Assembly (NCBI GenBank): GCA_009760855.2
Contig: WPIO01000224.1
Coordinates: 163,501-227,500, forward strand
Source: Cristatella mucedo
Taxonomy: Eukaryota; Bryozoa; Phylactolaemata; Cristatellidae
Reading direction: 5' to 3'
DNA length: 64,000 nt
Shown here one piece after another: positions 1-64,000 of the stretch. The position numbers and the translations under genes are program-made. A model generated the notes under the pieces. It saw only the letters and a program-made list of their open reading frames with translations. It made no database searches and was not told the origin of the DNA. Every line of letters begins with the position of its first letter. Positions within the stretch are counted from its first letter, which is position 1.

Positions 1-2340
1 AATAGATTTCATTGCTTCAACAACTAGCCGCCCTAAAAATATTCTTAGCAGGCAGAATTTTCCAAGGTCTCATCCACATCTGTGGCATCGATGGAGCGCC
101 ACCTGAAATCATGGCAATGCTGAGGTACTTGCTATTGTGATTACAAAAATTTGAGAATAAATTAATACTAATTTTATACATGACGCAGTAAATATTACAC
201 GCTAATTAAATTTAAATCAAAATATCTTTCAGTGATCTCAATTTTTCAAATTTATCTGCTTTCACAGTTTCGGATCTCTTGGCTTTTCTCTCTTTCTCTG
301 CGTTAGTTTTTAAATAACCTCTTGAAAAAGGCATTTATCGATTTATCGTAATCACTTCTGACATCCCCTAGAGTTTTGGGTAAGTGTTCAGCATAGGCTC
401 TAAAGTTTCTTATGAATTCAACTAAAAATTGCTAGGAAATTAATGGTCAGCTATATTTGTGTTTACAATTGAAGTTTTAGAAGTCGAATATAGCCATAGC
501 ATTTCTTATTGCTAGGATTCCTAGTTGATCTTGATATCGTTAAATATGTTATTTAGCTTAATACTTAAAATTTGGCCCACGCTTTTACTGCGGTAAACTT
601 TTAGTACATAAAAAGCTAAATTCCCGGGTAAATTAAAAAACTTTACAATTTTCTTTAACTTGTTCCTCAATTTTTGAAAAACTTGAAACACTTCTACCTT
701 TAAAATATAAAAGAAGTCAATATAAGCTACACCTAGTTTCACTATACTGACTCGACTAATCGTTAGATGCCAAAACATTGTTCTTATTACGATGGCTTTT
801 CAATATTCCAAGACCTATGCGTCTTCTTTAATTTCAGCATTGTGTCCAACCAGGGCTTTAAGAACACTGAAAACAGGTTAGGCTTGAAGCCATCTACAGA
901 AATATTTCCTAATAATTGCTTGTTCATCGAATCATCGACATTTTTTATTTTTGGTGCAAAATACTTGCTTAATCTACGGATGCTTTAGTAAATATTGAAA
1001 ATACCTTTAGACAGGTTTTTAACACGTAGCATCTTGGCTAAACTTGTATCTCATATTTCCACTGTTTATTGGGCAGGTTTAAATTGCAGAGCGGTAGCAG
1101 ACCTGAAATAGTCAATGCACTGCAATAGTTTTCGAATTTAGTAACTTATAATTTTCCAGTATCAGTAAAACTAAAGCTGGAGAAATATTAGTCTTTGGGC
1201 ATAAATTTCATTATCCGATTCCCGAAATATTTTTGTAGCAGTTTCAGCTGCAATTAGGATCACCGGTGCGACAAAACCTGTTGGGAAACTGAGAATTCTG
1301 CACTTTTTTATCACAATCTACATGTTTGGACGCTTTTAGCAGTATATGAAAGCGGGACCATTTTGTTTTAAATTTTACTTATGAATACTGTGATCCTAGA
1401 CCAAAATGTGAGATCATTTATGAGGCTCCCATCTTTGACTTATTATTAATAAAGTTTTATTTCGAAACATCTTGAGCGCTGTCAACTTTATCTAAATGTA
1501 AGAGTTGCTATTGTATCACCCGTTTAACTCTGTCGTTACTCAGCAGTCATGGCCATGCTTGAATTCCTAATGACAAAATAACTACAAAATATCAGTAACA
1601 CTTCATATGAATATACGGTCTAAAGTCAAGTTTCTAGCATTCGGACTACGAGAAATTAAATTTCTTCTAGAAAAGAGAGATATCCCTCCGCTACTGGATA
1701 ACAAACCATAACCTTCAGCTACAGCTATACAAACTCTGCTGTCTATCTTAAATAAAACGGCATTATTTAATCCTTGAAATTAGTTGCTAATAGCCCAGTT
1801 ACGTAATGACGCTAAGAGCTAATTCTTTGGCGATTACCACGTTGACTGGCTGAAACCTTTCTTGTGAACTCTGGGAATAACTTTCAGAAAATAATACCCT
1901 GCATAATTGGCTGCATACGATCCTGCTATCACTAAATTGCTGCTGCCTACGGTAATTGATTGATGATGAAAGCTACTTAGAATAGACATCCATTTGATTT
2001 AGTCATGGAAACTCGTTTGAAGTCAATGAAATTTATTCTGTAGCCATGATTTCTGAAATTAAACGTGAATAGTTCTGTGCCTGATGCACTACTTTTTGCT
2101 GAATAATTATACACCAGGAAGAATTGTATTTGATCCTACCGTTCATTCTGCACCTGTGTTTTATTACTTCGGTTCAGAAATTGATTGTTTACCAAATCAA
2201 AGCTCAAGAACCAAATGCTTTGGACCATTCATGGGTCCTAAGTAACCTCAGCTTTATTGTGCATTCTCCTGGTCGGTGTGAATTGTTTCTGAATAATTAT
2301 AGTGAAAGCGCAATAAGTCTTACATTAATTAATAGGGGTA
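1..2340. other. AT-rich sequence, no recognised gene
   Basis: No open frame here looks like a conserved protein and no repeat family from elsewhere in the window is clear. The open frames near 521-778 and 767-988 have low-complexity composition and no domain motif. Confidence 0.5.
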
Positions 2341-2344
2341 TAAT

Positions 2345-2472
2345 AATGGTGAGCCGTGATGGCGCACTAGATAAGGTGGTTGCTTTTCCCTATCTTGGTC
2401 CCGATATCGTGGGTTGTAATCCTTCGGTGAGCGATCCTTCATCGCCTTTGTCTATTTATCTAATATATATGT
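2345..2472 (+). mobile_element. SINE-B copy (tRNA-headed)
   Basis: It reads GGTGAGCCGTGATGGCGCAC, then GGTGGTTGCTTTTC, GTGGGTTGTAATCC (decayed B box) and GTGAGCGATCCTTCATCGCC. It matches the copies at 42467-42660 and, inverted, 52505-52722. The tail is a short TATTTATCTAATATAT run. Confidence 0.65.
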
Positions 2473-3029
2473 AGAAGAATCAATCACTACAGCTTAATAT
2501 TCCTTGACCATTCAAGTATTTTGCAAATTGAAAATTACTTCCACTCAAAATATGAATTTTTCATTCACCAAGATACATTTCGCCACGTCAACGTATTATC
2601 TACGATGTTTTCAATAATACGTGCACTTAACTTTTATGCATTGTATTCTAAACTTTCGAGGGATAAGAAATTAACAAATAGCACTTGAAAATTGAATGCA
2701 AATAAAAGTAGGGTTTAGTTAGATAGTGGTGATATAATGACTTTATATAGCTCTAAAAAAAATTAATCACAATCTTGATGCTTTAATACTCTCCATGCAA
2801 ACGAATCAATAGCCAAGGGCTCATGATATGCATGGTATCAAACATGCAATAGTCAAGACATGTCATACCTTAGCAAGCATGGTATCTTGCAAACTAAGAC
2901 GATCGTTGCTACAGCTTTATAGTATGGGGTTTTTGTGCTTCTTCTGCTTCTTTTCACAAGTTTTACCCTTCCTCTTGCCGTTGTAATTGCAAAACAAAAT
3001 CTAGGTTATTACATTAACTAAACGACACA

Positions 3030-4010
3030 GATGTGTACCTGTGCTTTTATCCCTCTCAGACCTTCAGCCATCAATTTCTCTGAACTCCTATACTGCCTGT
3101 TCGCACACACACTTAGCATTACACTTTCTTAAATTAAATGACGACAAAACCAACTTTATTGCTATGAGAGAACTATACGTGACTCAGAAAATAGAAATCT
3201 TGATGATCAGAATCAGCCATGATTGCATAACTTCATGAATCATCTTACGAAATCTGGGTGTGATGATTTAAATTGACCAATGAGTGACCAAATTAGCTCC
3301 ACAGTTACGTCTTCCTACTTTCAGGGACTTAACGTTGCCCAAACTCGGGCATCGTCTGACAGGGATGCCATATCCAAACTGGATCAATCCTATACGGCAT
3401 TCCGTCTCCACTACAGTAACTTCCTGTTTGCTGGTCTACCAGTTTTTTCAGTCAGATTACTACGGTTGGTAAAACTCTTCATCTAGGCTTCCTTGCATTG
3501 AGCAGTTACCACTCTAGTCGCTTCTCGTCAACTTTTACTAGCTCTCAATCAGGTAGCACGTCGAATCCAAGGTTATGTTGCTCATTTTTTAGCTCTATCA
3601 CTCTCTTTCTCTGGCATTGCTGTCAGAACTACTCCCGAGCTAGACTAGACATCGTACGACCCACAAAGAAATATTTAGAGACCTAACCTTCAGTTTATTT
3701 GCTCCAAAAGCCTGAAAATTACTTCCGACTTACTTCATGACATCCTCTGACTTGAATAAATTAAAAGATTAGCACGAAAGTATCTGTTTCTCTCCGCATT
3801 TTGATTTTTTCATTGTACGTTTGCTGACACTATACAAGTCGTCACTAACCTTATTTACTATATGTTGACAATGTGCATTTATCTCTAATCACACTATGCT
3901 ACTTGATATCGTGTACGTTCTCACTAATAATATGATCTTTCTTCTCAAGAGCATCTATAAAGTTTCTGCTTAGACATTAAGCTCTCTGAGGGTGTTGTAC
4001 AAATGTATCA
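3030..4010 (+). mobile_element. LINE1 fragment (RT C-terminal part and 3' tail)
   Basis: Decayed reading frames keep family landmarks: FLKLNDDKTNF after a stretch like the reference copy, a DISST-like patch near 3285, and a CTCTCTGAGGGTGTTGTACAAATG 3' end near 3985-4008. Several stops and frameshifts make it non-coding. Confidence 0.65.
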
Positions 4011-4329
4011 ACTCTAGCTTGATAGCACTGGACGAATATTTTAGAATAGTACTTGGTATATAATACACTGTAGAGTATGCAATGACGAGTATATTTCTAG
4101 GCATGATAATTGAAACAATGCAGCAATGGGCGATAAAGACGATCATGGCAGGAGCGTGCATTTACTGAGAAGTATTCATAAGTGTATGCTATTTTCTCAC
4201 GAGTTGAATGACCTCTATGTCAAATTTCTTAAATAATAACTTCTCCCGTTTCTTACCATTTAATCTCTTAATTGGAAAAATATGGTGTTCCTGGGTATGT
4301 GTCTTTACTCTACTAATTTTTACTCCTTA

Positions 4330-4612
4330 TGTAATGTAATGTATCTCTGTCAGTAACTCCACAAAGTCATAAAGACCATGTGGGTATTACGCAGGAGAGT
4401 TTTGTATAGCACACTCACAGCCTAAGCGGCTTTCGGTACGCATTCGGTAGCCAACAGACTTCGTCTCACGCAACAAAGAGAAAGTGGGAAGCATAGCAGA
4501 GTTAGGAGAGCAGTTGAGGTAGTGAGTAGCATAGAAGTAGCAGTTCAGGACCGCTGAAAAAGATGTGCCATAGTCGGCATCAGGAGAGTATGCATGTTTA
4601 AGCAACATACCA
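4330..4612 (-). mobile_element. LINE2 3' fragment with TTACA-type tail
   Basis: The 3' tail reads as repeated TTACA units on the minus strand (4330-4350). The region 4390-4600 matches the 3' part of the copy at 8130-9720, including the CTTAAGCGGCTTTCGGTA-like block (here with CCTAAGCGG). Confidence 0.65.
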
Positions 4613-4929
4613 GTGTTATGTTCCGTTTTCGATGCAGCCTAGGTGCTATAATAGTGCTCATATTAGATCGATAGCACAAAATACTTCAGAGCCGTAACTT
4701 CTGACTTTCTAGAGTTTACTAAAAAGCGAATTATTTCCCTAGAGCTTAAGCAAATTCGCACGGCAAAAGCAAAACAACTTGATCGCCATGCTGTGCCAGA
4801 CAGTAAGTTGCTAAGTTGCTTGTACATTTTGTTTTAATTATAAAAGAATGGAATGTCACATAGATAATAGAAAGGCAGTAAAAGATAAGCACGGCCAATT
4901 TCTGGATGATTTAATACTTTTTTAAATAG

Positions 4930-6400
4930 TTGCCGCTTTTGCTAGAGTCATTGCAATCGATTTCAGAAAGTTGCCTGAGATTATATGTAGGCATGGCGTT
5001 AAATGGAAATGATCGAGCTTTAAAAAACAGTATCCAGTCGTACAAAAGATCAAGAAGAAAGTTGTTATTTCACCAAGTACGGATTAGAACAGCTGGCAGT
5101 ATTTTCCTGTTCAATGCTGCCAATAGCCCAGCATTCGTGAGATCAAACGCTCACAAATGGTTGCAATTATGTATGCACACATTGAAATACAATGTGACCT
5201 GAAAATGAACTAGAGATTCACACCGCCTACTTGTGCTCGATTTCCGAAGGATTGCAGTATTAAACTGCTTCATATAATTAATATTAATGGGGCTAATGTC
5301 ACTTGCCATTCATTATCCGTGATTGGGCGCTCGCGAATAATTAAAACCATCAGTGAATACTTAAAACACAGTGCGCCTTCATTTTCAAAGATTTTTTGAG
5401 GTTCGCCCACCAATGATCATGAATAATAAATTACTGCTTTTCACTAACCATAGCAGTCAATTGCTATGCATTGCCAAAAGTTGAAAGCTTGAAATTGGTT
5501 GAAAGTGTGTGAACACAGTGGAATTAGATTTGGAACTTCACAGAGGATATTTGTGGCCACTTTTTATGGATTGTGGTATTGAATTGGCTATTGCGTTTAA
5601 CTGTCATACGATTGTACATGCTCCATGGGTTGAAGCGATTTAGTGCAGTTTATTGTCATACTCAAGAAATTTAGGAGCTTCCCTCAGCACCTTTCTGAAT
5701 TTTTTTATAGATCATAATGGATAGCAGTATTCTTCGGGCAAATGCAGCCTGCCGCCATGCATTGCATGAGATACAACATAGACGATTGGTTAACATAGTG
5801 AGAATTATTTTGAGAAACGCGCAAAAATTATGTAAGCGATAAGAAACTTAAGTTCAAATAATTCGGATTTATTTGAGACGATTTCTGTTATTTACTCCAG
5901 CTTGTACTGTCAATTGCCATGCATTGCCCGGCGATTTTATTGCAAAGGATGTTGGAAATAAAATGGTCTGTGATTGAACACAGTGATGTGCAATAAGAAT
6001 TATGTGCAACGAGAATTGAAGCATTGTACTGACAATTTGTGTTCGATTTGCAGTGGATTGTAGAGAATTAAAGCTTTGAGCCAAGCCATTTCAGTCGATT
6101 GCCATTCATTGCCTGAGATTTTTCGTGTGCTATGGGTTAAAATAATTTAATTGCATGTGGAAAATAGTGCACTGGAATATATATATTCAAAATTTAAGTT
6201 TCAAGAAACTCCTTTCCGGGTCTTTATTTGCTGGCTTCATTTGCATTCCTGATATGACCCGGGCCATTGCAGCCGATTAAAGTTCGTCGCAAGGGAATTC
6301 CCCTGAAACCTCTAGCTCAATTACGTGAGTAAGCTTCGGTCGTCTTGTTGTGGGTGCAGGAGATTTTGGTGGATTGGACCGGGCCATTGATCGGCAGTCA
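4930..6400. repeat. Degenerate tandem array, about 160-185 bp period
   Basis: A core like CAATTGCCATGCATTGCC recurs with changes near 4938, 5116, 5296, 5454, 5749, 5907, 6092 and 6262. Between cores, a GAACACAGTG block recurs near 5509 and 5974. The spacing is mostly 158-185 bp. This looks like an old satellite-like array. The open frame at 4930-5202 falls within it and shows no domain. Confidence 0.4.
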
Positions 6401-6408
6401 ATAAAAAT

Positions 6409-6800
6409 CTATTTCCTGATAATGCCAATGCTGAACAGTGAGAATATTTTTAGAACTGCGAACTGATTCTCTAGTGAATCCTTAATATGACTATCACTGA
6501 CGGGATTACAAACTGTGAGCAGAGCGGTTTTAATGCTTGCCTTCTGGTCGAGGGCTGTACCACGTTCGCCTGAGTAGGATATCTTCCCAAACTCCAAACA
6601 ACCTGCAGTCGTATCACCGACAAATCGCTTCCAGCTAATTATCCCGTACGAGTAAGCAGCGATGAGGTATCTTTTGTTAGCTAAGTACCTGGGCTTCTGA
6701 ACACCCACGACAAATTCTCCGTCTTTACAGCTCAAAATTACTTGTGATGCCGGTATGTATTTGATAATGTGGCCTCGGGTCTGCTCAAAAAGCAACATTA
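6409..6800 (-). other. Orphan open frame, possible lone exon
   Basis: A 129-codon frame with balanced composition and few low-complexity runs. A possible acceptor (TTGCTTTTTGAGCAG) precedes ACCCGAGGC. The coding-like part holds three cysteines (ILSCKDG, TAGCLEF, LTVCNP), a SWKRF patch and many aromatic residues. It was not recognised. A possible donor (GTCAGT) follows CNP, but it is weak. A candidate upstream exon ending near 7084 with a GTAAGT donor does not match its phase. It could be part of another gene, part of an unknown transposon, or chance. Confidence 0.25.
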
Positions 6801-7290
6801 TTATTGTTCAACTAGATCAAAAAATGTATGAATACATTAATCCTTTGCTTATCGTAATAAATCAATTTTAGACTCTACCACAATAAGAGATGTTCCGCGA
6901 AGTAGGATTCTTTATGTATAAATCAAATATTCTCACACTGATAGCGTATAAAACTTTTTCATAACCTTCTAATTACGTTTTTTAACATTATTAGAGCCCT
7001 CTTTACATGAAATAGCACCCCTATAGTCTCCATTACAATCGTATTACCCAGTGAATTAGACAAATAAGAGAAAATATTACTTACTAGACGCTCCAACTAT
7101 CATACTATTATTACTGTGGTTGCACCTGGCGTGGAAGGATTCGTGGATGCGCTCGAATACATCAGCCAGCATTCCATACATACAGTAATATTAATTTTAA
7201 TGGAAAGACAGTGGTACATAATTGGCAGCCAAACACGTGCTGTATCATTTTCACCATCTCGATCAACTTTTTAATAAATGTATTTGAAAA
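6801..7290. other. Unassigned sequence
   Basis: AT-rich, with no protein or repeat recognised. A GTAAGT donor-like site on the minus strand near 7083 closes a short frame starting GMLADVFE, which I could not connect to a gene. Confidence 0.35.
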
Positions 7291-7299
7291 ACCATGGTA

Positions 7300-7835
7300 G
7301 AGCCAAGCCATCAAAGTCGAAGCTCAAAGCGGCTAGAGACAATTGTATTGTGAAGTCCCGTCGTCTAGATATAGGTCCGGAAGGACCAAGCTGCCACTTG
7401 CCTCAGCACAACAGTCAATGATCACTGGCTGTCACACATGATACAGCAAAGCTTCTACCACATTTTTTCATGACAATGTCACACCTGCCTATCCATCAGC
7501 ATCACGGAACGGCAGTGGCAGAGCTGGTGAGGTAGAGACTGTTACATCTCTAGAAGCCGGTGGCTAGTCTTGATCAATTTGATGTGACTTTACGGAGAAT
7601 CAGGAGGATGCATCGTCACAATGACGATCCGAGTACATTGTGCTATGGGTAGCAGTCGGTCTTGAATGTACCACGGCACCTTCCTTGATCATTATGAGAA
7701 GCTACCCTGCTGTTGATCTTAAAGCGGCAGGCCCCTACCAGCAAACGTAAAGTGCCTAAAAAGAGATTTAGTTCGCTTAGGGCGCTATATCAAATGTATT
7801 ACCATTATTATTATTATTACAGCGTGCAACAATAT
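7300..7835 (+). mobile_element. Chimeric non-autonomous element with LINE1 3' tail
   Basis: The last part (7738-7835) has the LINE1 3' end: CAGCAAACGTAAAGTGCC, AGAGATTTAG, GGGCGCTATATCAAATG and an ATT repeat. The 430 bp before it are GC-richer and do not match LINE1. This is the structure expected of a SINE-like element using LINE1 machinery, though the head was not identified. Confidence 0.45.
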
Positions 7836-8129
7836 GTGCGGAGAAGGTCCAGTTAAGTTAATCTTGGCAAACTATGAGACACCTGCATGGCACATTACAT
7901 GTTATATACATGGCTGCAAAGTTTTAGAATGAATATAAACTCCAGAATGCACTGGCTGGTAGATCTGCAAGCAGTCTTACAAGAATTCTTGCCGGAATAC
8001 CACTGATGGTAGGTCAAACTTTAACGACGAATCCCAGCATATTCAGGCCGAAGTATTTGGAATTTTACCTGCCTGAAATTACATTGTGCTCTGTAGAAGT
8101 CGTTAGGATCATTGCATTCATTACAGGAA

Positions 8130-9720
8130 GCCGCATATGTAATATAATTTAATGCATCTCCGTCTGTCACTCTAGAAAAGCCATTAAGACTATAGGGGTG
8201 TTTCGCAGGAGAGTTTTGCATAGACCACTCACAGCTTAAGCGGCTTTCGGTAGGCATTCGGTACCCCACAGACTTCGTCTCGCGCTACAAAAGGAAAGTG
8301 GGAAGAATAGTAGAGTCAGGAGAGGAGTTGAGGTAGTAAGTAGCATGGAAGTAGCAGCTCAGGACCGCTGAAAAATATGAGCCATAGTCGGCAGCAGGAG
8401 AGTACTTGTCGTTAGGTACGAACTGGGGAAGCAAATTCCACAGTCTAGGACCTACAGAGCTAAAGCTTCTGTCGCCAACGGTCTTCAAGCTGAGGAATGG
8501 AACAGCTAACTTTTTGTCCACACAGGACTTGAGGGCGTGAAGAGGCTGAAACTGGTTCAGCAGTTCAGCTAGGTATAGAGTAGCCAAGCTGTGGCAGATC
8601 TTGAGGGTCAGCATAAGAACTTTGCTCTGTATCCGTTGATCAACCAACAGCCATCCTAGCTCTTTTAGCAAAGGAGATGCGTGTTCAAACCTCAGGGACT
8701 TGAAAACTATCCTTGCAGCCATATTAATTTCCATTTTCAGTGGCCTAGTTGCTTTGTTAGGTATCTCAGCCAATGGGGAATTATAATAATCAAGCTAAGA
8801 CAGAACTAATGAGCTGGTTAAATTGTTTGCAAGCCACCGTGGAAGACAACTCCTAATCTTAGATAGGGATCGGATGTGATGGCTAACTGTAGAAGCAGTC
8901 TTCTGAATGAAACTTTTACAATTTAGGCAGCTTTCAAAAACGACACCTAAATTTTGATCACGTGGTGATGATTGAACTACAGCATCACCTATTAGAAGAG
9001 CAAAGCCTTGTCATCCACCCACACGCTTAGGGTTTCCTATGAGCAGCAGTTCGGTTGTATCGTCATTTTATTTCAAGAGGTTTTCCATCATCCAGGATTG
9101 ACTGTCAGTAAGGCAAACATTCAGCTTATCAGCTGCTGCAGCTGATTCCAACTGTTTGAATTTACGTGATATCCCATTCCAAGATCTTTTTCCCAGGGGT
9201 TAAGTTTTAATGGAGATTAGCAAGGAACCGAGGACAGACCCTCGAGTTATTCCACGGGTGACCCGTCTCGTGTGTGAGACCTTACCCCTACACGACACGG
9301 ATTGAACACGATCAGACAAGTACCGTTTAAATCACGTCAATGTTTCGTCTGCCAGACCGATCGTTGTTCTCGTTATATTAGAACATCATGATCAACACGA
9401 TGTCAAAGGTAGCTGATAGATCTATAAGAGATACAGCGGTGACATTCCCGTCATTGCTGCCATATAGAATGTCATTATTAACGCGGAGGAGAGCAGTTTC
9501 TATGACGTGCTGCCTCTTGAATCCCGATTGAAATGTTTCTGACATTACGTGCAACCAGCTGCTTAGCGACAATTTTCAAGAATCTTGGACAATAAGAAAA
9601 GAAGGTAAACCAATCGATAGTTTTCAAGGACCTCTGAATCTAATCCAGGCTTCTTAAATATCTGAATGTGCGCTCTCGCTGTGCGGGTCTGGGTCCATCT
9701 GAACTTTGCTATCAGTAATT
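8130..9720 (-). mobile_element. LINE2 copy (CR1/L2-like), RT and C-terminal region, decayed
   Basis: The longest minus-strand LINE2 copy. The frame at 8285-8773 codes the region after RT: LKELGWLLVDQRIQSKVL, YLAELL and FSSVGPRLWNLLP are typical of the CR1/L2 C-terminus. The segment 9378-9572 holds the RT palm start (ETALLRVNNDI, then SLIDLSATFD). Stops and frameshifts break it. The 3' part ends near 8130 in AT-rich sequence. Confidence 0.7.
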
Positions 9721-10269
9721 CTTGTCAGATAATTATGATGTCGGAGTCTTGTTGTCTTTTTATGCTGCTGCTACTGTCTGTCATAGGAAGCTGCTTCCTG
9801 GCTCACGGGGAATCAAGGGCCCGTAGATGGCTTAAATATTTATAGATATAAATGTCTATGGAAACTATCCCATACAAAGGATGATAAACTTCAGGTGTAC
9901 TCAAAGGTTTGTGAAACTGTTTCAACTCTGTGATAAAGCTGCGTTACAGTCTGTTATAAGTAGACACACTTAACAAGTAGATTTTGAAATGAAGGGCCTC
10001 TTTAAAACATTCAGAATTCACAGAACACTTGGATTACGTAGCAAGGTGTCCAGGTTTTAAATCACATGATTTCAGCCAATAAATATTATTTCAGCTTTAT
10101 ATTCGTTCTATTTGAAAATAAATTGCAACTGTTCAAACACGAAGAAAATAGATAAATTAAGCAAGGTTATAAAGTGAATTTACCTTAATTAATTTTGCAT
10201 GTAAAAAGAAACTAAACACGCACTTAATTATCACAATATTTAGTGAGTCACTCTAATTCGACCTTTATG

Positions 10270-10493
10270 TTCTTATGCGTGTCGACACTGTATATGCTGC
10301 CACTAACCATACTTGCATGCTGACCCTAGGATGTCACCCCTAACCATGTTATTCTTATTGTTTATTGAGCATGCTACCACTAACCACTCGATTCTGCTTC
10401 CTTTGCATCTAATGGAAAGTGCAAAAAATTATATTAATTTCCTTAAGGGTGCATTATCAAATGCATTGCTATTATTATTATTATTATTATTAT
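10270..10493 (+). mobile_element. LINE1 3' end with ATT tail
   Basis: It is 3' UTR only: the GTATATGCTGCCACTAACCA, GCATGCTGACCC and CACCCCTAACCATGTTATTC blocks, then a poly-ATT tail at 10471-10493. Confidence 0.7.
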
Positions 10494-10499
10494 GAAGGC

Positions 10500-11400
10500 T
10501 GGGAGAGATCAGAGCATAGCCACAGCTGTGTTGCCCAAGTTGCCCCTAATTTGTTAATTAAGCTATTGCACCGTGGTTCCAGTCAGGTGAGGGTAGAGAT
10601 GGTCGATAACGACTTTATGAGTAGAATTATCAAAGACTGTAAAAAATAAAGCTAAACAAGCGGAGAGATTTTTAAAAAGGTTTTCATTTATGTGAAGGTC
10701 GCAATCTACCCTAAGCAATACTGACTCTGTCCAGAATTTAAGCCTACAGCCAGACGAACGCCCTTTCTAGCCTTTCCGGAGAAAGAGTTTAGCTAGCCTG
10801 CCGCCTTTTGTTATGGTAAATTTATTATAAACGGCAGTGCACAGACTGGGCAGAAGTTTCTAAAGTTTTCAGGACTAGTGTTACCTTTTAGTTTTGAAGT
10901 GTTCAGGAAGAAAAGCAGATGCTGAGGATGGCATGCTGGTCAGTTGCATTTTATTGCATTGCAGACGGTCTGCAGGTATTTCTTCTAGTACGCTTGCAGT
11001 CTTCTTTCACTGAGAAATGAACTTTAAAATGTACGAGGCTAATAAATTACCTTACCCTGACCTAAATGCAGTAGCTTTCTGATAATCGAAGCTATTTGGA
11101 TTTGAGGCTCCTAGATAAAACGTCTGCAAATATGGGCACAGCTGATTTAACCAAGATTAGGCCACCTTCGTGCTGACGCCCAGCCCAAGTAACAAACCAA
11201 AAAGATTCCAAAAATCAAAAATTTTTATTCTGGTCTCTTGTTGTCCTGCTTCTAGCAAGTACTAAAATCCTTAAGTTTTGTTACAGATGTTAGCTATTAG
11301 ACTCGGGTATCGGATCAAGTCGTCGGTGTTGGATTGAGGACATTTATAATAGATTCTCAGCTGCCTGTATTTTTATCTGCTATATCCTCTTTGGTGTCTT
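10500..11400. other. Unassigned sequence
   Basis: No gene, no clear repeat and no splice-bounded frame recognised. Confidence 0.4.
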
Positions 11401-11404
11401 GCTC

Positions 11405-12530
11405 GTTAATTATAATTATAATAACATACATACACTTGCTAAGGCACCCTCGGAGAACTCAATCTCTTTCTAGGCGCTTTAAATTTGCTGCAAAAGAAAC
11501 ACGATCGAGTGGTGAGTGGCATCATGCATCAGGCATCATGATAAGCATGATAAACTTGGGCATCATGATAAACAACATTAATAACATGGTTATGGGTGAC
11601 ATGCACAGAGTCAGCATGCAGTGTGGTTAGTGGCAGCATGCACATTGTCAAAAGACATAAGCACGTAAAGGACGAATCACAGGGACCCACTAAATGCTGT
11701 CCTAAATAGGTGTGTTTTAAAGTTCTTTTTAAATGTGGTCAGGTCAAGGGATGTTCTGACCCAGGTCGGGAGGAAGTTCCATGCTTTGGGAGCATACGAA
11801 CTAAATGCACGGTCTCCAAAGGATTTGAGATTTGAACAAGGTATGGGTAAACAGTTAGATTCCGAAAAGCGGGTGTTACGATGCTTAGCCTGGTGGGGGA
11901 GGAGATCTGATGGGTAGGCCGGAGCCAAAGACTGAAGGAACCCAAAAGTAAGCGACAAAACCTTGAAACCTGTTCGTCGCTTCTTGACTGATAACAAGTG
12001 CAGGTCAGCGAGAATCGTTGTGATATGGCAACTGCAACGCTCGCGACAGACAAGCCTAGCTGCAGAGCTTTTACAAGCTGTAAGCGCCTGATTGCACACG
12101 CCGGTAAGCCAGCAAGCAGTGAGTTACAGAAGTCGAGACGGGATGTCACAAATGCATGGACCAACTGCGATGTGGTATACCTATCTAAACAATACCAAAT
12201 TTAAGCAATTTTATGCAGCTGAAAGTAGGCAGACTTGATTGTGGAGTTGATATGGTCGTCTAACGAAAGGTCACTTTGGAACATCACACCTAGATTTCGT
12301 GCAGATTCAAAAGATGATTTGCTGGTAGAGCCACTTTTGAGCGTCAGCGTTTCCAATGTTTCCAATTTCTGAATCACGTTGTTTTGCCCATAACTAGTAA
12401 GCTAGTTTTATCACGATTCAACTTTAAAAAATGTGCTGCCATTTATGTGCGGATGTCATCAATACGTACAGCAAGGGAGTTGAGAGAATTCGACGTGCTT
12501 GTGGGCTGGGAGGGATACAAAGTTAAGGTC
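11405..12530 (-). mobile_element. LINE1 copy, C-terminal RT region and 3' UTR
   Basis: On the minus strand the two frames at 11677-12164 together cover the RT C-terminus: VTSRLDFCNSLLAGLPACAI, then LKSFGDRAFSSYAPKAWN. They are split by a frameshift. The LINE1 3' end starts near 11405 with TAAT repeats and GCACCCTCGGAGAACTC. The copy stops at about 12530 within the linker after the YADD region. Confidence 0.8.
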
Positions 12531-12534
12531 GGCT

Positions 12535-13295
12535 AATGCGGGCAGTTACCCCGCCTAGTGGTTGCCGGTTAAGACCTCAGGCTTGTGTGATACTTGAGCA
12601 ATGGATAAAGATTTGAGTTAGTAAATAAGGCAAGTCACTACCTTGCAAATTCAATATACAAAAGCAGTAGTTCCCTTAGTATTCAGTTGATTTTCATCAA
12701 ACCTTAAGATTTCAGCCTTTTGGTCCTTTTTTCATTTACCGGCTTTTAAACTACCATTATTACTTAATCCATATTTCTTTATTACCTAAGAATGTGCAAA
12801 AGTGGCATCTAGCGAGTATTATCTGCTCCCCTAGCAGACAATACCTGTATTTCTGCGTCCCCCAACTAAAGTGAGATGATATCAGATATTCTTGAGCCTT
12901 ACAGGTATTTGCAATGCACCCTTTGAAATTTCTAACAGATGCTATAATTGAGTTCCTAATTGCTCTAATCTTGATAACTTGTTATCACAAATTAAAAAAA
13001 CGTAACTGCTAGGTGCAATATACCTACTATTTGATTACTTGAAAATTCCTAATCAATTTCTTCTTTTTTGGCAATGCATAATAAAGGGAAATTTCCATTT
13101 AAGGCATCCATTTGCTTACTGTTGATTGAATACCACTGTATATGTATTTTCCAACCTAATCCTCGTCATTTTGGGTTGACACAAAGTGTGTGGTATATAG
13201 GGGAATCCAACGTTCACATAATTTCATAACATTACATTACAAGCTCTTTAAACATAATATAAACGGCCCTAAGCTGTAAAAAACTTTACATTCCC
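12535..13295. other. Unassigned sequence
   Basis: AT-rich and without a recognised gene or repeat. A short CCCCGCCTAGTGGTTGCCGG patch at 12549-12568 looks faintly tRNA-like but has no matching B box. Confidence 0.4.
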
Positions 13296-13299
13296 TGAA

Positions 13300-14065
13300 A
13301 GCCTCATCTTAACTTCAGTAACTCTCTACTTGATGGTCTACTTGTAGATGCTATCAGGCACTTACAGTTTGCGCAAACTTCTGACACTAATTTCACCTGC
13401 CTTAAGTGTCCCCGTTGCCTCATTCCACCACCTATTATAGACCAGCAATGGTCATCAATCAAGCAGCTTTTCTAACCACGGGCTCTACCACACACGTTCG
13501 GGTACCGTCCTTCTCTGGCTCGCCAGCCAAGCTACTCTCCCAACCTACTCTCTACAACCTACCACCTACTCTCCAAACAGGCTACTACCTACAACCCCTA
13601 CAACCATTACAGGCCTAATACCTTCAACCTACTCTCCCAACAGGCTAGGCATCCGGCTTTTCCTGATCAAATCTCTTAGCTGCACCTAAACCAGACTCAA
13701 ACTCTTTCTTAAACCATGCCATCATTATAAACTCCTAAAGATATACATGGAACTGACCCCGATGCCAGTCACAACCTGTCCAGAGTTAAGATCGTTTGAA
13801 AAAACCTATACTCGCACCTTTTTCTTACAGAATTTTGTGGGTTCTTATGTTTCGTCCTTTGTATGTTTATACATCCTGAAAATGTGCATGCAACCCTTAA
13901 CCATATTTAGATGTTTTCAATGTGCTTTCTACCTCCACAAATTGCTTACCAGTCGAAATTGTGCATGTTACCACTAAATGTTCAATTATGCTTCCCTTAA
14001 GGCACATGTAAAGTGCCAAGAAATATATTCATGCCCATGATGCTATAAAATTACATCAAATTAAT
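13300..14065 (+). mobile_element. Decayed LINE1 copy
   Basis: It keeps the order of LINE1 landmarks: CTTCAGTAACTCTCTACTTG, repeated CTACTCTCC/ACAGGCTA blocks, GCAACCCTTAACCATATTTAG, then GGCACATGTAAAGTGCC at 14000-14016. No frame survives. Confidence 0.5.
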
Positions 14066-14559
14066 TAGTATAATTCTTATTCTAAAATATCCTAGTGCAA
14101 TCGCTTTAGATGCTACAGCTGAAACTGCTAAGGTAGGGCTTAGATGGTACCAATAATCCCCAGACGTAGCTGCTTGCCTTTACCAATATTTGTGCTAGAA
14201 GTGGCTTCTTCTATATGGATATAAAAAGTACTGTTGCTTCCCACGTGAAAGTAATGTGGTATTTTGTTCTAAAACCAACTTTCACTCAATCGATTCACCT
14301 CATCAGTATTACATTCAAGTCAGCCTCATATAGTTACAAAGTGCTGCACAAAATTCAGGGCTGTATAGACTGGTATAACTCATCCAAGTTAACTTCTTTG
14401 GTTGTGACAGTTTCTCCTAACTTCTATTACTCATTAGTCAAAGACTGCTGGCATACGAAGTAATTCACTTGAATGTATAGCAAAACTCAGAAGAAAATTC
14501 TGTTGTTTCGTGAGCACTGAAAATTAAACCCATAATTTCACAGACCTGGACAACATTTT

Positions 14560-15060
14560 TATCAAGCAGCGAATAGACTTCAAGGTTTCGTCAGTTGATT
14601 TTTGGTTCCTCCATGCTTTACCTCCAGCCTTTCTATATAAACTACTATCTAAACAGGCTAAGTACCACGTGAAGAACTTTTTCAGTTAAGTACATTTAGA
14701 TGTGTTCAAATAACTAGGATACCGTGACTTTATACCTCATTCTCCCAAAGACTGAAACTCACTTCTGACTGACGTGATGGTATGCCACGGATCGACTATT
14801 TTAAAAAGATACAAAACACTCCAGCTTTATTTTTTTTAATTTACGAGATTAATTCACATTTTGCTTGTTTAGCTAGTCTTGCTGACTCTGTTTATCCTAG
14901 TGCTAACTATTTTGACGTGCGTGCTATAATGTATGACGTAAGCAAGTTATTATCTTCAGGCCTCTATGCAAGTGTTATTCCGTGTGCTAACCGCACTAGA
15001 TTGGTTAGTGGCGAAATGCATGCAACGGGAATGAACATGAAGCTAGCACTGTGACGACAA
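14560..15060 (+). mobile_element. Decayed LINE1 copy
   Basis: It has AAGCAGCGAATAGACTTCAA, the counterpart of the KQRIDFK codons, then an ACTGAAACTCACTTCTGACT block and GCTAACCGCACTAGATTGG in family order. It is heavily mutated. Confidence 0.5.
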
Positions 15061-15069
15061 GAAATAAAA

Positions 15070-17560
15070 AGCTCTCGATATTTTGCACATAGTGCTCACA
15101 CCTTTTTTAAAGCATAACCAATAGCGAAGATTGTATGGCTGTCACAGCAGGCGATTTCCAAAATGGATATATATCAGCGGAAGCTCAGCTCTAGGATTAA
15201 CTTTCCAGCTGACCTATCTCAAAGATGGGAGCTTTGGTCAGGCTCACGCCTTATTTGAAGAATCAGATTAATTCCAACAATAATATTATTCATACATAAC
15301 CGTTATTCGTGCTGCTCTTAAGCCTCGGCCTATCATTGTTATGTCGTAAGCGGCTCCAATGGGTGATTCAGTGGGTAAGCTCATAGTTCCAATAGAGATG
15401 CAGATCAAGCTCGTGGTTCTTACTCACTGGTCATTGCACTATCCTGTCCTATAAAATAAATTTAGTTGTCCAACAGTTAATATCTCAGAGACTCCTGGTA
15501 TCTGTCACAGATTCAGTTAAGCTGTCAGCCTTCAGTTGTGGGTTACTGGTACAAGCTGGGAGCCGGCGCCATGCTGGCATGGAGCCACTGTCACGACACT
15601 AGCTATACCTCTTACCGCCTTCGTTAACAGAGAACAGAATCGCGGAAGCTTCTAAGCCATTCATCTGCATCTTTTTATCAGATCAAAGTAGCAGCAGTTA
15701 AACATTTCTGTCAATATTGTCTGTACCACAAGGTACCATTTCTCATGCCACATGCCGGGTTTACTTAAGTCAACGTATTGCAACCACACTCATTGAAGAA
15801 AATCTGAGAACAGTGAGACATACTGAGACATTTTGATGAAAAAAAGGAATCAAGAAATGAGCATTATTGACCTGTGGTACAATTCATCGCAGTATCAAAA
15901 CTTGTCAAAACACAAAAGACGAATGCCCTATCTATCGTTTTGATCAATAGACGTAAGAAGACATATAAAAGGCCAACAAACTAACTAATATCACATCAGA
16001 AGAGCCCGGGTAACATCAACTATTTTCATTTTAAAGTTGAGCTGAGCTATGAGCATGCACTTACAAAGAAAGCTAGTAAAAAATGCGTCTCTGGAATAAC
16101 ATTGCCTCTCAGTAATAAGAAAGAAATGACTATTTGGCGCTGTCATCGAGCTGACCATGGAGGATATGAGCCATCATCCTTTCTCTGCTAAGAAAAGGTA
16201 AACATTAAATGACCTAACAACTTCTTTAATCTCAACCACGACTGTGGATTCGATGGTTATTTGCACCAACAATAATCATGTTAAGAAGCGTCACTTGCTG
16301 TTAGCCTGTAGTGCGACTTCAAACTCTAGCGAACTGCAAACATCCCTTAATTTCCATGCCCAAAGCGAACAGAGTTGCGTGCTAGTTTTGTTAGTTATTG
16401 AATAAAGATAATGCAAGTTTCGACTGAAACGGGATGGCCCAAAAGCGAATCAAATAGTTTTTTGCCATATGAGTAAAATCTAATAATACTGCTCTCTGAG
16501 GCAAAGTTCAATACCTAAGCCTGCGCGAATAAGGAGAAACCCTGTGATCATTATTTTAATCATTACATAAGAGCCAGTAAAAACCCGGCTTCGATCACAA
16601 CGCAATCATTATTATTTGGCAACAGCAAAGGTTCGATAACCCTTATAAAGAAAACTATAAGAAAGCCGAAGAATCAGAGTTGAATCAGAACCCCTATAGG
16701 ACGAAGAACGTAAGAAACCAACTTGTAGCACTCAATCTGGCTCTGAAAGAGTAAACGGAACTTACAAAAGGATTAGAAACCTATCTCTATTTAGGCGCTT
16801 TATATATGCCATCGTGCTCTATCCCACTATCTTGGTCAACAAATTCATTAACCTTGACCTCAGTCGTTAAAGGTACGAAGCTTAACCACTGGAGATGAAC
16901 TATTGCAAAACTCCGTAGCCCATCTGTTAGTTGTCATTCACATCAAACTAATTCAATGGCGACTCCGGGTCTCCATATTTAGCATCAAATAAGTCTGAAA
17001 AATCATCACTTTTGGGTCTGTTTAAACATCCAGTTACTTTCACAAGCCTCGAAATCTGACTTCCTTGTTCTTCTCCTGCACTTCTTTGCCACCAGTTCCT
17101 TGGCTGTCTTTCAATTCGCTTTTACTCACTATAAATTGACATTGACCCATGACTATGACAAAGTCTTCAATCTATGTGCACACAGAATATGCTAATTGCT
17201 TCACGGTTTTGTCACCAACGGATTGGCCTTGCATCATGTAAGTCACAGCTAAAGACCTGTCAGTTCGAATCAGCTTACCGTGCAACCTGCTAAAACTGCA
17301 TTATTACTGATTTATCTGCTGACGCAATCTACTAACATTTGATCTACTATATGTTACTAACTAGAGGTCCTTAAATCGAAAAATAATATTGTCTGAGAGA
17401 TTTTTTAATTTAAACTAATTAAGATACCTGCTGTTTCATTATGCCTGTCTCTTTATTGAAACTTTTTAAATTATCTTTTTGTTTATGGTTATTTTCAACG
17501 AGCTGTATAGAAACTGAATAAGGATTCGATTCAGTAAAAAACAGTAACTATATTATCATA
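15070..17560. other. 3' flank of the receptor gene, no gene recognised
   Basis: About 2.5 kb without a supported frame or a repeat matching other copies in this window. Confidence 0.45.
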
Positions 17561-17565
17561 ACACT

Positions 17566-17575
17566 TTTATTTATT
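17566..17575 (-). promoter_or_regulatory. Polyadenylation signals of the IgSF receptor gene
   Basis: Two overlapping AATAAA hexamers on the minus strand (17566-17571 and 17570-17575) lie about 63-72 nt past the receptor stop codon. This suggests a short 3' UTR and supports 17638-17920 as the last exon. Confidence 0.55.
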
Positions 17576-17637
17576 CGTGGCAAATTGTTAAATATGCAAT
17601 CTTAGCTGTGAAGTGATAACTAAAAGCTTTCAAAAAC

Positions 17638-17920
17638 TTAATGCTTTAAAAATTTCTTAGAAAGTTCGCGATACTCATGCGGGCCACATAATTCAGCTGA
17701 ATCGTGTTGAGGCTGCAATGATAGGTAAGCAACTTTTTTGGTAACGGCTTCCTGCTGATTGAGAAACACCATTTCATTTCCATTTGTTATCTCGGTTGAA
17801 TAATCTCTAATGTCTTCATATAGATGCTGGTTTTCCAGTTGTATTGGAAAATCTCCTTTGGAGAGTTTCTTTTGTTTTCGTGATGGCATCTCGGCAACGG
17901 CTGATTGACGTGGCTTGCTC
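17638..17920 (-). CDS. IgSF receptor, cytoplasmic tail exon with ITIM-like motifs and stop
   Basis: The exon is 283 nt, entering in phase 2 after the acceptor TAATTTTTCAG and ending at TAA (17638-17640). It codes 93 whole residues plus the shared arginine. The start is basic (SKPRQS, then RKQKK), fitting a juxtamembrane region. Four tyrosines follow: LYEDI, DYSTE, VAYLSL and EYREL. VAYLSL fits the ITIM pattern (I/V/L/S)xYxx(L/V/I). LYEDI and EYREL are YxxI/L motifs without the hydrophobic residue at -2. YLSL and YREL are separated by 14 residues, longer than a standard ITAM. When phosphorylated such motifs recruit SH2 proteins (SHP phosphatases or Syk-type kinases in vertebrates). They also fit the YxxPhi endocytic signal. 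An internal methionine (17889) could be misread as a start, but the frame is open upstream to the splice site. Confidence 0.75.
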
Positions 17921-19910
17921 CTGAAAAATTATCCGAATTATACGTAAAAGACAGGACAGTTCAATGTGACGATCTCAGTAGCTATATCTACGTACTCTTC
18001 AACTCAATTATAAATAACCCATCTTTTTAATTATGAAATGGCTCCTTATGATCGGCATGAATTCACCTATAATATATGTAAATATTATTTTTTCACAGAA
18101 TTGTTCTTAAGGCAAACTGAGTTCTGACGAGGCACTTCATCTACGCCGAAAAAGAAGCAAATTAATAACTAGGTGATTATAAGTATCCAAATGCTGAAGG
18201 TTACAGTCCATAAAAGATAACAGTATGTGACTAGAAAGTGATGGAGGTATATCGTGGGTCTTCAGTTAGCTTTAAATGGTACCACTGTGGGCTATCTTTT
18301 GGTACTATTTTGTAGTTCCATGCTGATACACAGAGAAACATAAGGCGTTGTTTTCAGAGCATTCCATGACTATCCTCGAATAATATATTTCAAGATTTGG
18401 GTATTTGGATAAAAGCTCAGAGAATAGTTTGCATATAAGTAAGAGAATGAATCTCAAATGGACTATCAAATCCCTTAAGTGATTGCTTGATAGTCATTTA
18501 ACCGTAAACTAATGCGGAAACTACAAAATTCATGAGAGGCAAACTTAGCTGCATATTTTTTCAAAACTTTAGGCATCCTATTGCAACATCAGGTAGAAAT
18601 TTAAGAACGAATATAAAATACATTAATTCGGGGATGTATTGCAAAAGGCATTTTAATTTGACTGAAGTTACTTTATCTAAGCATGAGGATTTAGTGGAAC
18701 TAATGCACCGTCTAATAAACGGCCATTTCATAGCTGGAAAGGCTAAGCAATGTCATGTAAGTGAGCAATTATAGGACGAGTATTTCAAGTTTGGTAATGG
18801 CACCAAGTTTTCACTGCTCGTTAAACGCTTGCATTTCATTATTTACATTCAACAGTGACCCCATCAGTAGAAGCTCTTTTCTAAATACAATAAGTTATGC
18901 GACTTACCACCTACTAAAATAACTAAATAGCTATTTCGGAAATTTGCGTGTTCGTTAAAGGTTAAACTAACTCAAATATTATAATAGATTTTACCATTTC
19001 AAAGTTTGGCATATGCACTCAGGTGCCGAAATTCCGTGCAGTATGGCCACTACAGTTGTGGCTATAAATGTTTAGGGTCATAAGAGGGTTTTATTTAATC
19101 ATAGGCACAGTAAAGTTACGGAAAACATATCAAATATGTATTTACCGTCTTCACTCGCCACTTCGCGCACCGACTTTTGCCGCTTCACTCTATCGTGGTT
19201 TTTTAAAATATGCATTCCATTAAAACGTTGATCGCGATAGTGAAAAGAATACAGTGCGTGCTCAATTTGTTTAGTCAATTATACATCCCTGTATTAAAAT
19301 TAAAATTTAAAAATTGAATTTCTGCACGTGTAGACGGTAGGCCCAAATATTCGAGTACCACACTAATCCTTCAACTCATGGTGCACTTCGCAGAAATTAC
19401 CTCGTTTCGTTAGATTCTGGGACTGATTAACCGCGATAAACGAGGGACGAATGCACAGCAAAAAATATGCACATATGCTGGTGGTAGGTATTTGTTCAGC
19501 GTGATGTTGCCCCACCACGATTTTATCTGACGAACCTTGTCTGGCCAGGCTTTGAGGCAGCAAGTTTCTCCATTTATTTTCTCCTCTGCTCCAATACGTT
19601 CAAATGAGCCTGAGTTTTACTGAAAATGTGGGTTACTGGTTAAGGTCAAATATCTTCTCTCAGCCACCTATCAATATCGCTCTATAATCGTTTGACGGGT
19701 TCCAAAAATGCAGCTGGCTGGGCCAGCCTCAAAAAAGGATTCGCCACAAAGCATTTCACCGGCCAATCAGTTGGCAAAGTTTATATATATTGCTGCCAAA
19801 CGTGACGATCCCCAAGCACAGTATTTGAGCATTGAAATTCAACTTGCATGCCCAAAAATAACTTGACTAAATTGTAATTGGTAATAGGGAAGTCACCTAG
19901 CCAATTGCCT
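17921..19910 (-). other. Receptor intron 5 (part), unassigned
   Basis: Lies between the microexon and the tail exon. No extra exon is required here because phases match directly. An ACTTAC (minus GTAAGT) at 18902 has no good acceptor partner. Confidence 0.45.
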
Positions 19911-19915
19911 TATTT

Positions 19916-21690
19916 TAATAATAATATATTGCACTTTATAAAGCGCCCTCAGAGAACTTAACCTCTTTCTAGGCGCTTTACATTTGCTGCAAAGTGATAT
20001 GCAATAGAATAGTAAGTAAAATCATGCTTGAAAAACAAACAAAATGAATAATATGGTTAAGGGTGACATGCACAGGGTCAGCATGCAAATGTGGTTAGTG
20101 GCAGCATGCACAGTGTCAGCACGCATAAGCACATCAAGGACGAATCACAGGGACCCACTAAATGCTGTCCTAAATAGGTGTATTTTTAAGTTTTTTTAAA
20201 TGTGGTCAGGTCAGGGGATGTTCTGACGCATGTCGGGAGGGAGTTCCAGGCTTTGGGAGCATACGAGCTAAATGCACGGTCTCCAAAGGATTTAAGGTTT
20301 GTACGAGGTATTTCTAGACTGTTGGATTCCGAAATGCGAGTGGTACGATGCTTGGCCTGATGGGGTAGTATAACTGAAAGATAGGCTGGAGCCATAGAAT
20401 GAAGAGACCTAAAAGTGAGCGACAAAACCTTGAAGTCAATCCGTTGCCTCACTGGTAGCCAGTGCAGGTCGGCGAGAAGTGGAGTAATGTGGCAACTGCG
20501 AAGCTCACGACAGACAAGCCTGACTGCAGAGTTTTGCACCAGCTGCAACCGCCTGATCGCACATGCTGGTAGGCCCGTAAGCAGTGAGTTGCAGAAGTCG
20601 AGACGGGATGTCACAAATGCATGGACCAACGTAGACGTGGTATCCTTATCTAAACAAGCCCGAATTTTAGAAATGTTATCAAGCTGAAAATAGGGAGATT
20701 TGACTGTGGAGCTGATGTGGTCGTCTAACGAGAGGTCGCTTTGGAATATGACACCTAGATTTCGAGCTGTTTCAACTGGAGATATGCTGGCAGAGCCAAT
20801 TTTTAAAGTCAGCCTTTCCAATTTCTGAATCACACTGGGTTTGCCCATAACTAGTAAGTTAGTTTTATCATCGTTTAGTTTTAGAAAATTTGCTGCCATC
20901 CATGTGCGGATGTCATCAATGCATGCAGCAAGTGAGTTGAGAGAATTTGAGGTGCTCGAAGGCTGGGAGGGATCAAGCAAAGGTACAACTGAGTGTCATC
21001 CGCATAGAAGTGAAAGCGTAGATTGTGCTTGGCAATCACATCAGCAAGAGGGAGAGTATAAACGGTGAAAAGGACCGGACCTAGCACAGAGCCCTGAGGT
21101 ACTCCATATTTTAGAGGTACTTCAGATGATCTTTGTCCATTCACGTCAATACTCTGGAGTCTCCCACTGAGATAGGACCTGAACCACTGCAGAGCAGTGC
21201 CAGTGATGCCCAGGCGAGATGAGAGGCGCTCTAGAAGTACTTTGTGATCGATGGTATCAAAAGCTGCCGAAAGATCGAGCAAAACAAGAAGAGACACTCT
21301 ACCCATGTCTGCATTCCTAAGTAGGTCGTTGTATACCCGAAGCAATGCTGACTCTGTGGAGTGATTAGCTCTAAAGCCAGACTGGAACTTACTAGCAAGG
21401 TGTGAGGTTTCGATATACGAGTTCAGCTGGTCTGCCACGACCCGTTCCAGTGTCTTTGATAGGAATGGTAGAAGGGAGACTGGGCGGTAGTTGCTTAAGT
21501 TCTCTTGGTCTAGTGTAGCTTTCTTGAGAAGTGGCCTGACTACAGCTTTTTTGAAAGGTGCTGGGACCTGACCTGAGGCTAATGACATATTAATGATGTT
21601 GGTTATGCATGGCAGCAGCAGATCAATGCAACGTAGGAGCAGGACAGTGGGAATAACCCTTTTGAAAGACTATGGAGTGATATCGACAGG
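19916..21690 (-). mobile_element. LINE1 reference copy, 5'-truncated, best preserved RT
   Basis: About 1.77 kb, reverse orientation, inside receptor intron 5. The 3' end at 19916 is a TAA repeat then GCGCCCTCAGAGAACTTAAC. The frame 21588-20881 holds RT motifs in order: NYRPVSLLPFLSKTLE, FQSGFRANHSTESALL, LLDLSAAFDTIDH, GVPQGSVLGPVLF and the catalytic FYADDTQLY. A frameshift near 20980 moves to the frame ending at 20186, which holds NDDKTNLLVMGK, LDFCNSLLTGLPACAI and NLKSFGDRAFSSYAPKAWNS. A second lesion ends it early in a T run. These motifs are those of the CR1/L2 group. The endonuclease part is absent through 5' truncation. Having only two lesions makes it the youngest copy in the window. 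Confidence 0.9.
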
Positions 21691-21699
21691 AAGCTGGGG

Positions 21700-22139
21700 C
21701 ACGGTGTTCGGCCTACACTAGTAATCTACCTTTTCGGTAAAATGCAGGCTGTGTGGAATTTGCTGCAGCAGAAGAGAAAAAACAGAAGAGACATAAGCAT
21801 GCGGTCTCTAAGCTTGACCTGACAAGTTTGGCTATTACGAATCGTCAAATGAAACTAAACGAATGCCTTTCACTCGTAAAAGGCAAATAAACCGGGAAGC
21901 AATGCTGGTCTAGGCAAGCATGTTTTTGCTACAATTAAAATGTGCTTACTTCAGTAGAAAGATTCTTTAGGCTTTCATCTAAACGTTCGCTATCATTTTG
22001 TATTTATTTTCATTAATCGGAGCATGACAACTGAAGGTGCTGCATCCGAACACTTGTGGGTGTTCAGATGCCAAGGTTTACCCCCATCATAATAAGTAAC
22101 AAGAGTATTTAGTAGAAGGATGAATAGCTTCTGAATAAG

Positions 22140-22140
<1 letters not shown>
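21700..22140. other. Unassigned intron sequence
   Basis: No gene or known repeat seen between the LINE1 copy and the TA microsatellite. Confidence 0.4.
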
Positions 22141-22142
<2 letters not shown>

Positions 22143-22207
<65 letters not shown>

Positions 22208-22245
22208 TTATATATTTATATATATATTTATATATGTATGTTTAT
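22143..22245. repeat. TA microsatellite
   Basis: An almost pure TA run to about 22199, then TATATTTA variants to 22245. Confidence 0.95.
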
Positions 22246-22524
22246 ATGACCTGCAGTGACTACCTAAATAGTTTTTAATTAAGAGTAAAATGCTCACAGT
22301 AACTACCTCGTCATTTAGCACAGGCTTTAAGTAACCCCCACTTTAGAACGTAAAGTACAAAGGCATGCACCAACCGTAGGGTAATTGCAGTGCTTATGCT
22401 GTGCATAACCATAAGACGTATCAACGCATCCGACGAAGAGATTGCACATCGAAAGTCCAAGCAGGTTTTGAAATGTTACCGATTACCAACAACTGCGTCG
22501 TCATTCTCGTAGTTACTTCCTGTA

Positions 22525-24215
22525 TGATATAATAATAATAATACCAAAAAATGCCCTCGGAGAACTGAATCTCTTTCTGGGCACTTTGTGTGTGTGGCAG
22601 AGGAAGCGTGGTCGAAAGGTTAGTGGTAGCATGCTCAAAGACTACAATCATGGCATGATTACATGCAAGTTAATGGTATCGACACATCCCCAGCATGCAT
22701 AAGCACACCAAGGAGAAATCACGTTCTGAAAAATTTATGTCTTTTTAGCTCCTTTTTTAAGTTTTGTAAAAGTCAGTGGAAGTCCTCAAGTTAGTCAGGA
22801 GTGACTTCCTGGATTTGGGATTATACCAAATAAAGAAACCATCTCCAAGGGATTTGAGGTCTTTAAGAGATATATTTAAACTATTTGATTAGGAATACCA
22901 CATTTTTCGATGCTTGACGTGGTGGAGGAGTGGATCTGATTGGTAAGCTAAAGCCAGAGAATAAAGGGGCGTAAAAGTAAGTGACAGAAATTTGAATCCG
23001 ATACGTTGCTTGATCGGGAGCCAGTGCAGACTGGTGAAAAGTGGTGTAGTGGGGCAACTTCAAAGCTCCCAACTGAAAAGCCTACGTGCAGAGCTTTGCA
23101 CCAACGGCAAATGCCTGAGTGCACAGGCCGGTAGACAAGCAAGCATGCTTTCCCAGAGTCAAGACAGAATGCCACAACAGCATGGATCAATTTAGATGTG
23201 GTATCCGTTTCCAAAAAAGCCAGGATTTTAACAACGTTGTGCAGCTGCCAGTAGGCAGACTTGACTGTGGAGTGGATGTTGTCATCTGATGAAAGGTCAC
23301 TTCGGAACAGACATGCAGATTCGTGCGCGTACAACGGGAGATATGCTGGCAGAGCTGATTTTGAGTGTTGCATTTTCCTATCTCCAACTCATACTTGATT
23401 TGCATATTACTAGAAAGCTATTTTATCGCAATGAAATTTAAAAATCTTTGCTGCCATTCATGTGTGGGATGTTATCAATACATGCAGCAAGGGAGTTGAG
23501 AGAATTTGACGTACTAGAAGGCTGGGAGGAATAAAATTAAGGTTACATCTGTGTGCAATTTGCGTATAATTGAAATCTTAGGTCGTCTCTGGCAGTCACA
23601 TTTGTAAGATGGAGAGTATAAACCATGAAAAGAACAGGACCAAGCAGGAAGCCCCGAGAGTCCTTAGTTACATGGTATTTCAGAGCCTCCTCAGATGATT
23701 TTTATCTATTCACATCAGTACTCTGGAATCTCCCACTGAGATAGGATCTGAACCGTTGTTTTGCGGTGCCAGTGATGCACAGGCGAGATGAGAAGCGCTC
23801 AAGAAGGACTTGGTGATCAATAGTATCACAAGCTGCCGAAATATGGAGCGAAACAAGTAGAGACACTCTACCCGTGTCTGCATCTCTAAGTAGGTCGTTA
23901 TACATCCGTAGCAATGCTGACTCTATGGAGTGATTAGCTCTAAAACCAGACTGGAATTTACTAGCAAGGTTCGAAGTTTCAATTTAAGAGTTCAGCTGGT
24001 CTGCCGTCACTCTTCCGGTATCTTTAATGTATCTTTAAATTGGAACGGTAGAAGGAAGACTGGGCGGCAGTTGCTCAAGTTGTCTTGGTCTACTGTTGCT
24101 TTCTCGAGTAATGGAATGACTACAGCCTTTTTGAAAGGTACTGGGACATGACCTGAGCTATTGAAATAGTACCGATGTTATTTGTGCATGGCAGCAGCAG
24201 ATCAATGTCGAAGCA
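22525..24215 (-). mobile_element. LINE1 copy, near full RT region, decayed
   Basis: A second long minus-strand copy, next to the reference copy and of similar extent. The 3' end is at 22525 (ATAATAATA, GCCCTCGGAGAACTGAATC). The frame 23702-23914 shows the RT start (LLRDADTGRVSLLVSLHIS) and 22948-23373 the C-terminal part. Many substitutions and stops make it much older than its neighbour. Confidence 0.8.
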
Positions 24216-24614
24216 GGACAGAAGGAATATCACAAAGTACTTGTCGTCTTCTTTAAAATGGGATGTGAACCTCAAGACTAGGTCACTAATGATCACCTTG
24301 AATGTAGCCACTGAGGTTCTGCTTACAGATGATAGACAGGATTTAGGAATGATGCTTCCATCTTAGGGACGGACTTCTTGTCTATCTTGCCTTTCTTGTC
24401 TATCTTGTTAGCAGAGAAGCTAGAGAACCGACCAGCTAGATTATCACAGGGATCACTAGGTAAGGAGCTAATCTGGGAGTGGTTAAGAGATGGTTGATAT
24501 TCTACGTAAACATTTTTGGATTGTGCATCTGTAATTCAGCAATTTGTTTATTTTTTATTGTCAATTTATTTTTATTCTTAATTTTTTATACTTTGTAATC
24601 GCATCTCTACCTGT

Positions 24615-25115
24615 AATAATACTAATCATAATAATTTTAATAATAGACTTGATAAGTGCCATCAGAGAACTCAATCTTTTTCTAGGGGCTTTATATTTGC
24701 TGCAAAGGAATTGCGATTGAATGTTGAGTGGCATCATGCTTGATAAACCGCATGAATAACTTGGCTAGGGGTGACATTCACAAGGTGAGCATGCAAGTAT
24801 GGTTACTGGCTGCATGAGCAGTGTCAGCACGCATAAGGACATAAAGGATGAATCGCGGGGACCCACTAAATGCTGTCCTAAATAGGTGCCTTTTTAAATG
24901 TGGTCAAATCAGGGGATGTGACGCAAGTCGGGAGTGAGTTCCAGGCTTTGAGAGCATACGAACTGAATGCACGGTCTCAAAAAGATTTGAGGTTTGGACG
25001 AGGTTTTGGTTAACAGTAAGATTCCAAAAGCCGGGTGGTACGATTTTTAGGCCTGGTGGGGGAGTAGATCTGATAGATAGGCTGGAGCCAAAAAATGAAG
25101 TGACATAAAAGTGAG
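24615..25115 (-). mobile_element. LINE1 3' fragment
   Basis: ATAATT tail, then GTGCCATCAGAGAACTCAAT at about 24656. The frame at 24904-25164 covers the LINE1 C-terminus. It ends abruptly at about 25115, where LINE2 begins in the other direction. Confidence 0.7.
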
Positions 25116-25117
25116 CT

Positions 25118-25635
25118 GTGACCTTCCTTAAGCATTTTTCTGGGGTTTCTGCGTGCCATGTCACTAACTTAATAAGGTCTAGGAAAAAGAGCTCGTATCC
25201 TGAAGACCCTATTCCACCATCTCTGTGGCCTTCACTGGTAGACCTGCCAGAACCGAGATTTCTAATGCTTCTTTGAAAGAAATGGTCGTATTCAAGTCCT
25301 TCAAATCGACAATTGTTAGGCCCATGCTTTAACAGCCTGGATTAGTCAGTTCTTTTCTGACTATCTCAGAGTTTCCCTTCTTCCTTTCTTGTCAAAGATT
25401 CTTGAAAAATTCTCGCTAAGCAGCCGGTTGCACATATTGAAAAGAATGAAATGTCAGATACATTTCATTCAGGCTTCAAGAGGCAGCACAAAACTGAAAA
25501 CTGCTCTCCTCCGTCTTAACAATGACATTCAATGTGGCAACGATGACAGAAATGTAAATGCCCTTGCTATGCTAGATCTATCAGCAGCCTTTGAACCATT
25601 GATCACGATGTTCTACTTAAAAGATTGAGATTGAT
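25118..25635 (+). mobile_element. LINE2 fragment, RT N-terminal half
   Basis: Contains GACCTTCCTTAAGCATTTTT, which matches the copy at 39220. The frame at 25389-25628 has ALLRLNNDIQCGNDDRNVNA then LAMLDLSAAFE, the RT palm entry. It stops before the catalytic YADD. Confidence 0.7.
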
Positions 25636-25775
25636 TAAACAGCCTATCTTATGTTGCGATAGAATAGCCTTTGTGGCTATCGCTGCCTCTTAAAGCGGCA
25701 ATAAAGGATCGCCCACTGCAAGATATGAACCTGCCACAGAAAAGCAATCTAGTGTGCCATCAGGTTCTCTGAGGC
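25636..25775 (-). mobile_element. SINE-B copy, decayed
   Basis: Minus-strand match to SINE-B: GCCTTTGTGGCTATCGCTGC, AGCGGCAATAAAGGATCGCC and CACTGCAAGATATGAACCTG. Confidence 0.55.
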
Positions 25776-25779
25776 TGCG

Positions 25780-26940
25780 ATAACAAATGTATCATTTTTA
25801 TTATAGCTGAGAAAATCCATTTATCTTTAGTTTCAATAAATTATACCTATTATAGTAAATAATTATTAATATTTATCTATATACACCCGCAAGATTGTAT
25901 TATCTTCAACATCAAAAAATGCAAACAGCTCGCCTATTTGCTAACACAGCTGGGACTTAACGAAAGGACATTAAGCAAAACGTTAACACGATCAAGGCTG
26001 ACAACTTGTTTCTATTTAATTGCTATCTTAACTACAGCAACCTGTTTAGCTGTCTCCTATCTCCCTGGTCCCTACAGAGCGATAATTACCTGCAGCCTCG
26101 GCTTATATTAAGACTGCAAATTACTGTTGCTTAATATCGGAATTTTAAAATTTCCAAAATATTATCATAATTCGCACGAAATAGAATGTTCTGCTACCTT
26201 TTCTGAAAACATGTTTACCTTGGTTAACTTTTTTGTCTAGCAATCTTGTGTCCTCAGGGACACGGATAAGTCATTATCATGGACATTAAAGGTCATTATT
26301 CTTCTGAGTTTACTATAAGCACCGCTTGTGTTTATTTTTTACCCAGTATCTCAAACTTCGTGTATTTAGAGTCAGAGTGACTGGAAAGATATCTTACCTT
26401 TGAGCCTGCTAAAAGAATGTATTGCTATTTTTATTTCACTTGTAACTCTGTATGACACTAGTGAAGATTTTATTATCTTGTGTGGGATCAAAACAGCTTT
26501 CTAAAAGGTATGAAAAACCTTCGAACGTTGAGCAATTGATACCACCGATCACTGTTACTGATTGGCAACGCCCTTTTCGGATCAAACTTCTCTACCATGT
26601 TATTTCCATATTTTGAAGCGGTCAAAAAATAATCAAGTAGACATGTCACCCATTGTGTTCCATCAATATGCGTTCAAAAAAATTGCTCTACTAACTTAGA
26701 TGGTCTGATTAGAATAAAGTGCTACAATGACTGTAGATTCGATCAAGCTTCGATTCCGTAGCTAATCAGTTTTGTATAAACTACATATAATTCTAATGAC
26801 CCTTGACAGTTTCTATTTATTTTTTTACGGCATAATTACCAGGATTGAATAAATTTTACATATACATTTGAAAAATATTAAAGCTTTCCAGCGTAAACGC
26901 CTCTAGTTTTTCGAGACTTTTATCTTTATTTAACATACAT
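25780..26940 (-). other. Receptor intron 5 (5' part), unassigned
   Basis: AT-rich, with no exon or repeat recognised between the SINE-B copy and the microexon. Confidence 0.45.
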
Positions 26941-26942
26941 AC

Positions 26943-26964
26943 CTGCTCAACTGTCTACGCCGAC
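26943..26964 (-). CDS. IgSF receptor, 22-nt microexon (RRRR stop-transfer)
   Basis: This is a predicted 22-nt exon, 114 nt after the transmembrane exon. The acceptor is GGTTACTTTTTAG before GTCGG, and the donor is GAGCAG|GTATGT. It starts in phase 1 and ends in phase 2. The previous exon ends in phase 1 and the last exon needs a phase-2 upstream donor, so this exon solves a frame conflict that direct joining would leave. With the shared codons it reads RRRRQLSR, giving the basic stop-transfer expected just inside the membrane. It is found by reading, not by transcript data. If it is skipped, the last exon would be read out of frame, so it could also be a point of alternative splicing. Confidence 0.7.
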
Positions 26965-27078
26965 CTAAAAAGTAACCATTCAATTAGTAGCTTGCTGAAA
27001 ATTGACGCTGTCAATAACTTTGCATAGGCGAATGCGCATAAAAAATTTGTGAACATTAATAAATGAAAATCTACTTAC

Positions 27079-27456
27079 GAAGAATTACCACAGCTATAAC
27101 CACTCCAGTCACCACCGTTAAAACAGTTCCAATAGCTGGTAGCACCTCGATGAGAATTTTGTCATGTGAAGTTTGCTTCGAACTTAAATCGGCCTCCAAA
27201 GTCGTTGCCATTTCAATAGTTATAAATGTTGTCGTGACACGCATACCAGTTACCGGGTTAGTGGCAATGCATACAAAAGGCAACCCGTGTTTTGCCGAAG
27301 TAATTGTATATATAGGACCTTCAGCTGATAAAAATTCTTTAGTCACGGACCAATGATAGTAGGCTCTGGGATAGCTCTCTATGAAAGAGCTGCAATTGAG
27401 GACTGATTTTCCTCCTGTAGTATAAACTTTAACAAATTTCTCTTTCGCGTAGATGT
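27079..27456 (-). CDS. IgSF receptor, membrane-proximal Ig domain plus transmembrane exon
   Basis: The exon is 378 nt (126 residues), phase 1-1. The acceptor is CCATTATTTACAG before ACATC, and the donor is CTTC|GTAAGT. The first 80 or so residues form an Ig domain with canonical landmarks: LNC, then YHW 14 residues after that cysteine, and PFVC 41 residues after it. This is the only Ig exon here that keeps the C-strand tryptophan. A stalk of about 25 polar residues follows. A hydrophobic helix of about 22 residues, rich in V, I, L, G and T, runs to the exon end. Carrying the last Ig domain and the membrane helix in one exon is somewhat unusual, since IgSF genes often split them. The arginine cluster that would stop transfer is on the microexon 114 nt downstream. 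Confidence 0.85.
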
Positions 27457-27779
27457 CTGTAAATAATGGAAACAACAATGAAAATAGTAATACAAATTAA
27501 TTAATCTTCACCCTAGTGGTTTACATTAACCCCTATGTACATTGAGATGTTAGTAATACCACTTATAAGAATAATGATTGTAAGTTTGTGCAGCGCTCTA
27601 AGGTAAATCAATCTTGCGATAAGCACTTTCACATGCTTTAATGTAAGCATGAATAAACTCACAGTGGTGACGTGCAGTGTCAACTACATAATAGGGTCAA
27701 AGATAGCACGCACATTATCAATATGTAAATATAATTAGTTGTAAAATACACAGTAGCAGCACGTATAAGTATACAGAGG

Positions 27780-28930
27780 ACAAATCATGAGTACCCTCAA
27801 AATAATAAGAATACTAATATAACAATTATTATTATTATACTTGGTATCGCAACCTCGGAGAACTCAATCTCTTTCCAGGCACTTTAAATTTGCTGCAAAT
27901 GAACCACGATCGAATGGTAAGCGGTAGCGTGCGGAACACACAATGTGAATAACAAGGTTAGCGACGACATGCACAGGGTCAACAAGCATGGCTAGTGTCA
28001 GTAAGCATAAGCACATAAAGGTCGCATCACCGGCACCCACTAAATACTGTCATAAATAGATCCGTTTTAGTTTCTTTTTAAATGTGGACAAGTCAGGAGA
28101 TGTCGTGACACAGGTCGAGAGTGAGTTCCACACTTTTCAGCATACGAACTGGAGGATTTGAGATTTGTAAGAGGTATGGGTAAACAGTTGGATTCCGAAA
28201 GGCGGGTGGTATGATGCATAGCCTGGTGGGGGAGTAGATCCGATAGGTAGATTGGGTCCAAAGAATGAAGGAACCGAAAATTCCGTGACAAAATATTGAG
28301 GTCTATACGTTGCTTGACTGGGAGCCAGTACAGGTCGGCGAGAATCGGTTGAATGTGGCAACTGCAACGCTCATGGCAGAAAAGCCTAGCTGCGGAGTAT
28401 GTTTTGGTGAGCCTTGATGGCACACTAGGTAAGGTGGCCCAATTTCCAAATCCGACATGCTTTGCCCCTAACAAGTAAGCTGATTTTATAGGCATTCAAT
28501 TTAAGGAAGTTTGCTGCCATCCATATGTGGATGTCATCAATACATGCAGCAAGGGAGTTGAGAGAATGTCACGTGCTGGAGGGCTGGAGGGCTCGGAGGG
28601 ATCAAAGCAAAAATACCTACTAGTGTCATCTGCACAGAAGTGAAAGCCTGGATTATGCGACGATCACGTTGGCAAGAGGGAAAGTATAAATCGTAAAAAA
28701 CGGGATCGAGCACACATCCCTGAGGTACCACATATCTCAGAGGTCCCTCTTAAGATCTTTGTCCATTCACATCAATACTCCGGAGTTTCCCACTGAGGTA
28801 GGACCTGAACCATTGCAACGCAGTGCCAGTGATGCCCAGGCGAGATGAGAAGTGCTCAGGAAAGATTTGGGGATCGATAGCTTCAAAATGTGCCTAACTA
28901 AAGAGCTAAACAAGTAGAGACACTCTATCT
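27780..28930 (-). mobile_element. LINE1 copy with embedded SINE-B piece
   Basis: 3' end near 27835 (ATTATTATTAT, then ACCTCGGAGAACTCAATCTC). Frames at 28067-28731 code the C-terminal and mid RT parts, all broken. A SINE-B head (TTGGTGAGCCTTGATGGCAC) interrupts it at 28404-28450. Confidence 0.75.
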
Positions 28931-28934
28931 AAAC

Positions 28935-30110
28935 CTGCGAGATGCTTCGAGAATCCGGTGCATTTTTAGCTTTTGTGAGGTTCATTAATATAAGTTCACC
29001 AAGTTCGTTAGCCCGATGTAGTGGCTATCAATGCGCATGCATTCTGCCTGTAATAAGATCAAGTAGTAGTATTATGATGGTACAGCAAAATGAGAGTCAT
29101 TTTTTAAAACCGGTAAGGGGAAATAATTGTTTTATTTGCATATTTAAGTGGTACAGGCAATCTCATAGTTGACATTGGAACTTCCTTGCAACGCCTACCT
29201 TTGGTATGCTATGAATGAGCATAAAAATAATCTACACTAAATTCTTTAATGGCTTATTTATAAATTTGATTTTTAACGTGATTTTTTTTTTACTTACAAA
29301 TTCATTTGCACATGAAAACTTCAGATTTCTCCCGCCTTAGTGAACAAGCAAATTTTCACAGCAATGCATTTCACGACACAACAAGAATATAAGCTTACCT
29401 ATCGCAGACCACAACGAGAACAACAAGCTATAAAGGAGGCCACTCAGGACCTATCTGCCGAAACGCAACAAAATGTACCTGACAAACTCAACAAAAGCAA
29501 AATAATTACGTCGAAGCCCTCAATATTTGAGTTGTAGAACCTCTGCGAACTCTTAATTTACGGTGAGTTCAAAATCAATCATAGACTGAACAATAGATGC
29601 AGGCATTTCACTCCCCAAGTTAAAGTATTTAGTCAACGCCCAATGATCAGCCAGCCTCACCAGCAATGTTAGGTTTACAACTACGTCAGCAAACACTCAG
29701 GCCACGGGTGAAACGCAATACTTACATTTCCCAAGATTTTGCAGTGGCACATGCTCGCCCCTATAAAAATCTCTACCTTCTTACAGATAATAGGGATTTT
29801 AAAAATTATATTACTTCTTTTTTAATCTTATCAAGCCAGGCGATATCGCGACGCTAGTACGGTATGAGTACCAAGATTTAAAAACTTACAAACTACAAGT
29901 ACTTCCTAAACAGGGTCTAAGGTTTTTTCGACGCTTAGCTATACAATTTGAGCTATCTGTATTTCTATATGGGGAAGAAAACAATTATATTCACTCTGAA
30001 AGGGAATGTATTTGCATAGAATTTAAATGCAAACCTTCGTAGTTTAGCAATCTCTTAGACCATAAGAGAATGATGCACATCCACTACTGTTGACAACGCT
30101 TACAGTTGCC
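28935..30110. other. Unassigned intron 3 sequence
   Basis: Holds a plus frame at 29340-29537 rich in Q, K and T with no domain, and donor-like sites near 29294 and 29392 that could not be paired into an exon. Confidence 0.35.
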
Positions 30111-30117
30111 ACTCATA

Positions 30118-30345
30118 TGATAATAATAATAACATTTGCTATAGTGTCCTTTAGAATAACTCGATGCCTTTCTGGGCACTTTACACTGGCTGCAATGGAA
30201 GCTTGATTGAATGGTTAGTGGTAGCATGCTCAATGGCAACAGGTATAACATGGTTAGAAGCGACATGCACAGGATCAGCATGCAAATATGGTTCGCAGCA
30301 GCATGCACATGGTATATGCACTGTAAGGACAATTACCATGACTGA
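30118..30345 (-). mobile_element. LINE1 3' end
   Basis: ATAATAATAATAAC tail, then TTTCTGGGCACTTTACACTG and the GCATGC/GGTTAG blocks of the LINE1 3' UTR. Confidence 0.7.
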
Positions 30346-30714
30346 GTAACTGAAGTCGAAAGCGAGAGGCTGTAAGAGAAGCTGAAAGAAACTGTGCCTT
30401 GACACATGCCATTGCTAAATTAATTATGATTGTTTGCAATTAAAACAATTGAAACTTGTTTTATCCTTATGGAATGTTTATAATGTTTCATCAGTATGGA
30501 ATATTAACCAGTTTGTAATGCTTCAGCTTCGATCCCTAATAACTTCAAGACCGGCTTTATTATAGTCTGCATGTGGGAATGTGGTGCTTGTTTATGAAAA
30601 TGACGATCTAAGAAAGACATCAAAAACAGCCTATCAATGATCAGACGATCCTACTGCATAAGGATGGAGACTCACTCAGCCTGGGTTTTTCAGGCCGATC
30701 AGACTGCTGCTGAC

Positions 30715-31199
30715 GCTATATAAGCTCCTGTCGGTGGGCTTGGTAACTAGGCTTGTTGTTCACCTTCGTGTGGGAGGCTGGCTTTCTTTGCAGCAGAAGG
30801 GCTTTCTGCCAGGCGTCGACAGCGGCCTCCTTTCCAGGTCGAGGCAGCCTTTTTAGAATGGCCAATGATAATGGCACCGACTGCCGTTCTTTGTACACAG
30901 CCTTCGTAGACCTACAGAGTTCTTTCGGGAGCATGCAGTACTCGACTCTAATGCGTGCTCTGAGAAGCCTCGATGCGGCCCAGGTCTTCTGCAGGTTCGT
31001 AGAGCAGTTATACACCAATGCGATAACGGTGCCGCACTTGCAAGACCAAGATCTCGCGCTGTTTCACACAACGGTAGGCATTCGGAAGGATGATCCAATG
31101 TAGCTTATTAGGTTTGACATGGCCATTGAACCAATCGTTACATCGATCCTGAGCTTGATCTTGGCGCGTGTGGCCTTAGGCTTCCGATTGGTCTCGACG

Positions 31200-31262
<63 letters not shown>

Positions 31263-32410
31263 GCCGACAACCTAGCCATATTTGCTTCGTCACGGCATGA
31301 TCTTCAGGAGCTGGTCACTACAGTAGAGCAGCCCATCGACACTCTGGAAAATGCTCTCCTTCGGCCAGCTTGGAAAGTGACGTGTGACGGTAAGCGTTTG
31401 TCTGCATGGCACAGATATCCCCAGCCTGTTGCCTACCTCGGCAAACGGTGAGGTCTCGGCTACCGCAGGTGGACATGGTGAGGGCTTGCCAATCTCTCAC
31501 GAGGGATATCAATGCATTGCAGCCTTCTCTCCTTGCCCGCTGGCAGAAGCTTGACGCTATGAGTACGTCCTGCTGCCAGGGTTGACTGCTATGCCGGGTG
31601 AGGATGGTGCCGGCCAAGCTGCTTGCACCTACGAGTCTGCCGCCATGCGCCTGTGCGGAGACTCCTACTGCCTCCCCCAACGTTTATCTGTCCACTTTCC
31701 GTTCGCTCCCATGGCGGTGGGCTGGCTGGACCTGATGCTACTCTGGGTGAACGTATGGATCCTGCTGGTCACATAAGCTTTCCGGGTGCTCTGCTCCCTG
31801 GACCCACATTGTTCCCAGTGGTACGATTACGGCTTGACCGGGAGGCCGGAGCAATGGGAAAACTGGTTCCTGCCAACGTTAAGTGGTTGGCTGCTGAGGA
31901 ACAGTGTTCCGCTCATTTACGAGTCCGCCAGCAACCGCAATGGCTTTAGATCCTTGTGGGAAGACTCACGGAAGTGCCTGCGAAAGCTGTACTGTATCTT
32001 AAGGCTCTTTGTAGCCGAGCTGGGCATCACTCGCCGGGATAATGCCCTGGTTGACGTCATCTTCAAGCCACTGGGAATAGTTACGCTAGAGCTGCTTATG
32101 GAGGTCGTCTACTGGAGAACAGTAGGCTGCCTAGCTCAACCAGGGCTAAGTGTAGTGCCTACGCACCAACCACTAAGGCATGCACAGCCACTTCTTTCGC
32201 ATCGGCCTCAGGGTGTCGTTGAAGACCTGATGAATCGTTCATCGAGGCCACCTAAACCTGCTTGCAGTTCGTGAGGTGAGCTACCGATTTAAGTCCACCG
32301 CATGCCGTCGCTGCTCCACGGAAAGGGAGAGACTGCCGCATGTCTTCTTCAACTCATCTACGACGCCTGCTATCAGGGCCAGACTCAATCTGGTCCTAAA
32401 TCAGCTTTAT
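30715..32410 (+). mobile_element. R2/NeSL-like LINE relic (RT and zinc-finger region)
   Basis: This differs from LINE1 and LINE2 and is GC-richer than its surroundings. In order the frames show an AFVDLQSSFGSM patch, the place of the DxxxAFD/GS palm motif; GIRKDDPM, a decayed QGDP motif; LADNLAIFASS, the place of the catalytic ADDLAI with the second Asp now Asn; and near 32300 CRRCSTERERLPHVFFN, which resembles the Cx2C-H-C finger after RT in R2/NeSL elements with the last Cys lost. Stops and frameshifts occur after 31451. A TC microsatellite is inserted just before the catalytic motif. Clade assignment is by motif pattern only. Confidence 0.5.
31204..31262. repeat. TC microsatellite inside the R2-like relic
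   Basis: A 59-bp nearly pure TC run. It translates as Ser-Leu repeats on the plus strand and Arg-Glu on the minus, so long frames across it are artefacts. Confidence 0.95.
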
Positions 32411-32785
32411 ATGTCTTTATAATAAATATGTTATGAGCCTCGAGTCTTGTCCCTCTCATCCTTCAAAAAATCTGCTGCTCTGAAACTACTTGAGAAAACG
32501 CCATACTATAACCAGAGTACTCAAGCAACTTCTGGCCACTTTCGCTACTTCCAGTATTAGTAATGACAATGGAAAATGTAGTGGCAGAGCAGCAAAACTT
32601 AAAAATTGAAACTTCACACCAAGCATGTTAGTATTGGTCAGGTCGCGCTATCAATAGTTTTACTTCCAAGTCATCAATGCTTCAGGGTTCAAAACCTCCC
32701 TGGGAATACATTTATAGGAAGAATGTATGAAGATTTGTCTTTTTCGGAATAGTTTGAGACTACTTACTGCCAAACCCATCTGTAA
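32410..32785. other. Unassigned intron 3 sequence
   Basis: No gene or repeat recognised. Confidence 0.35.
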
Positions 32786-32789
32786 AACC

Positions 32790-33450
32790 TTAAATCTATC
32801 TTACTCAGACCACTGAGTTAGTGCAATCGTTTAGGTCTAATCTCAGTAGGTGACTCAAGAATAATAAAATCTATGAGAAAGGTATATTAGATGAGCCATT
32901 AAAGTATGTGGTCCCACAGCGGTAAGTGTTTAAGTGGTTAATCCACTTTTTTCACAATTTACACTTCCTGTCTTGCCGCCATATAGCAAATCAATACCAT
33001 AGGCCTCCATTAAAATACCAATAGCACGCAGCTGTATCGATACTTTCATTTCTCTTAGCCTTCAAACTTGTCAAACTCAATCATATTCCTTCCGGCTTGT
33101 AAATCTGACATCCGAGCTTGGATAAGAGCAAACTTTCTGAAATTAGATTAAAATAAAATGAAAATACTAGTTTTTGGCAAACAACGGGTGACTCAGATAT
33201 TGGAAAGCTTAACTCGCAAAATCAACTCGGCCCGCATATCATCAGTGGTCTTTTCTAACAATCTCGGTGTATTGTTCCTAACTAACCTTTCAATAGATAA
33301 CCATATCAGGTTCACAGTCAAGTCTGCATCTCTTTAACTTCATCATTTTGCATAAATTTTGACCTGCTGAGACTGGGATACTACATTCTAATCGTTCGTG
33401 CATTCTTATCATCCATCCCTGATTCCTCTAACGACTGCTTGCTGGCCAAC
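32790..33450 (+). mobile_element. LINE1 copy, RT mid part, decayed
   Basis: GTCTAATCTCAGTAGG (RSYLSG region), GTGGTCCCACAGCGG (GVPQG region) and, near 33170-33330, ILVFGKQRVTQILESL then NNLGVLFLTNLSIDNHI match the reference copy. It is interrupted by many stops. Confidence 0.65.
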
Positions 33451-33459
33451 TGGCCTGTG

Positions 33460-33900
33460 CTCTGCACCTATACACCAGCGACTGTAAATCCACAAAGCCA
33501 GAAAAATTGCGTAGATGTTACTCAGGAGATTTTGATATAGTTCACCCAAAGCTTAAGCGGCCTTCGGAAGGCATGCGTAGCCAGAGTACGTCATCTCGCA
33601 CAGAAAATATAATAAGCATAGCTGAGTAAGGAGAGCATTTGAGGTAGTAATTAGCATAGAAGTCGCAGTTTAGGAAGAAAAGCTGGAAAGGATGTTCCAC
33701 AGCCAGCCGCAGGCAAATAGATATCTTTCCATGCGAATTGTGTTTGTTGGTTCCACCATCTAGACCCTGCAGAGCAAAAGCTTCTGTCGCCAACGGTTTT
33801 TGAGTAGAGCATTTAGCAGCTAATTTATTATCCATGCTGCATCTAAGGGCACGGGGAGGCTGAAACTGGTGCAGCACTTCAGCTAGGTATGAATAAGTTA
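33460..33900 (-). mobile_element. LINE2 3' fragment
   Basis: The minus frame at 33542-33877 includes LHQFQPPRALRCSMDNKLA, matching the LINE2 copy at 8.5 kb. The CTTAAGCGGCCTTCGG block is present. Confidence 0.65.
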
Positions 33901-33954
33901 TGCTCTAGGTTCACGTTACGATGTGTCAAATTAGGAACCTTGATGAGTATCTCT

Positions 33955-35310
33955 GCTTGTTTTGCTCAATCTTTCGGCAGCTTTTCCTACTATCAATCAC
34001 CAAGTTCTTTTTGAGCGCATCTCATCTCGCCTGAGCATCTCTGGCAATGCACAGCAATGGTTCAGGTCCTATCTCAGTATGAGACTCTAGAATTTTGATG
34101 TGAATGGAAAAGATCATTCGATGAACCCCTGAAATATGTGGTACCTCAGGGATCTGTGCTTGCTCCCGTTCTTTTCATGGTTTACACTTTCCCTCTTGCC
34201 GATGTGATTTCCAATGACAATCTAGGCTTTCACTTCTTCGCAGGTGAGACTCAGTTGTATCTTTGTTTGATCCCTCCCAGCCCTCGAGCAAGACAAATTC
34301 TCTCAACTTCTTTGCTGGATGCATTAATGACATCCGCATATTTAAGGGAGCAATTTTTTTTAATTTGAATGATGATAAAACCAACTTAAAAGTTATATGA
34401 AAACCAAGTGTGATTGTGAAATTGGAAAGGCTAATGCTCAAAATCGGCTATGCCATAAAATCAGCGGTTGAATCTGCACGAAATCTAGGTGTTATGCTCC
34501 AAAGTGACCTTTCATTAGACGCCCACATCAGCTCCACAATAAAATCTACTTACTTTCAGCTAAATAAAATTGCTCAAATTCGGGCTTGTTTAGACAGGGA
34601 TATCGCATCGCAGTTGGTCCATGCATTATCCGTATTGACTTCTGTAACTTGCTGCTTGCTGGTCTACCGGCCTGTGCAATCAAGCGCTTACTAAGCAATC
34701 AAGTGCAAGACTCTGAAGCTAGGCTTGTCTATCATGAGCTTCGTAGTCGCCACATCACACCTCTTCTCGCCGACCTGCACTAGCTCCCAGTCAAGCAACG
34801 CATCGACTTGAAGGTCCTGTCACCTGCTTTTAGGTCTCTTCATTCTTTAGCTCAGTCTACCTATCAGACTTACTCCCCCACCAGGCTAAGCATCCTACCA
34901 CCTGGATTTTTGGAATCGAACTACTTATCCACACCTCGTACAAATCTCAAATCACCTTTGAAGATTGTGCCTTTTATTCGTATTCTCCCAAAGCCTGGAA
35001 TTCACTCCCGACGTGACAACATTTAAAAAGAAACTAAAAACACTTCGATGTATCGCAGCAATTAGTAGGTCCCTGTGATTCTTCCTTTATAGGCTTATAC
35101 ATGCTGACACTGTGTATGCTGCCTATGATCATACTTGCACACTGACCCTATGCATTTCAACCCTAACCATGTAATTTTTGTCGTTTAGTGAGCGTGCTAA
35201 CGCTAACCATTCGATCGCGCTTCCTTTGCAGTAAATGCATAGTGCCTTGACAGAGATTGAGTTCTCTGATGGCGCCATATCAAATGCATTATCATGTACT
35301 ATTTTTATAA
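33955..35310 (+). mobile_element. LINE1 copy, RT catalytic region to 3' end
   Basis: Plus-strand copy with VPQGSVLAPVLFMVYTFPLA, then FHFFAGETQLYLCL, where the catalytic YADD is degraded to FAGE. Later it has ARNLGVMLQSDLSLDAHIS and the C-terminal part, then a 3' end near 35265 (GAGTTCTCTGATGGCGCCAT, ATCAAATGCATTATC). Confidence 0.85.
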
Positions 35311-35314
35311 TGTC

Positions 35315-36350
35315 AGTTGGCAGGCAACAAATTCAGTGGGGCAGACATCCATAGCAATAACGAGATCTGTGATATGACCACTGACGTCAGTGCTTTGATT
35401 AACGTTTTGAACCAGCCAAAGTTCGCCAGACAGTCAAGAAATGAGCTGTTATCAAAGAAACTTTTAAAGTCTCTTAAAATCAGCAACATCCTGTCACATA
35501 CATGCATTTTAGTGAGAAACTCAAAAAATGCCTCTACAAACAAGAATAGGCTACCAGAATTATTTCAGCAGATGACAACACGTGGAGGCAGTGTCTTTGA
35601 CGGGAACCTGATTGAAACTGATCGCAGCATTAGCTATACGACAAACCTCACTTCTTATAGTCGAACGATTCACGAACAACACTACCAAGTAAGCTTCAAA
35701 CCTTTTCAGACCGCATCGACTGAAAGAATAGTGTGGCGATCTCAGATATGCATCTACCTGAGCAGGTCGTCAGCAGTGTGTCGGTTAGCAGAATGCATCT
35801 AGATTTTCATGAACAGCCGGGCCGCGGATGATTAACCCCTTGATTTTGACCAAGCGGACGTTTGACAAGCGGAATCTAGCGGAGGCTTTCCAATAACTGA
35901 TTGACACCGATTAGGTGCGTGCCTGCTAGTAGCCTTGTAGCCCGCCTTGAATACGCTACCCCGTAAATTAAAAATTGCAATTTAAAATGAAACCAAGTAA
36001 TCGCCGGCGGTCGACTTTCCGCACCATGCTGATGCGCAATGATGGAGCTACGAACACGGCGATTTCTAATCTGCTCTTTAAACTTGCGGGTCGTAGGTTT
36101 GATAGCCGAGCGGCTGTTAGGGCGAAAGCATGATGCATAGAGGTTTCTACTGACTTGCGGAAGCAGGCCGGGCGGTAGCTGTCTTCGAATGGTGACATCG
36201 CACTTAATGCTAAAACGGTCCTGTTTAAGTAGCATATCCATGGACAGCTCAATAAAAATCACAGCAAAGATATTGTTAAAATACCAGAATGTATCACAAA
36301 GAAGTTTGGTAAAGATCCAGACGACACTTGGAGTCCCCCAAAAAAGCACT
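35315..36350 (+). repeat. Repeat U copy 1 (unclassified dispersed repeat)
   Basis: It aligns along its length with 58050-59245. Shared landmarks are TTTTAGTGAGAAACTC/TTTTAGTGAGGAACTC, GCGGACGTTTGACA/GCGGACATTTAACA, CACCATGCTGAT and GTCCTGTTT-AGTA-CATATCC. A 161-codon plus frame (35317-35802) and a 157-codon minus frame (35876-36349) lie in it. Neither shows a known domain, and neither is clearly kept in the other copy. It may be a DNA transposon or a non-autonomous derivative. Strand is arbitrary. Confidence 0.55.
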
Positions 36351-36389
36351 CAAGCGCAGGAAGGAATCTGACTTTTACAGTTAGTGCTA

Positions 36390-37000
36390 AATTCTGGAGC
36401 TAGGCATGTCTGCGGTAAGCGTTGCAGTTGCCACATCACACCACTTCTAGCCGACCTACACTGGCACTAAGCCAGGCAGTGCATCTCCTTCAAGATCCTG
36501 CCACTCACTCTAGGTCCCTTCATTATCTGGCTTCAGCATAGCTATGAACTCTACTTTCCCAGGCTAGCCATCTTAATACCTGCTCTCCTTAATGTAATCG
36601 TTAAGCTAAACCTCATACGAATCTCAAATCCTTAGGAGACAATGACTTTCATTCATGTGCTCTCAACGCTTAAACAAACTTTCGACAAAAGTAATGACAT
36701 TGCCGGGCACGATGCCTTTTAAAAAGAAGCAAAACCAACTCTTTCTACCACAGTATTTAGTGGTTCTTTATGATTTTTCTATCGTGTGCTTATTCTTTCT
36801 GACATTGTGCATGCTACTACTAACATGATTGCATAGTGACCCTAGGCTTGTCATCTCTATGTAACGCTTCTCGACAATGAGCATGCAAACAAACACTAAA
36901 CATGCAAATTTTGCTTCCTTTACATCATGTGTAAAATGTGTAGAAAGAGAATGAGTTCTCTAATGGCTCTTTACAAACGTATCTTTCATCATTATAATTA
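36390..37000 (+). mobile_element. LINE1 3' part, decayed
   Basis: TAAGCGTTGCAGTTGCCACA, CACACCACTTCTAGCCGACC and the 3' UTR blocks, ending AGAATGAGTTCTCTAATGGC near 36969. Confidence 0.65.
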
Positions 37001-37009
37001 TCATAGCAG

Positions 37010-37510
37010 ACATGAAAATGGCTAGGAGTAGAAAGGTCAACCTTGGTGACCATAACAATATCGGTTTTATAGCACCATAATAGACTAATTTTAATTATTT
37101 GTATACAGAATAAATATATTTTGCTGAATGAAAAATATTACCCAATGATTTTGATGATATTCACGGTAAAAACGTGCAAAAGCAACTAAGCGTTGCAGAT
37201 AGGCTAGCCCACTAAGATTCTGGGGTGTTTAGTTGCTGCAAGCTAACCCTGCTCAAGTCTTTCACTGGAAGGTAGGAATTCATTATTGAACTCAGCTGTC
37301 TCTGACATCTATGCTTTGAAAAGGGTACGCCATTTTATTTCTTGTTTGTTCTGCTCCCAGTTAAGCAGGGATGATTCTCGATTACGGATTAAACCCTATA
37401 GTAGCAAGAGTTTACGAAAACTGTCGGAGTAACTTTAGACTTGACGCCCAGTGATACCATCCACTTACGCATAAACTTTCGACAAAGCTCCCAAGTATGC
37501 TTGATCACGA
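37010..37510. other. Unassigned intron 3 sequence
   Basis: No gene or repeat recognised. Confidence 0.35.
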
Positions 37511-37519
37511 TAATGTTAA

Positions 37520-38185
37520 CAATAATAATAGTTCATTGATATAGTTGCCTCAGAGAGTTTAATCTCTTTCTATGCACTGTATATGTGCTGCAATTGGAGC
37601 GTGGTCAAAAGGTTAGTTATAGAACGCTCAATGACAACAAGTATAACATGGTTAGAGGTGAAATACATAAGGTCAGCACGCAAAGGTGGTTAGTAGCAGC
37701 ATGCACAGAGTGACCACCCATAAGCATACAAAGAACCAATCACACGACCCACTAGATGTCGTGATAAATAGATGCGGTTTGGTTTCTTTTTTAATGTCGC
37801 CAAATCAGGTGATGTCGTAATGCTAGTTAGAAGTGAGTTCTAGGCTTTGGAAGCATACGAACCAAAGGCAAGGTCTCTAAAGAAGTTGAGGTCTGTACGA
37901 GGTGCAGCTACACGATGTTATCCATAAAACGGGTGATACGATCCTGAGCAAGGTGGAGATTATATTTACTAAGTAGATTTGAGTCAAAAATAAAGGAACG
38001 TAAAAGTGAGTGACAGAACCTTGAAGTTGACGCCCTTTTTGACTGGGAGCCAGTTATGGTCAGCTAAAAGTAGTATGGTGTGATAATTGCGACGTTCACG
38101 ACAGTCAAGCATAGCTTCAGAGTTTTGCACCAGCTTTAAGGCCCTGCTTACATAGGCCGGAAGACCAACAAGGAGTTGGTTACCG
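37520..38185 (-). mobile_element. LINE1 3' part
   Basis: AATAATAATAG tail, AGTTTAATCTCTTTCTATGC, then the C-terminal RT region on the minus strand up to CCGGAAGACCAACAAGGAG. It is decayed with no frame left. Confidence 0.65.
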
Positions 38186-38189
38186 AAGT

Positions 38190-39205
38190 CAAGGCGATCA
38201 GAGTGTTGATAATAGAGCTCGCTGTACAGGAATTTGGCAGGTAGCTAACGATCTTTACTAGGTGTGGCTTGTGAAAGCACTCATCGTCCGCCGAATGTTC
38301 GTATCACTGTCCAAATTATCCAGTGAAGACGGGACGAAGAGGGAAGAACAGCATATTTAGGGAATACATATTTTCGTAGGTACAGAATCAATTTCAGTGG
38401 TTTTAAGGTTGTAGGATTCACCGATGACGTCTGACACCGAATTAAATAGGGATTGCAAAGAACGTTATATACCAAAGTAAGGAAGACAAGCTGCAAAAAT
38501 ACATTAATTAAACATAAATGATTCGCCAGACTGACCAATTCTAAACTTGCATTTTGCTCTTATTAAATAATATGACAAAATTGAACTTCGAAGACCATGC
38601 GAAGAACAGTACGCGAAAATAATGTACACAAACTTAGTAGTAGTATATGTAGTCCTATGGTAGGCCAGTGTATAGCCCAACGGTATTTGTGAAACTGCCG
38701 AAGGTTTATTAGTACAGCCGGTTTACTGTTTCGCCGTAAGCATTAACAAAAAGTATCGGGTTTTCTCGCCCAGTCGGTTTCCGCAGCGTCACTTGCTTGC
38801 TGTCGGAGCGCCAAACCACGCTTTTCCGGCCTTGCTAATAAAAATTTGCCATAACAGAATTGAGAAAATTTATATTAAAATAACAAAGTTGCAACACCCG
38901 GGTAGTATTTGAATTATGTCATTATCGTAGAGCTAGTTGAAGAACAAGAAAACAGCAGCCTGCTCATACAAGACATCCCGACTGGCGGTAAAGACTAAAT
39001 GGCGCAATGGAGTGAAACGCATCGTGTAGGTTATGTGGAAAAAGAGCGGAACAAAAGCATGGAACAAACTTTCATTTTTCAACTTAAAATTTAAGTAATA
39101 GCTGAATTTGCATTATCTTCTACATTAAATATTCCTAAATGGCTAAAATCTATCTGAACACAAATATTCATGCTTCTAAAAAGGCCACTTCCTACTAAAG
39201 CAATT
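38190..39205. other. Unassigned intron 3 sequence
   Basis: A GC-richer patch at 38680-38850 could be an unrecognised transposon. The minus frame at 38281-38538 is hydrophobic but has no domain or splice support. Confidence 0.35.
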
Positions 39206-39209
39206 ATTG

Positions 39210-41460
39210 ACTTGCAACTCCTGACCTTCCTTAAGATTTTCCGAAATCTCTGCGTGGAATGTGGCTAACTTATTAAAGTTTATTAAAATAGCTTATATAC
39301 TTAATACCCTATACCGTCCCCGTTGTGTTCTTCACAACTTCAGTTCATCCATAATCTATATTTGTAAAGCTTATCACGGTAACCGAGTTATTCCAGTCTT
39401 TTAAATTGGCCTTCATTTGACTCATTCTTTAAAAGTGAGAAAATGATTCCTAGAAAACTTTAGCCAAGTTATCCTGCTTCATTTGCTCGAAGATTCTTGG
39501 CAAGAATGTCCCTGTGCAGCTTGTAGCACAGATAGAAAATATGTAAATGTCAGAAGGAGTTTAACCGAGATTCAAATGATACGAATACACCGAAACTGCT
39601 CTCCGGTGTGTAACTAACAGCAGCCCACGTAGCAATGATATCAGGGATCTGACTGCCATCGTCCTGCAGAATCTCTCAACTTCCTTTCAACTAAACAATG
39701 TGATATTCTGTTGTGATGAAACGTGACTCGGGAACCTGCGAACACTCGATAGAGGTCCCACGAGAGACTGCCTAAGCAGCCTCTGGCTCTTGAGCAGTTT
39801 AGGGGATAACAGTGCCTCTCGGTGATTGACTCGGCAGTCTGGTACAAATCCGAGCATTGGCGGCATTTTTGGGACATCTATCTAGCACACACTGCCTCCA
39901 GCTGTTGGACAGGTACCGAACGAACAACTCAAAAAACAATACATGCATGGTATATAAGGGCAGTGGTAGGGGTACAGAGAGAAGGAAGAAAGTTGGATCT
40001 GTCAACTCGGCAGCCTCTAGAGTGCGTAGACTTGACCGGCACAGTTTCCGATAATAAAGTGCGTAATAAATAATGATATAAAAATGATAGATAATAAAAC
40101 GAAAGTAAAATAGAACAAAAATATGATAAATACTAGTGATGTAGGAGCCCAGAGACTTTTTTCTACCGCTGACGAGTCCCGCTAACCAGCCTGACTACAA
40201 GTCGTGTGGAAGGCTGTCACATCTACATATAAGATTGAAAACGACTTTTAGTCACGCAAGATGAGTCGATGGCATGGTTCAAAGTGTACTTAACCGAACA
40301 CGCTTATTCCTTGACCTATATTGGTTAAGTCCTATTTACTTAACCAGCCACCTGCGGAGTCTAACAAGGGTCTTTTGCTGATATGTTATTGTCTTGAACC
40401 AGTGGGTTAAGTTATTCGGCCCGTGGGATAGGCTATAACACCTGTGCTGACATTATTCAGCTTTAATTTTTGTTAAAACCAATGGAATAGGTTGCATAAA
40501 CAGTTCAACTTATTGCTGGCCTTGCCGACATTCGATCATAGATGTCGGTAAGATTTCTACCCTAAACGATAATAAAACCAAACTGCTACTTACTGGACAC
40601 CCCAAGTCTGTAGCTGCATTGGATAACTGCTTTTTGTAGAGGTCATCCTCTAGTGTGACCGTGATTATGTGGTCGGGATATCGTCTTTGAAAGCTGTCTT
40701 AATATTGAAAGATTCATTAGAAAGACTGCCTCAGTAGCTAGCGAGACAGTCCGATCTCTAGGAAAGATTGGAGACTGTCTACCATGATTGCCTGAGAAAC
40801 ATTTATCTAGTTCTTAGTTCCGTCTAGAATAGATTAATGCAAAACTATTTTGACTGGGGGACCGAAAACGTTATTGTGATCTGCAACCAGTTGTAAACAT
40901 AGCTGCAAGCTTGTTAACAAATCTTATTGATTCACAGGCGTCTCCTTGGCGAGAAGCTATAAGAGTTTAATTGTTTCTGGTTAAACAAAGGATACAGAGT
41001 CAAGTTATTATGCTAACCCACAAGGCGAGCTATGGCATGGCTTTTTCATACCTAGCTGAACTTCTGAACTCGCTACCCCGTCAGTACTACTATGGACAAT
41101 TAATTAGCCGTTCTATTCCTACGCTTGCATATCGTTGACAGAGCTTTAGCCCCGCAGATCCTAGACTTCGGGACTTACTTAGACAATTCCATGGGCCAAG
41201 ATATCTATTCCTGTGCTGCTGACTCTTACAGTTTCTTTACAGCCATCGGGAGCTGCTACTTCAGCGATGCTAACTTCCGTATCTGACTTTGCTACATTTC
41301 ACTTTTTCTCTCTTTATCATTAGGTTAAATCTGCTGGCTAACACACACATACCGAAAGCCGCTTATGCGTAGGTGAGCTATACGAAACTCTCCTTTGTAA
41401 CAACCACTCAGTCTTTAGAAATGTGTGCCATGGTGGAGTTACTGGCGGTGAATAAATGAT
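39210..41460 (+). mobile_element. LINE2 copy split by a solo LTR
   Basis: The left part (39210-39711) matches the LINE2 copy at 25118-25635 from CTGACCTTCCTTAAG through to the position of GATGTTCTAC. The right part resumes at 40222 with TCTACATATAAGATTG, matching TTCTACTTAAAAGATTG in that copy. It then continues through an MAWFKVYL-like patch, NDNKTKLLLTGHPKS near 40570, and the 3' block CCGAAAGCCGCTTATGCG at 41352. No intact frame remains. Confidence 0.7.
39712..40221 (+). mobile_element. Probable solo LTR, about 510 bp, nested in LINE2
   Basis: It begins TGTGATG and ends CTGTCACA, giving a 5-bp terminal inverted repeat TGTGA/TCACA. It contains a TATA box (TATATAAGG near 39950) and AATAAA signals near 40053 and 40067, in LTR order. 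The flanks are TCTGT on the left and TCTAC on the right. Removing the element and one flank restores the LINE2 sequence seen at 25.6 kb, so the flanks look like a 5-bp target duplication with later changes. There are no internal retroelement genes. Confidence 0.55.
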
Positions 41461-41464
41461 ATCA

Positions 41465-42145
41465 CATTACACCAGCAGAACTCCAACATCGATGTGAATG
41501 CATGTGGTAACAGTAGAATAATTCTTTACAAAGATCATAGATAGATAATGATTTATTTTAATATGCTACAGCTAATAGTTCCCTACCACGATCAGCTCTT
41601 TCGTCATAGGATTGGTTCTGGTGCAGTTTTTAAGTGTTTTCAGTTCAGATTAATTTTATTTTAGATTTGGGAGTTATGGTGAGAGCTACACACGCTTTGA
41701 CTACGTTTGGGACCTTGGGAAATTATTTATATCTATCAATTAACTTTTATTGGCCTGGTAGGTCTTACATGCTTTTATTACCAAGACGAAGGCTTAACTC
41801 GTATAGTTTTTAGTTTTCTTTCCTCCATTACTCCATAAACCTCCTCAAAAGACTCTCTAAAGCCTCATAATGGTTAGTGGCTGTACCGTTAAACATTTTA
41901 AACTGGGTTTGGTAAAAGAGCTTAGTTCAGTTCGCATATTGCCCCTGCTGCATACATTAGCAGTAAATTGCTCACACTTCAACAAACTGGTTTTAGTTTC
42001 AGTGCTGCAGTTGCTAATCCATAGTTTTCATCTGCAGGTGGTAGTTAAGTAATTTGTCTAAGTTTAAGGAAGTTAGCTGACATTCAATATCGAATGTCGG
42101 CAAGACCCGCATTCAATAGTCAAGGAAGCGGCAGTGTATTCCGCA
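41465..42145. other. Unassigned intron 3 sequence
   Basis: No gene or family repeat recognised. Confidence 0.35.
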
Positions 42146-42150
42146 TGTAC

Positions 42151-42151
<1 letters not shown>

Positions 42152-42221
<70 letters not shown>
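42152..42221. repeat. TA microsatellite
   Basis: A 70-bp pure TA run. Confidence 0.95.
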
Positions 42222-42223
<2 letters not shown>

Positions 42224-42466
42224 AGCATTGCTTAGAATTTGAAACCATTGCCACGGGTGTGAATCTCTTTTCTCAAGGGGACGAGATTGAATGAAACAAG
42301 ATCAGGACAGAAGATTTACCAGTTTGGAATCCACTGGCAATTAGTCTGCTGAACTAAACTTACGATAAGTACTATTTGAATCAAATTAGTGCCTCTTCAG
42401 CTAGACCAGTTTTTATCCTCAATCACACAATTAGGACAACGTGGAAAGTATAAAAAAAGCAGTCGA

Positions 42467-42660
42467 TCGATCCAGCAGGGCCTGAGCATTATTAGGTAAG
42501 GTGGTTGCTTTTCATGACCTCAGCTCCGAGGTCGTGGGTTCAAATCCTGTGGTAGGTGATGCTTTATCGCCACTGCAAGCGGTGGTGATAGCCGTCAAGG
42601 CTCTTCTGTCGCTATACAAAAAGAGGCTGTTAAATCATCTAGTATTTATTTATTTATATA
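42467..42660 (+). mobile_element. SINE-B copy
   Basis: tRNA-like head with the B box GGTTCAAATCC near 42538, followed by GCGGTGGTGATAGCC, CAAAAAGAGGCTGTTAAATC and a TATTTATTTATTTA tail. Confidence 0.75.
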
Positions 42661-42664
42661 TTAC

Positions 42665-43310
42665 CATTCCATCGTCGTTACTGCGAGCTGTCTTTGGAGT
42701 TAGGTTACTCAAATGCCAAATGATGTAAAAAGGAGGTGAATAATAGGCTGCAATATGTTAGTTGGACCTATGAATCTAATGCAGGCTTTTGAGTTAGTTG
42801 TCAACCGAAAGCCGATTTCTAAGGCTTTGCAGCAACTGATTTACCCTAGCAAGATGCTATAATTTTTCTCAAAGCTGGATTAGACTTGTCATCCGAGTGA
42901 CGACCGAAGAGGTGATGGCGTATATTCTTAGTGATAAGAACCACTTAACTAGACCAAATTAAAGTAGCAATTCGTACGCAAAAACCTCATAAAATTAGTT
43001 AATGAATGAGACTCAACATTTATTTAGCTAGGTTAAGGCTGAGGCTGAGACTCAAAATTTTCCTTGGTTAGAGATGGCCTAACGGCGGTACAAATACTTT
43101 CTATTGCATTAATAAATATGGTTATTTGCCGAACCTTTAGAAGCAAGGGTGTGAGATCTCTCGGCGTTTGCGAGAAAATGATTTTGGCGAGAATCTGGCA
43201 TTTTATAATTATGCTTTGGGTTTGATTAGCATTACATTGGTTTTTTATTTCAAAAAAGCCTAGTTTTTCTAAGCCCTCGGAAAAGAAATCGGGGGCAGCT
43301 TTATTTCAAG
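42665..43310. other. Unassigned intron 3 sequence
   Basis: No gene or family repeat recognised. Confidence 0.35.
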
Positions 43311-43317
43311 TCAAAAA

Positions 43318-43540
43318 GATCTTCCGTGTCTTAACTCTCAGACGGAAAAATGAAGGGGAGTATGCTCGTTGAGACAACTCCCAAGTTTTTTTTTCAAGTT
43401 AACTATCAACGAGAGTATGTAGGCTGTCAGCAGGATATGGGCGCAAATCAAGAAGACCATCATCACAAACAGATTTCAATCTTTTTCACCGTGGATGTTT
43501 GTAATTTTCTTCGCAGGACAAACGTAATGTGACCCCTGCA
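43318..43540 (+). repeat. Repeat U fragment
   Basis: Matches 58100-58290: AATCTCCG/GATCTTCCG, GGGGAGTATGCTCGT for GGAAGCATACTCGT, CAACTCCCAAG, and the ATCAACGAGAGTATGTAGGC and ATCAAGAAGA blocks in the same order. Confidence 0.5.
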
Positions 43541-43557
43541 TATTTATGTAATAATAA

Positions 43558-43627
43558 AAAACATTTGATATAGCACCCTCAGAGAACACAATCTCTTTCG
43601 AGGCAATTTAAATTTGTTGCAAGGAAA
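43558..43627 (-). mobile_element. LINE1 extreme 3' end, short
   Basis: ATATAGCACCCTCAGAGAAC, then CAATCTCTTTCGAGGC. Only about 70 bp. Confidence 0.6.
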
Positions 43628-43675
43628 CTGTACACTAAAAGACACCTTAGATTATAGTTAGCGGCATTTTACACT

Positions 43676-43820
43676 GAGCCGGTTTAATCCAGTGGTTAAG
43701 GTGCTCGCCCCGAACCAAGGTATGGCTGAGGTCGTGGGCTCGAGCAGTGAGGCGTATGTGAAGCACCTGAATAGAGATTAAGTTCTCTTGGGGCGTTATG
43801 CAAATGAATTATATAATATT
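43676..43820 (+). mobile_element. SINE-A copy
   Basis: Head GCCGGTTTAATCCAGTGGTT with a decayed A box, then GGTGCTCGCC. The tail AGAGATTAAGTTCTCTTGGG and GCAAATGAATTAT is shared with LINE1. Confidence 0.8.
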
Positions 43821-43824
43821 ATAT

Positions 43825-45285
43825 TATTACAGGTAGAATATAAGTCTCATGGCACCAGACTAGTGAATAATTTGTTTGAAACCTGGTTCGAAACCTGTGG
43901 CTTTAAACCAACCTAAAAATCAGCCTCGGTCTCATTGATTTTAAACACCCCGTCATGGTGAGGCGTTGCCGCACACCAGAAGTCCCTATTTTTCACTCTT
44001 CATGGCGCATCAAGACAAGAACAAACGTGAGCGCCCTGCCAGTTGGAGTCGTTTCTTTTTGTTCACTTAGTTTGGTAAAATTCAGTATCAGATTTGGAAA
44101 ATTTTATGTTTAAGAAATCATGGCTTCTAGCTGAGAAGGATTGACTGACTACCATAGCTTGGTATATCGGCATAGGCATAATATACTCACATCTCTAAAC
44201 AAAATCTGTTAATTCTTACATACCCATTACGATGACATGACCTTTCTTTAAATGATTTAGTGCTTTGGCATCCTAACTAGGTTTGTGCAGAAACTGCTAC
44301 ACCGCGTTTTAATCACCATTATTTCTGAAGCATCGATGCAAGTTCGAAACACCTTCTTGTTAACTGGCGTTCACATACAGATTAAGAAGCTGGTAACAGA
44401 CCAGCCAGGAGATTTCAACTGAATGAATGCTGTAATTACATATATAACCGGATTTGTAAAAGCACTAATTGAGAACTTTACACTAAACAAATAGAGATAA
44501 AAAGACTTTTTGAAGTCTTGATGTTGCAGTTCAAAGACGCTGGTACTTCTCGTCTCAGAAACTGCTCTACACCCATAAAAACAGTTTGAATCTAGCAACC
44601 AAGTTAATTTCAGTTTTAATAGAAAACGACTCCACACGTTTAGCGCCAAAGGTAGTTTCTAAAAACCTCAGTGTGTTGACTTTGGTTAAGTCTCATTCTA
44701 CTAATTCTACTTGTTCTTCTTCTTGTGGCTGTTAATCAACTTGATCAAGAATTCCGTAGCAAATGCCTTTGATTTCACTGGGCCTGTCAGGTTAGGACAT
44801 TTGGGCGATTTATGAGAGTAGGTGTTAATGTCCAACTGCAATAAATTGTGCTTTTAAAGTAATGCACTTTCCAAACATTCTGCTTCAGGTCCTCCATCTT
44901 TAGCTCCCAGTTTGTACACTTTCTATTCTTGATCATGCAAAGCACTTAAGCCTTTCATTTTTATTCAAATTAAACAGCGATGTACTCTTTATATTCAGCG
45001 GTTGTCGTGGATGGTGGGCTCGTGTTGGTTTTTCTTAAGTCCGAATGCTAGTAGGTTGAGCAGCAGATACTCTAGTCACTGATCGCAGCATTCATGATGG
45101 TTGCACTCGGCTCAAAATTTGTAACAAGGAATACGCGGCTCTGTTTCGATCCATGTGAGCTGGTAAATTAGCTACAGTTTTTTATAGACTAGAGGGCCAA
45201 TACAAGTTATTTAAAAGAATCCGATATCTTATTACACATGCAGGTTACATTTTTTAATTGAACTTCAGCGATATTCAGAACGCCT
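43825..45285. other. Unassigned intron 3 sequence
   Basis: Includes a minus frame at 44371-44649 without a domain or splice support. No family repeat is clear. Confidence 0.35.
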
Positions 45286-45316
45286 AACTATAAGAAACAG
45301 TTCAAAATGTACTTAC

Positions 45317-45595
45317 AGTTAACGACAACGCGATTAGAAGTTATTCCCGGTGGAAAGATGTAGTTCGAAATTGAACATGTTGCCACAGCCAGATGATAAT
45401 GCCACGAAATGTTTCTTACAATTGACACGAACTCGCTTCCTGTTGCTGATTCGTTCAATCCAGAATCAACATTGGTTAACTCCAGCATCAAAATAGCTGG
45501 GGGGCTTCCATGGAATGCTGAACAGTTGATTTGTGCAGTGACACTTTCATTGTAATAAAGCTGGTCCGGAGATATCACTGGCCTCTCAGGTGCTT
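45317..45595 (-). CDS. IgSF receptor, Ig domain 3 exon (C2-like, paralogue of domain 2)
   Basis: The exon is 279 nt (93 residues), phase 1-1. The acceptor is TTTTTGTTCAAG before AAGCACC, and the donor is TTAACT|GTAAGT. The domain begins APERP, has the B-strand cysteine in AQINC and the F-strand cysteine in AVATC, 49 residues apart as in domain 2. Motifs shared with domain 2 include INCSA, LML, GLN, FV-I-RNISW and YH. Four N-glycosylation sites are visible (NES twice, NCS, NIS). The C-strand tryptophan is missing here too. The upstream intron is about 10.6 kb and the downstream one about 17.9 kb. Both are full of LINE, SINE, LTR and repeat-U copies, so an extra diverged Ig exon could have been overlooked. 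Confidence 0.82.
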
Positions 45596-45599
45596 CTTG

Positions 45600-46220
45600 A
45601 ACAAAAACATTTAGGCGGGCAGTTAGTTTTAACATAGGTATTGCATGGACCATATAAGTATTCACGTTAGTCTATATTCACTTTCCATCTTATTAGCACC
45701 CCCAAACCTTTCATCTTATAAGTAATTGCATGTTCTCAAAAGAACCCTAAACAGAATTCACCAAAAATTCATTTTACGATCAAAATTATTTGCATTTCCT
45801 GAAACTTTTCTATTCGATTATGATACTGAATCTTTGTATAGCCTTAGAGTGTTGCGATAAAATCATACCTGAGGCATGTCTCAGAAAACTCTATTTATAA
45901 AGATTATTTATCCAGCTAACAGTAGTGTCCTAATCACAAGCGATGAGGATACTAAATAATGCATAAGAATACTCAGTAACTGTTTCATGTGATTACATAT
46001 TTATTGGTCAATTTAATTTTAATTTCTATCACTCTATATTATCCAAAATAGTTTCCCGTGGGCAGTTAAGTATGATCGAGCAAAAAGCCGCTCAAATAAC
46101 TCTGCTTTGCAAGGCAGTAGTTACTGTAAGGCACACAGCTGACAGAAAGTAGAACTTAACTAACTGCTAAAATTCAAACACATTACTTCTAAATTGTACT
46201 TGCCATTGCAATTTTTCATA
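45600..46220. other. Receptor intron 2 (part), unassigned
   Basis: AT-rich, with no repeat recognised. It lies just upstream of the domain 3 acceptor. Confidence 0.4.
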
Positions 46221-46224
46221 TAAT

Positions 46225-47265
46225 CACTAAACACAGTATGGGCTTTCACTTATATGCAGATTTTACACAACTGTACCTCTGCTTAAATCCCTCCCTGCCT
46301 TTAAGCACATCGAACTCCTTCAACTACGTTGCTGCGTGCATTGCTTACATCCACACTCATACGGCATAAAACGTTTACGTATTTGATGACAATATGATAA
46401 CATACTAGCCAGGGCAAACCCTGTGAAACTGAGTTTGAGTGCTTGACGCTCGAATTGGGCATTGCTAGCCAATCTCAAGTATGATCTGCACATAATCTGT
46501 GTCTTTTTCCAAACTTATCTTTCACTAGAAAACAACAAAACACCACTCAGTAAAGTTGGTCTACTTTCCGCAACGTAACATTACTCAAATTCAGGCCTGA
46601 TTAAACAGGTATACACCATTCAAGTTGGTCTTGTATCTGCAACATCTCGTGTTGACTTCTGTAAACTCACTGCCTGGAAGTCTTTGGATATGTGCAACTA
46701 TGCACTTACAACCATTGCAAAACTAAGTAGCCAGGCTTGTAGATCGTGAGCGGAACAAATACCACATCAATTAACTTTTCTTGATCTGTACTGTCTTCCT
46801 TTCAAGGAGAGCATCGATTATAGTGATAATACCACTCACGATGAGGTTCTTGTATTTTTTTTGGTTTCAGCCAAATTATCACAATTTTTCCCTTGCTAGG
46901 GTAGGCGTCGTAACACCAACTCTTCTGATACAAAATGTGTTTACCTCAAATCCTATTTAAACAGTGCCTTTAGTTCATTTCATCCAAAACGCTAGAACTC
47001 ACTTCCAACTGACGTCACGACATCAGCTGGCTTGACTACCTTTAAAGAGATGCTGAAAACCCACGTGTTCATGAGAGCTATTGCTGGGTCCACACGATTT
47101 GTCGCTCACGGTTATAGCTGTTGAGACTGAGAGCGTCACCACTATCCATATTACGCATCCGGAAACGTTTTATATCACCCCTAATAATACTGTAAGACTT
47201 ACCCTATAGTGTATTTAATGATCCTAGAGAAATAATTAGCTCTCTGAGTGTTCTATATGAATTGT
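46225..47265 (+). mobile_element. LINE1 copy, catalytic region to 3' end, decayed
   Basis: GGGCTTTCACTTATATGCAG then ACACAACTGTACCTCTGC encode the region around YADD. The C-terminal blocks follow, and AGCTCTCTGAGTGTTCTATA marks the 3' end near 47240. Confidence 0.7.
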
Positions 47266-47269
47266 AACT

Positions 47270-48240
47270 ATTTTAACTGTGTGGACAAATAATCTACTCG
47301 TACAAGATTAGCATTATTTTGTATAAGCAATTTTCTAATAGATGTGGATAAGGCATGAGAATTTTTCCTGCTTAGTCTGCATAATGAGACTAACCTGTGA
47401 ATTTCAGAAGCTTGTAAAATGCATTCAATTTTTAGCCGCGATTAGGAAAGTTGATAGCTATTTTACATGCAATCAACTTTAGGAGACTATCATTTTATTT
47501 TTCAATACTTCCAGTCTGAAGGAGCCTTCATATCGCCTAGCTGCAACTAAATCAAAAAATACTAATTGTGGCAATGTTTTTCTATCACACCTAGCACCTA
47601 GAAGATCTAATGCATAGGTTGTTACATGCAACCAAAGCTAACTTAGGGCTAGATGGAGTTCAATTGGCTTGAAGAGGGAAGAGCGAAGCACAAACAGAAG
47701 TCATATACTCGTTCAGTACTCATACAATAGCGTTATACTGGTATATACGTAACTCACAGCTATAGTGCTGACCGTGGATCTGAAGAAATGTTATATTTTT
47801 TAAGAAACCGGCGAGTATTGAAAGGCATGGATATGAAGGATTTTATCTGCCGAGAACCAATACCAAGAACGGTTAAGTACCTTTGCTCTTCTCCAATCAT
47901 ACCCTAATTTTGGCATCTTTTATTAGCCGAAATTTAGATTCCTTGAGAATAGAACACTCCGTTAAGCCACCGACAAATCATTTAAAAAAATACACACCTA
48001 ACTAACAGGCAGACCTCATGGAAGCGATTTATGATAAAGAACCTTTGAGATTGATCTTTTTCACATTTTGGTTACTCTAAGATTACCGAATATTATTATG
48101 CTCTCTTTGCTATAATTAAGCCTCAAGAATGTAGCAGCCATCCAGGCGCCAAGGTCATTTGTTGCGGTTACCAGAAGAACATGACTCTGAAAATGTATGA
48201 GAAGGGTGTAAGTATATGTAGAGATGAATATAATTGGCAA
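47270..48240. other. Unassigned intron 2 sequence
   Basis: No gene or family repeat recognised. Confidence 0.35.
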
Positions 48241-48243
48241 TGG

Positions 48244-48405
48244 CGCCGAGCTGGTTTGGTCCAGCGGTTAAGGTGCTCGCCCGACCAAGGTCTGGCTGAG
48301 GTCGTGGGCAGTAGCTCGAGCCCCGAGGCATATGTGAAGGACCTGAATAGAGATCAAGTTCTCTTGGGGCGCTATATAAATGAATTATATATATTATAAT
48401 GGCAT
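48244..48405 (+). mobile_element. SINE-A copy
   Basis: Complete copy with A box TGGTCCAGCGG at 48257-48267 and a B-box region widened by a small insertion (GGGCAGTAGCTCGAGCC). The LINE1-like tail is AGAGATCAAGTTCTCTTGGG, then GCGCTATATAAATGAATTAT. Confidence 0.88.
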
Positions 48406-48409
48406 ACGA

Positions 48410-49150
48410 TCTAAGATTGGGTTTGAATATTATATCGTTTTGAAACAATTCTATACTGTAAAAAGAGATTAGCTTAAGACTCAGTCTTGAGGTCCTTCAT
48501 ACTTCTATCGCTCCGAGAATGACTCATAGCCATTTAAGTGCGGGGGTGCGATCACGTGACGTACGGGTGCAGCTGCCTGCTGATAGGCTTGGCTTGGCTG
48601 CCATCGATATTGTGCAGTAGATAGCGTGCATTGTGTGCTGCAAGCCAGGTTGCTGGCACTTGGGCGGTGGCTGCATTGAAACTCTCTTGGCTAGGCACGC
48701 AGTTGCCGTAGCTTGCCGGATACGCTAGGTGATTGCCATTAGTTTCGGTTGATCGTAACGAAAATCATTCGGCTAATAAACGAGGTGCAAGGATTGTGCA
48801 CTATCGCGTGTGCTTGCAGCTTTTTGGAATGGCTATCGCACGGTTATCACGCCGTCTTGCAATTACTCTCTAAACATTCTTTAGCTGTCGTTAGGCCTCT
48901 TGTCGCTGAATGAGCATTCCGAGATCTGCAGCAGAGGCACAGTCAGCACACGTTTGCCTACAACTGCTAGGGGACGCATTCAACCACTCACATATTGACA
49001 ACGACGTAATTTTGGGCCGCCCGTAGGGAGTTTCTCTTACTTTCCCGGACCCCAATCGAGTCGTGAGTCGGATACGCTATGTAGTCATCGACCACAGCAG
49101 TCGTATTGGTGTTGCACCTTAGCACCTTCCGCACCCTCACGCATTATTCT
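48410..49150. other. GC-richer unassigned segment
   Basis: 48540-49140 is clearly GC-richer than its flanks, with TCACGTGACGTA near 48554 and AATAAA near 48776. The composition resembles the solo LTRs here, but no terminal repeats were found. Confidence 0.3.
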
Positions 49151-49282
49151 TGTTATATAACTATATATATTGTTATAAAACTATATATAACATATATAAC
49201 ATGTTATTATACATGTTAATATATATAACATGTTATAACATATTATTATAACTATATTTAACGTGGATGCTCGGCATCCACG
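49150..49282. repeat. AT-rich palindromic run and 9-bp hairpin
   Basis: Repeated ATATAACATGTTAT palindromes to about 49255, then a perfect 9-bp inverted repeat CGTGGATGC-TCG-GCATCCACG at 49262-49282. Confidence 0.6.
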
Positions 49283-49544
49283 GCAATTATGAACGAAAGA
49301 TTTACTCTCTAAGCATACCGGGATTCGGCCGTGCACATGATTGGAAATATGTAGCCTTGGCTTTGAAGCTCGCCATTGAGTATCAAACGAAAAGCAGTGT
49401 CCAAAGCTCATCCCGAGGTTGCGGCCTGATGTTTGAATTCTTTTTTGAAGCTCAGTCCTACTGCAGAGAGCCAATGATCGCTCTGTGGTTTAATATTCCC
49501 GAAGTTTTTCTCTTAGATTCGAGCCTTAGCCGGCTGTAAACGAC

Positions 49545-49740
49545 TTACCATATTCTTTACCGGAAGAAGAGGTTTCTTCTTGCAACTCGATAGTGGAGAC
49601 CAGGCTCACCTAATCACCTTCTGACAGTGTCTCTGCTAACTCACTTTCCAGACCATACATGCAGTCTTTTAACACAGCTCACAGATTCACAGATTGAGTT
49701 CTGTAAGAACGCTATATCAAATGTAGCATTATTATTATTA
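49545..49740 (+). mobile_element. Possible element with LINE1-like tail
   Basis: Ends with GATTGAGTTCTGTAAGAACG, CTATATCAAATG and an ATT repeat as in LINE1. The upstream 130 bp do not match LINE1 or SINE-A. Confidence 0.4.
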
Positions 49741-49744
49741 GTTC

Positions 49745-50140
49745 AGTTCGCTTGCACATAGACGACTCTTCTATGGTTGGACCATTTAGTATTGCATGGT
49801 GCTGGCGATTTTGAAGCCTTTTTGGAGACTTTTTTTGGAGAGACTGTTGGTCAATCATTTCTGCTAAAAGTGGAATGTTCATGATAGCCACAAAATATTT
49901 CTCCACGGATAAAAATTATTCAAAACTTTTTCAAAAGTTGAATCTAAACCACCAGAAGAGAAGGTGTTCAGCAATGGTTAGCTCTCAATCTAGATTGAAA
50001 AAAGTTCCTAAGATCTGAAAAGGTGGCCTTGTTTTACCTACACTGCAACGTGTTCCATGGTCCTTAGAATGGCGGAAAAAAGATTTGAAAAAAGTACCTT
50101 AACACTTGATTTCTATTATCTAGATTTCACTCATTTAGAA
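49745..50140. other. Unassigned intron 2 sequence
   Basis: No gene or family repeat recognised. Confidence 0.35.
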
Positions 50141-50144
50141 TTCC

Positions 50145-50290
50145 TCGGTTTGGTCCAGCGGTTAAGGTGCTCGCCCCCCCCCCCCGACCAAGGTCTGACT
50201 GAGGTCGAGGGTTCGAGCCCGGAGGCATATGTGAAGAGCCTGAATAGAGATTAAGTTTTCTTTGGGCGCTAACAAATGAATTATATATCC
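50145..50290 (+). mobile_element. SINE-A copy with perfect B box
   Basis: A box TGGTCCAGCGG near 50152-50162 and B box GGTTCGAGCCC at 50210-50220, followed by AGAGATTAAGTTTTCTTTGG and GCGCTAACAAATGAATTAT. A run of 12 C at 50174-50185 is a slippage expansion. Confidence 0.88.
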
Positions 50291-50294
50291 TTAG

Positions 50295-52255
50295 TTGTTG
50301 TTCGAGGTCCGGGTACTTAAAAATTCTTAATCGCCCTTTGTTGATGAATTCTAATCTATGCGAACCTTACGTGTCACAATCTTGAATTCAGAAAGTATAA
50401 CCGGTCAACTGTAGAAATGTTTCTCAAGTTTTACTTTTAGTCTCAAAGTGATTTTGCGCTACGGATTTCGCCTTTAATATGTAGCCCTAATTAGCTATCT
50501 GAAATACTTGGCTCTCGTGAGGGACTTGTTTTATTAAGCTACAGGTCATCTCGATTTGTAGACACAATCTGCTTCTTTCGGCATACCTAAATGCATCAGG
50601 TTTGATCACTTTGACGCATTGGCCGTTCTATAATGCACAGCCTCAAGCACATTTTTCCTAAAATTGAAAACTAAAGCAAGTTTACTTGGCTGTGCTGAAG
50701 TCCAAATTTAGCTTTTAAACACTTTTGAATCAAAGATGTGCAATTCGAAAACGTGGACGGTCACGCCATTACTAGCTAAACTTTTTAACACTTAGTAACC
50801 TTATGTAGCCCTGTTACTGTCGATTGTGACATTCAATTTATCCTATGTGTACAATAAATTAATCGTTTGTGGCATTCCATTTGTCCTATATGTACAATAA
50901 AGTAATGGTTCTTAGCCATAGAAAATGTTTATTTTGTATTTATCACCGGTTAAGTATTATGCTTCTCACAAGTTACATGCAATTCATCTATTTTTGAGGA
51001 ACGCCACTTTATATTACCTTGAAACTTCTGGCACAAACAAAATAGAACTATTTAAAACGCCTGCTATCCAAAATTCCTATTCAACCAAATTAGGTTTATT
51101 GTTACTCAATCAGTTATATAAGGAGTGTGTTGAGATAACTAGTAAGTAATTCTTTATCCCACACGCTTTCGATTTCATATAAGATCAGAGTATTGGTAAA
51201 GGAAACTTTTAGTAATTATATTACCACATCTGTAAACTATACAGAATGCTCGTCTTTTTACAGAAATTTGAGATTTTCTATGATGTGAAGCCAACTAAGC
51301 GATTTAAATGGTGTGGCAGTAATTTCATCAGATTAACGGTCTTAGTGCACCAAATTAAAACTTGAACCCTTTTAATGAGTAACATGAAACTAAAACTAAT
51401 AAATACGAATGGTGGTCACTCTGTTAAGCTTTGCTTTTAATTTAGATGGACATCGGAGAACTACCAAGCTAATTTAATAATTTTTTAACTAGTAAATTCA
51501 TAAGAAATTGTTTATTTCACTCGGCAGCTCGATATTTTTTAAACACCTATGAATACACATATCGGCAGAATTTTTTATCCAACTGCAATTTATGTCTCCA
51601 TTGAATTTCCACTACCTTTTATTTGAATTACTTGGAGTTCCAAAATAGGAAACTTTTCACTGCATTACTAGTTCAAAAAGATCGCTGAAATTGAATATCC
51701 GTAGCAGATAGTCGACATTACTTTATGATGTACTATAACTCACTAGTTTTTTCCGCTGGGTAAGGGAAGTAAAAAATTAAGTTTTGTCTGCACTAAGTTG
51801 CTCGGACACTGAAGACAAAAAAAGAGCCTGGGCTCATTAGTTCATTCTATTGAGCTATAAAGGTAGTAAGATAGCCTACAGAAACCTCGGAGATAATTGT
51901 GAGACCTTCACAGCTTCAGGAAAGGTTCAGACCGCAAATTTGATGTTGATAGTAGGCTTATGGAGGCACAAATATTTTTAATTTAGACAAGGAAGAGGGC
52001 AAAAAAGTAATTGGCGGATGTTACTTTACGAATCCCGCATTTATACCTCTTACATTTGCTTATTTAAATTATTGAATCTCTTTTAATTTATTTTTGATCA
52101 GACTGGAAAAACTGTAACTTTATAGTAGAAAAACAAGCACTGGCTTTTCTAATATTACAGGTGTTTACAATGATTAAGTCTTTGACAATGGCTAGATTGT
52201 CGTCAGGTCAAGATTTTTCTAAAGCTGTGTAAAGCTTAAATCTGCTTCCAGAGAG
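50295..52255. other. Unassigned intron 2 sequence
   Basis: About 2 kb AT-rich with no recognised exon or repeat. A local duplication is visible: a TTCNNTTTNTCCTATNTGTA block occurs near 50833 and again near 50876. Confidence 0.4.
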
Positions 52256-52259
52256 GACA

Positions 52260-52470
52260 CACCTTTTGAAGGGTTCTATAAATTGAAATAAATTCCTATG
52301 AATCTGCATACGGTCAGAATGTAACGAACATGCTCGTCCGGAGTACTAATGAGATGTACGTTTACAGTATCGATTAGAGTATCTAGGCTGCCGGCTACAT
52401 ATCAAGAAGCCTCACAGACAAATTAAAAAAATGTTCTCTATGTCAATGACATTTTTTTGTTACGTCGCGG
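52260..52470 (+). repeat. Repeat U fragment
   Basis: Matches 58090-58290: CACACGGTCAGAATGTA-like start, ACATGCTCGTC for GCATACTCGTC, GTACGTTTACAGTATCGATT for AACGTTCACTCATCGATA, then TAGGCTGCCG and CCTCACAGA-AGAT/AAAT. Confidence 0.55.
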
Positions 52471-52504
52471 GACAGATATACAAATTATAAAGAGAAATCA
52501 CGGT

Positions 52505-52722
52505 GTGGAATTAAATTAAATTAAATTAAATACTAGCTGATTTAACAGCCTCTTTTTGTATAGCGAGAGAAGAACCTTTATGGCTATCACCACCGCTTTC
52601 AGTGGCGATAAAGGATCGCTCACTGCAGGATTCGAACCCGCGACCTCGAGGCCAAGGTCGTGAAAAGCAACGGCCTTACCTAGTGAGCCATTACGGCTCA
52701 CCAAGATAGCTTTAGTAACTAC
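52505..52722 (-). mobile_element. SINE-B copy, best preserved
   Basis: On the minus strand the head reads GGTGAGCCGTAATGGCTCAC, with A box TGGCTCACTAGG and an exact B box GGTTCGAATCC near 52630-52640. The body has AAAGCGGTGGTGATAGCC and CAAAAAGAGGCTGTTAAATC. It ends in ATTTA-type repeats. It is not a tRNA gene: the head cannot form a complete cloverleaf with an acceptor stem, and the same body follows in other copies. Confidence 0.85.
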
Positions 52723-52984
52723 ACTCAGAGACCCCAGATGGTTTTTAGTGGTCCCAGAATTGTACCCACGGGAGCCTGCTGTGTTTAGTTTCGAAGTTGA
52801 AAGAATACAAATTAAGTTATTTGTATGATATGACTATGGTATCATTATATCTATATATTTCTGGGCAGGAGCTATTATTATTTAACCGAATTTAAGGTCC
52901 TTTATTTTTTTTCAGTACTTCTTGCGTCTCAGCTTCAGGTTCGTCGGACTTCACTGTCCGGAAAGCTGTTTTGATAGTAGTGAT

Positions 52985-53270
52985 AATAATCCTCTTAATG
53001 AATTTTTATAACACCCTCAGAGAACTCAATCTCTTTCTATGAACTTTACTTTTGCTGCAAAGAAGGTGTGATCGAATTGTTAGTGGTAGCATGATCAAAA
53101 CGTCAGGTATAACATGGTTAGGGGGTGACATGTACAGGATCAGCATGTAACCACGGTTAGTCTCAGCAGGCACAGTGTCAGCACGCATAAGCACACTAAG
53201 GCCGAATCACAGGAACCCACTAAATTGTGTGATAAATAGATGCGCTTTCAGCTTAGACTCGCCATAGTAG
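52985..53270 (-). mobile_element. LINE1 3' end
   Basis: ACACCCTCAGAGAACTCAAT, then TTTCTATGAACTTTACTTTT and the 3' UTR blocks. Confidence 0.75.
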
Positions 53271-53274
53271 CTCT

Positions 53275-54615
53275 TTCAAGATGAAACTACTCTCTATATG
53301 TATAAACCTAATTATTTAACGCATAATGTGAAATGCTAACTAAATTGAAAGAGTTTTACATTTACAGCACCAAATTTTGACGGTGCAAGAAAGTAATGGC
53401 AGTTTCTGAGTTAAATAATGTTTATGAACAAGATTTTTCATAATATATTGCTTAAACGTATTGAGGAACGTATTATTGGATGTTCGTATTTTCAACGTCG
53501 TGTTGATTCAGTACACATTAACCTAACTTTCTCTTTCGAATAGGCATCTCATCATTAATGACACGGACTTGCAATAAAAGTATGGACAGTCTTGAATACT
53601 GACATTCAATAGTATATCTGCATCTATAGTACCAATATGCCTTCTGCGGCTTACCAAATGTGACGCGCTGAGCTATTTTCCCATTAATAATAGTTAATAT
53701 GTAAAAACTACTACTTGTTAGTTTTTAAGGATGTGGTTGAGGCCAGGGGCATTAGAAAAGGAACCGTTACATAGCTTTCAGAGGTACCTCTAAACCTGTG
53801 CATTCGGCAGTCCGTACTGTGCCAAGGTGCACACTTAGCTTTGAGAAATTAAGGTTTTTGCTTCTTAAGGCCAAATGAGCTGAGACGTTCCCATTGATCT
53901 CAATCTGCAGTGAAGGGCTTTTACAGAAACCCTTTAGGCCCATCACGGTTTCTTTTACTTACCCGTATAAGGTGAAACTCCAGTTTTATCATTTCTTGCT
54001 CTTGAAGTCTTTAAAGACACTCAATAGCTTCTCTTTTCATATCTAAATTTTTCTTATAAATGTTCAACTCTGTCACACAAGCTTTAGCTCTGTTTGCCGT
54101 AGACTGTGAAACTCATTTCCACTATTGGTACAACCCTGCCACAGACTCACGTATACTTTTGAGTGGTTCTGAGCTGCCGCTTTCAGCAGTAAGCATTTTA
54201 AGTTAGCAGTATAAGGCTCAGTAATGCATGACAGAGTATTTTTTTACTTTGAGAAAGTGCATCCATTTAAACTTGCATGCATAAAATCTATATACAATTT
54301 TTTATTTTGGCTTTTAAATCAAAATCTTTATTTTCGCATCATACTATTGTCTGTTTGTGTTATTGTAAACTAAACTCTAAGCGGCTGTGGGGTTGACGTT
54401 TCGCTGTGATATAAATTAGGCTGTTCTATTTCTACCTATTAAGATACACCTATCTGATTGACAAAATACGACAGGTAAGGATTTTCATTTGTCTATTATC
54501 ACCCACACAGCAACCTTGTGCAAAAATTAAGTAATATATTAGAATAATTTATAAAACCCTTCAAATTTGTTACTACTGAGTTAAGGAGATACCGGCTATG
54601 AATTCAAGCCAGTCA
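53275..54615. other. Unassigned intron 2 sequence
   Basis: No exon or family repeat recognised. Confidence 0.35.
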
Positions 54616-54708
54616 TACTTTTGCAACGGAGCAGCTCTCAGGCTAGCCGCGATATTAGCCCTTGCCTTAGTGGGTCTGACTAGGGCACCTATAGCCACCG
54701 TAGCGGGT

Positions 54709-54967
54709 GGACTAGCCAAGGACTAGCCAAGGACTAGCCAAGGACTAGCCAAGGACTAGCCAAGGACTAGCCAAGGACTAGCCAAGGACTAGCCAAGGAC
54801 TAGCCAAGGACTAGCCAAGGACTAGCCAAGGACTAGCCAAGGACTAGCCAAGGACTAGCCAAGGACTAGCCAAGGACTAGCCAAGGACTAGCCAAGGACT
54901 AGCCAAGGACTAGCCAAGGACTAGCCAAGGACTAGCCAAGGACTAGCCAAGGACTAGCCAAGGACTA
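54709..54967. repeat. 11-bp minisatellite, 23.5 units
   Basis: Unit GGACTAGCCAA, all units identical by reading, within U3 of the solo LTR. About 1.5 further units follow the inserted LINE1 tail at 55091-55107. Confidence 0.95.
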
Positions 54968-55091
54968 ATAATAATAATAATAATAATGCACTTGATAAAG
55001 CGCCCTCAGAGAACTTAATCTCTTTCTAGGCGCTTTGCATTTGCTGCAAAGTGAAATGCAATTGAATGGTGAGTAAAATCATGCTTGAAAA
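54968..55091 (-). mobile_element. LINE1 3' end nested in the minisatellite
   Basis: ATAATAATA tail, then AAGCGCCCTCAGAGAACTTA and TTTGCTGCAAAGTGAAATGC. It is nearly the same as the 3' end of the reference copy at 19.9 kb, including the CATGCTTGAAAA end, so it is recent. AGCCAAGGACTA lies on both sides. Confidence 0.85.
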
Positions 55092-55183
55092 GCCAAGGAC
55101 TAGCCAAGAAGAATCAGGCCGAGGACGGACACCGAGAGCTGGGGTCCGACACACACAATAACAGCTACGCCCAAGGTCAAGAG

Positions 55184-55185
<2 letters not shown>

Positions 55186-55220
<35 letters not shown>
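55186..55220. repeat. GA microsatellite next to the LTR TATA box
   Basis: A 35-bp GA run directly upstream of TATAAAACG. Confidence 0.9.
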
Positions 55221-55223
<3 letters not shown>

Positions 55224-55669
55224 AAAACGACAGGACTGACAGAGCTCAGGGCTGTAGCTTCGGTAGTCGATGCGAGACTACGCATCGAGAGCACGAGAGA
55301 CAAACCTACGGCGACGAACAGCTAAGTGCAACTTGGACTGCGTAGTTGTGTTCTGCCGGCTACTCAGTTAGCTGCTCGTATCTTGGGGTGCTGTAGCGGC
55401 CCGCCTTCGGGGTTGGGACAATCGCTAGCGTCGCGCGTATAGGGTAGTTGGTTATACTCGGGCTTCGGAAGTTTGCACAGTTAACTCCGTCGGTCCGGTG
55501 CGCGCCGCGTATGGCGCTTGCGCCGGCGCGTAACCACTACTAACAGGCCCACAATAAACTGTTGCTTTCGGTGCCCAGTTGTGGCCGCCTGTGTTTTAAC
55601 CGCACCGCAGCACTGCATCACACAGTCCATCAGTAGAGAGCCGGGGAACGAGCTTCTGCGCGGTTACAC

Positions 55670-56220
55670 TTTTACTGAAAGTCACTTTTCCTTAGATTAG
55701 GCAATGAATGTGGTTGATTCTAGGACCACAAAAAACTCGTATGTCTTTAATGATACTAATTGTCGTTAAAACTCTTAAATCATTAATGCTCTCCTTTAAA
55801 ATTCAGTTTCAAAATTCGTTGAATATTCAATTCGTGAAGACTAGAATGCATCTCAGTGAGCGCAAGCAATAACTAGGAGTTAAAATTATTCTTTATCTTA
55901 TTATTTGAGAACTCCTTTTATTTTCGCTTTGAGAAACTTTTTATAGTTTCCGCCAAAAGTAGATGAGTATTCACATCCTTAGATTACAAGCTTTTTGTAA
56001 GTAACGCTTTCAGATTGAGATCTGTGGTACAAACAATTCCTAAAATCTCACTAAAAATATAGAAATGGTTGCATACCTTTGACCGCGAAAATGCATACAA
56101 AGTGATATCTCTGTGCCTATAAAGCACATGCGGTAGCATTTTGCTTGTTAAAAATGTAAATATATAATGCAAGTTTTGGATTTTAAGGAACCACTTTTTA
56201 TCATAGAAGAAAAGTTTTTA
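55670..56220. other. Receptor intron 2 start, unassigned
   Basis: AT-rich sequence just downstream of the domain 2 donor. No repeat recognised. Confidence 0.4.
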
Positions 56221-56225
56221 CTTAC

Positions 56226-56504
56226 GGTTGATGATAATTTTCTTATGAATAATCAAATATGGTAATGGGTGGTTTAATACTATGCACTTCACGGTAGCCT
56301 GATGGTAGTCCCATGATATGTTCCTTTCAATTGCAACGAAATCAGTTCCAACGGCAGATTGATTCAAGCCGGTTATATGATTGGTGATTTGAAGCATCAG
56401 ATCCGGTGCTGGACGTCCTTTGACAGCTGAACAATTGATTCTCAAGGTGGCAGATTGGTTGAATGCAAGCTCCTCTGGGTATATTCTTAGACTCTCTGGT
56501 GCGA
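56226..56504 (-). CDS. IgSF receptor, Ig domain 2 exon (C2-like)
   Basis: The exon is 279 nt (93 residues), phase 1-1. The acceptor is TTTTAATTCAG before TCGCACC, and the donor is CAACC|GTAAGT. The domain starts with APES, has the B-strand cysteine in LRINC and the F-strand cysteine in ATVKC, 49 residues apart. NQS (twice), NCS and NIS are likely glycosylation sites. The C-strand tryptophan is replaced by a leucine-rich strand, and a tryptophan appears later in NISWDYH. The YHQATVKC strand resembles C2-type domains of the nectin/Kirrel kind, though that comparison is only by eye. The exon has the same length and cysteine spacing as the next one (45317-45595), with roughly 40-45 identical residues of 92 by hand count, which points to an exon duplication. 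Confidence 0.82.
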
Positions 56505-56809
56505 CTGAATTAAAACAAATCTTTGCATAATCATTTTTCTATAACCAATATCAGCACTATTTGCTAATGTATGGTACTAAAAAACTACTTGATCTGTTTA
56601 AAACGAGCATTATTATTACCTTATGAACATGCTAACATAAACAATAGACACAAAATAAAGAAATATATTTATTAGCACTGGTCAAGACAAATAAACCGTT
56701 TTCTTGGTATTAATAAAGCATACGAAATGGTGCTTGTCAAATGTTTGAGGTTGCATTCACAGAGTGCGGTTTAAAAATTCAGTTTTTAAGCTACAGCAGC
56801 AGATTCTGA

Positions 56810-57320
56810 CTGCTTAAATGACAAATAGAGCTCAGTATCATTGGCATAAAAGTGAAAGCGGATTTAATGGACTCAAATCACTTTTCCCAGAGGTTAAGTG
56901 TGACTTGATAATAGCAACCTACCGAGAACGGATCCTTGTGGGACTCCAAAGATGACTGGCCTAGTAGATTAGACCTGACCCCCCCCCACTACATAGGTTG
57001 AACACGATCCGATAATTGTGACTCGAACCATGTAATAGCATTATCCGTTAGACCAATCGTTTTCCTTAATCGTTCAATTTTGATATCGTGATCAATTGTG
57101 TCGAAGGCAGCTGATAACTCAAGCAGCACTAGGACAGTGCTATTTCCACCATTGTTGCTTTATTTGCAGGAGGGCACTGTCAGTGTAGTAGTGTCGCTTG
57201 ATTCCCCACTAAAATTTGTCTGACAATTCATACTCTTCGGTGTGCGCTACGTGAAAAAAGAAGGGAACGTTGGCGATTGTTTGCTAGGACCTCTGATTCT
57301 AATCCAGGCTTTTTAAGTAT
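56810..57320 (-). mobile_element. LINE2 fragment, RT catalytic region, decayed
   Basis: On the minus strand: a TTTCACTTTTATGCCAATGA region (YADD place), the GGAGTCCCACAAGGATCCGT palm region, and TTCGACACAATTGATCACGA (FDTIDH). It ends where a LINE1 fragment of opposite direction begins. Confidence 0.7.
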
Positions 57321-57344
57321 AGGTCTAAAGATGGCCGATTTGAA

Positions 57345-57564
57345 TTACCTTGCAAGTACTGTGCATGCTGCCACTAACCACATTTGCATGCTGACCCTGT
57401 GCCTGTCACCCCTAACCATATTATTCATTTCGTTTGTTTTTTCAAGCATGATTTTACTTACCATTCAATTGTATTTCACTTTACAGCAAATGTAAAGCGC
57501 CTAGAGAGAGATTAAGTTCTCTGAGGGCGCTTTATCAAGTGAATTATTATTATTATTATTATTA
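57345..57564 (+). mobile_element. LINE1 3' end with ATT tail
   Basis: GCATGCTGCCACTAACCACA, TGTCACCCCTAACCATATTA, then AGCGCCTAGAGAGAGATTAA, GGGCGCTTTATCAAGTGAAT and an ATT repeat. Confidence 0.85.
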
Positions 57565-57569
57565 AGTAA

Positions 57570-58045
57570 CCCCGTTTTTCAGAGAAGCATTAAAAATCTC
57601 AGTGATGAAGTTCATCTGCCACTAAAGACCGCCGATTTGATGGTCAAATCTTGTTATTAGACATTCTTATTTTACTAGATTTTGATAGGGTGATCACATC
57701 GCTTGCGCAAACCTCTGCAAATGTCTTAAGGAAGGTCGCATTCTGCGACTTAACAGTAACTTAAGTCAAAAGTGGCTTTATGGAAGCGCGAATGGGGGTA
57801 CCTTTTTCAGTTAAAAAGGCTTGATACTTATCGGCCGAGCCGCTAATATATGAAGAGTGAGACCCCTAAGGATTGGCTAGAAAAATTTTAACCGTATCCA
57901 AAATCTATTTTGTCTGACTAGCAGGACTTCAGTTTTCTAGTGAAAAAATAAGCCATGGTTTTTTAGCTTCCGAAGATAGACTCAGGAAAAGTCTATAAAG
58001 TTAGATCGTCATTAAATTCAGACTTTTTAAGGCTGCTTTCAAGTC
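57570..58045. other. Unassigned intron 1 sequence
   Basis: A CAGAGAAGCATTAAAAATCT block may continue LINE2, but this is not clear. Confidence 0.35.
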
Positions 58046-58049
58046 ATCG

Positions 58050-59245
58050 TTTAATATGGCGCATTGTCTTGAAGTTTTATTGCGAATTTGAAACAATCTC
58101 CGTAACTCTGTACACGGACAGAATGTACGGAAGCATACTCGTCAAGGGCACCCCTAAGAGTAACGTTCACTCATCGATAAGAGTAGCGAGGCTGTTGATC
58201 GAGTCTGGGTTGAGATTAAGAAGACTTGCCTCACAGATAGATTTGAAAAATTTTCCTACTCAATGCTTTTTAGTTTCGTTTCTTAAAAAACTCGACATAA
58301 CCATTCACGTAAAATCAAAAAGGAACAGTAAAGATACAAAGCTGTAATCCTAAATGATCAGCGGGAATGCTACACGGTCAGTGGGGCAGGCATCCTCGTT
58401 ATAAAGATATCTAGGATATGGTTAGCGACGTGAGTAGATCAAACCGAGGTTCTCGAAAGAAATGAGCGAACCTGGCTGTCTCTGGGATTTTCAAGGTAAT
58501 TTTAAAGTCTCATGCAATCTGTAGCGGCCTTTAAAACGCAAGTGTTTTAGTGAGGAACTCCAAAAACCTGTAAACAAGTTTAGACAACCGTAAGTATGTC
58601 AGTAGATCACAACTGTGAGATTTGTGGGATTTGGAGGTGATTGCAAGCAATTTAAACAATGGCACGTGCGAAAAACCGCAGATCTTATAGCCAAACGATT
58701 CAAGAAAAATAATAGCAACCTATCCACCAATTGTATCCGATTGCATAGACTAAAAAAGGAAAAACCGGCTGTGATGTTGTCAGGCAACAGCCAATGTAGC
58801 CGGGCGTCATCCGCATCTCGATCACCAGAAATGCATCTAGCCTCTCTTGGAATGACTGATCGTGGATAAGTAACCCGTTCATTTTAGTGAGCGGACATTT
58901 AACAGGCAGAGTTTGAGAGTTTTTTTCAATGACTCCATGACGCCGAATAAGTGGCTTGCATGCTAGGCGGTATGTAACCGGCCCGGTAGACCATGGGCTA
59001 ATTTAAGCAAATTTAAATGGAATCTTAGTAACGGCCGACGATTGACTTTTCACACCATGCTGATCTGAGACAAGCCCATAGATTTGTCTGCAGACGATAT
59101 CGAACCTCATGCTGAGCAGGTCCTGTTTTGAGTAGTATATCCGAGGACAGATCATGAACAGAAACTGTGAAGATATCAGCGGATTACCCTAAAGTGTTAC
59201 GTAGAAGTCCGGTAGAGGTTCAAACTATGCTTGTTCGTCAGAGGC
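58050..59245 (+). repeat. Repeat U copy 2 (longest)
   Basis: About 1.2 kb, related over its second half to 35315-36350 and over its first 250 bp to 43318-43540 and 52260-52470. A plus frame at 58069-58347 is open but has no recognised domain. Terminal repeats were not found, so its class is open. Confidence 0.55.
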
Positions 59246-59629
59246 CGCTCTCTAGCGCGAGGAGGAATGAACATCTTAGGAGCGACTAACCCATCTACAA
59301 AGGTTCGAGATGTAGGCAAGGGTGAATGTTCATTGCTGATGCATAATAAACTTCCTTGGCATAAGAAGCTAGGATTAAGGTATCTTGCTAGTAATGCAAT
59401 AATATTGTATTGGTTCCGTTAGCGATTAGCATACTTTCTGTATTTTCAGCTCCATCAGAGAGCTAGTCTGTGCATGTTTAATATGTAGCAAGCGAGTTGC
59501 TTGGTTATGTTAGCTTCATAGTTTCACATGGGATACTGCATACTTGGTTTAATAATAAGAAATATATAGATAAGTTTATTAATTTTACTTAACATAAAAA
59601 TTTTGACTTTAGGTCCTTACTAGATCAAA

Positions 59630-60213
59630 ATCGGTCCACGTGTTTGTGACATTCCGTCTCGACTTCTGTAACTCACTGCATGCTGGTTTACCGGCCTATG
59701 CAATCGAGCGCTTCCAATTGGTGAAACACTCTGCATTCAGGCTTGTTTGCCGTGAGTGTCGCAGTTGCAACATCACGCCACTTCTCGCCAACCTTTGCTG
59801 GCTCTCTGTCAAACAGGGCATCGACTCAAGGTACGAACCTCGAATGCTTTCAGGACCGTGCCGTTCATTCGTATATTCCAAAAGCCTGGAACTCACTTCC
59901 GGATGGCGTCACGGCATCCCTGACTTAAAGACTTTCTAAAAGAAGCTAAATCGCATCTATTTATCACAGCACTTATGAGGTCCGTGTTATTTTTTGTTGG
60001 TTTGCCGATGCGTGCTGACAATATGCATGCAGCCACTAACCATGTCTGCATGCTGACTCTATGCACGTCACACCTAACCATGTTATGCTTGTTGACGTTG
60101 AGCACGCTACCATTACACATTCCATCATACTTCCTTTACAGCAAATGTAAAGTGCCTAGAAAGAGAATTATATTTAAGTTCTCTGAAGGCGTCATACAAA
60201 TTTATTATTATTA
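59630..60213 (+). mobile_element. LINE1 3' part
   Basis: VTFRLDFCNSLHAGLPAYAI, RLVCRECRSCNITPLLANLC and the RFAFSS-like place, then the 3' UTR and CTAGAAAGAGAATTATATTT with TATTATTATT tail. Confidence 0.8.
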
Positions 60214-60219
60214 TTTCTA

Positions 60220-60950
60220 AGTCTCTCAAGCTGCTTTCTGAGCTATATTTTAAGAATTATAGTGTTCTTAACATTAACACATTCTATATGTTAACGATAA
60301 AAATGGGTCATATTTAAAACAGACAAAAAATATTAATCGTGTGCTGTCCTGAAGGATAATTGCTATACCACTCGGCGCCCTTTGCGAACCCTGTGTATCT
60401 CGGGGTGTTTCGTAACTTACAGTGAGAGAATGAGAACGCGGTGAAATGACTGGATGCTGAATAGCAGGTGGTTCAAGAGCTTAATTAAATAGTGAATATG
60501 CCAGAGAGGTTGGCAGCAGTTTGCAATTAAAGTGACGCATGCCAGACTAAGGACATTCAAATTGATTAAATGCTCTTTTATGAAGCCGTGAAGCTCAGCT
60601 AGAAGCGAGACGGTGCGGCAGCTAAGCTACTTGCGACCGAACAAACTGCTGAGTTGAGTACCTTGAGTCGCTGAGCTGAGTACGGTTTCCAAAGCAATTA
60701 ATTTCCTCAGACTGGTGGGGTTGTTTCCTTATGGTAGACGTCTAAGTCATTAGATTGTAAAACATTAAGCTTTAGCCTTTAAGCTCAGTAATAAAATCAG
60801 CATAAAAATTAAGTATGCGTAAATATTATTAGTCGCCTTACAGCACCAGCAAAGCTTCAATGCTCACTATAAGGCAGAGTGTTTAAACTAAGTGTTTTCG
60901 TACTAAATAAGTTAACGGTTAAAGAAGCTCTCTAATCCGCTATTTAAATA
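60220..60950. other. Receptor intron 1 (5' part), unassigned
   Basis: No exon or family repeat recognised. Confidence 0.4.
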
Positions 60951-60957
60951 TACTTAC

Positions 60958-61311
60958 TGCGTACCGACAACGCAATTACTTTGGTTTCATCTCCAACCAT
61001 TGTTCCATCTTCTACCGCATAGACAGACGAGCAGGTGTAGTTAGCCTCCAGAAGACTTGTTGTTTGTATTGAAAACGTTACATTAGTTATATAGCCATAG
61101 CATCCAAATATATCCACTCTGCCTGAGAATCTTTTCTGGTCGAAGTTGGATACTTTTCTAGGAATCGCACATTGCACTTGGCTTACAATTTCAGTCTGCT
61201 TGTAAGCTGTCAGTGTCATGGTAGTGACACCTTTCCTGGGAGTAAAGCATGTAAACATTGTCCGGCTTCCAACGTACGGTGTCAAAGGATTTATGTAAAT
61301 ATCCACAGATC
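60958..61311 (-). CDS. IgSF receptor, Ig domain 1 exon (V-set-like)
   Basis: The exon is 354 nt, phase 1 at both ends. The acceptor reads GGTTTTAG before GATCTG, and the donor is the strong GCA|GTAAGT. It codes about 118 residues. The B-strand cysteine is in TMFTC and the F-strand cysteine in EANYTC, 72 residues apart, which is V-set spacing. An RFSGR stretch resembles the C''/D edge of V domains. Two extra cysteines (VQC and FGC) lie between them and could form a second disulphide. The usual C-strand tryptophan is absent. N-glycosylation sites NVT and NYT are present. It is the most N-terminal domain found, and in many IgSF receptors the distal V domain binds ligand. Being bounded by phase-1 introns is typical of Ig-domain exons. 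No signal peptide is attached, so at least one upstream exon is needed. Confidence 0.8.
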
Positions 61312-62430
61312 CTAAAACCAAAATCCCTTTTAAGAGTGCATTTCTAAATCAATTACACTTCTATATGTCCTTAAAAATTCTAAACTTATACCTGTACTCA
61401 AACTGTTCATAATTTAGTTAAATAGACTATAAGCTATAGTTTTATGATTCATTCAAAACTCTAACACGGTTAACAACGTTCGCTGTAGTGTTTGCAGACG
61501 CACTATTGAAATTAATTATATGTTAAAAAGTGACAAATCTAATTCTCAGGCTTATCCACCGGCAACGTCTTCTGTTATGCAATGCTTTGACACAATATAC
61601 ATAATAAAGCTATGAATGATGACAGATAGCTCTGATAGACTCTATTATCAGTACCTAATCTGTTAGGCAATCTTTAGTAAGCACATTTCTGTCATCTCTT
61701 TTTCCGTTGATTTTTTCATTCCAGCAGCTTGCTACGATCTTGCTTCCAGCACTCTTAGTGTCTCATTACAAAATTCCCTTAAAGTATAGAGACTCACTGT
61801 TTAAGTAGGCGAGTGTTTCCGTGTGGCACTTTGCAAAGTTTATACCATAACTCAAAACCCATTTGGGATGTCAAACCACTTCCAGCTATGACTATGCGCC
61901 TTTCTGTGGAACTGCCCATTCTAATAAAAATTGTTAACATGCGAAGAAAACTCCTAGCAATGTCATAAAACCAATGATTTGTGGCAAAGTCTCTCTACGG
62001 TAGATTAGACGAGCTGCTGGCTTTCACACCTATTAAATAATTAAAGTTAAACAAATTAAAGGTAAACACTTAAAGGTAAGATCAAAGTATAGGCCTAGGC
62101 TAGTATTTCGAAATAAAGGAAGTAAGAATAATCTAGATGCGGTGTCACAATTTGTTCAATCCGGTCGGCTTTCATACCTAAACATTGTCGGACAGAAATT
62201 TTGCAATTTTACATAGCTGAAATTAGGTAGACTTGACGGCGATGGAAATATGTTAAGCTAGCAGTTATTTGCTTTGTTATATTACGCCTAGCCAACGGTC
62301 AGATTTCGCTGATATAATTATGTTTGAGACGATCTTGAGGATCGTTTCCTTATACTTTTGGTAAAACTATCGTCAGGAGATTTAATCGTTAACCAGGAAT
62401 TACTAGAATCTTTGGGAGAAGTTGAAATAA
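61312..62430. other. Upstream intron or flank of the receptor gene, unassigned
   Basis: Donor-like sites near 61390 (CAG|GTATAAG on the minus strand) and 61796 (ACA|GTGAGT) were checked. Neither closes a hydrophobic signal-peptide frame in phase 1. Confidence 0.4.
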
Positions 62431-62434
62431 AGTT

Positions 62435-62995
62435 AATGTCTCCAAAAGATTTGAGGTTGGTTCTAGGTATAGCTAAATGAGTTTAGTCTGAAGATAAAGT
62501 TGTATCATGCCATACCTTATTGAGAAGTAGTTTGATAGGCTCACTGGAGCTAGAGAATTAAGGTACATAAAACTAAATGGAAAACCTTGCAGTCAATGAG
62601 CTGCTCATTTGGGAGCAATTATAGGTCGGTGATAAGTGACTCATGTGGCAACTCTGTCAATTATGACAGACAAGCCTAGCTTCTTAGTTGCAAACCAGCT
62701 GCAAGCGCTTCAGTACGTAAGCCAGAAAACCTGTAATTACACGGTGAATGAATGCAATACAGGAGGTCATAAATGCATAGACCCATTTCAATGTGGCATC
62801 TCTTTAAAATAGGGTCCCACGTGTTCAATGCTCCCTAGCTGAAAGTAGGCATATTCGATTGCGGAGCTAATGTGGTCTAGGAAAGATCAATTTGGAGCAT
62901 TTCCCCTTTTTCATGGAGATGCTATAGGATATCTTCTTTCAGATTTCATTTTGAGGGGTCGGTTAATCAATTTCTGAAAGTCGTAAATGCACAGG
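62435..62995 (-). mobile_element. LINE1 copy, C-terminal region, strongly decayed
   Basis: AAAGATTTGAGGTTGGTTCT, ATTATGACAGACAAGCCTAG, AACCAGCTGCAAGCGCTTCA and TGCGGAGCTAATGTGGTC follow the LINE1 minus-strand order. No frame remains. Confidence 0.65.
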
Positions 62996-62999
62996 GACT

Positions 63000-64000
63000 T
63001 TCAGATGTTCAAATGACTTTCGTGAGAAGCAACGTTTACATAGGATAAAATAGAGATAAGGCATAGTGTTTATCGGCTCAGAAATAAAAGCAAATATTTT
63101 GTTCGGCGAAGTCATAGAAGAGAGAGTGAATGGATAGCGGAAAGAAGCCGGCTTGAGATCAAACCCGAGGTTCCCACTTAGAACTGACTAGACGCAAAAC
63201 CGTTCTTTTTACATACACTCTATGATCTCTTTGTAATGCTAGACCTAACCCAAGTTAAAGCAGTATCGTAGTCATGGCTGTAAACAATCAGTCAGACGCT
63301 TTAAATACTCCCAAAATGCGCTCTACAGCTAACGAAGGTAAAGGTCAAAGTTGTTATCTCCCTAACACCCTGACATAGAAGATCATGCGAAGGAAAGAGC
63401 GGGACGGAGAAAGCGGCTTGTAACAATTTCTGGCAATGATTCATAGCTTTCATGTCGATCGCGTGGTTTTAAAGCTGCAAGCAGCTGCTTTAGGCTCACA
63501 CAATAAACTGTGTCTAAATAGGATGCAGAACTTCTCTTAAAGTTCATATTTTGTTGTTTATCGTGAAAAAATTCTAGGAGGGTGCAAAAGCTCTCGCTGA
63601 AAATAAGGCAATAGCTTTTCGAGAATATATTTTCATTTCGAACCTCGTTACCACGGATAGTATATCTGAACATGATGGGAGATATTCCGTAAGCTTCTTT
63701 AAGAAAGTCTCTCTATGATCTTTGTCTCAGCAATTTGCGTTAAATCCAAAAATTTAGAAGATCTGCTTATTTTCAACCTTTTCGACTGGTCAGTTTGCAT
63801 AGCGTCTGATTCAACAAATTCTAATTTAGATTTGTGTTAACCCTTTCAGACTAAATTGGAATTTGCAAGATAATAATGTCTCGTTTTTTATTATAAATGC
63901 TTTTATATCAAACTAATAACAATCCTGGTCAGAAAACCTCAAGTTTTAGAAAATAATGGCCATTTAATCTTCATTATTTATGTATATCAGTAAGTATTTA
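63000..64000. other. Unassigned, window end
   Basis: A minus frame at 63383-63673 (96 codons) has no signal peptide, domain or good donor in phase 1. The missing first exon of the receptor was not found here. Confidence 0.35.

Follow-up and report, generated by a model that had tools for sequence, protein, structure and literature searches.

Six exons of a putative IgSF receptor gene with a tyrosine-motif tail, dispersed over 44 kb of repeat-rich Cristatella mucedo DNA

Six coding exons on the minus strand of a 64,000-bp stretch of the Cristatella mucedo genome (the whole of the DNA analyzed here, referred to as the window) join into one open reading frame, and the sequence supports reading its predicted product as a single-pass type I IgSF receptor with a tyrosine-motif tail. 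Our preferred interpretation, to which we assign a probability of roughly 60%, is that these exons form the 3′ part, lacking only the first exon or exons, of an ITIM-signaling type I IgSF receptor gene of the invertebrate host. The six-exon gene model is sound and confirms what a first-pass annotation, made from the letters of the DNA, had observed. The interpretation offered in that annotation is partly supported: the sequence favors an IgSF receptor with a tail, but the gene is not complete. With roughly 1.6 kb of coding sequence scattered across 44 kb of repeat-rich DNA, this gene would be missed by a view based on open reading frame length alone, and it cleanly illustrates how that measure can overlook a receptor. 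The gene is ordinary in kind, since IgSF receptors of this type are already known, and the result is a gene annotation and not a new kind of system.

The exon borders were re-derived from the sequence, and all exons carry GT/AG splice sites, with GTAAGT at four donors, GTATGT at one, and AG at the end of every acceptor. The features of the gene are as follows.

61311-60958, minus strand: exon 1, 354 nt, phase 1 in and 1 out, encoding the distal domain D1
56504-56226, minus strand: exon 2, 279 nt, phase 1/1, encoding the Ig-like domain D2
45595-45317, minus strand: exon 3, 279 nt, phase 1/1, encoding the Ig-like domain D3, a duplicate of D2
27456-27079, minus strand: exon 4, 378 nt, phase 1/1, encoding the membrane-proximal Ig domain D4, a stalk, and the predicted transmembrane helix
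27078-26965, minus strand: intron 4, 114 nt
26964-26943, minus strand: exon 5, a 22-nt microexon, phase 1 to phase 2, encoding a basic stop-transfer stretch
17920-17638, minus strand: exon 6, 283 nt with TAA at its end, encoding the cytoplasmic tail
17575-17570 and 17571-17566, minus strand: candidate polyadenylation signal, two overlapping AATAAA just downstream of the TAA

Introns 1 to 5 measure 4453, 10630, 17860, 114, and 9022 nt, respectively. The five junctions are phase compatible (1, 1, 1, 1, and 2), and the joined reading frame runs for 530 residues without an internal stop before it is closed by the TAA, so that exons, junctions, and phase agreement are all as first claimed.

We compared these exons with chance expectation using an exon scan that is blind to Ig domains and requires a donor, a pyrimidine-rich acceptor, phase 1/1, an open frame, and a set length; at one of the strict settings described below, with a simulation mean of 0.017, the donor had to be GTAAGT and the length 270-400 nt. 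The scan was run at four settings, with 60 second-order Markov strings and the reversed string as controls. Its thresholds were picked with the exons already known, which makes it a strong test and not a blind one. At two of the four settings, the donor ends returned on the minus strand were 60958, 56226, 45317, and 27079, corresponding to the four domain exons, and no others; for these strict settings the simulations averaged 0.017 and 0.033 per strand (maximum of 1), and there were none on the reversed string. Loosening the rule raised the minus-strand count to 5 at one setting and 12 at the other; the simulated strings then averaged 0.07 and 0.73, and the reversed string had 1 and 2. No exon candidates were found on the plus strand at any of the four settings. 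Five of the eight surplus ends lie within LINE matches, a sixth (11691) closes a candidate that overlaps one, and those at 39891 and 36025 fall outside. A separate setting recovered exons 2, 3, and 4 exactly and gave exon 1 the acceptor 61230 instead; the acceptor at 61311 was missed because its pyrimidine tract is weak. This setting also returned 11987-11691, and it produced 2 hits in 40 simulated strands. The candidate exon at 11987-11691 was rejected for its overlap with LINE remnants.

Exons 2 and 3 are one domain duplicated, with purifying selection since the duplication. Both are 279 nt long, and their products align without gaps at 43 of 92 identical residues. At the DNA level the two exons are 60% identical, and the mismatches across the 92 codons number 35, 27, and 48 at the first, second, and third codon positions, giving a dN of 0.42 and a dS of 1.52, the latter near saturation (pS of 0.65). 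The two exons have thus been conserved at the protein level after duplication and are therefore coding exons.

Ig profile matches exceed their cut-offs when domains are taken together, but not one by one. In Pfam, D2 to D4 together match Ig_2 at 31.8 bits (cut-off of 27) and ig at 26.9 (cut-off of 21.8), both above the curated cut-offs. Taken alone, D4 matches Ig_2 (E = 0.00069) and D2 matches C2-set_2 (E = 0.014), each under the family's cut-off, and neither D1 nor D3 alone matches an Ig family in Pfam. With its neighbors, D2 is matched by ig and C2-set_2. When D4 is left out, three Ig families still rank first for D1 to D3, all below cut-off (best, ig at E = 5.6e-4). The profile search of the joined protein, which had been suggested as a check, gave a divided result over all 530 residues, with ig at 26.4 above its cut-off but Ig_2 at 25.9 below. 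Sequons and paired cysteines are present in the joined protein, and Pfam at E ≤ 5 returns no sushi and no fibrinogen family for it. Five exon proteins gave no hits in NCBIfam, a prokaryote library, and hhalign found no match between D2/D3 and either D4 or D1.

Searched by sequence against the PDB at E ≤ 10, the whole protein matched 17 entries, the best at E = 0.03: 14 antibody light chains, two CEACAMs, and one calcium channel. The exon 4 protein retrieved seven sequences, with CEA the best at E = 0.0025 and two CEACAMs at 0.064 and 0.094, while the D2/D3 profile gave a single match, which we read as chance. For D1, all 12 sequences retrieved were antibody light chains, weakly matched (best E = 0.024). 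The description of the distal domain as V-like is based on its cysteines, C21 and C93 lying at V-like spacing with extra cysteines at 47 and 70, and on these weak matches; Pfam gives D1 alone no Ig family. The structure models neither supported nor contradicted the Ig reading. The single-sequence model of D1 was unusable (pLDDT of 38), and the D2 model, built from two sequences and taken as unreliable, reached a pLDDT of 77 and had no Foldseek match at E ≤ 0.001; its top matches were GOLD, collagen-binding, carbohydrate-binding, toxin, and capsid sandwiches. No Ig domain appeared among the best 50 matches listed by either of two fold search programs, a result that, for all the unreliability of the model, does not favor the Ig reading of D2.

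The prediction of one membrane helix held up well. The helix, encoded in exon 4 and spanning about residues 409-429 of the joined protein, is the sole strong hydrophobic stretch, with a Kyte-Doolittle value of 2.69 over 19 residues (residue 411) against 1.21 for the next best. The tail of 101 residues contains four tyrosines, in YEDI, YSTE, YLSL, and YREL. The ITIM consensus is (S/I/V/L)xYxx(I/V/L), and one such motif, VAYLSL, encloses YLSL; YEDI, YLSL, and YREL are YxxPhi motifs. When the tail was shuffled, at least one ITIM arose in 15% of shuffles, at least three YxxPhi motifs in 3.0%, and both in 1.5%. Given these frequencies, the earlier claim of an ITIM-like, tyrosine-motif tail is true but only mildly significant. 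An ITAM consists of two YxxL/I motifs 6-12 residues apart; the YxxPhi motifs here are separated by 27 and 14 residues, outside that spacing. Several possible alternative splice forms can also be read from the sequence. Retention of intron 4 would bring in a stop two codons past the helix and give a tail-less form, skipping of exon 5 would leave a tail of 44 residues without YxxPhi, and exons 2 and 3 (279 nt, phase 1/1) could each be dropped in frame.

The first-pass annotation had taken the six exons for a whole receptor gene, and this part of it failed. No signal-peptide-like first exon was found by two scans of the minus strand in 61312-64000, the 2689 nt upstream of exon 1. The first scan turned up seven frames that open with ATG and contain a hydrophobic stretch, but no phase-1 donor in any of them, and the second yielded no candidates (simulation mean of 0.07). 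With no signal-peptide-like first exon in these 2.7 kb, we consider the gene to be 5′ incomplete; each of the other long introns is more than 4 kb in length, so the missing first exon is most likely to be located outside the window. No further Ig exons, second copy, or partner gene were found in the window beyond the six exons. This search used tblastn with five exon proteins (the 22-nt exon being excluded), together with phmmer for exons 1, 4, and 6 and a D2/D3 profile, run against 1551 open frames. The best extra match, of exon 4 to positions 8-145 on the plus strand (tblastn E = 0.006), crosses a stop and was rejected as stray. In intron 1, the 10 of 15 minus-strand frames of at least 40 residues that were searched at E ≤ 1 yielded no sushi family at that threshold and no Pfam match above cut-off. 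Searches of viral_contigs with D2/D3 and with D1 found no relative.

An arrangement of Ig domains, helix, and tyrosine tail is common among animal receptors. Under our preferred reading, the gene would be transcribed and its product placed at the cell surface, with an ectodomain of four Ig-like domains, one phase-1/1 exon each, anchored by the single helix and followed by the basic stop-transfer stretch that the 22-nt exon would supply. The tyrosines of YEDI, YLSL, and YREL in the tail encoded by the terminal exon would become phosphorylated and so provide binding sites for SH2 proteins. Binding of a ligand by D1 would then most likely lead the VAYLSL ITIM to recruit an SH2 phosphatase and damp activation of the cell, for example a phagocyte. 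The receptor is probably inhibitory. Expression on immune cells would make it a further invertebrate ITIM-type IgSF receptor, useful for the question of how early tyrosine-based inhibitory signaling arose.

The same gene might instead act mainly in adhesion or guidance, its YxxPhi motifs serving endocytosis or, for YEDI, docking of Src-type SH2 domains and not inhibition. We regard this as rather unlikely, although there are three YxxPhi motifs against only one consensus ITIM, the exon 4 protein bears a weak resemblance to the Ig domains of CEA-type adhesion proteins, and a plan of Ig domains, membrane segment, and tail is common in adhesion molecules. Against it, a V-like distal domain combined with an ITIM-type motif is more usual in immune-type receptors, and Pfam reports no fibronectin type III domain in the joined protein, a domain usual in guidance IgSF proteins. 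Far less credible is the idea that the exons belong to two or more separate genes, or to one decaying gene, and are aligned by chance. It would fit the four long introns (4-18 kb each, with repeats making up at least 17-49% of them) and the unseen 5′ end, but five phase-consistent junctions, intact domain exons, a TAA with AATAAA nearby, and the purifying selection on D2 and D3 since their duplication all argue against it; of all the readings considered, we give this one the least credence.

Only marginally more probable, and still improbable, is membership in a polymorphic self/non-self (allorecognition) family working like Hydractinia Alr or Botryllus FcoR. Excerpts of the FcoR report describe a protein of 520-610 residues with a sushi domain, a V-type domain, two C2-type domains, a helix, and a long tail bearing an ITIM or core YxxI/L/V motifs, with splice variation near the membrane (PMC12065747). 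The length and the order of V-like domain, C2-like domains, helix, and ITIM/YxxPhi tail are therefore similar to FcoR as so described, but no sushi domain was seen here, either in the six exons or among the intron 1 frames scanned (10 of 15), and no second paralogous gene was found in the window. Alr, in the portion of its description available, is a 41-gene family with IgSF domains and with ITIM and ITAM-type motifs on candidate members; compared by description, both have IgSF domains, with one gene found here versus 41. The restraint of the first-pass annotation, which claimed no orthology to Alr or to vertebrate paired receptors, was right. A more specific version, in which a self/non-self receptor locus switches its signaling by splicing so that one gene would yield inhibitory, silent, and shortened forms, strikes us as a shade more doubtful than family membership as such.

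For the preferred reading of an ITIM-signaling IgSF receptor, the literature on ITIM and IgSF proteins of molluscs and other invertebrates supplied comparators and no named match, which is not proof of absence. CgSiglec-1 of Crassostrea gigas, named as a Siglec homologue, has two I-set domains and no other domain type in the excerpted account, and its blockade by antibody raised both apoptosis and phagocytosis, in the manner of an inhibitory receptor (PMC5877582). Compared by description, both are invertebrate Ig proteins, with two I-set domains there and four Ig-like domains here; the mammalian Siglec plan given in the same excerpt, V-set plus C2-set plus ITIMs (PMC5877582), is the one suggested for the receptor here. 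CgIgIT2, also from C. gigas, is described in part of its report as having five Ig domains, one helix, and an ITAM tail (PMC11999971). The receptor here likewise has several Ig domains, one helix, and a tyrosine-motif tail, but differs in the four Ig domains found and in lacking ITAM spacing. Gastropod FREPs, for which custom profiles were built for the IgSF domains, are secreted proteins with a fibrinogen domain in the excerpt consulted (PMC7588048); IgSF domains are common to both, whereas the protein here has a helix and tail at its C-terminal end and no fibrinogen domain. Snail PTC2 genes were rejected as a comparator, as the excerpt credits them with no known domain besides a transmembrane segment (PMC7494358).

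The description of the surrounding DNA as retroelement filled was fair. Repeats or LINE coding remnants occupy at least 21,107 of the 64,000 bases of the window and 0 bases inside the six exons, and an RVT_1 match lies at 20884-21669. Rfam at gathering scores gave 0 matches, and no tRNAs were found. The CpG observed/expected ratio is 0.73 over the window and 0.61-0.82 in 8-kb pieces; the value of 0.73 is unlike that of vertebrate DNA and thus argues against a vertebrate origin. Four repeat DNA strings had no occurrence in the literature searched, and the LINE reverse transcriptase of the window had no match in viral_contigs. The only match to the same reverse transcriptase, at 54% identity, lies in a record of a bacterial MAG (L001) and is likely animal contamination of that record.

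Exon 2 of the receptor gene (56226-56504) is flanked on both sides by the arms of an inverted repeat, located at 54966-55096 and 57434-57564. Each arm is 131 nt long, and the two are 94% complementary. Arms of this kind could favor skipping or circularization of exon 2, and loss of this exon preserves the reading frame of the gene. The following repeats were also mapped:

54709-54967: minisatellite in intron 2 of the receptor gene, 11-bp unit, 23.5 copies, perfect (100% match)
43708-43798, 48284-48374, and 50181-50271: three copies of a SINE-like repeat family
20186-21669, minus strand: LINE remnant in intron 5 of the receptor gene

Within the LINE remnant, the frame at 20884-21669 matched RVT_1 in Pfam (E = 1.2e-27). 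A LINE reverse transcriptase with 54% identity to that of the window is encoded on a Bacteroidetes MAG contig (PIVJ01000154.1), where it is probably animal contamination. Many further, shorter LINE remnants are present on both strands of the window.

Read by eye, the SINE-like family carries what may be a tRNA-type B box, and its tail looks similar to the one on the other dispersed repeats. The patch at 30700-32300 is rich in G+C (0.49, measured over 30001-32000) and contains open frames that overlap on both strands. Pfam searches with three of its open frames returned no match above the cutoff; one frame recalls, by eye, a different non-LTR reverse transcriptase.
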